A stretch of DNA of 64,000 nucleotides from Armillaria gallica (Eukaryota > Basidiomycota > Agaricomycetes > Agaricales > Physalacriaceae): contig JBANDB010000005.1 of NCBI GenBank assembly GCA_037576215.1, positions 4,278,001-4,342,000 on the forward strand. The letters are read 5' to 3'. Below, one piece after another: positions 1 to 64,000 of this stretch (the stretch's first letter is position 1; each line of letters starts with the position of its first letter). The notes below the pieces were generated by a model. That model saw nothing but the letters and a program-made list of their open reading frames with translations, did no database searches and was not told the DNA's origin. Position numbers and translations under genes: made by a program.

Positions 1-242
1 GCGAGAAGCACTATTAGGCGGCCTTGACGGTGATACAAAGGGAGCAGGAATCGTCTATGTTTAAGGTAAGTTCTGGCAGAATGTGCCATACGTCTCCTTG
101 ACAGCTTTAAAAATGCCGACTCGGACCTCTGGGCCGTAAGGCCCTAGCCAAATTCGAGACGACTGTGCAACCCTAATCGTAACTTGACCTCTTTCTTCCA
201 TCACTGAGCTTGAAGCTTAACTTTTTGAGGTCGCCTATTGCC

Positions 243-2256
243 ATGGCAGAGTTCGTTCACAGATCCGAGTCTACGCGCCCTGCCCGCTCTTATCATCCAT
301 ACCCTCGAGATCCTATTGATATTGGTGAGTCTTACGCGTATGAAATTCGGTCGTGAAAATTTATCTTACTTCTCAGCAGAGCCTCGTAGGCCCATAAAGT
401 ACATTCACCAGCTCTTGAATCATGACTCGGGGCCTCTTCTGGCGGTGCCTAGCCAAGGTATAGTTCAGCGCGAACCGTCTTCTTCTCCGTTGCTATCACC
501 TGTACCCGTGAGCTCATCGGAGGATGAATCCGACGATGAGGACGAGTACGATGATTACGACGAAGACGAAGACGAAGACGAAGACGGCTCTGTCGCGTAC
601 GAAGAGATTCTCTGTGAAAGTACCGTGCTGCGGAGCTCTTCCTTCGACCGGAGTAGAGGTGAGGTCGATGTTCTACATGCCGTCAGAGCAAGCACGTCTT
701 TACGATCTGTTGCAAATGGCTTGCAATCTTTTCTGGGTGAGACGTTAGCGCCGGTTATCCGAGCGTCTAGCAGCCGACTCCATCATTATGATGCTGATTC
801 TGAGTCGGCGACGTCTATTTCGAGTCACCCAGAACGGGTCCGAGATTCTCGGACACGTAATGATATCAGCAGGGACCCTTACATCGTCCTCTTCTACGGA
901 GACGAAGAAGAATCCAGCCAAGACAGCTACCTGGTTGAGGAGGTCACCAGTGAATTTCTGGAAATTCAGGACAACCAAGTAGTACTTCGAATGGGTGAGA
1001 TTTTCGGATACAATCTCAAATGTTTACCCGTGCTGATCTTCTTGAAATAGAACAACTACTCGACTGGTGGTTGACCCTGTGGGCCCCGGACGGGTCTACT
1101 TCATTCTCTCACAGGATGATAGATTTCCTTCGTTTCGTCCGTCGACATCAAAAAGTCCACTTTTCGACAAACTCATACCCCGCGTATTACAAGAGCTGCT
1201 GGAGGGAGGTTCGACCGCTAGGTACGCATACCGCGTACTCTAATGGGGTTCCGCATCTTCGAACCGACTGCCCTTGGAACGTGCGCCCTGCAAACGCTAC
1301 ACATATCGCTACTCGCGATGCCTGCCACCGATGGCAGATAGACGCACATAATAGCGACATTTTTGTGGTTTTTGCGGTGGCCGAGATACCTAGACTTTCG
1401 GTGAGTGAAATTAGACAACCGGCCGTGTTTGAACGTTTGCTCACATAGTGAGTATCTAGTCTCCTTCCGTTCAGCCGTACCAGGCCCCAGCAATATCAGT
1501 GAGTTATTATTGAAGCAACCTTTGAATACCATGTTGATGCTTCCAGGCCAAACAAGAAGATCCTCATAATGCGTTTTACGTAGTGCCCCCAGAGACGCGC
1601 TCTTTTCTGTATACCTCGACCTCACTTCGACCTCCAGCGACAGCGTCGTGGATACGCAGCTACCACAATCCACCGCCCCGTCATACTTGGGATACAGAGT
1701 TCGCCGACTTGGCTCTCATTTTGCGCAAGCTTCAAAGCGACCATACACGACTTGCTACAAACATTACGCTATCGTGTGGTTCCAGCATGAGATGTGTAAA
1801 GCGATGGGTTTACAGGCGATCTACGGATCCCAAGGCGGCATGGATGATGTCGCTGACTGGCTTACCGAACAGAAGCAAGCAGGAATCAAGCTGCTAGGCG
1901 TCAAGCGATCAACCATTCAAAACTGGAAAGCCAAAGTTTATTCCAACACCGAGAGCTTGTATGTGAAGTTCAAGTCTTTCATAGAAAAGGGAGGTCGGAT
2001 ACCACGTAGGTGCAATCCTCTGCTGCGCAGAACATTTCTCTTATGGATGGCTGTAGCTGAGAGTGAGAGGCTATACATTACCGTGAAAGTCTGGGTAACC
2101 AACGATCCTGGTGCCATGATTGAGCGCGGTGGTTTCTATACAGACGAGGAGTCCATTGCGATGAATGCAAAGGGTTCAGGACACCTTGGTGCAATGACCG
2201 ATGAACACTTTGCCGCGCAAGTCGCAGCTCATCTTAAACCTGGTGCGACGTGGTAG
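243..2256 (+). CDS. Unrecognised multi-exon gene, acidic N-terminal half
   Basis: I do not recognise this protein. The ATG at 243 opens a frame starting MAEFVHRSESTR. A 52-bp GT-AG intron at 325-376 joins in phase to a long exon (377-994) with a serine-rich stretch and an Asp/Glu run at about 520-590 (residues SSEDESDDEDEYDDYDEDED). A second intron is likely at 995-1050. Further coding exons follow, but their splice phases could not be resolved. The last exon, in the frame of 1648-2256, reads as ordinary protein (for example EMCKAMGLQAIYGSQGG) and ends at the TAG at 2254-2256. It lies outside the tandem duplication that begins at 2.83 kb. Existence of a gene is fairly sure; the exact exons between 995 and 1650 are not. 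Confidence 0.55.
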
Positions 2257-2825
2257 ATGACGGCATGAGGGTAACATGATTGGTATTTAGAGTAGTAATG
2301 TCGAGTAGCAATAGGTTTGTATCTCCAGCAGGTCTGGTGGCGTATTTAGGCTGCGAATAATCAGGTGCACCTTACTCAGTCGTATCGTTCGGGAGGAATA
2401 TGAAAGGAGATAGAATTCAGTTGAGTGCGTGTACCGCAGGCGAACCGACATTAGTTCTTACTTCACATCCAACTCAAGAAATCAAAGTGCCATATTGATA
2501 TGTTTAAATGTGCACTGGACACGACTCAACAAAGGCCGTGCATAACACGACCTAATATCAATGCCCAGTGTACACGTTGTCAAGCACGCATACACGACGT
2601 CGTACATGAGGCCTGAAGAGCGATGTGGGGCGATATTTCTTACTTAAAAACAGTGGCAGAGAACGCGCCCGCCCCTAGGGAAAGTGCGGTCAATCTAGCC
2701 TGCAGGTGGAACAGCACCCCGTATGCCCAGCGCCCAGAGTTGTTAATGACCGCCGGATGAAAAACTTAACGAGATCACCCGCATTGAAATAGAACGGAAC
2801 CGCTGTTCATAAATTCGGGAGCCTG
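2257..2825. other. Intergenic, no gene seen
   Basis: There is no protein-like frame here. The stretch separates the 3' end of the upstream gene from the 3' flank of histone H4. Similarity to the second H4 copy begins at about 2826. Confidence 0.5.
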
Positions 2826-2932
2826 AGTCATATTACATCGTATTACAAATAAATTACAACGGACCTGGTAAGAACAGTTCAGGGCAAACTTATAACAATA
2901 AAAAGATTACGGCTCACTGAAATGGACATAGT

Positions 2933-3403
<471 letters not shown>

Positions 3404-3522
3404 TGTAAATAAGCTCGAGAGGCGATAGATGGCTTGCTGAGGGAGATGACTCTGCTTGTAGAGCGAGGTCGAGATTTGATGATGGAGTAGAAAGACAAGA
3501 AGCTGGCCTTTTGTATCCCACG

Positions 3523-3545
3523 CTTATATAGGATCGAGTCACGTG
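3523..3545 (-). promoter_or_regulatory. H4 core promoter: TATA box and CACGTG
   Basis: On the minus strand a TATATAAG box (3523-3530) lies about 120 bp before the H4 start codon. A palindromic CACGTG element (3540-3545) sits just upstream of it. Both are kept in the second copy near 9.79-9.80 kb. Confidence 0.6.
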
Positions 3546-3716
3546 CTTGACGCGATCGAAGCTCAACAGACTTCGACAATCGACATCTTCAACAATCGAG
3601 CAGCTTTCGTGTACATGTGGCAACCACCCACCTTGCTAGCCGTCTTAAAGCGCTTGTAGACGCCAGTAAGTACTAAATAAATATCCTCCAATTGCAGACA
3701 AATATTATCAACAGGC

Positions 3717-4067
3717 TTGTACTTCATTACTCTCGCGAATATCCTTGTCCCCATGTGGGCCCCCGGCATCGCACTCTCCCTCGGTTCCTTCCAAATCAAC
3801 CTCCATTCCATCCTGACCAATCGCATCATGCTAGTGACATATCGACGTTATCCTACTGGAGAATTGTACACGGGTGACATCGAACTGTCTGATATCACTT
3901 CTAATGGTCCTGGATCTAGAAACGACGTGAAAAATGCACCAGGAATAACGCCCAGGCCTGACGGAAGAACACAGTCAACGGTGGAAATAAATTGCGCTCG
4001 AATGGTAGCCGATCAATGTACCGCCTGTAAGATTAAACAGTTCCATATGTTACGAGAACGTCTCTGA
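3717..4067 (+). pseudogene. C-terminal fragment of a membrane protein (DUF6533-like)
   Basis: The frame begins LANILVPMWAPGIALSLGSF and continues through HSILTNRIMLVTYRRYPTGE into a polar tail. This resembles the last membrane segment and cytoplasmic tail of the basidiomycete multi-pass families now labelled DUF6533/6534. The ILTNRIML element matches the usual 'ilvsRfilnLR' segment from memory. No upstream exons with the other membrane segments are visible, so it looks like a relic. The same fragment occurs at 60543-60782, where the tail is cut short by a TGA. The family assignment is tentative. Confidence 0.4.
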
Positions 4068-4859
4068 CAAATCTGATTTCATCGAAAAAGTCAGAAGTGC
4101 AAGAATATATTCACACAATTCAGTGCAGAAGATCGCCATCGACAGATACATTGCCAGGGGCAACCGTCGCCTGTACAGATTTCTCATAACGGTGTTCACA
4201 GCAGTTCAAGCGGGTTTCCGTATGACAGTAATTGAGCGATCAGAAAGCTAGCGCCGGAGATATACAAGCTCAACCATTGAAAACAGCGTGCCTCATTTAA
4301 ATTCCCTTGAGCCAGTCTCTTCAGCAGACTGTGATCGCCGCTGTCTACAATTGCACCCACGGCAGTATCTCCTGCTATCCCGGCTAATATCAAGGAAAAA
4401 GGAACAATAATGCTACGGCCGACGGACGAACGTCAGGAATCATTGTAAATGAGAGACTAGAAAACAGAAAGATCTCTTCGACTCAGCACACCTTTTACTC
4501 GCGAACACGAAGAACGTAGAGACTAGTAGAAGCGCCCTCAGCTTCATTCCTCGGACACACCGCCAAGTACATCCGCGACCCGTCCAGTGCGAACAACACT
4601 ATTGCGTCTCCGTTGTCTCTGCCGCCTCACGCGTCAACCACCACCATTACCGATCGTCCTCCGAGAGGCAAGAACATTCGTTTATTCAATTCTGTGATTT
4701 ACTGAAGCTTCTTTCAATACCCAGATAAGGCTTCTCTCAATAGATTTCGGAGCATGCAATGATGTACGTAGCACTGAATTCCGACTGAATTGATCAAGGG
4801 TCGACGCAGACGATTCAACTAGAATTCACACTGAGTCTTTCTAGGCGCGCACTGCGCAT
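4068..4859 (+). other. Non-coding stretch conserved between the duplicates
   Basis: No convincing reading frame was found. The sequence recurs with few changes at about 60.85-61.67 kb, so it belongs to the duplicated block. Confidence 0.4.
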
Positions 4860-6571
4860 TTGTGGCAGGACCGCATGCTCCCATACACCATGACAGTCGG
4901 CCGCAGTTTGAGCGTAGACCTGGAGCTACTTAAACGTATACTAGCGGCAGGAAATTTCGTGGCAACTCTGCACTCCGAGTCGATGCCTTCGTTTAATACT
5001 ACTCTGGCCGAAGAGGCTGGTGTAGCACCCTCAGATTTATATAAATTGTCGGTAACACTCTCGTTCTCAGACTGATCTCTGTACTGATTTTAATACTTCA
5101 GAACGGGTCCCCTGGTACGGCTCCAATCTTATATACTAGAAAGCGGCAGTCGCTCAGTTTTCATGTAGTTGATCAGCTGCTTCCTGGGTCTGATCTTATA
5201 TGGCATCCTGTGCGATCAAGTCTGTGAGTGGTCCTATCATTGTCCGCACGTTCTTGACTGTCATTTACTCACCTCATTCAAAGACATATACTACATCTCC
5301 TTTCCAAAGGACAATCTGGCGTCCAAGACGGTCGTATATCTTCTCTGGCTGACGGAGACTGTTCAGACTGTTGCCAACATCTATTACACTTTCGACACGT
5401 TCTGTTACAACTTTGGGAACCTTTCGGGACTGGATGATGTCAATATCACATGGTTCACGATTCCTATTCTCACTGGATTTGGTGCGTACTTATGCATGTA
5501 CGTTTATGCTTTGAGTTACTGAAATAGCGGTAGTTGGCTGCATCGCCCAATTATTCTACGCCTAGCGGATGTATCAATTCAGCAAGAAGGCCCGATGGTT
5601 ATCTATTATCCTGTCGGTGGTAAGGTTTTAAAAAACGTCTTATACTGCTCCCTAAAAACACGATCTTCATCAAAGATCGCTTTTACTCAATTTGCAGCTA
5701 CAATTTGTTGTGGCATCGAAGTACACAACTCTGGCGGCCACTACTCAAATCTTCGGAATAATTCTAAAATCACAGTGGCGACAACAGTGAGCAGATCTTC
5801 GTCGTGTCCCGTATTCAATCATTTACGATTCACAGATATGGTTGAGTGGAAGCTTTTTGTGTGATACTGCCATTGCTTTGTGCATGACCTACCTCGTAAG
5901 TGAAGTCGGGGCATAGCACTTAGGTCTTGACTGATCGTTGCCGCCTGTAGTTAAGTCGAGCTCAAACTGGTCTCAAATCTACTCGGATACTTCTTTCCAG
6001 ACTAATACGACTGAGCATTGAAACTGGGACAGCAACAGGTTGGTCATATACTAGGAAATTGGATCACATTAATTCATATACCATCTGCGCAGCTGCGATT
6101 GCTGCCGTCCACATGGCACTCAATCTCTGGACTCACAATAACAACTACCCCACTGTGCCTGCGAACTGCTTAGTAAAGATGTATTCGAATACGGTCCTTG
6201 CTGTTTGCAACAGCCGTATGACAGGACGGATTCGCGGAGGAAGGGAAGACACGACCCTTCACTCGTTCGACTCTTTCGATATGTCAATTGGCGGATTGAA
6301 TATCGAGTTGCGGGATACAAAGACCAACACAAACGCAGATTCTTCTCTGCGACCGGAGATCTCCCAAAGACGCGATGACCAGGAGAAGGCTATTGGGCTC
6401 AACGATCGTTTTTTAAACACTGGTTCAACGGCGCCCGTGTTGAGCGCAAAGGTCAGACACTTTCGCCCTCAAGTCAAGCAGATAATCTTATGCAAATTCT
6501 ATACAGCCAACATGAATGGCACAGCGTTGACGGTTATCATTGGTACTCGTACAGATTTTATACAACAATGA
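4860..6571 (+). pseudogene. DUF6534-type seven-helix membrane protein, broken copy 1
   Basis: The exon series matches the basidiomycete DUF6534 membrane-protein pattern. Exon 5169-5223 (GLILYGILCDQV) joins 5284-5481 (YIYYISFPKDNLASK, then LLWLTETVQTVANIYYTF). This joins 5528-5619 (VVGCIAQLFYA-stop-RMYQFSKK) and 5698 onward, then IWLSGSFLCDTAIALCMTYL, LIRLSIETGTATG and KMYSNTVLAVCNSRM. Introns are 46-78 bp. Two in-frame stops disable it: TAG at 5563-5565, where copy 2 keeps TGG, and TGA at 5788-5790, which both copies share. The N-terminal exon is uncertain; a frame at 4860-5075 containing MPSFNTTL may belong to it. The function of the family is unknown. Confidence 0.7.
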
Positions 6572-6609
6572 ATAATATTACCGCGTAATCGAACTTCTGA
6601 CATCACGAC

Positions 6610-8112
6610 TTACATAGAAGACCCGGGGGTATTTCCCTGCATTGTCACCATAAAATAGGTACCCCGCACTCCGTTTTCGAGACCTATCTGCCGCTTCTCT
6701 ACGAACTTCATTGTTAGTTCAAAGACGCTTTCAGGTTTCGGTGCTCCATATGACATCGGCTCGACTTTCCAAGTCTTGGGATTGCGATTCCAGTTTCTCA
6801 ACCTCCCAATGACATTGCCCACGTCTAACGGTCATCGTAAGCCTTCGTCATACTCGCCAATCTCGCCGCCATCTTTCCCAGATTCTCCGAGTCTTGAGCT
6901 TGAACGATACCGACCAACGCAGCCTTGGCCGTAAACACAAAGTAGCCGGAATCCGTCATCTCGCCCTTTGGCGTCGGGTTCGGTAGACATCCGGCTCGCC
7001 AACGCTCCTCGGCGCAAATCGCATCAATGGCGAGCACTTTCCCTGTGGTTGTAGAGAAATATGCACGTCCACTCTCGCTCGTCTCAGGCATCTCCGGAAG
7101 TGTAGAGATCTCCCGTGATGGCTTGACCCAAGGTGAGATATACAGCCATATAGCCCTCCCACGCTGCAATTTCATGACCTCTTGTATCAGCTTGATAGTT
7201 GCTTTCGTCCTTTCCTCCGGTAGGAACTGTTCGACATTTAAATTGACGCCTAGCAAGTCCGTGAGGTTGAACACCATGTCAACAGGACGCGAAGAAGAAC
7301 GAGTGTACGCCAGGGCCCAAAGGGCAGATACCGATCGCCTAGTTCCGAGATCTAATGGAATATGTAGCAGCTCTGCCACTTCCACGGTTATGATTCTCAG
7401 CGAGAACTTGTCACGGGGCTCCCATATACCTGGCTCATCGACTTTGAACCGACCAATGCCAATCCAAAGCTGAAAGCATAAGAACGACATCTCGCATGCC
7501 GCTGAATGTCCCGCTTCGACGACGGTTTCAACGACTTCAGATAGGTTAGTAAGGTCAAAACCATACTTGTCCCCTTCGGGACATTCCTCATCGAGAAAGT
7601 CTTGAAAGGATGCGTGCGTGAATTTGAACAGGCACTCCACCGTTTCTTTGCCTGGAGCGTCCAAGCCCGATCAGCCAAGAATGTTGGCTCTGCGAGTCCT
7701 GCGAGCCTAACTAGGCCGCCGGGCGAGACGAGACAGAGGTTGCATGCAGAATAGATGCGGTACATTGGCTGTATCTGCCAGTTTTTGTCTGTCTCATGTG
7801 TTTGGAGAATGCAGAGCCGATCGAGCAAGGGATAGACGCAGGAAGAAAGCTTAAGTGGCGATGCAGGCAGTGTGGAGGACATTGATCGATATGTTGTTAG
7901 CATGGGTAGCGCCGTTGACGGAAAAAGGGGGAGTGTTGGTCCCGTGCGGTAGCTGAAGGTCGCGCCAAGGGGTAAGAGGCGGCGGCAAAAGACGGTGGCG
8001 AATTGCAAGACGTCATGGGGGTATCAAATGAGGTATCTGGAAATTCGGTGATTTGCAGCTCGTTAAAATCGATAAAGGCAGCACAATTGACCAAGCGAAA
8101 GTTGCGCGGCAT
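6610..8112 (-). pseudogene. HET-like (heterokaryon incompatibility type) gene, frameshifted
   Basis: On the minus strand the ATG at 8112 opens MPRNFRLVNCAAFI. Farther on come LDRLCILQTHETDKNWQIQ, a YRIYSACNLCLVSPGG segment and DRAWTLQ, the order I associate with HET domains ('W-D-x-x-C-I-x-Q ... M-x-x-I-Y ... R-x-W-T-L-Q-E'). A long C-terminal part follows, with RPVDMVFNLTDLLGV and ISTLPEMPETSESG. The pieces lie in different frames. Breaks are near 7965-7970 (apparent extra base), near 7849-7854 (frame change at TTAAG), near 7645-7656 (after WTLQ) and near 6825. HET proteins trigger cell death when unlike strains fuse; this copy cannot make a full protein. The second copy begins at 63.4 kb and leaves the window. 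Confidence 0.65.
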
Positions 8113-9075
8113 CGCGAGTAAGTCAAGGCTTATCGTAGTCCATTCTAAATCAGCGACTGGAACACATAAAACTGTGTGCATCCAAAGCACTCCATCATTT
8201 CTGTCTTCAGCGACGCTATGAATCTGGGAAGTGGGCTCTTGGGGACCATCTGTATGTTTATTGAGAATAGACGAATATGAATCGCTGCTGGAATGTACAC
8301 TACGGCGAACAATTAAACAGTAAGCGTAGATGGTTATTCCAACAACTTACTTGGTCACTTCAACTCCGATTGAGCGCTTACTGCCTCTTGCTTGGCCTCC
8401 AAAGATCCACGCTGATGCATGCATAAGTTTCAAAGTACCTGGCTGCGGTATAGAAGCATGCACTCATTTATTATATTTCCGTATAGTTGCTTTGCCACCG
8501 TCGCTACCAGAGTTGTTTTTTTCAAATAGGAAGGCTTTGATTATATCCATCTTGAAGTCAGAGAATGGAGGGGAAGAAAGATGCTTGCACGTGCTTGCTG
8601 TGCTGCTTACAGTGCTTACTTGTATTCATATCTGAAAGCAGCAGTGTTAAGCCTGGCAGCGAGTAGGCGCCGTGGTCCATAGCTATGCTGCCGGAACCGT
8701 CGAGCCAGGTCCAAGAGGGTGAATGGGATAGCTAGCGATAGTCGCCGAATTGCGGACAATATTCGGCGAGTCCTACCGTCAGGATGCCAGTCGGTCCCAT
8801 ATAGCTGGCGATGCTGAAGTTGTGAACGAGAGCTTAAGAGTTGGAACAAGTTCATTCGCTTAGTCAGCTCCTTATGTTCTGTGCCTCGCACGCTCGGACT
8901 AGAAGGCAACTTCAGCGCATCCACAACCATTGCCACCAGTGCAATGTTGTAATGGATAAAGCAACTCGCAATTATACTCCTTCAAGCTTCACCAGTCACC
9001 ATTAGAGATTACATACCTAGTTCGCCAACTGTACGGATTCTGTTTTTGGATGTTCGAGCGTGCGTGATCAGATTC
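8113..9075. other. End of tandem unit 1, no gene seen
   Basis: Open frames here (for example 8616-8936 on the minus strand) have no recognisable motif. This stretch joins unit 1 to the H4 pseudogene of unit 2. The corresponding part of unit 2 lies beyond the window end. Confidence 0.4.
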
Positions 9076-9194
9076 AGTCATATTACATCGTGTTACAAAT
9101 GGGGAGTAGACATAAGTTAGAATGGACCTGGCTAAAACAGTTCAGACGGCAAACTTGCAATAGAAAGAACACGACTCACTGAAATGGACATAGT

Positions 9195-9663
9195 TTAGGC
9201 GCCGAAACCATACAAAGTACGTCCAGAGCGCTTCAGCGCGTAGACCACATCAAGCACGGTAACCGTCTTGCGCTGGACCCACGTTCTCGTAAGCATAACG
9301 CATTGGCCAACAGGTACAGTGACGCACCTTAGCGTGTTCGGTGTACGTGACAGTCTCGGATGACATTTTCAAGGAAGATTTTCAACACACCACGGGTCTC
9401 CTCATAGATAAGGCCAGAGATACGCTTCACTCCACCACGACGGGCAAGACGACGAATAGCCGATTTCGTGATACCTATACAACCGTCATGAGAATATAAG
9501 ACTTGACCAGCAGAATCGCCTTACCCTGGATATTGTCGCGAAGAATCTTGCGGTGGCGTTTAGCGCTGCCATTTCCGAGTCCCTGATAGATCATCGTCAG
9601 TACAGAAGCCACAGCATGAACATTACTAAATCGCACCTATCCACCTTTGCCACATCCAGACAT
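9195..9663 (-). pseudogene. Histone H4 pseudogene
   Basis: This is a second copy of the four-exon H4 gene in the same orientation. The ATG at 9661-9663 is kept, but codon 4 is Cys instead of Arg and codon 9 is TAG instead of AAG (9637-9639). Exon 2 has Lys-to-Asn and Gly-to-Ser changes in the GLGKGGAKR segment. Exon 3 has Pro-to-Ser after ITK and a 2-bp deletion near 9352 that shifts the frame. The promoter with TATA box and CACGTG is still present. It is clearly non-functional as H4. Confidence 0.93.
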
Positions 9664-9833
9664 TGTGAATAAGCTTGAGAGGCGATAGATGGCTGGCTGA
9701 GGGAGACGGCTCTGCTTCTAGAGCGAGGTTGAGATTTGATGATGGTTAGAAAGACAAGAAGCTGGCCTTTTGAATCCCACGTTTATATAGGATCGAGTCA
9801 CGTGCTGAACGCAATCGAAGCTTAACAGACCTC

Positions 9834-9841
9834 AACAAACA
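9834..9841. repeat. Left 8-bp target-site duplication AACAAACA
   Basis: AACAAACA lies exactly where similarity to unit 1 breaks off. The same octamer occurs at 60480-60487, where similarity resumes. An 8-bp duplication is the size made by hAT and KDZ-type transposases. Confidence 0.55.
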
Positions 9842-9852
9842 TTATAGCCTAT

Positions 9853-9864
9853 AGGGCTCCAACC
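9853..9864 (+). repeat. Left terminal inverted repeat AGGGCTCCAACC
   Basis: This is a perfect inverted match to 60468-60479. Unlike the right end, 11 bp of other sequence lie between it and the octamer. Confidence 0.5.
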
Positions 9865-9893
9865 GGCTCGCTACTGATGCTTGTGGATCGGTC

Positions 9894-9965
9894 AGGAAAA
9901 AAAAGAAAAAGAAAAGAAAAGAAAAAAGAAAAAAGGAAGGAGAAAGAGGAGAAAAGGAGGGGAAA
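9894..9965 (+). repeat. 72-nt uninterrupted purine tract
   Basis: A/G-only sequence of A-runs broken by G becomes G-rich at the right. Such mirror-like homopurine DNA can form triplexes. It lies about 40 bp inside the left end of the inserted block. Confidence 0.85.
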
Positions 9966-10483
9966 CTTATATGATACTTACCGATAAATCTAAGTCAATT
10001 TTAGAGTGCTTTTGGTCCTGGTTGAGCGAAGGTGAAAGGAATATCGATGAAATATTAGCAACTCGTGCCCGAGGTACAGCCACATAGCTCGGCATGTGTG
10101 CCGTTCAGTAGCGAAATGAATATTGCCAAAATTCAGTGCGTCGATATAAATCTAGATCTTTTAATCCCAGCTTCCCAATGACATATACTCCTGGAAAATA
10201 ATGTTCTTTGGCCTTCTATATGACAGTGAACTATAGGATATTTTCCTCATTATATACAATCGCTACTGACCGGAGTTTGAAAGCAACCCGAAAGACCGGC
10301 AACTGTGTGCGGTCCGCATCTCATCATCGTTTGCCACGTCGCGCTGACTCGCTTTTATCTCTGAGGCTCTCTTCACTGCCGATTGCTGGGAAATATCGCG
10401 AAAATTATATGTAGAAGAAATAACATGAAGTGATTGGTACCCTGCTCTTCCCACTTGCCCCCGACTACTCTCTCTGAGCTCTC
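9966..10483. other. No gene seen
   Basis: This is AT-rich DNA without a protein-like frame, lying downstream of the minus-strand exonuclease gene. Confidence 0.4.
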
Positions 10484-11533
10484 TCAGACTTTCTTCCTTG
10501 TTGAGCACTTTTGCTTTGGATTTCGACTGTTCCTGCCAACACAGTCAATTCTACCACAGTCACGGCAGCTGAATGTGCAGTTCTTGACTCCGGTATTTCC
10601 TCTGCAGCCTTCACCTCTTCCACATTTCTGACATGTTCGGCGAGATCGTTTTCTGTGAGGTCCTTCAAGCCCGTCTGGCTGTGTATTTGCCATTCTGCCT
10701 CCCTGCAAATCCGGGGCTCTACGTTTCCGTGTGACCGTCATTTGATGAGGTTGATTGACTGGCGTCTGCGATGATGGTTGGATACTGGGATACTGTATGC
10801 AGGGTACGCTCATATCTGTCATTTGAAGCTGTGGATTGAGCCCTGATGAAGGAATTGGCTGTGATATGGAGGGCCGTTGTGGGACCGATGGTGCATTATG
10901 CAGTCGAGCATCAACATTCCGTATTAGTCTATCAATAGGCCTCCGGTTGTTGTATGTTGCAATCATCGTATGCTTTGCGTTCATCGCTGACTTCCACGTT
11001 GAATAGTATGTTTTAAGGTGCTCGATAAGCTGTTGTGCGTGCATGTAAGCATTGTTAACCATTTCATAGTGGTCTATGTCACGTACTTTGTAAAATATAG
11101 TCTCTCCGTCTGCGTGATTGTTCCATATCTTTACTGAATCTAACCATACAGGGTCTGATTCTGGTGCGGCGGTAAACGATGGTTCATTTAGCATGCAGTC
11201 TGAGAAGAACTGCTTTTCTTCTACTGTATGGACGGTGAGCACTGCGAAACGCGTGTCTTGCTTCCGTGCCAGATACTCAAATTTCTTAGGAGGGCTGGCT
11301 TTGTTGAAGGTGGTAATAGTGCTCGAGGCCTGAACATTAGCTGGAATAGGAAGGATGCCGAAGGCTTCTGTAGTCGGTGTGTAGAGGTCACCATTGACCC
11401 ATCCTGCGACAGGACGTGAAGCTGGAACATAGGTGCGGATGGTCTCTGAATTCAGAAGCACCTGCCGCTTGTTCGTAAGCCACACATCAAAGTGTCCCTT
11501 GTATTTCTGTCCAGTCGAATTATATGTTCCAAC

Positions 11534-13658
11534 CTATGGATGAATGACAATCAGAAAAGACCATACGTAGTATAGATGAGCCTGAGTTACGGTAATATTG
11601 TGATGGTACACAAATGCAGTCAGGCGGTTGCTTGTATGATGAGGCGATACTCCGCTGGTAGGAAGGCTATGCCTGATGGGGCGATGCACGCCCCCTTCTG
11701 CGTAATTAGTACCACGAAAACATCGGTAATGTGGAAGCCCGTTAGATTCTACTCCCAGGCATAGATACAAGGGAACACCTGGTGGGTCTGAAATGTAGCC
11801 AGAGCGAATTAGGACAAGGATATTCTTTGCAGTCTTCCAGGTACTCGCGTTGAATAATGGAAGTCCTGTCTGTGCATCTTTTAGAGGCCCATACGTCTTG
11901 AACAGTTTTGCAACGAGATCATAGAGAACCTCGGGAGGCGGAACAACAAACTTGCAGTGCTTCTTGATAAAACCAGGGTCCTTTCGAAGACACTCCTTCC
12001 AAGTCATCGGCGGTGAAAGTTGAGCCAAGAATGACACCATCAGCTTTTTATCATGACGATCAGGTAGGAATATCGCATCACGAAGGATTCGGGCAAATGT
12101 AATCCGTAGCCCATGAGACTTGGGGATCCATATCATCTGGAAGACGTGGAATATGTCTTTAAGCACGCCACTTCGACGATCATTTGGCCATGGGATTTTC
12201 TTCAACTCCTCAAGTATCTCCTCGCACTTTCGAACACTCTCTGGATCCAGATCACCCTCTGCACTGCCATCCTCTTTTTCAGATGCAAGAATATCGCAAA
12301 AGTCAATGATAAGTCGTTCAAATGATCGACCCCCCTGTTCTGGCCCGGACCCAATGTCTGTATCAACATCTATCTCTCCCTCGGAAGCAAATGATTGGTC
12401 AAATTCACCGTTAGAAACTTCTGTATTCGAGAATGCTAGATCATTTGAAGATTCAGCTATTGGTCTTGACTGTTCAGAGGTCCCGTGAATTGAACACTCC
12501 TCCATAAGTGTATCCAGACCACCAAAGCTAGGAATATAAGTCTTGAGCTGTGAACGTAGGGCAACGACTGTGAAAGGACATGTCCCGAATTTGGATAGGG
12601 CTTGTTTCCGATGTGTAGATATTATAGCCCCAGGCACAAAGACTTTTGTGACTTCGACCAGAATTCGTGTAGCCGTAACATTAATTCCTTCAAAGCTTTG
12701 ATAGTCAGAGTGGGGAGAGATATGGTCCTGGGCAATGATGTTGGCATCATCCTGGTATAGAAAGATATCACGTCCAGGAGTAAAGGAGATAAGGGCCCCT
12801 GGAATCTGCATTTTCTCCAGCTCTTCATACACCTGAAGTGACACCCAGGCATCAAGTGCAGCGTAACGTAGCTGTTCAGCAGAGAGTTCTTCTGAATCCC
12901 AATCTGGGCTAACTCGAGTTGCCGGATCCTTATCCAGATGAACCTTCAAAACCTTGGCACATAAATCGGCCAACCCAACACGGGCATTTTTAATGATCCC
13001 TTTTTGTTTCGCAAGATGTGCAACATCAACACCTCCTGGAAATGGCTTGGCAACTTGAACACCGCTCTCTTCCTGCAGGTTCTGAAGGTCAAGTTTAATG
13101 TTGCGTCCAACTTTCAGGATACGTGGATTCTTGAGAAATGTGATTAATTGTGGAGGGAAATGTCCAGCACGGATGTGTTCGCTGAGCTTTAGGAGTACAT
13201 CAGACACTCCTCGAGACACCATAGGTAATGCAAAATCCTACCTGGAAAATCCAGACTTTGTTACCATATGCTAATTGAACAATCACAGTCTGACGGCGAT
13301 CGTTATGACCAAGGCGCCGAGCATCAAGATCCACACTCCATTCTGAATCTAAACCTACAACAAGCACACTGTCCTCCTCATCAGGCATCAAATCTATAAG
13401 TGAGAGGATAGTCAATTCAATCTGTGTCATTGATTTCTGTATGTGAACCTGAATGTGAGAAGGAAGTTCGAGGGTTTCTAAATTGCCGTGCTCAGTGATA
13501 GGCCTAACGCCATCCTGCAAACTTGGGAATGCAGTTTCGAGAAAGTTTTTATCTGCCATGGTGTCGGTATAAATGATACGTGGTTGAGATAGGCCATATG
13601 TCTCGAGCGAGCAAGGGGGAGGCATGGCTAAAATCCAGCACATAGGGTAGGGGTCCAA
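11534..13658 (-). CDS. 3'-5' exonuclease domain (DEDDy, RNase D/WRN-like) exons
   Basis: This is the best-preserved part of the larger gene. Motif I is DSE in VGLDSEWSVD. A short intron around 13.22-13.24 kb follows FQ. Motif II has the conserved Asn-x3-Asp in GRNIKLDLQ, and motif III has Tyr-x3-Asp in YAALDAW. All four acidic metal ligands are present, so the nuclease fold would be competent if expressed. About 330 further residues continue to HHNITVTQ, where an intron leads to VGTYNSTGQKYKGHFDVWL and the cysteine-rich end (11520-10484). Proteins of this type hydrolyse DNA or RNA from the 3' end; the substrate here is unknown. The domain call is confident. Whether this stands as its own gene is not. 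Confidence 0.75.
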
Positions 13659-13659
13659 G

Positions 13660-14213
13660 CCTTAAACGTGAAAGTGACATGCACTTTGCATGTCCTATTT
13701 TAGGCTATATAGCACTGTAGGACTTGCCTAGTGGTTCAAATTATCATTATTTCAATGCCTTCATATGAATACAGTTCATTTCATGTCGAAAAACTCTACT
13801 TGGATGTGTTCCTCGCCAAAGTGTGGTGGGGTAGCCAACCGGCAACTCTTGGCAACTGACCGGCACATACCGGCATCTTTCCGGTAACTAAGATTAGATT
13901 ACTAAGCTGCCCTAATATGTACATATTACTACCGTATATGGCAGGTGAGGGGGGGAGGGGGGGTCTAGCTCATCCTTAAACACGAAAATGTATGCCATGT
14001 GTGTTTTTTGAAGCCCGCCTCCCCCTTGCGAGCGAGTGCTGCATTCATGTGAGTGCAATGGTGAATTGTGAGTGTGCCTTTGTTGGTACGAGATCACAGA
14101 CTCTAATTTGACCAAATTCATTGGTCATGGTCAATAAGCCGCTGAAAACTGTTTGGCCTGCTATCTTGGCAATATGTTTGCAGATCTAATGTAAATGATT
14201 GAGCTCAAGTGTA
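13660..14213. other. Gap inside the exonuclease gene, possibly an insertion
   Basis: About 550 bp separate two parts that should be continuous protein. The stretch holds a G-rich run (near 13946-13963), a cluster of CCGGCA/ACCGGC motifs at 13838-13888 and no useful frame. It may be a small inserted element or decayed coding sequence. Confidence 0.4.
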
Positions 14214-15891
14214 TTATAACATTAGAAGTGCATGAACCTTGAAACTATGATCAATGGCCATGACCTCACTACTGAGCAGTGCAGTATGCTGATGGTATTC
14301 GTGTTCATGAGCTTCAATGAAGTTGTCGTAGATGTCACGGCACCATTGCGCTGAAGGTACAATGGTATTGAGACCTCGGTCACTTTTCTTGTCAAACACT
14401 GGAAAGGGCTCGAATATTTGACTGAAGACTGCCGATGCCTTGGCACGAGTCTGAATGGTCTGCAGGTATTGAACCTCTAGCATCTCGTAACGACGGCGGT
14501 GCATTACGTGCAGACTATCTGAAAACTGCTTTGCCTCCATACCATTTTGAAAGCAGCAGTGCATCATAGTGAATACACTGTCGGACATTCCACTGCGGTG
14601 AGTGAGATGTGCAGGAAATTGGGTAGCAAGTGCCTCAGGTAGTCGAGCGAGGACACGTGAATCCCAGCTCTGATATGTCGCTGAACAGCAATTACATTTA
14701 TACCTTATGCCCATTAACCAATACACATCTTCTAGGTCAACAATGCGATGTGGATGGTGCCAGTAACCATGACGTGTGAGCCACCTGATGCACTGTGACT
14801 GTGGACATGAAAGCTGGTCAACAAGAGCAAGTGGATCCCAGTAAAAGAAGCGAGATTGTACAACAGCAATGGCAAGATGTCAGGCTGTTGCAGAAGGAAA
14901 AGTGTCAACATGAGGAAGCCAGAAAGACTTTAATTGGTTATATATAGTGACCTTTGCCACTGCCCCATGGCCAACAACAGAGGCCTTGACAATCTCAAGA
15001 TTGGTTTTGAAGGTGTCCATCAGCCAACTTGGCGGGGGTCATATGCCAGAAGGGAGATCACGGTCTTCATTGTCCTCAGGTGCAGCATGACCTTCACCAT
15101 CGTCGCCAGTGTCTTCTTCATCCTCATCCAGCAAATCATTGTCTAAAGGACGGACAGGGTCATATTCGGGGAAGATCTGTTCAATGTCAATGTCTATAAT
15201 AAGTTCTGTGAACTTGCGGGAGTCTATAGTGCAATACAATGTACCTTCAACAGTAGAATTTGGCATGGAAAGAGGATGAGATATCTGAGACATTAATTGG
15301 GCACATCGCAGAGCCTCTTTTCCAAATATAGAGGCCAGTGGTCGATCAGTATGGCTAGCGGCTATTGTCTAGTTAAGAGGCATCAGATCAATAGGGTAGT
15401 GTATTTTTAATAACAAAACTTACTATTGAGGATGATAATACTACTGCATCACTGCACTGCCAAGAATTTAGGTCCACGTCTGTTGGAACATTGGAACAAT
15501 TGACAATTTTTCGAGGTCGGCCTTGCTTGCACTTTAATGGCGGTTCCGTAGCTACTTGCTGCTGCTTACAAGGATGTCCACGTTTATGTTTAGGTTGTAC
15601 CACTTGCGCTGAGGTTTGAGGCTCCTTCCGGGGTCGACCACGCCCATGCTTTGGGGCAGTTACTGGGTTACTATGGGATGTCACAGCGGTTTTCAGAGGA
15701 TTCGTAGTCACCAGAGTGACCCCATTGTCATTAGAACGTTCTGAATTCACAACGCGAGCTGGCTCGCAATCGTTAGCTTGATTTATAGCAGGTGTAATTG
15801 GAATGACAGGCAACATGTTAGTCTGGATCGATATTAGCTTCATTGAGCACAAAAAAATGAATGTACCTGCTACTGTAGATCTACTTGACAT

Positions 15892-16435
15892 ATTTCAACT
15901 GTAGAACCCACTCATGAAAGCCCCAAAAGTCCTGGTGAATGATAAACCAAGGTTGGTACAGGAGAAGACAGCAAAAACATACCTCAAGTGGCTATCTTAA
16001 CTGAAGGTGCAGGTTTCCTTGCTGTTGAACACAAAACAGAGATATTTACATGATATTACACTTTTTTTATATGTTGGAAGGCATGGATACTGAGGAATCG
16101 TGCTGTGAGAGCTGTGCGGCGACGTCGACAATTGACGGAACACATGGGAACATGTTACCCAGTTTGGTAATTACATAAGCATTTTAAACTCAGTTTAAAG
16201 TCCGGTCAGTAGCAACTGCTATTGATAGCGACCCACGAGCACGAGTAGCTAGCCCTCCAACCATGAAAACAGTTTGTAAACTAGCTGTAAACAGTTTATA
16301 AATGGTATTGAACATGTGACTTGCAATACTCTATCACTTATATCTATCCTGAACCTCGCAATGGAACCTCTATGGTACAATTTGGATGAAAGAAACGATA
16401 TGCAGATTGCTTGCCGGCATGCTGGATCGAAGCAG
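15892..16435. other. No gene; contains a second TIR-like end
   Basis: There is no coding frame. At 16251-16263 AGCCCTCCAACCA, followed by AAACAGTTT-rich DNA, resembles the right end of the 50.6-kb block read inward (AGGGCTCCAACCA, then ACTGTTTTTAAAC). It may be the end of a related element. Confidence 0.4.
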
Positions 16436-16440
16436 AAGTT
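16436..16440. repeat. Target-site duplication AAGTT (left)
   Basis: AAGTT directly borders the left LTR and is repeated at 21331-21335 after the right LTR. Five bases is the usual size for Ty1/copia integration. Confidence 0.9.
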
Positions 16441-16740
16441 TATTGTGAGGATGAGTGAAATATGCAGTGGTAAACCTACTTCTCGGTCTACTACCTTAGT
16501 AGTTGGTATGATATGAAGGAAATTAATTACTACTACTGGGCCAAAACATCGGCCTTATATACTACACAATGTATCTAGAAGGTTCTACTACTTTACCTAT
16601 GTTTATATACGCTCGAAAGTTCCAGTAAGTAAAAGTACGAAGAGGAGGAAGAGCAATGATGCTCAAACATTCTGGATGTTACCGGATTGCCAAGATGTGG
16701 CATACCCGATATGGTACTGCCAGCTTGTCGGATCACAACA
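16441..16740 (-). repeat. 3' LTR of the copia element
   Basis: This is 300 bp that reads TGTTGTGATCCG at its start and CCTCACAATA at its end on the element strand. It matches 21031-21330 at 295 of 300 positions. Confidence 0.96.
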
Positions 16741-16752
16741 CTCCCCCTCAAG
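16741..16752 (-). promoter_or_regulatory. Polypurine tract (plus-strand primer)
   Basis: On the element strand TTGAGGGGGAG directly abuts the 3' LTR. It overlaps the pol stop codon TGA at 16748-16750. Confidence 0.85.
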
Positions 16753-19700
16753 ACGGTAACAGCCCAAGTTCCTGTACAAACTTGTCGTGCTTCTGGCAGG
16801 GCAGTGCCTTCGTCATGACATCTGCAACCATTTCATCTGTGGGGCAATAGAATAGCTCTATTATATCATCTTCAATTTTTTCCCGGACAAAATGATTTTG
16901 TACGTCAAAATGTTTCGATCTTGCGTGGTACTGCGGGTCGCATGCGATGGCAATGGCTGATTGATTGTCCTCAAAAATCAAGGTAGGATCTTCTTGTGAA
17001 CATCCTAGCTCAGCCAACAAGTTCCTATTCCATATGGCTTGCCTAGTTGCATGTGCAAGAGCTGTATACTCTGCTTCTGTTGAAGACAGTGCAACAGTAC
17101 TTTGTTTTTTCAAGCTCCATGCAAATGATGCGCCTCCGATAAGGTATGCGTACCCTGAGACTGATTTCAAATCATCTTGATTTGATGCATAGCTTGCATC
17201 AGAGTATCCCGCACTGATTACTTCAGTCTCCTCATTTCTGCGGAACACAAGTTTTAGATTTTGGGTTCCAGCAAGGTACCTGAGGACGCGCTTCAGTGCT
17301 GTCCAATGCTCTGGTCCTGGGTTCAACGCATATTGTCCTAGCTCCTGGACTGGATGCGCTAAATCGGGTCGCGTTCCTTGTGCTGCATATAGCAATGATC
17401 CTATCACTGCCTGATACCCGGACACAATCGCAGGGTCGACAGGCAATTTATCAGATCGCCTTCTCAAGATCACATTTGGATCAAGAGGTGTTGTTACGGG
17501 GTGCGCGTTCTGCATATTGAATCGTGATAGGAGTCCATCGATGTACCGTGTTTGAGAGAGTGCAACGGTTCCGTTTTCCCGGTCCCTCTCTATTTCGATT
17601 CCAATGATCTTTTTCGGCTCTCCTAGGTCCTTGACATTAAACAACTTCTGCAGCTCCCCCTTAACTTCTGCCATATCTCCTACGGTTTCCATGAATATGA
17701 GTAAGTCATCTACCCATACTGTGATGACTGTCATTCTTCCATCTCTTATGTGATTGTATACACAGTGATCAACTTCGAGCCTTGAGAATCCGATGTCCAT
17801 CATATTTCTATTGAACTCTCGGTTCCACTCACGTCCTGACTGCTTCAAGCTGTAAAGAGTTTTATGTAGCTGGCAAACTCTGCCTGATCCATCATCATAG
17901 CCTTGTGGTTGCCGCATGAAAATCTCTTCTTCGAGTTCCCCATTTAGGTAAGCTCCTTTTACATCCATCTGAGAGATTTCGAGGTTTTTGATGGTGGCAA
18001 TGCCTAGGGCTGCGCGAACAGATTCTAGTCGGACTACTGGTGCGAAGGTTTCATAGAAATCTACTCCTGGTATTTGGGAATAGCCTTGCACAACGAGCCG
18101 TGCCTTGTAACGGGAGACATTTCCATTTTCATCATATTTCTTGCTGAAGACCCATTTGCTCCCAATAGCTTCTCTTTCTTTTGGCAGGTCCTCTAAGGTG
18201 TATGTCCCCATTTCCTGGATGGTATGTATCTCCTCATCCATGGCCCTTTTCCATTCCAACCATTCTGCTTCAGCTTCAGCTTCTTTAAGGCTTTGGGGGA
18301 AATCATTTGGGCTGACAGGCATCTTGTCACCTACGAGATAACTCCGTATGGATGCAAGGTTTGTGAAGTCTTCTTCATTCGGCTGCTCCATGACAGTTAT
18401 TGATGATGTACTAGCTTGCCTCAGCACTGATGGAAGACGAGAATCAGGATTATTCATCTTTCGGTAATTATGATCCTTGATAGTGCGCTCAGATCTGCGG
18501 GGATATGATTGAGAGGATGAGGATATCGTTTGGGGAATTCTTGAAGGTATCGGCACTGTTGGTACTGTGAGTGAGGGCTTTCCAGTTTCTGGTTTATCTT
18601 TATTGGCTGACTTCTCATCACCATCAGGCAATTGAGGGTCGCTATTTCCTGTCTCCCCCTCGAGCCCCATATTGTCAGTCTTCTCGATGTCCACAGCTTT
18701 TGACGGTTCCACAAATATGAAATTCCTTGAGACTCGGATTTGCCTAAGTCTCAGATCATAATATTTTATGGCCTTCGGACCATCAAGATACCCAACAAAG
18801 ATGAATTTCTTTGACTTTGGCTCGAGTTTTGACAGGTTCTGCCCTTCCGTCAAGATCCACACATCACAGCCAAACTCCTTGAGGTGCGAGACATTTGGTT
18901 TTGTCTTTGTCCATGCTTCCTCAGGTGTTTTCCCTTCTAGGGCTCGCGTCGGCACCATGTTTCGTATATAGGCTGCATATTCGATCGCGGTTTCCCACAG
19001 GAATGATGGCAGGCCACGCACTATTAACATGGCTCACGTGAGTTCAATCAAGATGTGATTAAATCACTCTGCTACACCATTTGAAGAGTGTGCATAGGGT
19101 GCAGTGGTTTGCAACTCGATTCCCTTCTCCTTCAACCAGTCCTTGACTTCTTTGCTGATTAGCTCCTTTGCATTGTCAACTCGGATGACTTTCGGCTTGA
19201 CTCCGAACTGTCACTCTATGAAGGTGATGTATTCTTTGATCTTATCAAAAGCTTGACTTTTCACCTTCATAAATTTAGGTACACAACGTCGGGTCGTGTC
19301 ATCCGTAAAAGCAATGTTATACTTCGATCCCTGCAAGGAAGCAACATGGGCTGGTCCCCAGATATCACTGTGAGTAAGTTCGCCCGGAATTTCTCTTTGA
19401 TGCTTCGCTTCTTGTGGGTATGGGTTGTGCGTCTGCTTTGCTTGTATACAGGCCTCGCATTGAGTGAATGGAGGAGAGTCTTCATCAATGGTAAGTCCTT
19501 CTACAAGTCCATCCTTTGCCAAACACTGAAGTCCTGTAATACTCAAGTGCCCAAGTCTTCGATGCCATGAATCCCATGTATTCTGGCTGTCCTCAGCGAC
19601 ATTTGACTGTTCAGCAGTTATTCTGGCATGTGCTGCCATTTGATATAGCCGCCGGGATTTATGTCCGACTGCAAGAACTGTACTGCCATTTCAGAGAAAC

Positions 19701-20932
19701 TCAACTTTTCCTCTATGAAACCTGGCTTCCATTCCTGCGTCATCAAGTCTGCTGATGGATATGAGGTTATTTATGGCCTTCGGAGCGAATAGGGTGTCCT
19801 TGAGATGGTGAGTGACGGTTTTGCTTCCAACTCTGCAGTCTATAATGACTGTGCCTCGTCCCAGGGCTTTGATGGTTTGGTTTCCAATGCCATTAATCGA
19901 TGACTCTGTTAATGGTTTGAAATCCGTAAAGGAATCACGGTCATTGCAGATATGGGATGTTGTTCCTGAATCCGCAAGCCAGTCATAGCATGAAAAATGC
20001 GAATCAAATTGTGGACAGCTTGTGTCTATCACTGGGTAAGCTGTCTCAGGTATGTCACTGCCAACATCTGACTGCTTAGCTTGATTAGCGTGATCCTTTC
20101 CCTTTCTTCGGCCCTTTCCTCTCGACTTTGGACCCTTTCCCTCCATGCCACCTCCTTTGGACCAACATTCTGTGGAAATGTGGCCTCGTTTATGGCAATT
20201 CCAGCATTCTTCTTCTGAATTATCCTTCTCTGTATTTTGCTTCCAATTTCCTCTTCCGCGCTGACTCTTTCCGTGTCCATACATGGCTGATTCTCCTCCA
20301 TTGCTCTTCTCCAATCTTCTGCAGTTCTCTTCCATCACAATGGCAATGAACTCATGTGAGGTAACAGTGGGGTTATTTCCGGTTGCGCCAAGATACGCTG
20401 TTGTAAATTGGTCCCAAGATTCAGGTAAGGATGTTATTAATAACATGAGGAAGTCTTCATCTGATACTTGGCTTCCGAGCATCCCTAGCTCCTCTTGAGT
20501 GTGTCGCATCTCGGTTATGTGTTCTACAATGTCTGTAGACTCATCGGCAACAGTACGATACAAACGGCGGCGGTAAGATAAAATTCCTAGCTTTCCTCTA
20601 GCCTCCTTTACTAACTTCAATTGCTTTCACATCTCGGCTGCGGTGGTAGCGCCCGTGATGTGAATCATCTGCGTGTCGCTTAGCGTCAGCTCAATCTGTG
20701 TCTGCGCCTTCCCATCCATCTCTTCCCATTTTTGTAGCTTTGCAGTTTCCTCAGCTGTTGGTGCCTTAGGGTCTGCTGCAATCGGTTTCGTATCTGTTCC
20801 CTCGGCATACCTCAAGAGACCTTGTTCTCATAAGATGGCTGTCACACGACGCTTCCACGGAACCCAATTGTCTTCTCGAAGAAGCTCGATCTGGAATAAC
20901 GATGATGGTGTTGAATCATTTGATGATGACAT
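16748..20932 (-). pseudogene. copia Gag-Pol polyprotein, six in-frame TGA stops
   Basis: One frame of 1,394 codons starts at ATG 20932 (MSSSNDST). In order: a Gag part with WDQFTTAYLG, the zinc knuckle CWNCHKRGHISTEC, protease WLADSGTTSHICND, the integrase zinc region WHRRLGHLSITGLQC with the CEAC pair, integrase core with FTDDTTR and AYAHSSNGVAE, reverse transcriptase with VKGAYLNGELEEEI and VWVDDLLIF, and RNase H with GYSDASYA and ALSSTEAEYTAL. Stops lie at 20828-20830, 20627-20629, 19691-19693, 19211-19213, 19064-19066 and 19034-19036. By comparison with the family, two replace Trp (after AEM and FIE) and two replace Arg (after GVAE and ELT). The last 760 codons (from 19030) are uninterrupted. 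Confidence 0.95.
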
Positions 20933-21012
20933 GATGTGATGTAGTTTGGGGGTTTGATTGTTGTATTAGGCGAGTACTGCTCGTGTAGGTATGTAGATGA
21001 ATAGATTATTTA

Positions 21013-21030
21013 GGCTCGGGGCCTATAACC
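21013..21030 (-). promoter_or_regulatory. Primer-binding site, half-tRNA type
   Basis: On the element strand GGTTATAGGCCCC follows the 5' LTR directly. From memory, Drosophila copia uses GGTTATGGGCCCAG, which pairs with the anticodon arm of initiator tRNA-Met. The site here differs in the first 12 bases by one G-to-A change. Confidence 0.65.
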
Positions 21031-21330
21031 TATTGTGAGGATGAGTGAAATATGCAGTGGTAAACCTACTTCTCAGTCTACTACCTTAGTAGTTGGTATG
21101 ATATGAAGGAAATTAATTACTACTACTGGGCCAAAACATCGGCCTTATATACTACACAATGTATCTAGAAGGTTCTACTACTTTACCTATGTTTATATAC
21201 GCTCGAAAGTTCCAGTAAGTAAAAGTACGAAGAGGAGGAAGAGCAATGATGCTCGAACATTCTGGATGTTACCGGATTGCCGAGACGTGGCATACCCGAT
21301 TTGGTACTGCCAGCTTGTCGGATCACAACA
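21031..21330 (-). repeat. 5' LTR of the copia element
   Basis: This is the 300-bp partner of 16441-16740. It would carry the promoter of the element. Confidence 0.96.
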
Positions 21331-21335
21331 AAGTT
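21331..21335. repeat. Target-site duplication AAGTT (right)
   Basis: This is an exact match to 16436-16440. Confidence 0.9.
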
Positions 21336-24184
21336 GCTGAGTCAGCTATCAGTCAGTAAATATTTGCCTTCATGGTGACCTCCTGAGCACAAATGAGTCC
21401 AGGTCCATCGGTAGACAATATACACAGTCATCCTTAAGGATAGCTCACCAATGAGTTCCAAGTTCAATGGGGAACCATTTAATGTTTACTTAGCGAAATG
21501 GGCCACTGCAAGCACAGCAAATATGAGTCCATACTTTCTTATATTAAATAAGAGGCATGGATACAAAAAATAAAAATAAAAGCCATGCAGTGAGCATGGC
21601 GGGTAGGCGAGTCAAGTGCGGAGGAGGTATCATTCATTGCAACGTCAACCTCTGCATCAATTCAGAGTCACGGTGCACTGGGAAAAAAGGGTGGGAAGGG
21701 GCTGAAACCCTGTCAATGGTGACAAGGTCGGAAGGGGAAACAGATCTCACCACTGGATTCCCCAATGATGAAAATGGGGGTGGTGAGTACATCATCATAG
21801 TAGCTGAGCCATAGGGGAAGATATTAGGGATAGGGATAGGGTGCTAACACATGACAACCGAAGGGTGGGGGGTCCTGGCATATAGTGGATTCATGTTCCC
21901 CTACCCAAAGAATGGGGGATACTCAAATGTAGGGTGACTGCATGGTATGGCAATGCCCATGTTAGTGTTTGGTGAGATGGGAGGGCAACATTTCATATGG
22001 CCATGATTCTGGGGGCATTCACTGTGCCCTTGGCTCCTCCCTCAATGCCCAAAAGGTCACTGTCATCATTGTTGTCATTTATTGTTGGTGTCCCGTTCAT
22101 CGTCGCACCCCCCTCCCCACCGTCTCTCACCCTCCAGCGTGCTCCCTCCACATTTTCCTTCCCCAGTTTTTCTCCCTCAAGTAGTCCCATGGCCCTGCAA
22201 GAGAGTGTAACTGTTCCCACCCCTGTCATCATAGTCACCACCCTCTTGTTGGTTGTCACATCATTGTTATGGTTAGATTTGCCTTCGTTAGCCTCTCCTG
22301 GGCTGAGATGGGGCTGATGTTGAATCCTTGGGCATACCACACACTGTTGTGGTGTGTGGAAGTTGTGCACAATGGTGATTGGCACCGATGTCAATGTGGG
22401 AGGTGCTGGGTTGGATGGGGTGGAGAAGGTGGTCGAATTTGAATTCATGGCCATGGCCGGCATGGGTCATCATCATTGGTCGTCATCATTGTGGGACCTA
22501 CTGATATTGTCGTCGTCGTCATGAACCCATGAATTGCAGTGCTGCCTTGAGAACTTATGTAGGTGGTGGGGGCAGGATAGACGCAATCTGGGGCTCTTGG
22601 GGCCACTGGATGCACAAAAAGATCTGAGTGTAAGTGAGAACTAATAAGATAAATAAAACTTCATTGTAGAGATTCAGAGCGTAAGCTACATACCTCTCTC
22701 ATGTCCCACCAGCATCATTTACATCAGCAAAACCCAGAAGTCGTCTTTCATGTCTTTTCGGTCTTGCACAAGACCAAAAAGACAGCAAAGATGGAAAGAT
22801 CAAGGGTCTTGCCAAAGTAAGGTACATATTCTTGTCAAGAAGGATTTGTCTTGGCACGATCTATCACTGTCTTTGGAAGAGGATGTCTTCCGGTCTTTTC
22901 TTTCTTTCTCCTCATTTTCCAATGGCTTTGGAGGGTATGGAAATAGTAGTATATTGATTTCTATCTACAACAATGAACTATAGCATGTAACATTAACACT
23001 ACTTCCCTTTCCATCTTGGAAATAGAAATGAAGCCATGCCATAACAAGAGAGATGTTGCAAGAATGGGTGCCCATAGGAAGGATAAGAACGATGTGATTT
23101 CGTGTTGGGAATAGATGTCAGCAGGCACAAAGAACGTGTCAGATAGGCTCGAACGAATGGGTATTCGTGGTCAGATACATAGGTGGTGGTGGTACAAAGC
23201 CAAGAAGCGGTAGTAATCAATACGAAAATAGTGCTAGGAATATATCAGTAATGCATTGAATTATCAGAAGAAAATGCACCACAGAAGGGAGAACAACAGC
23301 TAAGCAGCCTAAATGACACAAAATACAATGGTGAATAATTATATGACAGAGAATGGAAGAACCACGCACCCTCTGGTACGTCCCTTCCTGGACGGCCACC
23401 ATCCTGCTCTTCACAATGGCCCTCTCCTTGGTCTGCACGCATCCACCTACAACTCTCGTCAGTTCAGCAGTGAGTGATAATGAGCTGTTGGGTCGTACCG
23501 CTTCTTTTCTCACCTGTTGGCAATGACGGCAGCCTGGAAGGAAATGCAAGAATCAGATATAGTCAATTCAATCAGAGACATCCATACCTTTGCCCCATAT
23601 CACCAGTACATGCCCAATAACCCGAGTTGCAGTAAAGTGACGGTGATGCTAAGATTAAAGAGAGAGAGAGGAGGAGGGAGGAAATAACCATTTCGGACTC
23701 CAAGTTAAATTCCAACATGACGTATTCGTGGCACCATGTGGACATGCCCTGGCAGAGTTTGAAAGAACTTAGAAGATTTTTTGTGGCTCAAGTTCCGCCA
23801 TTCCAGGCCATTCCCTGCCATTCCCTGCGCATCAGCTAGTGGCTGCACCACCGTGACATTGCAACATCGCCATGACAGATGTGCGTGGGCCTTCAATATT
23901 GCAATACCTATAGTATTACTTTAGTTGTGCCATGTACTATTCCTTAGTACTCAATCTTTCCATGGACATTGTCTGAGATCCTCAGCTCATAAATTTATAT
24001 AACAATACAAGCGTACTATGCCAACTTCAATCTGTAGTATACATGCCAACTGCAAGATCATTAAGAAGACGGCCCCAATTGATAAGATCAGAAAGCTGCA
24101 GAAGACTAGTTTGCCAAGACCAAGACTCGATCACCCAAGAAAAAGCGGCGGAAAGAGGGCTAAAAAAGACCAAGACCGGAAAGA
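21336..24184. other. Low-complexity DNA, probable decayed element
   Basis: No convincing gene was found. 21.56-22.60 kb is rich in GGTGGG/CCACC and CATCATTGT words, and open frames there have skewed composition (Thr, Asn, Pro runs). Words of the type AAGACC or GGTCTT cluster at 22.74-22.90 kb and again at 24.06-24.18 kb. The two clusters could be subterminal repeats of a small DNA element about 1.4 kb long. Confidence 0.4.
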
Positions 24185-24493
24185 CTAATTCTTGGTTTTG
24201 CTGATGTACGCTCGTTGTCGGAGTCTGCTGTCATTGTGCACTGTCTCTACAACTGACAAGTCACCATCACTGTCGTCCTTTTTGTATCTTGCAGATGTCA
24301 AGTGTCGTTTCTTCGTTGGAGTAAAGGGACGCGATTGCCAAACGAGATATAGCACTGCTTCTGCAATGGCAACGACAAAGCCAATGAAGAGCCCAAAGAG
24401 AGCCTGCTGGAAGAAATGTGTAAGAACCTGGACAGGGAGACGTGTAGTTATTGAATGTACCCATTCCATCCCGGGTGCCGCGATGCCCACCAA
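24185..24493 (-). CDS. Small single-span membrane protein fragment, unrecognised
   Basis: The 102-codon frame has one clear membrane helix (LFGLFIGFVVAIAEAVLYLV). A basic, polar tail follows (FTPTKKRHLTSARYKKDD) and the end is SKTKN. An overlapping frame just upstream contains SPERKFGAYVSPRDLEEIEV, which also looks protein-like and may be an earlier exon. I do not recognise the family. It could be the C-terminal exon of an endomembrane protein. Confidence 0.35.
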   Translation of the reverse strand: MVGIAAPGMEWVHSITTRLPVQVLTHFFQQALFGLFIGFVVAIAEAVLYLVWQSRPFTPTKKRHLTSARYKKDDSDGDLSVVETVHNDSRLRQRAYISKTKN

Positions 24494-24659
24494 GCAGCAA
24501 ATCCTGACCTGCCAATGCTGCGTAAGGCATCATGAGCATTGTAATGGCCCTTCTCTCCCTTTTTCTCTCCACTTCTATTTCCTCTAGATCCCGCGGCGAC
24601 ACATAAGCACCAAACTTGCGTTCAGGTGAAGTTTTATACACCAGGAAATACTGGACTAA

Positions 24660-24930
24660 ACCCCCAGTTTTCCGTGTAGACCCGTGTAGACGCCGGTGAA
24701 CACGTGTACACCGGTGTATTACCGTGTACACCTGTGTACACGGATGTACACCCGTGCACATGGTATCTCTCCACCGACAAATGTCATGGAGACCCATGTA
24801 AAACCAATGTCAAACCAGTGTTTACCACACTTGTCTGCACTGGATTACATCTGTCTTCCCATGGTATCGGGTGTAGACGAGTGGGGTCTACACCCATGTA
24901 AACACGTGTACATCCGTGTCAAATTGTCAC
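24660..24930. repeat. Degenerate GTGTACACC minisatellite, locus 1
   Basis: Imperfect units around GTGTACACCGGT, GTGTAGACCCGT and GTGTACACCTGT repeat about every 10-12 bp at 24671-24765. More scattered copies reach to 24922. Many units are self-complementary (GTGTACAC). Related arrays lie at 45959-45998 and 59950-60080. Confidence 0.75.
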
Positions 24931-26825
24931 ACTTGGTCGGCATTCGGCATTTCGGAGCCGGTGTTAGGGTTCCTGCCTTTTCAGTAATTGCAGTTGACAC
25001 CTTTTCTTCATACACCCACCTCACCGACCTCTCTATCGTCCCTTCTCTCCAACAAATAACTCACACCCTCACCAGCGTCAAATCCTATAGGGACATCCGG
25101 GAGACTTGCATCGTCGACTTCTCCACTGTCAAAGGGATGGGGTCAACTTACCGATTCGTTCGCGGTGCACGAAGGAGGTAGGAACGCACAAGCTCTGCAT
25201 TACATTATGGGGAGGCATGTCAGAGGGCAGCTTTGAACAAGCGTAAGGCGGAGGATGTGGGTACACATCCCTGGGGTATTGATGGAGGCTGCCGTGTGCA
25301 TCGAACATTTGGACGGGACCTCGTGACAGTCTTCCAAGTTTCGGCATGGTGCAGAGGTATGTATACTAGTTTTTTTTTTACCCTTTTTCTTTTGGCCGAC
25401 CTCCTACCAGAGTACCCTTACCCCCTCGAATGTGCTGACATCTTCCTGTCAACCAATGCGTCGGTGTCGCCTACCTGAACCAGCAAGTCCTCTCTCCCGG
25501 TCACCGATCTCGCGCCAGCTCGAACCTCGGGCTTGCTCGTCTATTCGTTAGGCCACGTATCTTCCATTCGAGGAGGGAACAGGGGGGGGGTATAAATCCC
25601 ATGGTACGTTTGCTTACTTTTAGGCTGGTTTTCATGGTTGACTCGTGCTTCAGTAGGAGTTTCTTAGGAGAATGGCGAGAGATGGGGGGTTTCATGGGTA
25701 AGAGTCTTTGTCTCGTTCCCTTGCTCTATGTTTACATACGTCTGTTCAGTGACAGATGTAACGGTTTGTCTCATCCTTCACTGTCACCATCGGTGTCGAC
25801 GACAATGGTAAGCGGTGCTTCTGCCATTTCCTCTGCTTCTGCTTTACTCACCAATCATCGTTTAGACACAGTCATTACTCGCTTTGAAGGAGTAGACGTT
25901 GTTTTGGTTTTACAGGTACATGTTAGAAATTTCAGACGCATCTTTGTGCTCACTGCCAGCTTGGTTGGCATTGCTATCAGGGCCGTCATACCGTTTATAT
26001 TCGTCTTGAGGGAAGAGCCCACGGTTTATTTTGTTCAATGGTGCACGTCCATTTTCTGGGTCCAGGCGTTCACGGTGCTTACTCTTTTTTTATCAGGACT
26101 TTCGGTGTAGGATGATAGGCGCGCGCATAAATAGCAGGCGAGATCGAAATGCCTCATGAGTGATGATTTCCTTGCCGCCATTCCCTTTGTTGATCCTCTG
26201 CATTAGATGCTCTTTTTCTCACAGTCAGCTGATAGACTCGAACATCGAACGGAAGGGCAGACGACTACCTCCGGCAAAGGGTAGGCAAAGGATTGCAATG
26301 TTGGGAGGAAGCGGGGGACTATTGAGGTGATTGATCCAGGTCGACTATAGGTGTGTTTGAATGGTCCCGTTTTGAGTTCCACTCATCAACCTCGCTCGCA
26401 GGGGAGCTCAACGTCAAGAAATGGCTGCTTGCAAGCCCATTGATGTGTACGATGACTGTGATTTGCCAATCTCACAGCAAACGACCACCATCTCGCCCGA
26501 CGACAACGATGAATGGATCGATAACGATGCCGACGAATTGTTACCTCCAAATCACTACTGTCAACAGTGTTCGCAGCACCGAGAAGCACATGGAACTAGG
26601 TCGGGCACAGTGAAGGACTAATGGGAAAGGGAGCCGGTCTTGGAAAGGTACGGGACGTTTTCTTCCATCATGGCGGCGTGGACGTCTGACGTGGTTGTGC
26701 TGTGGCAGGTCTTGTTCATGAATCGAAGCACGGGGGAACAGCTTCGGGTGCAGGGAAGTTATGGGATAGACAGCGAGATGTAGTAGTCGGCGGAGTAAAC
26801 ACATGCCAATGACCATCTTTCTGTG
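24931..26825. other. No firm gene; weak membrane-type frame at 25601-26110
   Basis: A plus-strand frame at 25601-26110 has hydrophobic stretches (IFVLTASLVGIAIRAVIPFI, WVQAFTVLTLFLSGL) that could be membrane helices. No start context or family is evident. Near 25371-25379 there is a run of T, and near 25583-25590 a run of G. Nothing else was seen. Confidence 0.3.
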
Positions 26826-27677
26826 CTAACAATAATCACGCCGGATGAAAAGACTGTCATTGAACACCTCCCATTGTGCATCATGGTAATTTAGGCTTGA
26901 GGACATCGAACGTGTGATCATGTTGAAGACCACATAGGACTCAGACGATTTCCGGAAGGCGCATCTGGAGTCGGATGCGGGTTGAGTTGGCGTCATTTTA
27001 GGCAGAGCTGAGCGATTTTCGGAGAGGAGACGCAGGACTTCAAGAAACAATCTTTGTTGCCTCGAAAACGAGCACTGCAGGTACGTCTGGTCTGGTATAT
27101 ACATCGTAAAGTATTTTTGTATCGGGGTATAGATAGCATGATCCACTGGATAATGAACATGTTCTTCAAGAGATCGACCTAGAAAAAAGGTCGGCATCAT
27201 TCATTCACGCAAACAACAACGGAACGCGTACATTTGGGTGATGAAGTGCATGGCGACCTCGACAGGATGCTCCACGACGATAGAGCCTGGAGTACCGAAG
27301 GCTCCGGCAACATGATACAGGGCGGTATTAGCCGTCAAGCTTGCACACTGGACGAACTTCGTCAATATACCCAGCGGTGCCCAATGCATGGCGCCCCAGA
27401 GACGGCCCTCATTGCTGAACACGGTGGCGACATTCTTGTCAGCTCCAAGGACGTACATGTCGCTACGAACGGGTTAGCGAAGTATCGAGACCCCAAATGT
27501 AACACTCAACTATACTATGAGGTCGAGCTCAGAATCATCGGCGTCGTAAAGGCGGAGGGCCTTCCGAATACTGGGCAAGATGTCTTCGAGCACTTTCTCG
27601 AAACGGGCACGGTCAACGATGGCATTGAGGTTGAAGAACGCCGTGGTATCGTCTGTAGTGTAAATATTGAAAATCAT
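26826..27677 (-). CDS. Unrecognised gene with one clear intron and a possible TGA break
   Basis: The ATG at 27677 opens MIFNIYTTDDTTAFFNLNAI. The exon ends at DLIV and joins across an intron of about 50 bp to YDMYVLGADKNVATVFSNEG, continuing to MHFITQMYAFRCCLRE and TGA at 27201-27203. The same frame then stays open for 124 more codons to 26826 (MMPTFFLGRSLEEHVHYPVD). It could therefore be a short protein of about 140 residues or a longer one cut by TGA. I do not recognise the family. Confidence 0.4.
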
Positions 27678-28811
27678 CTAGGCCATCAAGATGAGTCAGT
27701 ACTCATATGACTGCACATTCCACTCATCAGTCTCACAGTAGTCTCACAGCTGATGAATGCAAGCAAGGATCTAAGACTCCACAAAGCTGGCAGTGATGAT
27801 GACTGAAGAAGTAGGTGATCAGCCAATAAATACAGCTCAAAGAAGTAAGGGATACATACACCAGTAATTCAGCTGATTCCTATCTGAGTGGATTCAGTTA
27901 TGAGGGTGTGAGTAGGAGTGTACTGAGTAGGCTGATGCAGGTGATGACAAGCAATGGTGAAGAGAGAGTTCAAATTTTTTCAAGCCATGCCTTTGAACCA
28001 TCACAAGCGCAAACACACATCAAAAATGGTAATGATCATGCCAACTCACTCAACTGCGAGTCTGGTACACTGGGAAGGGTTATTTCGCGTTCATTTGCTG
28101 TCTTCAATCGGTCCACATATTCTTCATAAATACATATCATAGAAGATCTCTGCTTTACTGCCATAAATTCGATGCGTTCGTTGTATCTGAGAGCAATGCA
28201 GACAATCGGTCAGTGTACAGCCGAGTCAAACATAAGCAAGCTACTCCATACCATAATGTCATGAATCGAGGGCGCACGTTAGTGTTGATAGGTCATCTCC
28301 GTTGTTGTGACACCAGACATCGCGTTAGAGCGATCAGTGGCTTCGTGCCTACGTGCCTACCCAGTCAGTAACAATATGTTCGTCTCGCCGTCAATTCACG
28401 CGTCTTCCACTTGCAAGGCACGCACCGGTCTGTGATTCCGCGTCGGACGTCGCGGTCCGTAGATGATCTTTGCTCGGTTTTTTGGACGTCTCAATAACCG
28501 GTATTTCAGCGTGTTAACAATCTGCCGGTATTTGCCGCGGAATCGAAGCAGCGGCTGGTAACACGGTACAGAATATTCCATCGTGTACTCACAGCCGAAG
28601 CTCATGCACGACCTTGAGGAAATTCTGACCAGTAGAGACAGGGAAATTTGTCCATTACAAGGCCTTGAAACATGCAGATAAGGGTACAATAAAAAACTGG
28701 TGACCACTACAAATCTACGTCGATTTCGCTGCAAAGAAGTATGAGATCATGTCGAACGTGGAGTAAAAAGACACGTACCCTAACCCTCGTTACCACAGAC
28801 ACTTCTTCCTA
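27678..28811. other. No gene seen
   Basis: Short frames have no motif. CTCATCAGTCTCACAGTAGTCTCACAGCTGATGA near 27723-27756 is a small repeated patch, and nothing else stands out. Confidence 0.35.
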
Positions 28812-30005
28812 CTAAACATTGGTGTTGTTAGCCATGAGGGGGCGCATATGTACGGAAAATACCCACAGATATCGAACAAGCTCCGTATATGTGCCGAACG
28901 ACACTGTTATTAGTGGCCTTCCGACGGGATCATTGAGAATATCTCTCTTCAGCGGGAGAGCACGATAGAGGAGACGGACATCAATCGTCCTTGTCTCAGA
29001 AATTTTTTGAAGAGCGGCCCGCACCAACGTCCAACTTTGGTGGAAGAAATAGCCACTGCCGACACAAATTTGACGAAGAGGAGCATGCGTGGGAATGGTT
29101 TCCAACATCCGAACAAGTTCCAACGGCCAATCCTGGTAGGTCCGGTATACAAAACATTCAAGACGAACCAAGCCTGACAAGTCTATATATGTCGGCGGAA
29201 AGGCTGCTATAAAAACATTAGTCCAATGAAGCTTGGCGAGAAGACAGTACACACCATTGGCGTTTATGAACAAATGAGTCACAGCCCCGCCCAAACTTGG
29301 TCCGATGATGCGTTCCCCCAGATTTCCCATCCTAGGTGGTTGTCTACGAGCAGGACCACCAGGGATAATGTCCAACACTACTCTCTCGAACAGTAACATT
29401 CGCGCTGGCAGACAAGCCCGTAACCGAGCCATATCCTCCATAGTTATGCACGCCACCGTCAGGCTTCTCACCAAACGAGGGGGGCCATACCACACTGGAC
29501 CATGCACAGACAATACCGGGAACCTGGGGCGTACGATTGTGATTCCTGTCACGGTCGAGTACTTGAACAGGCATTCAGCTCCTGGCCTACACAAGTAACA
29601 GTCGCGAAGTTTGATTTCCACAGCGTCTCTGAACCAGACCGGAGTCTCCAAATCGCCGAGGTTGATGTTCTCACCCAGAAAAAGGTTCAAACTCGGGCAT
29701 GCCATGACCACATCGTTGAGGAGAAATGATGACATCGTCATGTAATCACCATCCACGTGCAGGGTGCGAATGCAACAACGGACACTGCTATGCCTTTCCA
29801 AGTAATGCGACCAGTATACGCAATCCCATCTATCGTTCAAGTCGATATAGCGCAATAACCTCCTGATACCGGCCTCGTACCATATCCAGCATACCGTCAA
29901 GTAAGAGTAAATGTCGCGATCGGTGACGGTGGAGATACACATGATGTGGGTGATAACATCGAACGGAAGTTCGAGAGGCGAGGGAGAGGGAGAGAGAGAG
30001 GTCAT
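28812..30005 (-). CDS. F-box-like protein, 397 aa, single exon
   Basis: The start is the ATG at 30005 (MTSLSPSPSPLELPFDVITH). The frame is open upstream only through non-ATG codons. The N-terminus LELPFDVITHIMCISTVTDR, followed by YLTVCWIWYEAGIRRLLRY, has the Leu-Pro-x-(D/E)-(V/I) start and Trp/aromatic spacing of an F-box. A leucine-rich C-terminal part follows (TLHVDGDYM, LRACLPARMLLFERVVLDII, LVRLECFVYRTYQDWPLELV). Such proteins link Skp1-cullin ubiquitin ligases to targets; the family is very large in Agaricomycetes. There is no intron or stop, so this copy may be functional. Confidence 0.7.
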   Translation of the reverse strand: MTSLSPSPSPLELPFDVITHIMCISTVTDRDIYSYLTVCWIWYEAGIRRLLRYIDLNDRWDCVYWSHYLERHSSVRCCIRTLHVDGDYMTMSSFLLNDVVMACPSLNLFLGENINLGDLETPVWFRDAVEIKLRDCYLCRPGAECLFKYSTVTGITIVRPRFPVLSVHGPVWYGPPRLVRSLTVACITMEDMARLRACLPARMLLFERVVLDIIPGGPARRQPPRMGNLGERIIGPSLGGAVTHLFINANGVYCLLAKLHWTNVFIAAFPPTYIDLSGLVRLECFVYRTYQDWPLELVRMLETIPTHAPLRQICVGSGYFFHQSWTLVRAALQKISETRTIDVRLLYRALPLKRDILNDPVGRPLITVSFGTYTELVRYLWVFSVHMRPLMANNTNV

Positions 30006-30673
30006 TTTTTTCTCGAGGTATAGGATGGGCGTCAAGCAGCAGGAGTTGAGATCGACTTAGTTGGGAACGCTCATCTTTCCTTGTTGCCTAATAGCCTCAA
30101 TCACTGTGCTCGCCTAGACGCGTACGTTTTCTCCGCTTTCTTCGGGCATAGGCATCCATAACAACGCTGTCCTTGATAAATGATGACTTACCCCGTTTCA
30201 TTTCTTTATTTCCATTTCCCTTTGCCACTACCTTGGATTATGACATTATGTGATTTTTAAAATTGTCTTAGTGAATTGCATATCTTAACTCGTGGTCACA
30301 TGTATTACATATCTATTTCTGACAGTGACATCAGCTTTCCGTTCCTCAAAAAAAAAAAAACAAACCTCGTTCAGTGCCAATTCCCCTCCATTTGTCAAGA
30401 TATTGCTGCATCAAATCGCCTGCACAGGACCTCCTAACTGGAGGGACGAATAGTTATTTATCCTTATCGGTGAAATGTGTTGAGGGTCGCAGCTGAAAGA
30501 AACAACACGACCACAAGCTCCAGCATCCTCCGAAATGAGTGCGGTCTCGAATTTGACCCCGCCTCAACTTTGGAACCCGATTTAATGTTCAGTACCTAGA
30601 CGGCAGGAATATCAGCCTAAGTTTCCCTCACACACACACCACACACATTTCTCGAAACCTCTCTTTCGCGATC
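30006..30673. promoter_or_regulatory. Intergenic region between divergent genes
   Basis: This 670 bp lies between the divergently oriented F-box gene and the next gene, so it should carry both promoters. It holds an A12 run near 30349-30360 and a CACACACACCACACACA stretch near 30630-30646 just before the plus-strand start codon. Confidence 0.4.
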
Positions 30674-33600
30674 ATGCCACTGTCGTCGACCGTCTGTGGT
30701 ACCGCCCGCACACGAACTCCCCGAGAGCTTCTTTCCGCCGTCACACCTTCGTTGGCTCACCTCGCTGCCACGAGTCCGCCGGCTGCACTGGCCGCATCCA
30801 ACGCGGTCCCCGCATCCCCGCTCTTTCCGTCCTCTGATCTTCCGCCCTCCTCAACTCCACAACTACCTTATCCCTTGGTCGCTTCCTCTTCGACAGCGTC
30901 AACCGTGGCGGCACGGTTGGGGCAGATGACAGCCTTACAAAGCAATCCAGCGGCTTTGGTAGCTCAGATGGTCTCCACCCAGTCGCGACCCCAACCTCCC
31001 GTCCCCTCCTTCTTCCCTGCCTCTTCCGTAGTGGCTGCACGGACGGAGACAAGTCTCATTCAAGCTGGTCTGAATCCTCCACCTCCGTTCCCTCTCTATT
31101 CGGGACCGTCCACCCCGGAGGTTCACACTCACGCGAACAGCACATCTGCGCGGCGTGCGCAACATCTCCGAACCCGCCATGCCGAGTTCGCAGACAACCT
31201 CACCGTCGGACGCAACAGTAGATCAGGTCCTTCAATAACTCGGCTGAAGCTCCTCCTTTTTCCTGTCGCGTGTGGCAATAACGCGCTCCCACCTCAACAC
31301 GTTGACCCGTCCGTCCATGCTGATGACCCTCACCCTTGGAATTTCCAGATCTTGCAAGAGGACATCGGTCCCATGGACCGCCAATTCGAGCGCATAGATC
31401 TAGTTATCAACATGATCGTCCATGATGGTCTCCTCAACTTCAGCGACTTCCATCGCGCGATCGCCCAACACCAGGCACTTCCCGAGAGTCCCAAGATTCC
31501 TGACTTTAACACTGATCCCGATGCGAGCTACCTAACATCTGGGTGGTGCCTGCAACAGATGCGGTGTGTAAGAAACCAAACCACCCTCCGGTGTTGCGAG
31601 AAAGCTTACAAAGGCGGCGCCTACTGGTGCCTCCAGACACTCACTGCTTACGCGTCCATGGTGAAGGCACCATTCGACTCTGGCGGCCGTAGTGATCCTA
31701 CATTGAAACACGTCTTCATCATTGGTGCGCCTCGTGATGATGTAGAAGATTTGCTTATACCTGACCGTTCTATATAGCTCCAACGCACGGTAATATTGTT
31801 CACGGCATTGAGAAATGCTATACGGAAGACTTCCAACCTCCCATCGACCCGGCCAAAGCACGCCTCCCTCATCCCTGCTTTCCCGCGAGGGCAATGTTCG
31901 GCCTGGCTTTCCTCCCTCGCACGCTCCAAAATTCCTACCAGGTGGAGGAAGAACGATGTCTTCGGCTCTGTCGCGGCGAAGACCCCAACCTCGTTCCATC
32001 GATGAGTAGCGAAGTACGTAGTATCACTTGTCCTCCACACCCCACTACGGGCTATTCGACGGTCGCGCCGACGGCGGCGCCTTCGTCTTCTTCCACGTCC
32101 ACATCCACATCGACGGTTTCCTCTGGAGACGGAGTCACACGGTCGACGCAGGTATGCTAGATCTCTCCATCTCCCTCCAGTTATTATTTCTCTAACATTC
32201 CTCCACTTCAGGAGGAGAACCACGACGAAGGTATGGTTGTTGATAATAATGACGACAAGGAAAACCAGCCACCGGTGATGGCCCAGCCGTCGGTAAGAAG
32301 AACACACGTCAAACTTCCAGCCGTTCTGACCTCTTCTTCCTTTGACAGCATCCAGCATTTGTCCCGACGCACGTTCCACATCCTCCTCCTCCATTCAGTG
32401 CACCTCGATGGGACCACCCTGGTCAGGACTTGTTAGGCATTGTCAAGCAGAGGGTGTCACCCAGCCGCAAGCTCCGCATCCATGCTAAGGATGTCCGAGA
32501 GGCAGCTGATGTGTTCTGGCACGTCCTTCTTCACATCGGGTCGATTATGCATAAGCTACCTCCTGGCCAGGTCATCGATCCCAGTCATCACAGTGAGCCT
32601 GTCCTCCCGCCCCAGGCGTCGGTCACGAATTGGTGGTGGCCGGAGGTGTTCTTGGACGGAACTGTCGTCCAGCGAGGTCAAGGAGTCGGCCAAAGTATCT
32701 ATGCATCTGTTCTGGCCGTCAACCTAATGAAGATCATCGACACGACCGACCCTAGTTGCCAGTTCAGCAGGCTACCCAATGACTCTCTCCTACTCTCCCC
32801 GAGGTTCCCCATTCCGGACCTCACGTCTGACCAAGCAGGTTTCTGGTGGGCGGTCGGCTTCCTACTCGCTCTCTTTTCCACTGCCACGGGACAAGCCTGC
32901 CTCCCTGTCCAAGGCGTGCTCATTCACGTCTTACTTCCGCATGCTCTTGGTCAGTGTCAATATCAGATAGACAACTGGACCCCCTCTTTCATATACTCAG
33001 CCGATCCAGCTATGGGGGAGCTGATGCTGCCCTGGTTGGATCTTGGGAAAACGCAAGCCATGACTGCAGACCCTGATGGAAAAGATCGTTTGAAGGAGCC
33101 CGTACCACAATTTCTCATGGCTTATTGCAGCGACATCCTCAGCGTGAGTGGGAATCCCCTCGAGTCCCTCTCCACATTTTTTAACCTCTCCCTCCTCCCG
33201 AGACTAGCCGCACGCAGTGGGATTTGGACTGCATCAGGCGGCTGTCCATGAGAACCAGAATCGAGCCATCTGCACCTATCTCATGCTCGGCAACACAGTC
33301 TTTGACGCGCTCGCAGCCTACCACGCCCTTCATGCAGGATTCCACCAACCGTTCGGTATCGAGTTTGGGTCGTTAGCACGAGGCCCGACACTGGTATGTC
33401 TGCATGTCTGCCCGGAAGGCCAGCCTGGAGACTGATTGCTTTTTACGCCTCTTGAACAGCCGTCCATGATAAAGGATGCCTGCAAATGCAAAGAAAAAAC
33501 GGCGTTGGATTTCATCTATTGGTGGTTCGACAACAGGCTAGAGCGTGTTGAGCAGCTTATCCCGCATCTAGAGTATGACATTGGCGCGATCATGAATACC

Positions 33601-33825
33601 CCTCAAAATAATCTGTCTTTCGCCCGCGGTGAGGATGAAACCCTGGCCCACCGCGTGTCTCGTGCCTTCCAAAATGCCCTCGAAGAGTATCTGAGAGTCG
33701 ACATCAAGGAGCGTGGAAAGCAGCTGCTCCTTGCTATGACGGCCTCTCCGTACCTCCCAGCCAATCCTGACAAAAAGCTGAAGGTGCGTCCTTGGCCGTC
33801 TTCTTATGGCGACGCACACTGACAC
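30674..33825 (+). CDS. Large multi-exon gene, basidiomycete-type, unrecognised
   Basis: The ATG at 30674 opens a Pro/Ser/Ala-rich N-terminus (MPLSSTVCGTARTRTPRELL). Coding pieces follow in several frames joined by short introns: DPHPWNFQILQEDIGPMDRQ (about 31.33 kb), WWWPEVFLDGTVVQRGQGVG and GFWWAVGFLLALFSTATGQA (32.63-32.89 kb), HQAAVHENQNRAICTYLMLG (33.23 kb) and PSMIKDACKCKEKTALDFIY to EYLRVDIKERGKQLLLAMTA (33.46-33.75 kb). It resembles the large repetitive uncharacterised families of Agaricomycetes, some of which end in a HECT-like region. I cannot confirm a HECT domain. Exon joins are not all resolved, so decay is possible. Confidence 0.45.
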
Positions 33826-34183
33826 CTAGGAGGATAGTTTCAATTCAGATTGCTGAACGACGACGTTCGGATGGATGTGCCTACCACGAAATCTCTCTAG
33901 TCCTTCTTTCATGGTTGCTTCCAAACTGTTGACATCGGATACGATGGTGTCTTGGCAAGTCTGTTGGCGAATGGATCGTGGCGAGGTATCACGGTAGACT
34001 CTTATCTCCAGGGCATATTTATGGGAGATGTTACCAGTTTCAACGCGCAGTAGTTCATGGTTTAGCAACCAGTTTTCAGGTGCACTAGATCAAGGTTTAG
34101 CTACGAGTAAGACTCAGGTTGTACATACGAACCAGTCAAAGAAAAGCATGATCAGTACTCTCCCCGCTCTGGCATGGCCCTAC

Positions 34184-34526
34184 GCCGAGATTGGCTACGT
34201 TCCTCGTAGAAATGACTATCAAGGAACGCCGACATATGTCCAAGCGCGCCTACAAGTCGGGATAAATGGCCGGTGAGGCTAGGCGACATTACTGTCGAGC
34301 CCAACCCCCAACCGATGGTGTACGCATAGCAAAAGACTGCCGAGATTGGCTACGTTCCTCATAGAAAAGACTATTGAGGAACACTGACATATGTCCAAGC
34401 GTGCCTACAAGTAGGAAGAAACGGCCGGAGGCTAGGCGACATTACTGTCGAGCCCAACCCCCAACCGATAGTAGTCGTAGCTATAGTCGTCGCACTAGCA
34501 GTGCACACATAGCAGACTGCCGAGCA
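34184..34526. repeat. 155-bp direct repeat with internal hairpin
   Basis: The sequence from GCCGAGATTGGCTACG (34184) recurs from 34339, a period of 155 bp. A partial third copy (CATAGCAGACTGCCGAG) lies near 34507-34523. Each full unit contains a stem: CGTTCCT/AGGAACG in unit 1 and GTTCCTCA/TGAGGAAC in unit 2. Each also ends in GAGCCCAACCCCCAACCGAT. Unit 2 has one compensating change that lengthens its stem. Confidence 0.85.
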
Positions 34527-34685
34527 CGTGCCGCGCACACAAGAAATTTCTAATTTTAATTTAATTTAATTCGCAGCCTAGCTGGTAGTTGGGTAGAGAG
34601 TCCATGCCTAAGCTCACATTTCAGCTTACAGTTCGCACGCATTGAGATCAAAGAATATGTCAAGAAAATGCAGATATATTTTATG

Positions 34686-35466
34686 TTACATGAGTCTAGC
34701 CATTATTTCATAACTCACTATATGTCTTTTCCACCGCGGCATGTGCTCATCTGGCATCAAGTCGATGTCCCACTGTTCCACTAGACTTTCGTCGACCAGC
34801 TCCACCAACCGTCGAAATAATTGTAGAGTGCGGTCTAGCCGTTCCATCTCACCGCACATTCTTGGACCGGAAGCTGTATATACCGGCGCAACCTGGTACG
34901 AGCCGATAAACGGCCCCAAGTCCTTGGCCAGCATTGCCATGGAATGTTCGAGGAGGTGACCGATTGCAGCCACATCAAGGGGAGCGTGTCGCTGGCGGGT
35001 TGGGAGAGGAGCGGGCAGCGCCAAGGGGAAGGGAGGAGCTGGGTGGTACGGCGGAGAGAGCGGCAGAAGCAAGGGGGGGACCCATGAACGCTGCAGACGC
35101 ATGTGGCACTGGCTCACGTCCAGGCAGCACTGGGGAAGCTCGCAGCGGCACCACCGCAACCGTTGGTGAGAGCGAGGACGCTACAGTATCTCTGTGTGGA
35201 GTATCGTGAGCTTGAGTTTGATAGATTCGGAACATCAATACATACCCGATCACTGGAGTACTTGTTGGGGACCCAGATGTGGTGGGTGAGGGCGATGGCG
35301 GTTTGATATCTCTGCGACCACTGCCATGAGCGCCAGTTCTCAGATGTTGCCAAAGTGATACTTACCCGTACAACAGTACGGCGCAAGCGGTACAAGGTAT
35401 GGCAAGGCTGCAGCACTTGCACTTGCCGACTGGCTCAAACCATGGACGGCGAACTTCCGCTGACAT
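34686..35466 (-). CDS. Small cysteine-containing protein, multi-exon, unrecognised
   Basis: The ATG at 35466 opens MSAEVRRPWFEPVGKCKCCS, continuing AIPCTACAVLLYG to a GTAAGT donor. The CxCC...CxxC group could bind a metal. The next exon contains NWRSWQWSQRYQTAIALTHH up to a GTATGT donor. The last exon (from about 35100) is Pro/Ala/Ser-rich and then contains HLLEHSMAMLAKDLGPFIGS, LDRTLQLFRRLVELVDESLV and WKRHIVSYEIMARLM before the stop. The gene sits between two large unrecognised genes. The family is not known to me. Confidence 0.5.
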
Positions 35467-36053
35467 TTTGACGAAGGATGCTGGGGTATTTCTGCAGACG
35501 ACGAGGAGCAATGAGTAGGGTAACAAGGGGGATTTTTAAACCCAGCAGCCTGGACGTCGTCCTTAAAACACAGACACCGCACGACATGCCGGCCTCCGCG
35601 AAGCTCATGCTCATGGTTATCTATTGGATATTGAGTATAGAAAAGGGTTGCCAGAGCTACTTGGAACAGACGTACCACGCAAGCTGCTTCTCTCTGCTGA
35701 CAGTCACTAGAAGAAATCCGATCGTCCAATGGCTATCTGGACCACTCTTCAAGTGTGCGAGTCGAAGGAAGGCGGCTCAGAGATACAACATCGCTTCAAG
35801 CTCTGACCTCAATGCTGGGGGGAGGTTAGATGGCTTCGCTTTCCCGGGCCGAATCTCCTTTAGGCTCTATTCATATTGGTCAGCATCTTGTTCAGCAGCT
35901 TCATTGTCATTCACCACCACCCTAATTCAAAGTCTTTCAGATTCGCTCATTCTTTGTCCTAATTGGTTGAACCGCAAGGTTGCCTAGTCCACACCTGGAC
36001 ATTTGTCGGTGTGCCATATCCACCTTCGAATTCTCCTACTTTACGGCACATCG
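35467..36053. other. Intergenic
   Basis: Frames here (for example 35478-35987) lack motifs. The region separates divergent genes and should hold their promoters. Confidence 0.35.
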
Positions 36054-38249
36054 ATGAGCGTCAACACCAGGTATTCGTTTGAGGAGATATCAAAGCATCC
36101 GAAAGTACTCCTTCGGAACGCCAAGCCGGGCCAATGTACGTTCTCCATCAGTGTGCGTGATCCATAATACAGCTCACTCAACCTTTCTTCTTCAGCTCTC
36201 AAGGGCTGGGATGGGCGGCTAGGTGCAGCCTTGGATTCTCAGGTGTTACTAGTAACTCCCAACGTGTCGGTCCTGTTCCAACCTCCAATGGGAGCAACAC
36301 GAGAGATTACCTTACGAGAGAATTGTCGATATGGTCAGGATGATCACTTGTCGTGGCTGCAGCCCTACAGTCCCAAACGTCCGCATCTTGGCTGCATTCG
36401 AAAGGCTCCCATTGACATCCGGTTCCAACCTCTCTACGGTCTTCCCCAATGCCGCGATTTTGAAGAGCTCAATACCTGCTCTGCCATCACCGGTCCTGGT
36501 CTTTGGTCAAGCCTGAAATTTGCTCAATTCCGAGGCGCCTGTGATTTGGTGCTGCGTGACATTGAGACAGGTACATGGAACGAGCCTCACAAGTCTCTTA
36601 TCCATACATACCAGACCTACATTGAAATGTTTCTCGAGCGAATTGAAGGGCTTCCTCTGGTTTTTGAACGCCTGAAGGTCTCCGTCGCTGAGACGCAGCG
36701 ACTGGTGCTTGAACTTCAGGCGATCATGGACTATGTGTCCGTATATCAGCCAAGGATGATAGGCGTCTCCCCCAGACCCCCTGAGGATGGTCAGTTGGCT
36801 GTGAGGCACCTTGTAGGTGTCTTCACGATGAATCACACCGTGGCTCAGGAATGCTTTCGGGCGGGTATACCCGTTTGGGTGATCTACCCTCTCGCCTCAG
36901 CTCCCACCGTTCGCATCGACGCTTTAGATGAGATTCAAGAACCCGCTCCACCCTTCGTCGCGCTCTCTAAGTCTCGCTTGAGAGTCCGACCTGTCTACAT
37001 TGGGTCGGCGACTGACGATGACAAGTACAAAGCCATCGAAACGTACACACGTAGCCATCTGACGATGGCAAACCCGTTCTTATCTTCGGCGGCTCTGCAG
37101 GCACCCAGTGCGCCGGTGCCTGCGATGCCGAGTTCCACGCGAGAACGTTACGAGCCGTGTTAGTACCTTTGATGCTCGACTTCAGGCTGGTTATTAACCT
37201 TCCAGGATACAGACAAGCGCTCCAACCTATCTCGGCGGGGAAAAGAGAAACCATCCAACAAGGCGAGTTCGGCGAATGCAACGTTCGAAGTTATGACCCA
37301 TTCACATTTGGCGCCTTTAATCAATACGTGGAAGCTCGGACTTCAACGAGTCAATGTTGCCAAGGAAAGACCACCTTGCCATGCCATGGGCTTCGCCCTC
37401 CCTCGCCCAGAGCTATTCATCACAGTCCAAACAGATGCCAAGTTTCGACTGATGATCACATCGTGGCTGCGACTGCGCATGGGTCTACTGGCACGCTTCA
37501 ACGATGCTAGTTATCAGCCTCAACTTCACAGCCATCAGACTTGGAGGACGATTCTCCAGATTGACTGGTTGGACAAGCAGAGTCAGGGATTCTCCTCCTC
37601 CAGTTGAGCCTGAGGTGAGCAAGTTCGGCGAGATCAGGCGGCCGCCTTCCTTGAAGGCTGTCAGGGCGAGTTGACAGTTAAGGCTTCTGTTTCGGACCAG
37701 AGGGCACAGTGGAGAGACAAGGACAGTTCCAGTCTCTCTCTTGAAGACATTCGTGAGATTCTTTGGGAGTTGGCGGAGATGAATTTTCGCATAGAGTTCC
37801 AAGCGCTTGACCGCAAGTTGTGCGGCAATGAGAGCGTTCGTCATCAGATGCTTATAGGTCGATGTTTCCCGAAGGGCAAGGTGAACATGCTGCATCGCGT
37901 TCCCCTGGGCAGCGCTAATTACGGTCTCGCCCATTCCAACTGGTTAGAGCGCACTCCGTACATCTTTGCGATGCGTAGGTGCATGCAGCAATGGAACAAC
38001 TGTCCTTCGTCGTTGTCTCCGTCCTCCGATCAAAAAGGTGGCTACTCTGAGTCCGAGGTCGAGGTCATCGAACAAGAGATGGCCTACTTTTATGCTGAAT
38101 CGTTCTTCATGAACTTTGGTTGGAAACCCATTTTTCCTCGCAATCTCACCCATACCCCGGATGTCACCTATGTTCCGGAATGGCGAGAACGAGCACAGGC
38201 AGCCCGTCCCAGTTTTTATTTGGACATCTCACAATGGGAGGACTCTTAA
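36054..38249 (+). CDS. Uncharacterised basidiomycete protein with GPGLW/HTYQ-type core
   Basis: Exon 1 (36054-36135) reads MSVNTRYSFEEISKHPKVLL to KPGQ. A 60-bp GT-AG intron (36136-36195) joins in phase to SLKGWDGRLGAALDSQVLLV. The core has ITGPGLWSSLKFAQFRGACD, HKSLIHTYQTYIEMFLERIE and HTVAQECFRAGIPVWVIYPL, an order I remember from large, repetitive, uncharacterised Agaricomycete families. After YKAIETYTRSHL (37.05 kb) more exons follow. The final one (about 37.67-38.25 kb) contains IREILWELAEMNFRIEFQAL and AMRRCMQQWNNCP, and ends SFYLDISQWEDS. No catalytic motif was recognised. Confidence 0.55.
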
Positions 38250-38425
38250 ATAGTCAATGTTCGCTCATGTTCTTGTCCTCGTTTTGTGGTGTAGTAGGGC
38301 CAGTCTATATAAGCATATATCTCTCCGTGCTGTATCTTGTAGTATCTCAATAGAAACATTGCTTTTTGATCACCGTATAAAGCTCTTGTTGAGATTCCTG
38401 GTCACGACATAAGGACACGTATTTA

Positions 38426-39387
38426 TCAAAAGAAGTCATTCCAGCTCATGTCTCCTAGATATCCACGCTTCCGATCTGCCTCCTCACGGCCCGTATGCTC
38501 CTCTTCGTTAACTGTCAGCAACTTGCTCACGGCTTGCTCTACCAAGTGGGCTTGTAGAGGACGTTGGGTGACAACGTCGTTGCAACTCACGCAGGTGAGC
38601 GCTCCCTTACCGTGGCGCGACTTGAACCATTGATAAGCGCAGCCTGCGCATACGATGTGGCCGCACGGAGCCAAACTGTTCGGAGGCTAGGAAGTCAGCA
38701 AGGTGTGGTTTGATTCGATAGAGCATCGCTTACGAACCTCACAGCCGACCACAGTTTATGGCAGCAGACATGACAAGTCAATTCCTTCTCAACGGTGTGC
38801 CATTGCTGAGATAGGTAGACGCTTTCAGCATATCTCGCCTGGCTGGAGAATTTCAACGCTGTGTACCGGTTGGAGAGCAGCCCAGAGACGCTCGGCTTGA
38901 GCTTGAATACGTGCTGCATGTGTGAGCGCCTCGCTCTTAGCCATGTCAACGATGCGACGATGAGTCAGCAGCTGGAAGATTGAGCGGAGCGAATATCAGA
39001 TCCTTCCTCAAAAACGGAGGAAATAAACATACATGCTTGGTAAATTTCTTGCTCGTCTCGAGCTCTTTAACCAGTGTATGGTTCCGTGCTGTGGCAGATT
39101 CTAGTTCTGTTTGAGCAGCCGCAAGGACCTGTCAACCGAACCGCACGTCAGCGAACAAAACGACGTGACGGAGAGAAGCTCGAGACCGACCTCCTCTTGT
39201 TGTTCGACGAACTCTCACAGCTCACGCATAAGAACGGCGAAGTCTCCTGGTAGGCCTCGTAGATCCATCTCCAGAATCCTGTCGGTTATGCGCGTGGCGG
39301 TCTTGGGTTGGTGGTAGTTAACAAACGGAGCCCGTCGATAAAGAAAAGAAGAAGACTCACCGCCTCGATGTGCTCAATAGAGGCCAT
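38426..39387 (-). pseudogene. RING-finger protein B, one in-frame TGA
   Basis: Exons on the minus strand start at ATG 39387 (MASIEHIEA). They continue through TATRITDRILEMDLRGLPGD, coiled-coil-like AAQTELESATARNHTLVKEL, and HAARIQAQAERLWAALQP, joined by a 61-bp intron to QWHTVEKELTCHVCCHKLWS. An intron in phase 2 leads to LAPCGHIVCAGCAYQWF and LTCVSCNDVV. The cysteine and histidine spacing fits a RING finger (ubiquitin E3 type). A TGA at 39215-39217 follows VLMREL and cuts the frame before EFVEQQEE. It could have arisen from CGA. Unless a different splice skips it, this copy is broken. It is paralogous to the next gene upstream. Confidence 0.65.
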
Positions 39388-39873
39388 GAAAAAACCAAAG
39401 TACTCCCAGTCAAAGTCTTTTTTAAAAGAGGGTAATTTCATCACTGACGTTCGTGATGCGGTGGGAGAACTGCTCCAGTTCTACTGGTTTCCGAGAAAGA
39501 GTCCTATGGGAGCACAATTTTGTGATCAAATGCGTGGACGACGTCTCTACCCTCGATCGCAGTTCTCTGGCATGTGTCTCGTGCGGTGTCAGTGATCCTC
39601 CCAAGCGATCTCGATTTTGTTTCAAACAAAACGCTAAACCCCTGTATCAGATCCAAATGAAAAAGACATCCTGATCGACAGGAATTACCTCCGTGGGAGC
39701 ACAGATAAGGATTCACACTCTGTTACATCGGATGCTACCAAAAAAGAACTTGGAATTTGTCTAGGACACTGTTTTCAACTTGTCACCATACGGATGGATG
39801 GTTGAGTCCAGTTTACGAGAGTACTGTAGTCATATTGGATACTGTATCGAATTTTGTTGTCCTTAATTCATAA

Positions 39874-40994
39874 CTATTTGAAAAATACGTTCAAATCTTC
39901 GACCACCATCAAAGGCCCCGTATCAGCGGCGTTGGTTGTCGTCATAGCCGTGCAAACCCAGCCTCCAAGAGGGACCGACTTGGGGGGAGTATCGACGCAA
40001 GCATCGCACTTGGGACATTTGAGTTGAATACCATCCGCAGGCCCACGCGGTGCACTGTCTCCGAAACAGGTGCGTGCGATGGTGAGGACCATCTCATAAC
40101 GGTCTACCTCCGTGGCTCCGAAACCGTTGTGTGCGACCGCGAGGCTGTCCGCCTCGTAATGGTCTGAGAGTGCCGCCTCGCGATGCCACATGTCGAGTTG
40201 ATGGTGCTTTTGAGTTGCAAAGTGCTCATACACACAGGTCACGCAGAGGATGCACCCGCACGATGTCAGCCTGTAGTACCCCAACATCAGCAAGTACCTA
40301 ACCACAGAAAGTGAGGACATACATTACGGCCGACCACATGTTTTCCCTACAACACGGGCACTTGATGGCATCTACCAATGCGGCCCAGCCCTAAGAAAGT
40401 AGTCAGAGATGCGCTGAGGAATTCAAACAAAGGCCGGGCAGCCACTCACCTGGGCGTTGGTAAAGATCGACTGGACATTACCGTCGTGGGAGAGGATTTC
40501 GATAGTGTTTTTTTGCGCTCGAATTTGGGTCATGGCCCGGGAGAGCTCGGCTTGCAAGAGCTGGCTCTTATACTGGAGATCGTTCAGCTCACACTTCACC
40601 TCAGCATTGACGTGTTGATTTGCCCTTAGCTAGAAGGCGAGCAATGGATTAATGTCGTCTGCAGGTTATTTCAGAGCGTTTTTAGCACGTACATCCGCAA
40701 TGAGCACGTTGGTGAGTGCAGTCTGACACCGAGTGCTCATACTCTCGGTGCTGTTGCTCTGTGAAACACATTCTGTTAGCGTCGGGAACTAAGAACAGCG
40801 CAGAAAATCTGACTGACATGGGGAGCCTCTGATAGGACACGCTGCATTCTGTTCAGCCACTCCCTGTAAGGGTTGAGGGGCCCCTGGAGATGAGCGGGAA
40901 TGGCGGTCCCATCAGTGCTGTTGGCGGTGGTGTTGGTGAATGGGCCGACGAGGATAGAATCAGCCATAGCGGTAGTGTGGTCGGTTGTGGACAT
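39874..40994 (-). CDS. RING-finger protein A, five exons, 295 aa
   Basis: Exons 40994-40818, 40758-40693, 40629-40450, 40390-40323 and 40270-39874 sum to 888 bases, 296 codons with stop, and all joins keep phase. The protein starts MSTTDHTTAMADSILVG. A helical, probably coiled-coil part follows (NAEVKCELNDLQYKSQLLQA). The RING begins KCPCCRENMWSAV, is split by an intron in phase 2 and continues LTSCGCILCVTCVYEHF. The final cysteine pair is LKCPKCDAC after a 60-residue insert. It probably acts as a ubiquitin ligase with the coiled coil for partner binding (inference). The neighbours on both sides include paralogues. Confidence 0.85.
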
Positions 40995-41511
40995 GGTGAA
41001 GGGATGCGGGTGATTTGGATGGGTGACAAGGGTACGTGTGGTAGCCAAAGAAAAAAAAAACTAATAAGTACGAAGCGCCGAATGCATTTCCAAGCGTTGT
41101 GCACCGACATTACTGTCCAAATGCTGCAAACAAAAGAGGTGCCGAAAAGGGACACGTACGAGCTAGTCAATTAGGCCTTCTCCGGCCAGGGGAGGCGGGT
41201 AAGATGTCAGGATGAGGTGATTTGACAAAATATTCGGAGTGGAGGTAGTATGAGTTTACGGAATGTGGACCCTGAATTTCATGAACACGTGTCGCGTGTC
41301 ACCCTCGTCGCGTCTGCCGTCAAGGTGCGCAGTGTTCGAACCTGAGTGGAGGACCTTTTTTTCAGTATATCAATTTAGGGTTCATGGATACTTAGATTTT
41401 GTTTGAAGGCACCAATCCGAATCTATGGCCAGGTTTTGATATTGTGCACGTTCTAGCCTACCCTGCTGACTCATCCTAAAAACTGCAGATTCTCTCGCCT
41501 TGAGGTTGAAA
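40995..41511. other. Intergenic
   Basis: This is the probable promoter region of RING gene A. No frame of note was found. Confidence 0.35.
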
Positions 41512-42789
41512 TTAGGCTACTGTAAAACGACGTGCCATTCTAATTATATGAAGCGGCGGCGATGCGATGATGATCCACGAACGACTGCAATTGACGTAGG
41601 ATGTCGTTCCAATCAGGCTTTGAGGAGGGGGGAGATGGAGAACAGGACGTGAGGACCAGTTCCTGTCAGTCTTGTTAGCGTGATTGATGAGAGTAAGGCG
41701 GACATTCTCACCTGCATGAGCGCGTTGAGTGAGCCTTCGAACTGTGCCCATAGCAATGGCGCGTCCTGCGCTCTGTCAATACTCGTCGCGACGAGTTTAA
41801 CAAAGATCTGCTCACCTGCGGGCAAGCATTCCATGGTGCTTGGGACAGCTGCTGTAAAATGATGGTAGGCCACGACTCTCACAGCGGCGACGTGGAAAAG
41901 ACGTACCATCGGATCATGCTCCAATTGATCGTACACTGAGTTCGCGCCAAAGTCTACGTGCCCGGCTCTCATCTTAAACCGGCTGCGGTACATTTTACCT
42001 TCACCTTCATCACCTTTAAGCGGCTGAAATTGGTCGCTCTGTCCAACAAGACCAGCGTCACTCCACTCCTCTGTTCAAACGAGGACAGAGGTGTCGAAGT
42101 GAACATGGTGAACTTCCGACTGTTGGGAGCAAGTGCTCTTGCCCAAGTTGGACTGTCCTGGGTTGGCAACCCGGGATCGGCAGTGGTCCTGGTCACCAAG
42201 ACATGGAATGGGCACGGACGATATATGTCTAAATCTGTGGGATGGCCCATAAGCACATCTTCTAAGCGCTGCGTTCGAGAGCGGGTGGAACCGTAGTGTT
42301 CTCTCTGGCCGGTAGGCGAGGTGGCGATCTTGAGTTCGAGGTCGGTGAGGGATGCTATGGTCCTCGCAATAGTAACTTGCTCTTCGGTGCTCAAACATCG
42401 GTATGGCAGTATGTGATGGGCAGAAGAGGTAAGTCAGGTAAATCTTGTTGGACCCAAGACGACGCGTGGATGTAAAGTACTAGAGAAAGACGCGTTAAGG
42501 TCATGTGAGCGTCAATGAAAGCCACGAATTCGTCGTGGTAGCAATAAGGAGGCCATAACGACGATCGAGATGTGAACCATGCGGAAGTGGAAATGAACCT
42601 AGATCTCTGATTTGATTTCGAGTTCTCTGCAGTCTGTGCCTTCGCAATACAGAAATGTCTGCGCCACACCGGTTGGACATTTGTCGCTGGCCCGGGACTC
42701 TGCCGTTCTAGTTCCACTGACTGGCCTGGTCGCGGAAGCTGCCGTCTCTCAATGAAGACTTTAATACTGATGCAGTGGCTCTGGCACAC
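41512..42789 (-). CDS. Unrecognised minus-strand gene or relic
   Basis: Two frames read as protein: 42394-41969 (STEEQVTIARTIASLTDLEL, then PTDLDIYRPCPFHVLVTR) and 41993-41613 (HVDFGANSVYDQLEHDPMV, then LLWAQFEGSLNALMQ). They could be joined by a short intron, but I could not fix the junction or the start codon. A further frame upstream (42789-42391) may be an earlier exon. I recognise no domain. Confidence 0.35.
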
Positions 42790-42854
42790 CTCTACTCCGG
42801 TTCCGCAATTTCCCCCCCTTCGCTACATATGCAGCCTGGATTTTTGTCTTGGAA

Positions 42855-44086
42855 ATGGTCAACTCACTGGAAGTAAGTCCCATGTGAAGCAGCCTTATAC
42901 TGGAGCTGACATATCTCTAGGTCATACCGCAGGAGCTATGCGACAAAATTGTCGACTTCTGTGCCGTCGTGGACCTGCCATCACTGCGCGCGACCTGCAC
43001 GACGTTCCATCTGCGTTCTACGATCTGTCTGTTCGAGGAGGTCGTCGTGATCGGGCACCAAATGAGTCAAAGCCAACACACACCTGCCAAATCGACGGTG
43101 TTTTTCTTTCAGCATCCTTTCCTGCAAGTTTTTCCGCAGCGTCTCATCTTTCAGGATGGAGAATTCGATGTCGAGCGCGTTGAGCTCCTGATGCAGATGC
43201 TTGAGAACGTCACTGACATTCGTCTCAAGAACTGTACCTTCATCGTACCTGGAAGATTGATGTGTCAATGGCCCCAAGCGCGCCGGCTTTCGGTCTGCAG
43301 CTGCACGGTAGACAGCCTATCCATGCAGAAGCTACTGTTGAGCGTCTACCGGCTCCAGTACTTGGTGATTTCGGCGTGCACGTTTCGTGATGTCCCCCAA
43401 ACCATTGTGTTTCCCTCGACGCTCATGAGTTGCATTCTCGACCTGGACGGAGATTTGGGAGAGGCGCGGGAATTCGTCGGACAATGGGGAATACGTGCAC
43501 CGTCCTGGCGCAGCCTGTCTTTCCGGGCAAAGGTACCCAGCATAATCGAGGAGATGATCGCGTGGGTGTTCAGTTCGCGCGCCTCGCTGGAAGAGCTGCA
43601 CATTTGCACTCATACGTAGTCGTATCTTGTCCTACACCACCAATGCTGACAAAACATCTCTTAGAGAGCAGGGGCGCACACTGGCACACGGTCGTTCCAT
43701 TAGTAGGCTGTCACAAACTTCATGGGCTCGGGATCAGTTGTGCGGAGTGCAACGTGGATACCATGACAGCGACCTTGATGACGCTACCAGAGGTCAGGCT
43801 CAAGTCACTCTGTCTTAATCTTCACCTCGTAAATCAGCCGACCTTTCCGGGCGACGTGACGCAGGTGGAGTTCTGGGCGCTGGATCGTGTGATCGAGAAC
43901 CTCTTTCAAGCAGGACGCCTACGATATGTCTATCTCGCTTTCCATTTCTATGGTGTTCAGGTGATACCTGATGAAGAGGTTTATCTGCTTTATGCAGAAC
44001 AACATGCTCACTGCTTTCCCATGTTGAGTAGTCGGCGTCGTAAGGAGCGGGAAATCGTTATTCGTACCCATACCGGTCACCTATGA
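42855..44086 (+). CDS. F-box/LRR-like protein, three exons, 376 aa
   Basis: Exons 42855-42872, 42921-43615 and 43669-44086 total 1,131 bases and stay in phase. The F-box spans exon 1 and 2: MVNSLE-VIPQELCDKIVDFCAVVDLP, then LRATCTTFHLRSTICLFEEV. The leucine-rich part follows (VERVELLMQMLENVTDIRLK, LLLSVYRLQYLVISACTF, EVRLKSLCLNLHLV). It ends KEREIVIRTHTGHL. It is expected to be a substrate adaptor of an SCF ubiquitin ligase, which is notable beside three RING-finger genes. It looks intact. Confidence 0.75.
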
Positions 44087-44210
44087 TTTGTATCTGCTAG
44101 CCACGTACACGAATGAGAGTAGGGAGAGATGTATTTTTGTAGGTTAGATGAAAACGTGTTAGTACTGCTGGATTTGGGATGTACAAGTGTAATGTTCAGA
44201 CAGGAAGCAG

Positions 44211-45317
44211 TCAAGATGAGAGAGAAGGAAAGAAAACCTCCCAATCATAGGAACCTGGTTGTCCTTCCTCACCACCGAGCATCTGAATAAGATTCACAAC
44301 CTTGTAATTATAGATGGGGCCTTCCCGCATATCCAAGAGGCAGACCGGACACGTTAAGATTGGTCGTGGCTCACCTTTGGGCTCGACTTCTCCTAGGGCT
44401 GTGTCGACCATGTGCTCGTGTACAGTCTCTTCGAACCACTGCCATAAGCAAGTGCCGTGGAAGGTATCTCCACAGGCGAGGCTGGTATCCTGGACGTCAG
44501 GCAGACATCAACGCAAGGAAATATGCAATACACACCTATAAGCTCCATCGAGATCCTTGTTGCATATCCCGCAACGCAATTCCTTGACAAAGTCCCAAAA
44601 ATACCAATCTCCATTACGCGCGTTGTCGAGCTCATGCTTCAAAGTGTCGATGGACTCTTCTGTGTTTTCCAGACATGCCAATGCCTGAGAACAATAGATG
44701 TCACTCAACCCCGATTGGTAGGCGTTGGCTGGAGTCACTTACCCGGCGATGCATATGCATCAACTGGTTGAAGCTTTCCTCAGTGTTCTGCGTTTTGGAT
44801 TGCGCCTGGTCCGGATGAGAGTAAGATCTCCGTTGACACCAAGGCTACCCGTGGATTGAAGTCAAACTCACCTGACGGTACATCAACATCATGCAGTTGA
44901 GGCTCTCCTTGGTTTTGCGCACCTTTCCTTCCGCTCGTACGGCTCTCTACAAACGCTTGAGAACAGGAGAAGGAATCAGGTTACAAGAGCCAATACCTTT
45001 TCCAACTTTTTGCACTCTTGTTCAAGAACTCGGAAGTCACCAAATAATGTTTCTGTAGATGGCATGGGTGTGGAGGGGTGGGAGGAGTCTGAAGACATTT
45101 CCAACCTCCCCCTCTCATTCTGGAGGGCTCGCGAACTGGTGGCATGCGCGGGTGTGGAGGGTGTGAACATTTCCAACCTGGTGTGCTGCAATTGGCGGCT
45201 CGTTGACTGCACGGGTGTGGTGGTTATGCTTGACAGGCATTCAGATCTCTGGTATTCCCTCTGTTGAGCTCGGGCAAGGGCTGACTGTGCGGGGGAACTA
45301 GGGGGGCTCGTCGACAT
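44211..45317 (-). CDS. RING-finger protein C, multi-exon
   Basis: The ATG at 45317 opens a Ser/Thr/Pro-rich 107-codon exon (45317-44997; MSTSPPSSPAQSALARAQQR). Short exons 44946-44872 and about 44809-44744 encode helical stretches with the repeated pattern TKESLNCMM / TEESFNQLMHMHRR / TEESIDTLKHELD. The RING starts LRCGICNKDLDGAY and continues across an intron in phase 2 to SLACGDTFHGTCLWQWF. The last pair is LTCPVCLLDM. The intron position inside the RING equals that in genes A and B. It is a probable E3 ligase. Confidence 0.75.
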
Positions 45318-46083
45318 ACTATGCTAGTAGGGCCAAGGTCAACTATTAGGCAATCAATCTCCCGTCGACGATGTCCAGACGGGTTGACGAGGACATTGCT
45401 GTCCACTCGTCCGAGAGCTATGATATCAAAGCGACTTACCTTACCTATCTTGATGATGCGGTAGAGGCACGACGCGTCAAGGTAATTAAGAGTCGACGCG
45501 TCAAGGTAATTGACAGAGGGAATGATCCGAACAAATTGTAAATTTTAAGATGACTGTGTATTACTAATATTGATCGCAGGTGCCAAATAGTACCATACAC
45601 AGGGCCACGGCATGCCTAACAGCTGCGAGCGCGAATGTTCCCGCCTTCCCATCGGCACGACAGTAATGTCGCCCTGATCCCTGCTTGGACATCTCGTCGG
45701 CAGGGTCGTTCGTTCATATTTGCATGTGACAGTATCGCCGCCTTGATCCCTGCTTGGGCATATCGTCGGCAGGGTCGTCATATCCCTTGCCGCTGCCTGC
45801 TGTTTGGACTGCTCCATCCCGGCTCTGGCCCATTTTATCTCGGAGAATAGTTATCCACTTCAGGTATGATTGGTCCCCAGAGACGAACGCAAATTTATTA
45901 ATTATTTGGCAGGTGCTGCAAACTTGAGCTTTTTGCAAATCCTCCGTGTCAACGGTGATGGTACACATCAGTGTACATCCGTGTACACTGAGGCACATGG
46001 ATGGTTGGGACCTTCGTGGCGTCGTATTTGGAAATGAGCGATCGTTTAAGAGGACTGATCCAAGTCACACCTCCACTTGACAA
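45318..46083. repeat. Intergenic region with small tandem repeats
   Basis: CGACGCGTCAAGGTAATT occurs at 45470-45487 and 45494-45511 (period 24). A unit of about 69 bp around TGATCCCTGCTTGG and TCGTCGGCAGGGTCGT occurs twice (from 45675 and from 45744). No gene was seen. Confidence 0.8.
45959..45998. repeat. GTGTACATCC minisatellite, locus 2 (short)
   Basis: Three imperfect units (CAGTGTACATC, CGTGTACACTG and a flanking GTACACAT) are related to the arrays at 24.7 and 60.0 kb. Confidence 0.6.
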
Positions 46084-48479
46084 TGCCTGTTCTACTGTTG
46101 GGAGAGAGCTCTACTGTAACTGCTAGGGGTCGTGTCGTGACCATTACTTCTCGTTATCAAACAATGGGTGAGTAGGCCTCGCTTGCACCTGCTCGTGCCC
46201 ATCGGATTTATCTTCGCGTATCTCTTTAGACGCAGGTAGTGTGCCGTCGAGCGATCCCGCAGAATCAGAGTACCAGTACCAGATGTCCGAGGAGCCTCAA
46301 AGCGATCCTATGGAGGTCGACGACAGCGATAGCGAAGAGGAGCTGGAAACAGTTCGAGAGATCAGCATTATGGTCCAGGATGATGCCAGTAGGTGATTGT
46401 ATCTCACTCCAGTGAAATGGACTGACTGTTTTCGATTTCAGACTGATTCGGAAACGTGGATGTCAGTCTCGACACCACAATGGGTCTCAGTGGGTCGACC
46501 ATATGTCTTTGGCTGGTATCATCAGTCTGATAGTTCGAGATGCTCCAGACAACGATGCTTTTATGGATAGCGACTTCGAAGATTATAGCACGCCTAGTAC
46601 CCCTTCCAGGAGGGATGTAGACGTCGATGATCGTGAGTTACATGTCTTGACCTTTGTGCAAGGACCTTCGGAACTGACCATGGCTGTCATTGCAGCTTTT
46701 GGATGGAGGGGTCGTGATGGACCCAAGCATGGACCGTCCTCGAACGATACCATTGGTTAGTGGCCTTGCCTTATTGAATCAAGTTTACTCTTTGCTAATG
46801 AAACCGCTCAGATCTGCAAAGCTTGTTCGGGGTATTGCAGGACAATCGCCCACCTCGTACTGTGCAGACAACTCCGCCGAGGCTAGAACCATCACCTGCG
46901 GCACCGGTGGTCCCTTCGGTTCCAGCGAGGGTGTTGACTGATCAAGGTACACCGATGGCGGCCTCCACGGACGTATACGAGCCGCCGCCTGTTGAGCCCG
47001 ACTGGCCACGTACCCCGCCGCCAGATAACCAAGAATTTCTGCACGAAGAGGAACACATGGACGACGAGAGACTCGGGGACCATGAGAGTCCACCTGATGA
47101 CCGCGACCAGACATCGTAAGCTCAGTTCAATGAATCCGCTAAATGTAATCTGATTTAATTTCTAGCTACGTAGAGTACAACCTGTTCGTGAGCCATCAAT
47201 TCATCGACGGACAGGTAGGAGTGCATGTGGAGAGGAACATGATACTGCCGGTCTTGGATCCGTTCAACCCAAGGATATCTTTCAGTGAGTGAGAGCAATG
47301 GTCAAAGTGAATACTGGCGCTGAGACTGTGGATGCAGAGTCACTCTTGCATGCGTGTAAGGATCGCGCCGATCCAACGGGCAGACTGGTAGACCATCTCC
47401 TCACTTTGGACCGACCGTACTATGTCGCCACGAACACGACACCGATGACGCTGACTCGCATCCAAGGTGACCTCAGTGCACAGATGACCCACCGAGAGAT
47501 CGGCAGGCTGGACCACATCTTGGACATGGCTGTAGGAGAGGAACGGACGGGACCGTGTATTTCTTGCGAAGAGAAAGACGTCATCGACGCCGGCGCCTCA
47601 CGGAGGCTTCCTTGCTTCATTGTGTACTTAGTTCCAGGTGTTCGTCTCTCTGTTTCTCGCATCTATACAAGGATTGACTTGTTTGGCAGCTATGGAATGT
47701 GTCGTCACCATCACACACAGCTGCATTACCAGTCACGTCAGAGGATGTCCAGGTGTGTGCTTAGTCCTCAGTTTTCCTCTGCCACAAGTCGCTGATTTTT
47801 GTGGCAGGTAGAGGAGGCGGTGCAACCAAACGACACTGAATCCAGGAGGCCTACAACTGTGGTCAGTATCACTAGAGTTTGTTGGTTTGGTTTCTTTGCT
47901 GACGATGGATGGCCGTAGACTAGGCCGCCAACGACACCAGATGCCCTGACGGAACCTGCGCAATGGGTGGAGTGGGATCTCGCGTATAGCGGCATGATAG
48001 ACTTATTGGCCGAACTGGACCGCCGACCTTGGAACATGGCTTTCAAACGGTTCACAGCGGTTCAGGCCACTATAGCTATCAGCGAAAGTGTTGGAGTCCT
48101 GCGTATCGGTAGAGGGTTCAATCAGTCCCTCAAGCCTGTCCAAGAATGGATGCTAGTACGGCTCAGGTCAAAGGGCATCACGTTGATGGCCATCGAGATC
48201 GGAACGTTCCAGAACTGGGTTTCGTCATTGCATACTGACCTGGAAGCAATTTTTCGGGACCTGACTGAGAGAAAGGCGAGGGGACAGCTTAGTAGCGAAG
48301 AAACCGTACTACATAACACCATCAAGGTGTGGTATACATTCCCATGGCTGGACACCATCGAGGGGAGTTACGAACCAACGACTGAGGACATGTTGGTCCT
48401 TTCCTCGACGTTGTCTTATGAAGGTGCCGGGTTACTCTTACAGGGTCAGAGGCGCCTGCTGCGACAAAGAAATAACTGA
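46084..48479 (+). CDS. Unrecognised acidic multi-exon gene
   Basis: The ATG at 46084 opens MPVLLLGESSTVTARGRVVT. A GTGAGT...TTTAG intron joins in phase to DAGSVPSSDPAESEYQYQ and an acidic stretch (PMEVDDSDSEEELE). Later exons include PPPVEPDWPRTPPPDNQEF, YVEYNLFVSHQFIDGQVGVH, LLHACKDRADPTGRLVDHLL and a final exon with MAFKRFTAVQATIAISESVG, SGITL-type segments and EGAGLLLQGQRRLLRQRNN. Each candidate intron has GT-AG ends and about 50-60 bp. I do not recognise a domain; the exons look undamaged. Expression is plausible but unproved. Confidence 0.5.
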
Positions 48480-49398
48480 TTGTGACACCGTATGTTTGTT
48501 TTTTGTTATCATCTGTTACATACTAGTGTAATACAAAAGTTTGATTTGGACATTCCCTTGTATTTGAAGCGTGGAAGAAACAGTGGCCGAAGACGTTCGA
48601 GGAACGATAGGAGCATCTAAGGGTGACATCTCCTTGGGGGTGGCGTAGTGAGGCGACGCGAGATAAGAGTGGGGCTCCCGAAGGAGCGAAATAGATGTGG
48701 ACGCTATGTGCGGATCGGGATGAGTGGGATCTCATCTTAACTGGTCTAATGCGATGTTTGGACGCGATTTGGGGTTTGCTTTCTCCCGGTATGTTTTCTG
48801 GTTTTGAAATGGGATGGGCGGGTGCTAATGAAAAGATGTTACTGTTTGATCATTTAGGCTATTACAAATATGGATTGCCGATGGATCGTGACCCGATGAA
48901 AGGAATACCGGGACATGTGACCACGCATTCGTACCCTTTGTAAATGAATGGTTTTGGGATACACAAACACGTGGAACAGGGAAGGTGCGCAGAAGGAAAG
49001 ACGCGCGGACTGACTCGTAGAGAGGGAGACGCTGCAGCAGAGGAGACGCCGCAGCGAAGGGACGCTGCAGGTGGGGGCGGAGGTGACAGAGCGTGGAAGA
49101 TCCATCATCCAGCTCGGTTGCCACATTACATTGGTGCCAGTTCACATTTGGTCCTACATCTCGATACCAGCACTTACGGAAGGGAAAGAAGGGATGCAGG
49201 CCAAAGCAATTTGAAACCCAATCGCAGAGTATTGCATCGTCAAATATGGCGTGACTGTCGACAGGACGCGTACGGTTCGTTACCCGGGGGTCAGCAGCAT
49301 CTGAAGAGAAGTGCCGTGGGATTACACGAACAGGGAGGGAGGGAAAGAGCGGGGCATTCCATTCCCAGTGTTTCTGATAAATATGCAACCTCGACGAA
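48480..49398. other. No gene seen
   Basis: Frames on both strands (48.83-49.50 kb) overlap each other without motifs. A GACGC(T/C)GCAG word repeats at 49028-49070. Confidence 0.35.
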
Positions 49399-50778
49399 CT
49401 ACATGTCTACTAAGTGTATCCCACTGCAGTACTCGCCGTTCGGTTCGGAACCCTCCAGTAAAAGACTATGGGGATTGACCTCACTCATCCACTGGTTCCA
49501 ATAAAGATCGATTTTGGCCGCGGCTCGTACTCGAGGGAGATACATGAGGTACTGCCAGGCATATTCACGCAACTGGTCGATATAAGCATCCTGCGGTTCG
49601 ATCCGAACGAGCGCGAGGTCTATGGATATTTGGGTACCACTGGGAAGGAGGTGGGAAATCTCCCGGTCGAGGCGAGGTAGCAATCTCTGGTAGTATGGCT
49701 CCTGCCGCGAGAAGTCCGACTGGACATGGAACTCCAGGTGCATTGATTCTAGCGCTGTGGAGTTCAAGGTCGCGATAGTCACCACGCATGCTTCAAGTCC
49801 GCCCGTGGCATATGTCTCGATCTTGAAGTAGCACAAATGGGTACAGCGGTGAAGATCGAACGGCCTTACCCATTTACTCGGGCTCCCTGGGGTGCATGTA
49901 AGTGACTAACGATTTAATGAGCTATTATGTCGCTTACACGAGGGCCAATCAGTTCGAACTTTAAACTGCAGCAAAGTCGGCACGCTACCGTCAATGCAGC
50001 CTTGAATACCTTGAACGGCGTCATCGGAGACCGCACACGTGTGAATGGATGAGAGCGTGGTGATGGTGGCCCAGAGTGTACTCATCTTTATCCCAAGGCT
50101 GGGCAAGACGACCCATGAACGGAGATCGCGAAATGTTGGCGGGAAAGTGAAATTGGAACGTGTCGCGGCGAGGTTAAATGAACGTTCGCTGCCTTGGAGT
50201 TCGAGCGAGCGCAAAGAGGGGAGCACTGGAAGAATCACGGAAAGCATGTCGATGTGGAGATCTCCCTCAAACTCCACCTCTGTAACCGACGTGCAGATGT
50301 GGGATAACGGCGTCAGCGGTGGCGGGTTGATCGAAGTGAAGCAGAAGTGCCAGCGCAAGACTTGGATGAGCCTGGGTAGGACATGTGCAATGGGCGCTAG
50401 ATCCAAGAGGTCGCCGCTGAGTGCAAAGGTCACACTTTTGGGAAGGGGAAGAAGGTCGGGGTTGACCTCGAGGAACGATGCGACGCGTGTCGGACTACGT
50501 TTGTCGTCGCTGTGAGTCACTCCTACATAAATAGAGGCGAACTGCTTCTGTCAAGCACGATGAAGGAAGAGTGGATGGACGCGATTGAGGACCCTGACGA
50601 AGGACAAGTCAAGCTCACAGGCGACGTCAGTGATCTCGTCTATCAGTTCCTGGGGCAACTACAGGAGCATTGTTGAGCATCATCGAGCAATGAGAGGTCG
50701 CCTTTCAGAACGTACACAACAAATGGAAGCTACCCTCCGCGGAATTGGAGTGGGCATTGTGGTGGTCGGCAGCGCCAT
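49399..50778 (-). pseudogene. F-box/LRR-like gene with one in-frame TGA
   Basis: The ATG at 50778 opens MALPTTTMPTPIPRR. A short intron ending CTCCTGTAG joins the F-box LPQELIDEITDVACELDLSF, then VRVLNRVHPLFLHRA. A TGA follows at 50551-50553. The frame then stays open through QKQFASIYVGVTHSDDKRSP to the leucine-rich part (LPSLRSLELQGSERSFNL) and a last exon (49836-49399) ending GSEPNGEYCSGIHLVDM. The TGA sits where Arg is usual and could come from CGA. Apart from that stop the gene is complete. Confidence 0.65.
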
Positions 50779-51169
50779 GGGCAGAGGTGACGCGACATGA
50801 GGAAGGTCAATGGATGGATGGGGCTCAAAATGAAAAGACTCTAGACTCTGGGCTCAAAAGGTCACGATCCGTCTGGAAGGAGCACGCAAAATAAGGAAAT
50901 ATTGCAGTGGAGAGGTACAGGTACTATCTATTGACTACAAATCGGCTGGGATTGGGGTACCACGGGCAGCTAGGATGGATGACATGATGGAAAGACCATG
51001 TATCCAATGGAGCGTTTGATATTCCATCCGGGAATCTGTATCTGGAGTGACCGCTTCGAGGCGCACGCAAAAGTTATGAAATTCCTGCTGCGAAAAAGGA
51101 TTGTTGGGGGGATCACAGGGAACGTAAGCAAGACTACGTGGGACTAGAAGATGTCATTATGATTACGGC
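50779..51169. other. No gene seen
   Basis: This is plain intergenic sequence between two minus-strand genes. Confidence 0.3.
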
Positions 51170-52802
51170 TCAAAGACTGTGGGACAACGTACCACTTTCA
51201 GGTGCATGGATGCGGATACGTTGTCTAGCGCGTAACTGACTAAGCATCTCATCGTTCAGACCCATGTTTGGCACAGCTGCGAGGGGGGCAGCGACACGAG
51301 GATCATCAGGCGTGAGATGCTCAAGACCGCAGGCTCCATGCAAGAGCTGACTCTCCATCCAGATTTGGAGCGGAGAGGCGCTGCGTCCACGCAGGGATAA
51401 CTTGTGATTATTCCAATGATTGGCCCATTTTTGACAGTCGCCATCAATCTTGCCAAGGAACAAAAAGTGCAAGAGCCAGATGTGTCGATTGAGGAGCGGA
51501 TTCAGCGAGTGCGAGCGTTCCAAAGCATAGAAGAAACCCTTCCACTTGTTCGAAAACGCGACGGTAGTGTCCCGCCACATTCGTTTGACTCTGGTGTTGT
51601 GCACAGATCTGTTGAAGGGATGTTAATGGTACATTTTCAAATAGGCTGTGCAAACGACCTTCCCCATATATACGAATTGCAAATGACGCCTCGATAATTT
51701 TCCATCCACTGGGCTACAAACAGGTTTTCCAATCCACAATCACCCCGACAGCGGCTTGGTGTACCCCAGTGGAGGAGAGAATCAAGAAAGAGACGGAGAA
51801 CACTCATGGGCTGGTTATTGTTATGTGCGCGAATGCCTGTTGCCGCCCGGCTGCAACCATCAACAAAGAGATGAAGAACGATCTTCCAACGGATCAGGTC
51901 TGCGTGCGGGAGAGAGGGTTATTAGACGTGATTCGAGAGCAAACAGACAGGCAATCTCACTGTGGTTGCCATCGTGGTGCCAAACTGAGTTTGCGCCAGG
52001 AACTCGGTAGCTGTTACGTGCCACAGTTCTTTGACGGAAGGGTGGGGGTGGTCCTTGTACCCTGAGACGAGACGCGTCAACTTGTTCCCTCGAAACACGC
52101 AGCCCTTCGCTGACGAGAGCACCGAAAATCATGCCCCGGCCGTAGTCGGGGAAATCTCGGAGAACTTCAGAAGTGACTTCGTCCAGTTCAGCATCCGTCA
52201 ACGGTGTCATGGTCGGACGCGTCGGGCAGTGATGCCAGTGAGCACGACCATCCTCATCGACGTATTCAATCTGGAAGGGTGCATGGCCCGGTCGAACGAG
52301 TCCCCATCGTAGTTGATACCGACGAATGGTTCGGGGATGAAACCCAAGGAGCGTGGCGATCTTTGCAGCACCACCATAAACCTGGGTGAGGTCGCGAAGA
52401 AGGTGATAATCGATAGCGGCTGCCGGGCGTCCCCCAAGTCCCAGTCCATGGTGATGAAACTGTCCAGGAATCAGGGTGGGAGGTCGGGAAGGCGGGTCGG
52501 ATGATACTAATGCCGCCTCGCGGAGGAAATGTTTCATGTTGGAGAGAGATTTATCGACATTGACGGCAGAGTGGTGGTCGAGGAGTCCTCGATGCTATGT
52601 GCCACGCGTCAAGCCAGTACATCAAAGGAGGAGATGAGCTTACAAAGCGAGATGTGTTTTCAAAGTGGGCAACGTCATTGGACTGCAAATGAATGCAGTG
52701 GGGGTCTCCACGTCCAGCTTGAAGGACCTGATTGACTGATTGAGTCAGTCGGCCATAGGTGGAGCGGAGTCGCTCGACGATCACTGAGGGATCGACCGGC
52801 AT
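51170..52802 (-). CDS. Integrase-core (DDE) domain protein of the basidiomycete type
   Basis: The ATG at 52802 opens MPVDPSVIVERLRSTYGRLT. A helix-turn-helix-like part follows (VYGGAAKIATLLGFHPRTIR). The core begins SYRVPGANSVWHHDGNH. A 61-bp intron (51960-51900) joins in phase to LIRWKIVLHLFVDGCSRAAT, then IRAHNNNQPMSVLRLFLDSL and SRCRGDCGLENLFVAQWMEN. A second intron after SYIWGR leads to SVHNTRVKRMWRDTTVAFSN. Two catalytic aspartates are visible (FVDG, RGDCGLEN). In related proteins, as I remember them, the third position reads NTRIERLW with Glu; here it is Lys (NTRVKRMW). The gene is open throughout but may be catalytically dead. Confidence 0.75.
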
Positions 52803-53169
52803 GAGTATGAGAACGGGATGAGGGATAGAGAAAGAAAGGAAGGACTCTTTCTGTCAGCAGTATAACAGGTGCCTCTTGAAATAGGACGTGTCAGTTCGCG
52901 ATGATCTGGACCTCGACGGATGGGGATCTCCGATGTTCCACGTGCGTCTGATAAGTCAGTGGTGAATATGATTAATTATTATGTTTTTTTCACTAGGTTA
53001 CCCCTCCTTAACGACAACAAGGTAGTACCGTCTGTGTTCCTGCGCTGCCAAGGGGTATGCCAAAGGACAGTCAGAAGAGGAGATCCACGCATGTTCCTTT
53101 GTAGATTGTTCTACCATGAGCAAGCAGCGTAGGTCTCCCGATTCTTATCATACCTTTCAACGTTTAGAA

Positions 53170-53630
53170 CAACGATGCGATGGTATTCTTCAAGGCACAC
53201 GACTATCTATCCCTAAGGGATTAGATTTTATGGTGAAAGTTCTCAACACACCCGAGGGAAAATAGAGAATCCGGAAAGTCCGCAAACCAAGCTCGCTGAA
53301 GAGGGTAAGCAACCGTAAACGATGTTCTTAAAATATCGATCCTCAGTCAATGTAGAATTGCAAACGACTTCAGCGGCACTGGTGCTTGCCTGGGTGGCAC
53401 GAAAGTCCAATACATCCACGGTAATTTTAGGAGCTTCGCTCCCTGACCAGGTGTTGGAGATCTTGAAGGTGCTCGAAGTCCTGCCCAGACTTACAGAGGA
53501 TATCATGAGCAAGATCGATGTCAGTCTCGATGATAGCCTGTGCTGGTGGGTATTGAATAGAACACTTTATGGTGATGCCGTGCTAACTTGCGGATTGATA
53601 GCCTGTGTACAGACGTCCGCCAGTGGATAA
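53170..53630 (+). pseudogene. Aldo/keto reductase relic (voltage-channel beta-subunit type)
   Basis: The C-terminal third of an aldo/keto reductase is readable. VFFKAH lies near 53.19 kb; LNTPEGK, TAG at 53263-53265, and RIRKVRK follow. An intron at 53305-53346 joins LQTTSAALVLAWVARKSNTS and VILGASLPDQVLEILKVLEV, ending LPRLTEDIMSKIDVSLD. The family motif with TVILGAS near the cofactor pocket is kept. The TIM-barrel N-terminus with the catalytic Tyr is absent, so this is a fragment. Confidence 0.7.
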
Positions 53631-53639
53631 GTTTGGGAG

Positions 53640-55772
53640 GTAGTGATTTCCCACGTGAAAGCATTGTAGCGTGAAGGACCAGGGTTTCAGAGGTTCTATG
53701 AATCTGACCTTTCAGAGTCGCTTTACACATTTCACTGACGCATGTATGACGGACGCAATAGAAGTCCGGGCCGCACGGCATGGTGACTTGACTGACGTCC
53801 GTGCCCGAAATTTCTCCTGAGAGATATTGGCTTTATTTTTTTGTTCTTCAATGACGGTCGAAAGCCTTCTTCAAGCCCACGTGGCTCTTGTGGAACAACT
53901 TGGCTGGCCTGCGGCTTGGCTGGGATGGCTTGATACTGATAAGCAGAACTAGGCGAGGTTCTTCAGTTGATCCATGCGACATCTAGGGTCAACAAAGATC
54001 AATCAAACGTGGGTCTTTTTGTTTACTTTAGCAGCGCGCACTTCTGTTTGACTCCATTCTTTTTTAGTTTCACCGTTCATCGGTATTCGCCTACAAATTT
54101 ATCAGTTTTTAATGAATGTTCAGTGGTATGTCTAGGCTTGCAGGCGCTCGTAAGCATCATGTTGAACGTCTCCTGATACTTTGGGAATGGCGTCCACTTA
54201 TTGTTTCGTCGCCTTGGTGCATGCAACAAGGGATTCGGGGGAGGGGCGATATATAACATGGCATTTCGACCACTGCGACGTGAATAGAGGCGCCATGAAG
54301 CTCTGGGTGTGCTCCCTTCATGATGCCATCAGCTCCAGGCTCTCACTTTGGTCGTCACACTCTTTGTAAGATTGTCAGACATAGGGTCTTTCTACTCCCA
54401 GCTGACTATTTGCTAGGTCTTCGTACGCAGCTTGCGGTGGTTCCTTAGAGCTAGTCACCGCTGTAGGATTGTTTTAGTTCGAGCTAATTCTCGTTTCTCT
54501 ACTATCAGGATCCATCACTCAGGTAAACTGAAGCAATGGGCAAGGGCTTTATCAAGGATTTCTAGCGCAGGAAAGGTCCCCAACGAGGGCAGGTATGTGC
54601 CTTTGCTCCCTACTCGCTGTCCGCTAAGTCAATCGGCCCTTACTCTAGGATTTTAGTACTTATCATTGTCCACCATCGCGCCATGACAAGAATTGATATC
54701 GGACGTGCCGTCACCTCGTTGATACGAACGTTGAGCGAGCTTGGTGCGCTGGATAACGGGAGTCACCCGGGTTGGAATGACGTGTAACAGTGACCACGAC
54801 GACGAGGAGGACGGTCAGTGGCTACGGTGAGCTCATCCTATTCCCCTCAACCATATCTTATGGTTCTCATTCTTTTTTCTTTCAGGTTTTTTGAAGCTTA
54901 CACGGGCGTCGAGTATCGTGCTAGGTTATGCTCGAGTATGGTGGCCCAAAGGCAGTAAGTAAATGAATCCTTGACTGTTACCATTGACAAATAACTCACG
55001 ACTCACGAGTCTTCCTCTGAATCTTAGGTCCGGTACCAAAGACCTGCCGTTGAGGACACCTGGGACCGCTGTTGGGTATCAGGCTTCACGTCGTCGTCGG
55101 GGTATTTTTAGGCTGCAAAAACGGTCGTACAGCTGAGGTACGTGTCAGCCTCGAACATGGTGATCCAAAGTTAGTAAACGAATCCTTTCATTAATTGACA
55201 GTTCACTAACGAGTTCCTACTCTAGATCTAATACCAGTACTAAGTCCCGCCGTGATGACTAGTGACTACGTCCCACGCTGTCCATCCATACTAACCTCGG
55301 AATGAACTAAATGAGGCGTTGGTGGGGCTATCTGCAACGAAAACAGTTGTACATTCGGGGTGAGTGTTGACCACGGTAGTTCTGTTTGCTTTTACTGACT
55401 TAGCTCATTTAGAGGTGTAGGCTTCGGTGTGTGCTCATGTACTAGGTACGTATTGTCTCCTCCAACCTCGACTTTCATGCTGACCGGTTACTCGAGTTGC
55501 AGAAATGAAATATATGTGCTTCGTCCACTTGTTGAAGGTAAGCTTCCATGCTCACTGCTATTGCGGGAAAGCTAACAATGTCAATAGATATATGTACACT
55601 TTCTTTTATTGAATAGAGGTATCCCCCATACAGAGGACGCACCCAGTAACTCCTTTTCTCCATGGAAAGTAATCTCTGTTTAGCTCCAATGATTTTCAAT
55701 GTGTCCACAATGCGCCCAATGAGGTGAATGAGCCTTTGCGTAAGTGTTACTCATTCTAGATATCATTGACCT
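53640..55772. other. Non-coding; degenerate repeat of intron-like pieces
   Basis: No gene was found. At 54.94-55.04 kb and again near 55.16-55.25 kb the pattern ATGGTG(G/A)(C/T)CCAAAG...AGTAAATGAATCC...TTACC/TTGACA...CTCACGA(G)T recurs. The pieces look like a decayed, locally duplicated, intron-bearing gene. Confidence 0.35.
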
Positions 55773-55920
55773 GGCTAACTTGGCTCCAGGCTGTATATGT
55801 TCCATGTACTGGGGCCACGTGTTTGTCCTCTCGTTCAGTTGAATCTAGCTAACATGGCTCAAGGCTGTGTATGTTCCCTGCACTAGGACCGCATGCTTAC
55901 CTCTCATTCAGTCCAATGGT
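55773..55920. repeat. Two tandem copies of a 74-bp unit
   Basis: GGCTAACTTGGCTCCAGGCT (from 55773) recurs as AGCTAACATGGCTCAAGGCT (from 55847). Similarity runs through TGTTCC...CACGTG/GCATGC...CTCATTCAGT to the end of each unit. Confidence 0.8.
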
Positions 55921-57155
55921 AAGCTTTGGTGTTCGCTACTGGTAATGTGAAGCCAACGTAGTTGACAGATACGGGTGGTAATGATTTGCATGCAGGGCAA
56001 GTACTCGTTCTTTCATGAGTAGAGGTGTTGCCGCGTCTGGCGCATCTCAGTTGTCACTTTGTGCAGAGGATGGACTCGTAAGCTATTTCTTCTGTTAACT
56101 TGTCAACGACAACTGAAAGTGAATTCCGGCAAGATGGTCTCACCGCAATAGTGTGGCTGAAGTCGATTTGAGTTATGGAACCCCATGCTGACGAAACATT
56201 GAGCAAATTCACACTGAAGGTCTCACTCGAGGTAAGTCGTCTCTAGTGATTCTGAAGGGCCGACTGACAATTCACTCGTAGGTGACATCGGTAGAGATGG
56301 ACAAGGGTATATTAAGATCATCAGGAAAAACGGAACGAACCAGAGTGACCTCCTTTTCGACCGCGAAACTCCTGACTCCTTCATGTGGACAGACAGCTGC
56401 ATTGATGCCAAAGCGTGCGGCAGCTTTGTTATTGTCACCTCACCGTCATCGAACACAAGTTGAAGATGCGAATCGATGTGTAGTGCAGGCTCTAGGTCCA
56501 TGGTCAGTAATGTTGAAAGTAGCAGACACTAAGTTACCCTTAAGACTCTGAAGCAGCGCAATAATATCAATAGCTGGCACGGCAGGCTTTCCCGTCTTTG
56601 CGAGGTCGAGGCAGCTTGAAGGGTGTACCACGAAAGGTGTCTGTCACCGCCCACATATCACGAGAGTCTTGTGCACTGTTGATACCATCCTAGACTCCGA
56701 GAAGCCCTTGATAGGTCGTCCTGGTTTCGTTACCAGCATCACCTGGGTTGAAAGCGGTAAGGACTTGAGCTTTCATAACATAAAACTTAAACGCTGATGA
56801 TTCGAGAATCGCCAGACAGCCGAAATGTCAAACGTCATGTATACACCCAGCGAGGAGGAGAGGATCACTTCTGTTGTTAGATGTTGGATGTCACTCGACG
56901 TGGTTAGGGACCCAGCGGGGTTGAGCTTGCTTACGGGGTATGTATAGATGTGTTCCTACTCGTACACGACTTTTTACTGACAGTCAAAACAAGGTGGACA
57001 AAGGTAGTAAGTTCAAGAAATACATGTCAAAGGCTGATAAAGAAAAATGTGGATGGTCCATACGTAGGATCGATATGAATAATTGGCCAATATAGTACAA
57101 GGTAAAGACAACGGATATGATACAGTTTAATGTGATTCAAGACGGCTGGTATGGA
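55921..57155. other. No gene seen
   Basis: Frames at 56.22-56.63 kb on either strand have no motif. Base composition is ordinary. Confidence 0.3.
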
Positions 57156-57267
57156 TCATGATCTGGTGGGTTGGACGTGAATACAGAATCTAGTGACCAC
57201 GGTCAGACCATGACAGGAGCAAGTGTGGCTCATCCTTACCTGCTCATGTGTTGCGGGCGCCCTGGAG

Positions 57268-57828
57268 CTATTTCTTGCACCTGCGGAAGAAGCAACGGAC
57301 ACGACCGCCTGGAGCTTGTCCGCGAGTAGAGGCGACGTGGTTGGTATTGGACGACGCGTCCAATGGATAACCAACGCCAAGGCCTACATTGCCGCGATGT
57401 TTGTGAGGATTGTCTATGGGTTGATCGACCCATCGGACAGTCCGAGAGGAACGCGGAGGCGCGTTTGGATCAACAGCAGTGTATGGGGGAGGGAGGGATT
57501 GCCGGTTGCGCGATAAATCGCGAGGCTCAGCGTAGGTGTGATGACCAGGATGCAAGAATTTACCGCAGTGAACAAGATGCCTCTTGGTCTGAACGGTGAG
57601 CACAGGTGTCTGGAAGGATGGATGAAGGACGTCGCGTTGGCGTTGCAGAGACCCTTCAAGAGTGTTCGATTCACGGACAGAAGGGATTGGTGGAAGTGCT
57701 TTGTCGCACCCAACACTAGGAGAGTCAGAATTGGTTTTCACGTTGAAGTGGGGTAGCGCCGGATGAGGAACAGCGTCGGACCGGACATCGGCGGTGTTAG
57801 CAGGGTAGGTATGAGTGGAGGGCAGCAT
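57268..57828 (-). CDS. Hypothetical proline-rich protein
   Basis: A 186-codon frame opens MLPSTHTYPANTADVRSDAV. It contains ALPPIPSV and a PPPY motif (QSLPPPYTAVDPNAPP, a WW-domain type ligand). It ends in a basic Cys pair (VRCFFRRCKK). No family is recognised. Overlapping frames on the plus strand are also open, so coding status is doubtful. Confidence 0.25.
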   Translation of the reverse strand: MLPSTHTYPANTADVRSDAVPHPALPHFNVKTNSDSPSVGCDKALPPIPSVRESNTLEGSLQRQRDVLHPSFQTPVLTVQTKRHLVHCGKFLHPGHHTYAEPRDLSRNRQSLPPPYTAVDPNAPPRSSRTVRWVDQPIDNPHKHRGNVGLGVGYPLDASSNTNHVASTRGQAPGGRVRCFFRRCKK

Positions 57829-57904
57829 AGTCGACGAATTGAGATTGAGGTGGTCTAGGCAGACGCTGTGAAGGGGAGTTTGAGGGCCGCCCCCGATGCC
57901 CGAT

Positions 57905-58150
57905 GCTTCTCTTTAGAGGCATGCCCGACGGCTGAAACGGCGGGGACTGTCCGGCACACCATTCCATTTCTCATGCCGATACTGTTCTGATAGATGCCTA
58001 CTCGACGGCTGAAACGGCTCGGCACACCTTTCCATGGTTTCATGCCGAATCGCTTCATGCCGAATCGTTTCATGCCGAATCGTTTCATGCCGATGCTTGC
58101 CTGATTGATGCCGATGCTTGCCTGACTGATGCCGACCCGATATATGCCAA
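57905..58150. repeat. Nested tandem repeats built on CATGCCGA
   Basis: A larger unit (GACGGCTGAAACGGC...GGCACACC...TTCCAT...CATGCCGA) occurs twice, near 57928 and 58011. Three 15-bp units CATGCCGAATCG(C/T)TT (58041-58085) follow, then 21-bp units ATGCCGATGCTTGCCTGA(T/C)TG (58087-58128). On the minus strand the 15-bp units read as RHETI repeats, probably by chance. Confidence 0.85.
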
Positions 58151-58240
58151 TGCTTCTGTGATAGAAGTCTGGTACTTCTGTGAAGGGTATGGATCATCTA
58201 TTCTTGGCGATGCTTTGCCAAATCAAATACTTCCTGGACT

Positions 58241-59185
58241 ATGGCGATCCTCCCTCCTCTGCATACTTTCGAGGTAATCTCAAATTTAACATTCGGAATG
58301 GGGATGGGCGGCTCTGAGGGAGGGATGGGAACATACCTACGATGCTCGGGTCCTTATTTGCGTGCAATATTGGGAGCTGTCAGTCTGCTATTCAACGGCC
58401 ACGGCGAAGCGTTTCTATCCAAAGATTTCTGTAATCAGTTTAATGAACATTTGGACGTCAAGAACTCTCACCCTCTCACGGAGCTAAGTATGTTGCCTCT
58501 ACATCGTCCTTATTATTTTCTAAAGCATGTGTCAAAGTCTGGTCCAATATCCGCGATACTATCATCAAGATGGTTGAAGAGGTGATCAAAGACTTAGCAG
58601 ACAAGCGCATAGCACCCTTCCTGGATGGCCCCGACCCTTTTCGTATCACCAAAGTGCCGTCTATCGTTGACTTTCTAGCTGTCCCTCGTTACGACACTCT
58701 CATCGAATCTCCCGTCTTGACGACTCTCGCTGAGGAGGGAGTCGAAGTCGCTCGTTGACGTGTTTTGCAAGGAATGGAGGGGACCAAACACGATCCCCAG
58801 ACCATGAAATTGGAACGGAGGCGCGTGCAGGCTGTCGAGACAGGAAACTTTCATGTTGATGTTTATACGAGCAGTCGGTTTGAACCCGGAAACTGCGACG
58901 GTGGACGATACATTGAGTGGTGCTCTTTTGTGAGTATCTTGGTTCTTCATCCTCAGTGTGGAGCTAACCATCCCACCGTCAGATCGGACATATAGACGGA
59001 CATATCTCAGGAAGAATCAACGTCGTTTCCTACCCAGAAGACTTTGAGATTATGCCTTTGGAAAACAAGGAGGACGATCCTGCCTCGAGAAACACCCAGA
59101 CCCTCATGCTTAGGGTTCCCGACTGTCTTATTGCTTTGCTTTGTTCTCAAATCATGTGTTTTGTTATTTATCGAAACGGGTCCTG
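58241..59185 (+). CDS. Hypothetical multi-exon gene
   Basis: The ATG at 58241 opens MAILPPLHTFEVISNLTFGM. Protein-like text continues in neighbouring frames: LLFNGHGEAFLSKDFCNQF, DTIIKMVEEVIKDLADKRIA, PFRITKVPSIVDFLAVPRYD, then VETGNFHVDVYTSSRFEPGN and GHIDGHISGRINVVSYPEDF. Exon joins were not resolved. I recognise no domain. Confidence 0.35.
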
Positions 59186-60415
59186 AATGAACGCGTGTAA
59201 CATCCAGTATGTCTTAATAATATGGGCCGGAAAACAGCTTCAGGTGGCCAGGGTGGTCGCTAAACGCCTCAGACGAGTGAAAAATAGCTTCGAGTTCCTC
59301 GCAGGCCATCGAAAGCTTGATTCAAGACCCTGATAGATATTACATGAGAGCGATGATAAAGAATAGAACCTTTCCATGCCTATTAAACACGATGAAATAA
59401 AGCAGAAGACAGAATACGCACCATTGACCCTATCTTGCGTGCCTTCCAATTCTGCACTCTCCGCCGCCTCCCCAAAACCATACTGCACTTTCCTCGCCGT
59501 CGTTGATCGTACCGAACACGTCCTACCAGCCGGATGGCAATGTATCGTCCTGGCAAGAGACGATGTGTCGTTGATTTTGCAAACGAACCTTCGGGATGGC
59601 TGACACGAGAGTGGGTGAAGGAGCTGCTAGAACTCACACAGATCGACTCAAAGATAACTGATTTTCGTTGGTAAGGGCTTGCAACGGCAGTAAGAGAAAA
59701 CGCAAGGACGGGAGGATAGATCATGGAAACGGGAAGAGAAAGCTAAAGAAAGATCGGAGGGTATTTTGATGGCAAACGGCCCATTGACCGGTGTGACATT
59801 GTGTGACGGTCGCGTGAAAATGCATGTGGTTGCGTGTGGTTCGTCGGGGGTGGCTAGCGTGTAGTACAGTGTGGACGCGTGTAGAGTTGACAGGATTGTC
59901 ACGGTGTTGACACGGCTCTACACGATCGCGTAATCGCTAAGGCAGGACGTCTCCGTGTGGCGCACCCGGGTTTGCACGGGATTTCATCGGTGTACACGGC
60001 TGTACACGGCTCCACACGGATGTACATCCGTTTAAACCGGTTTACATCGGTGTACACCGGTGCACACCGATGTACACCTGGTAAAGTCCAGTAATTCCAG
60101 TTGTAGTTTTTCTCCCAGCAAGAACGAAATCATGCTGAGATCATTCGGATCTCGAGGCTGTGTAGATGAACAGAGCGCTGAGGATCCTGATGGCAACCGC
60201 AACCATTGAGATAGCGAGTGGAGCGCAGTATATGTTTCCTGGGAATGCGTCGCTGTAGTACAGTGTAGATCGAGAGCAGGTGTTGCTGTTGAAAACAGAT
60301 GTCATTCTTAAAAATAAGGGTCCAGGTCAAAAAATCCACCGTAAAAGAACGAATCCTCGTAAACTCGGACTCGTAATTTACTGTTTGTTTATTGTTTGCC
60401 TCGAGACTTAAACTT
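59186..60415. repeat. Non-coding end region with GTGTACACC minisatellite, locus 3
   Basis: At 59950-60080 imperfect units (GGTGTACACGGC, TGTACACGGCTCC, GATGTACATCCG, GGTGTACACCGG, GATGTACACCTGG) form an array. A looser zone of GTGTAG/GTGTGG words precedes it from 59805. The flank CCAGTAATTCC at 60089 matches, inverted, the flank GGAAATACTGGACT of the array at 24.65 kb. Minus-strand frames near 60.13-60.34 kb have one hydrophobic stretch (LAISMVAVAIRILSALFIY) but no known family. Confidence 0.65.
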
Positions 60416-60433
60416 AAATGGTTTAAACCATTT
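60416..60433. repeat. Perfect 18-bp palindrome
   Basis: AAATGGTTTAAACCATTT is exactly self-complementary. It lies 46 bp inside the right end of the 50.6-kb block and could be a subterminal transposase site. Confidence 0.9.
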
Positions 60434-60467
60434 ATTTTTACGTTTAAAAACAGTTTTTTAACTAAAT

Positions 60468-60479
60468 GGTTGGAGCCCT
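60468..60479 (-). repeat. Right terminal inverted repeat GGTTGGAGCCCT
   Basis: This is the inverse of 9853-9864. It directly abuts the octamer AACAAACA. Confidence 0.55.
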
Positions 60480-60487
60480 AACAAACA
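60480..60487. repeat. Right 8-bp target-site duplication AACAAACA
   Basis: It is identical to 9834-9841. Directly after it the H4 5' flank of unit 2 continues. Confidence 0.55.
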
Positions 60488-60542
60488 ACGTTGCAACATC
60501 GAACAGCTTTCTTCCGATTACAGACAAATATTATCAACAGGT

Positions 60543-60782
60543 TTGTACTTCATTACTCTCGCGAATATCCTTGTCCCCATGTGGGCCCCCGGCATCGCAC
60601 TCTTCCTCGGTTCCTTCCAAATCAACCTCCATTCCATCCTGACCAATCGCATCATGCTACTGACATATCGATGTTATCCTACTGAAGAATTGTACACGGG
60701 TGACATCGAACTGTCTGATATCACTTCTGACGGTCCTGGATCTAGAAACGACGTGGAAAATGCACCAGGAACAATGCCCTGA
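60543..60782 (+). pseudogene. Membrane-protein C-terminal fragment, copy 2
   Basis: This is the second copy of the fragment at 3717-4067 (PMWAPGIALFLGSF, HSILTNRIMLLTYRCYPTEE). It ends early at a TGA (60780-60782) where copy 1 reads AGG. No other exons of the gene are visible. Confidence 0.4.
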
Positions 60783-61668
60783 CCTGACGGAAGAATACAG
60801 TCAACGGTGGAAATAAGCCGATTCAATGTACCGCCTGTAAGATTAAACAATTCCATATGTTACGAGAACGTATCTGACGATTCTGATTTCATCGAACAAA
60901 TCAGATGTGCAAGAATATATCCACACAATTCAGTGCAGAAGATTGCCATCGACAGATACATTGCCAGGGGCGACCGTCGCCAGTGCAGTTTTCTCATAAC
61001 GGTGTTCACAGTAGTTCAAGCGGGTTTCAGTATGACAGTAATTGAGCGATCAGAAAGCTAGCGTCGGAGAAATACAAGCTCAACCATTGAAAACAGCGTG
61101 CCTCATTTAAATTCCCTTGGGCCAGTCTCTTCAGCAGACTGTGATCACCGCTGTCTACAATTGCACCCACGGCAGTATCTCCTGCTGTCCTGGCTAATAT
61201 CGAGGAGACGGGGAATTAATGCAACGTCCGACAGACGAACGTCAAGAATCACAGTAAATGAGTGACTAGAAAACGGAAAGGTCCCTTTGACTTGGTACGC
61301 ATTTTACTCGCGAACACGAAGAACGTAAAGACTAGTAGAAACGACCTCAGCTTCATTCCTCGGACACACCGCCAAGTGCGTCCGCGACCCGTCCAGTGCG
61401 AACGATACTATTGCGTCTCCGTTGTCTTTGCCGCCTCACGCGTCGATCACCACCTTTACCGATGGTTCTCCGAGAGGCAAGAACATTCGTTTATTTAATT
61501 CTGTGATTTACTGAAGCTTCTTTCAATACCCAGATAAGGCTTCTCTCAATAAATTTCGGAGCACGCAATGATGTACGTAGCACTGAATTCCGACTGAATT
61601 GATCAAGGGTCGACGTAGACGATTCAATTAGAATTCACGCTGAGTCTTCCTAGGCGCGCACTGCGCAT

Positions 61669-63380
61669 TTGTGGCAGGACCGCATGCTCCCATACACCAT
61701 GACAGTCGGCCGCAGTTTGAGCGTAGACCTAGAGCTACTTAAACGTATACTAGCGGCAGGAAATTTCGTGGCAACTCTGCACTCCGAGTCGATGCCTTCG
61801 TTTAACACTACTCTGGCCGAAGAGGCTGGTGTAGCACCCTCAGATTTATATAAATTGTCGGTAACACTCTCGTTCTCAGACTGATCTCTGTACTGATTTT
61901 AATACTTCAGAACGGGTCCCCTGGTACGGCTCCAATCTTATATACTAGAAAGCGGCAGTCGCTCAGTTTTCATGTAGTTGATCAGCTGCTTCCTGGGTCT
62001 GATCTTATATGGCATTCTGTGCGATCAAGTCTGTCAGTAGTCCTGTCATTGTCCATACGTTCTTGACTGTCCTTTACTCACTTCATTCAAAGACATATAC
62101 TACATATCCTTTCCAAAGGATAATCTGACGTCCAAGACAGTCGTATATCTTCTCTGGCTGACCGAGACTGTTCAGACTGCTGCCAACATATATTACACTT
62201 TCGACACGTTCTGTTACGACTTTGGGAACCTTTCGGGACTGGATGATGTCAATATCACATGGTTCACGATTCCTATTCTCACTGGATTTGGTGCGTACTT
62301 ATGCATGTACATTTATGCTTTGAGTTACTGAAACAGCGGTAGTTGGCTGCATCGCCCAATTATTCTACGCCTGGCGGATGTATCAATTCAGCAAGAAGGC
62401 CCGATGGTTATGTATTATCCTATCGGTGGTAAGGTTTTAAAAAACGTCTTATACTGCTCCCTAAAAACACGATCTTCATCAAAGATCGCTTTTACTCAAT
62501 TTGCAGCTGCGATTTGTTGTGGCATCGGAATACGGAACACTGGCGGCCACTACTCAAATGTTCGGAATAATTCTACAATCAAAGTGGCGACAATAGTGAG
62601 CAGATCTTCGTCGTGTCCCGTATTCAATCATTTACGATTCACAGATATGGTTGGGTGGAAGCTTGTTGTGTGATACTGCCATTGCTTTGTGCATGACCTA
62701 CCTTGTAAGTGAAGTCGGGGCATAGCACTTAGGCCTTGGCTGATCGTTGCCGCCTGTAGTTAAGTCAAGCTCAAACTGGTCTCAAATCTACTCGGATACT
62801 TCTTTCCAGACTAATACGACTGAGCATTGAAACTGGGACAGCAACAGGTTAGTCATATACTAGGAAATTGTATCACATTAGTTCATATACCATCTGCACA
62901 GCTGCGATTGCTGCCGTCCACATGGCACTCGATTTCTCCACTCAGAATTACGACTACCCCACTGTGCCTGGGAACTGCTTGGTAAAGATGTATTCGAATA
63001 CGGTCCTTGCTGTTTGCAACAGCCGTATGACAGGACGGATTCGCGGAGGAAGGGAAGATACAACCCTTCATTCGTTCGACTCTTTCGATATGTCAATTGG
63101 CGGATTGAATATCGAGTTGCGGGATAAAGAGACCAACAGAAACGCAGATTCTTCTCTGCGGCCGGAGTTTTCCCAAAGAATCGATGACCAGGAGAAGGCA
63201 ATTGGGCTCAACTATCGTTTTTTAAACACTGGTTCAACGGCGCCTGTGTTGAGCGCAAAGGTCAGACACTTTCGCCCTCAAGTCAAGCAGATAATCTTAT
63301 GCAGATTCTATACAGCCAACATGAATGGCACGGCGTTGACGGTTATCGTTGGTACTCGTACAGATTCTATACAGCAGTAA
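61669..63380 (+). pseudogene. DUF6534-type membrane protein, broken copy 2
   Basis: The exon structure matches copy 1. The frame keeps TGG at 62372-62374 (FYAWRMYQFSKK), where copy 1 has TAG. Two stops still stand in tandem after SKWRQ: TAG at 62594-62596 (CAG in copy 1) and the shared TGA at 62597-62599. The first intron donor is GTCAGT instead of GTGAGT. The C-terminal exon (MYSNTVLAVCNSRM, then GGREDTTLHSFDSFDMS) is open. Since the TGA is shared, the gene was probably dead before it was duplicated. Confidence 0.7.
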
Positions 63381-63399
63381 TTAATATTACCGCGTAATC

Positions 63400-64000
63400 G
63401 AACTTCTGACATCACGACTGACATAGAAGACCCGGGGGTATTTCCCTGCATTTGTCACCGTAAAATAGGTGCCCCGCACTCCGTTTTGGAGACCTATCTG
63501 CCGCTTCTCTACTAGCTACATTGTTAGTTCAAAAACGCCTTCAGGTTTTGGTGCCCCATATGACATCGGCTCGACTTTCCAAGTCTTGGGATTGCGATTC
63601 CAGTTTCTCAACCTCTCAATGACAATTGACCGCGTCTCACGGTCATCCTAAGCCTTCGTCATACTCGCAAATCTCCTCGCCATCTTTCCCGGATTCTCCG
63701 AGTCTTGAGCTTGAACGATTCTAAACAACGCAGCCTTGGCCGTAAACACAAAGTAACCGGAATCCGTCATCTCGCCCTTTGGCGTCGGGGTTCGGTAGAC
63801 CTCCGGCTCGCCAACGCTCCTCGGCGCAAATCGCATCAGTGGCGAGCACTTTCTCTGCTTATAGAGAAATATGCGCGTCCACTCTCGCTCGTCTCAGGCA
63901 CCTCCGGAAGTGTTGAGATCTTCCGTGATGGCTTGACCCAAGGTGCGATATACAGCCATATGGCCCTCCCACCTTGCAATTTCATGACCTCTTGTATCAG
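63400..64000 (-). pseudogene. HET-like gene, copy 2, C-terminal part, cut by window end
   Basis: This is homologous to 6610-7195. Readable pieces include MTDSGYFVFTAKAALFRIVQ and ENPGKMARRFASMTKA, and they fall in more than one frame. An added G near 63788 (GTCGGGGTTCGG against GTCGGGTTCGG) shifts the frame relative to copy 1. Confidence 0.55.

Follow-up and report, generated by a model that had tools for sequence, protein, structure and literature searches.

Starships carry tens of kilobases of cargo that moves as a unit between short direct repeats. They are described from Pezizomycotina. IS3EU transposons have TA..TA termini and usually 6-bp duplications, and Polinton/Maverick elements have a 6-bp duplication (PMC10045372). 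Fungal IS3EU members bear passenger genes, e.g. TET/JBP and alpha-kinase (PMC10045372, PMC12730594).

The 50.6-kb block in the window (the whole stretch of 64,000 nucleotides of Armillaria gallica DNA that was analysed) is very probably explained by a hAT MITE beside a histone H4 unit. Nested insertions would have opened it, the largest holding a 35.5-kb IS3EU-type DNA transposon with accessory genes (the giant). In the proposed order, a MITE of about 0.5 kb first inserted next to a single histone H4 unit; no fewer than three nested insertions then split it. The giant's ends (TA..TA, inverted repeats built around TACTGGACT, TGTACAC sites in subterminal position) would be bound by its own rva_4 DDE integrase. 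This enzyme would join them to a new target, giving 6-bp duplications. The giant carries several accessory genes. The giant and its integrase are as follows.

24637..60105, plus strand: giant transposon, 35,469 bp, TACACC...GTTGTA, with 6-bp duplication GTTTTA/GTTTTT (5/6)
24637..24948, plus strand: giant left end, inverted repeat (21/26 to the right end), TACTGGACT core, TGTACAC cluster
59792..60105, plus strand: giant right end, inverted repeat and subterminal TGTACAC sites
50935..52802, minus strand: five-exon integrase gene, rva_4 / PF24764, 552 aa, hand-made model

With its TA..TA termini, imperfect inverted repeats, 6-bp duplications and five-exon rva_4 DDE integrase, the giant appears to fit the IS3EU superfamily (IS3EU/GingerRoot). 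The rva_4 domain is presumably a mark of IS3EU. However, the giant differs from known IS3EU elements in its length of 35.5 kb and in its accessory set. Its termini read TACACC..GTTGTA, compared with TAYGG..CCRTA in the TET-bearing rust IS3EU families. Nothing matching TET/JBP or alpha-kinase came up in the six-frame Pfam scan of the giant. In the literature searched, we found no giant IS3EU element.

The giant resembles Starships in carrying tens of kilobases of cargo as one unit between short direct repeats. Unlike them, it has a DDE integrase where they have a tyrosine recombinase captain, and its host is a basidiomycete. Six-frame Pfam scanning of 25001-60102, which allowed E values up to 0.1, gave no match to such a captain (DUF3435). 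Likewise, the giant is large and has an integrase and a 6-bp duplication, as Polinton/Maverick elements do, but its inverted repeats are short. The same scans gave no match to protein-primed DNA polymerase B, packaging ATPase or capsid. They ran from 25001 to 60102 with a gap of some 100 bases at 55.0-55.1 kb, and domains split by introns could escape them. The giant was therefore not read as a Helitron, a Maverick or a Starship, because of the inverted repeats, the 6-bp duplications, the rva_4 integrase and the lack of matching domains in the scans.

The window integrase carries the motifs HHDG and RGDCGLEN. Lysine occupies the position where the catalytic glutamate is expected; the second full-length copy, on C4, retains glutamate there. 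Among its relatives, 25 of 36 show an SVHN motif, and the glutamate is present in all 25. A sequence search of solved structures gave no match to the integrase. The earlier note proposed a giant transposon that was possibly non-autonomous. This may be apt for the window copy of the giant, whose integrase is without the expected catalytic glutamate. We infer that the integrase acts on the giant's ends, and an intact copy could supply it. The integrase is linked to the ends by position only. Movement would be by cut-and-paste.

The ends of the giant recur in the genome. Allowing up to 3 mismatches, the left-end pattern gave 12 matches and the right-end pattern 15 (9 exact), against 0 in either control. 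A looser core pattern gave 27 matches against 1. Five of the left ends and two of the exact right ends have no partner, and none turned up in the flanks of two orphan right ends. The giant DNA transposon with cargo that the earlier note proposed is present, but its borders are the inner ones (24637-60105) and not those reported. It differs from the outer element in its ends, its 6-bp duplication and its own integrase. The note was also right that small transposons alone explain the gene content poorly.

A second full-length copy of the giant lies at C4:6666845-6702324. It measures 35,480 bp, has other flanks and its own perfect 6-bp duplication, GGAAAG. The two copies were compared at sampled points and are colinear at each of them. 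Four internal samples match in 574 of 584 letters (about 98% identity), with offsets of 11-12 bp. Two accessory frames are alike at 98% and 99% of residues, with no stops. The cargo has most likely moved as one unit, because the C4 copy is colinear and about 98% identical at all sampled points. An assembly error, named earlier as a possible refutation, is unlikely for the giant given this second full-length copy with other flanks. The genome DNA searches scored 38 of 311 and 38 of 113 candidates, and the C4 copy and the window are absent from the matches listed, despite the exact C4 ends.

The TA..TA termini of the giant in the window are also present in the paired copies. Six independent paired insertions were found: three have perfect 6-bp duplications, two (the window and C2) match in 5/6 letters, and one (C7/C15) has none. 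The shorter paired copies are 27.1, 17.8, 8.3 and 4.7 kb long, and no integrase was detected in these four.

The cargo of the giant comprises the following segments.

28815..30005, minus strand: accessory gene A, 397-aa frame intact, F-box likeness seen by eye only
36168..37163, plus strand: accessory gene B exon, 331 aa, with 61 genome loci after merging, window locus included
38591..38686, minus strand: RING-like zinc finger, below the Pfam cut-off
44129..45572, minus strand: segment 79% to C4:3071999 (L062), where a RING-H2-like match is encoded that likewise falls short of the cut-off
53157..54472, plus strand: aldo/keto reductase-like segment, 82% to C20:343529 (L061), where the match passes the cut-off that it misses here
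57096..58048, minus strand: accessory segment, 85% to three other loci

Accessory gene A had no Pfam match, and its F-box identity is tentative. An SRA_like match in the giant was below the cut-off and taken as chance. For two accessory genes, all the organism-named database relatives are from Armillaria. Each of the three other loci resembling 57096-58048 has an rva_4 integrase no more than about 12 kb away. Gene A lies within 40 kb of an integrase at 5/7 other loci (0.17 expected under uniform placement) and gene B at 19/59 loci (1.43 expected), counted as family copies and not as independent events. The accessory genes may serve the giant.

This recurrence near integrases bears on the rival that survives best, in which a short IS3EU element grew to 35 kb by later insertions or captures, without a stable gene set. 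The shorter paired copies (4.7-27.1 kb) favour such growth, as does the likeness of many internal segments to other loci. We consider it unlikely, given the recurring accessory genes and the finding of the 35-kb form itself twice, with different flanks.

Far less probably, the inner 35.5 kb would be a plain piece of chromosome that was copied through recombination between scattered element ends and not by transposition. Some of its segments are host-like, and segmental duplication does occur in this genome, because the flanks of the C7 and C15 copies are identical. Nevertheless, the flanks of the two full-length copies differ, and in both the 6-bp duplications lie exactly at the TA..TA ends (5/6 and 6/6). 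Moreover, on C9 a related copy of the surrounding repeat, a relative of the target, runs contiguous without the giant.

The preferred reading, an IS3EU-type giant, leads to a wider proposition that we regard as evenly balanced. Armillaria genomes would hold a giant, still mobile IS3EU lineage with a conserved accessory set, a DDE-based basidiomycete counterpart of Starships that mobilises integrase-less relatives of many sizes. If the reading of the giant holds, mushrooms possess a vehicle of their own with which whole sets of genes move. The vehicle role of the giant is directly testable, because a single genome contains both filled sites and related empty ones.

The giant sits inside a reported 50.6-kb block, whose borders and remaining parts are listed below.

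9834..9841, no strand: left octamer AACAAACA, where unit 1 similarity ends
9835-9842, no strand: hAT MITE left 8-bp target duplication, read as ACAAACAT, 7/8 match to the right copy
9852..9864, plus strand: hAT MITE left terminal inverted repeat TAGGGCTCCAACC
9865..16254, minus strand: DUF6729 and 3'-5' exonuclease transposon (PF20499 2.2e-21, PF01612 9.6e-16)
16255..16440, plus strand: hAT MITE body, part 1, 92-94% to L011, in two pieces
16441..21330, minus strand: Copia LTR retrotransposon (RVT_2 3.1e-68)
21331..21492, plus strand: hAT MITE body, part 2, about 90% to L011
21493..60375, no strand: repeat of uncertain class, lodged in the MITE and broken up in turn, right end about 60376
22722..24206, no strand: 1.49-kb element, inverted ends (CATCAGCAAAACC..), TA duplication, four other full-length copies (94-96%)
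60376..60480, plus strand: hAT MITE right end, 97% to L011
60481..60488, no strand: hAT MITE outer target duplication, right copy ACAAACAA

Sequence comparison bears out the earlier description of the junctions: similarity to unit 1 ends at the left one and resumes at the right one, the octamer AACAAACA stands at both, and AGGGCTCCAACC is found as an inverted pair at 9853-9864 and 60468-60479. The outer duplication copies, ACAAACAT and ACAAACAA, are alike in 7/8 letters, and nine unexplained bases (TATAGCCTA) separate the left copy from the TAGGG end of the MITE. The bare 12-mer AGGGCTCCAACC proves nothing: the 86-Mb genome has 19 occurrences of it and 17 of its reversed control, so it is not enriched. 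The outer ends are real because the 12-mer extends into family-like sequence and pairs up. Read by eye, 12 of the 19 sites are the window's two ends or family-like beyond the 12-mer, and 7 are not. The suggested genome search for same-ended copies yielded three further pairs (C3, C4 and C5), all with perfect 8-bp duplications (AATTCAAT, GCGTACAT and TCTTACAT).

The segments 16255-16440, 21331-21492 and 60376-60480 are consecutive parts of a 548-bp MITE, L011. Ends 9852 and 60480 are those of one hAT MITE of about 0.5 kb, split by nested insertions. Of the suggested hAT or KDZ origin, hAT is supported by the 8-bp duplications and the hAT dimerisation domain (PF05699, 4.7e-13) encoded by the same-ended locus L013. 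For KDZ nothing was found: no such transposase was among the ORFs and frames given to Pfam, a scan that left 19034-25000 outside. The scanned frames of locus L016 had no hAT match in Pfam, although its proteins resemble those of L013. TcdA_TcdB and UCR_6-4kD matches in L016 were below the cut-off and taken as chance. With its TAGGG-type ends, 8-bp duplications and same-ended locus with a hAT domain, the outer element is like other hAT MITEs and otherwise ordinary; its nested load alone is unusual.

The DUF6729/exonuclease transposon has 26-bp imperfect inverted ends (21/26 matching) and lies between perfect 8-bp duplications CTCCAACC (9857-9864 and 16255-16262), within the hAT repeat. The similar end seen earlier at 16251 is real and is explained by the position of this duplication inside the hAT repeat. 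The DUF6729 gene was dropped as transposase of the TAGGG ends: same-ended loci are hAT-like, and its element has its own inverted ends and duplication. The Copia element has 300-bp terminal repeats (98.3% alike) and a 5-bp duplication, AAGTT. The 21493-60375 repeat shows a weak 5-bp duplication (ACTTA/ATTTA), and its similarity stops at 60376-60377 in 30 of 39 other places among the matches listed. It houses the TA-duplicating element and the giant.

The least probable reading, in which a single giant hAT or KDZ transposon spans all 50.6 kb (9852-60480) and moves with its cargo, has in its favour inverted ends that match and an 8-bp duplication that nearly does, but the interior rebuilds a 0.5-kb MITE broken by elements that have ends and duplications of their own, Pfam gave no hAT transposase (six-frame, most of 25001-60102; selected frames, 10484-19033), and the C4 copy of the giant is flanked otherwise, the outer ends not adjoining it. 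The tandem array extends into at least a third unit.

The 50.6-kb block beside the H4 unit is a nest of transposons. Its outer borders are ordinary; the notable part is the largest transposon within it, a giant whose features fit the IS3EU superfamily.

Members of the nest and genes of the giant (window positions)
9865-16254, transposon with DUF6729 (2.2e-21) and 3'-5' exonuclease (9.6e-16) matches, 6.39 kb
16441-21330, Copia retrotransposon, terminal repeats 98.3% alike, duplication AAGTT, reverse transcriptase match
21493-60375, repeat hosting a 1.49-kb element and the giant, weak duplication ACTTA/ATTTA
Inside 21493-60375, the 1.49-kb element, TA duplication
24637-60105, plus strand, the giant, 35,469 bp
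28815-30005, minus strand, accessory gene A
36168-37163, plus strand, exon of accessory gene B
52802-50935, minus strand, integrase gene, five exons, 552 residues, stop-free (hand-spliced model)

The left end of the giant reads TACACCAGGAAATACTGGACTAAACC from 24637; the right end, read inverted from 60105, is TACAACTGGAATTACTGGACTTTACC, and the two agree at 21 of 26 letters. On contig C9, a related copy of the repeat around the giant, 86-90% alike, runs uninterrupted through this site, with 24633 joined to 60105. The window is C5:4278001-4342000 of a genome of 86.05 Mb in 28 contigs, which we searched for both ends, allowing up to three mismatches. The left end gave 12 matches and the right end 15 (nine exact, six with three mismatches), against 0 for each control. 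Seven of the left ends pair with seven of the exact right ends; five left and two exact right ends are partnerless. The pairs on C7 and C15 share the same flanks and were counted once, giving six independent insertions. Perfect 6-bp duplications flank three of these six: GGAAAG (C4b, a second full-length copy), CTGACC (C16) and CTCAAA (C4a). Two others keep five of six letters, namely the window copy (GTTTTA/GTTTTT) and C2 (AGGATG/AAGATG), and the C7/C15 insertion has no 6-bp duplication. The copies measure 35.47 kb (window), 35.48 kb (C4b), 27.1 kb (C2), 17.8 kb (C4a), 8.3 kb (C16) and 4.7 kb (C7/C15). The giant has 21 TGTACAC sites, counting both strands, and 14 of them fall in the terminal 360 bp at one end or the other, which together make up 2% of the element. 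GTGTAC, a shorter word, clusters less there (6/20 sites).

The second copy, C4b, occupies C4:6666845-6702324 and is 35,480 bp long, compared with 35,469 bp in the window. Sampled at four internal places, it agrees with the window copy at 147/151, 148/151, 149/151 and 130/131 positions (574/584 in total), offset by 11 or 12 bp. Two protein-search frames, of 397 and 331 residues, are 98% and 99% alike, neither with stops. As far as they were read, the sequences directly flanking C4b and the window copy are unrelated. These sampled points are most simply explained by a single move of the complete 35-kb element. Two genome DNA searches listed neither C4b nor the window itself among the best 38 of 311 and 38 of 113 candidates scored.

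The integrase gene model is a prediction from the sequence, and the third intron in it begins unusually. Two of its exons match the rva_4 integrase domain. Among the 7999 best-scoring candidates we found 36 relatives, and all those with a named organism come from Agaricomycetes. Both aspartate motifs are kept in the window integrase. The third motif was seen in 25 of the 36 relatives, with glutamate in 25/25; the window copy has lysine there, whereas C4b has glutamate. Because of this lysine, the window copy is probably inactive on its own; a glutamate-bearing copy exists in C4b. The shorter paired copies contain none of the 45 rva_4 matches of the genome (all 60 candidates scored).

IS3EU elements are described as having TA..TA termini and usually 6-bp duplications (PMC10045372), and the giant resembles them in its termini, its duplication and its type of transposase. 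In rusts, IS3EU elements that bear TET end in TAYGG..CCRTA, and their TET/JBP gene sits between the transposase and alpha-kinase genes (PMC12730594). Like a Starship, the giant carries tens of kilobases, but a captain recombinase was not found in it. Six-frame Pfam scans of 25001-60102 (E up to 0.1), which left out about 100 bases at 55.0-55.1 kb and which intron-cut domains could escape, gave no tyrosine recombinase, polymerase B, TET/JBP or alpha-kinase. No giant IS3EU element was described in the titles and abstract openings surveyed, a set that lacks most subscription journals.

Gene A has four database relatives, all from Armillaria. Gene B has 13; the ten with an organism name are all from Armillaria, and three are nameless. 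One relative of each lies in A. nabsnona, on a contig reported as 1,182,169 bases both times, which suggests that the two genes may be linked there. Gene A has no Pfam match, so its F-box label rests on appearance. After merging, and with the window and C4b copies excluded, the genome holds seven gene A and 59 gene B loci. Its rva_4 matches merge into 26 loci. Within 40 kb of an rva_4 locus we found 5/7 gene A and 19/59 gene B loci (0.17 and 1.43 expected under uniform placement). Within 20 kb, there were 4/7 and 11/59 (0.08 and 0.71 expected). These proximity counts concern family copies and not independent events. Gene B, gene A and the integrase recur together at five loci (C1, C5, C10, C14 and C15), with gene order and strands unlike the window. 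The segment 57096-58048 has three relatives, each near an integrase. RING-like pieces are under the Pfam cut-off both in the window and at another locus (L062), and an aldo/keto reductase-like piece is under it in the window and over it at L061.

Regarding the outer borders, the earlier note placed the end of H4-unit similarity at 9841 and its restart at 60480. It also described one octamer that stands at each junction and, at the two inner ends, inverted copies of a 12-bp repeat. The sequence confirms every one of these features. The 12-mer by itself is unremarkable (19 genome sites, 17 for the reversed control). What gives the ends meaning is that 12 of the 19 sites either belong to the window itself (two) or run on into family-like sequence beyond the 12-mer, and that perfect 8-bp duplications flank three further end pairs. 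One relative, L011, is a complete, unbroken MITE of 548 bp with the 8-bp duplication TCTTACAT. Its successive parts correspond to window 16265-16440, 21308-21492 and 60376-60480. The terminal repeat of L011, 13 bases long, matches 9852-9864, whereas two of its stretches, about 47 bases apiece, are missing from the window. L013, which carries the same end, codes for a hAT dimerisation domain (PF05699, 4.7e-13). The reported ends are therefore those of a hAT element about 0.5 kb long. The outer duplication and the left TAGGG (hAT) end are separated by nine bases, TATAGCCTA at 9843-9851. Their TATAG-CC-TATAG arrangement resembles a possible excision footprint.

At least three insertions opened this hAT element: the DUF6729 transposon, the Copia retrotransposon and the 21493-60375 repeat. 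The DUF6729 transposon has 26-bp inverted ends (21/26 letters alike) and a perfect 8-bp duplication, CTCCAACC, located within the hAT repeat. Its insertion accounts for the divergent left end and for the "similar end at 16251" noticed earlier, which is real. At the right end of the 21493-60375 repeat, 30 of 39 other similar genome places stop at window 60376-60377 (best 40 of 73 candidates scored). DUF6729 occurs at eight places in the genome, the window's included, and the literature search found no paper naming it. The transposon also has a weak AT-hook match. A further copy of the hAT MITE (C3:6779400-6787000) is interrupted by about 5 kb of other DNA, so the family seems to have been struck by insertions more than once.

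A sister family has the right end TAGAAATGGAATTACTGGACTTTA at C1:1978887, C5:5923518, C7:1524091 and C15:1653326. An rva_4 integrase lies about 20-22 kb off at three of these four loci, and all four have gene B paralogs within 8 kb. Three loci of at least 23 kb each (C2:6613372-6636505, C7:6019694-6043433 and C15:1561666-1585399) carry an rva_4 integrase, a gene B paralog and two segments like window 57.1-58.0 kb. They perhaps represent another giant family. To the right, the H4 tandem array continues at C5:4340000-4349900 with another H4-like stretch and with a third unit, or at least part of one; the main pieces are 84-93% alike to unit 1 of the array, and shorter pieces from 76%.
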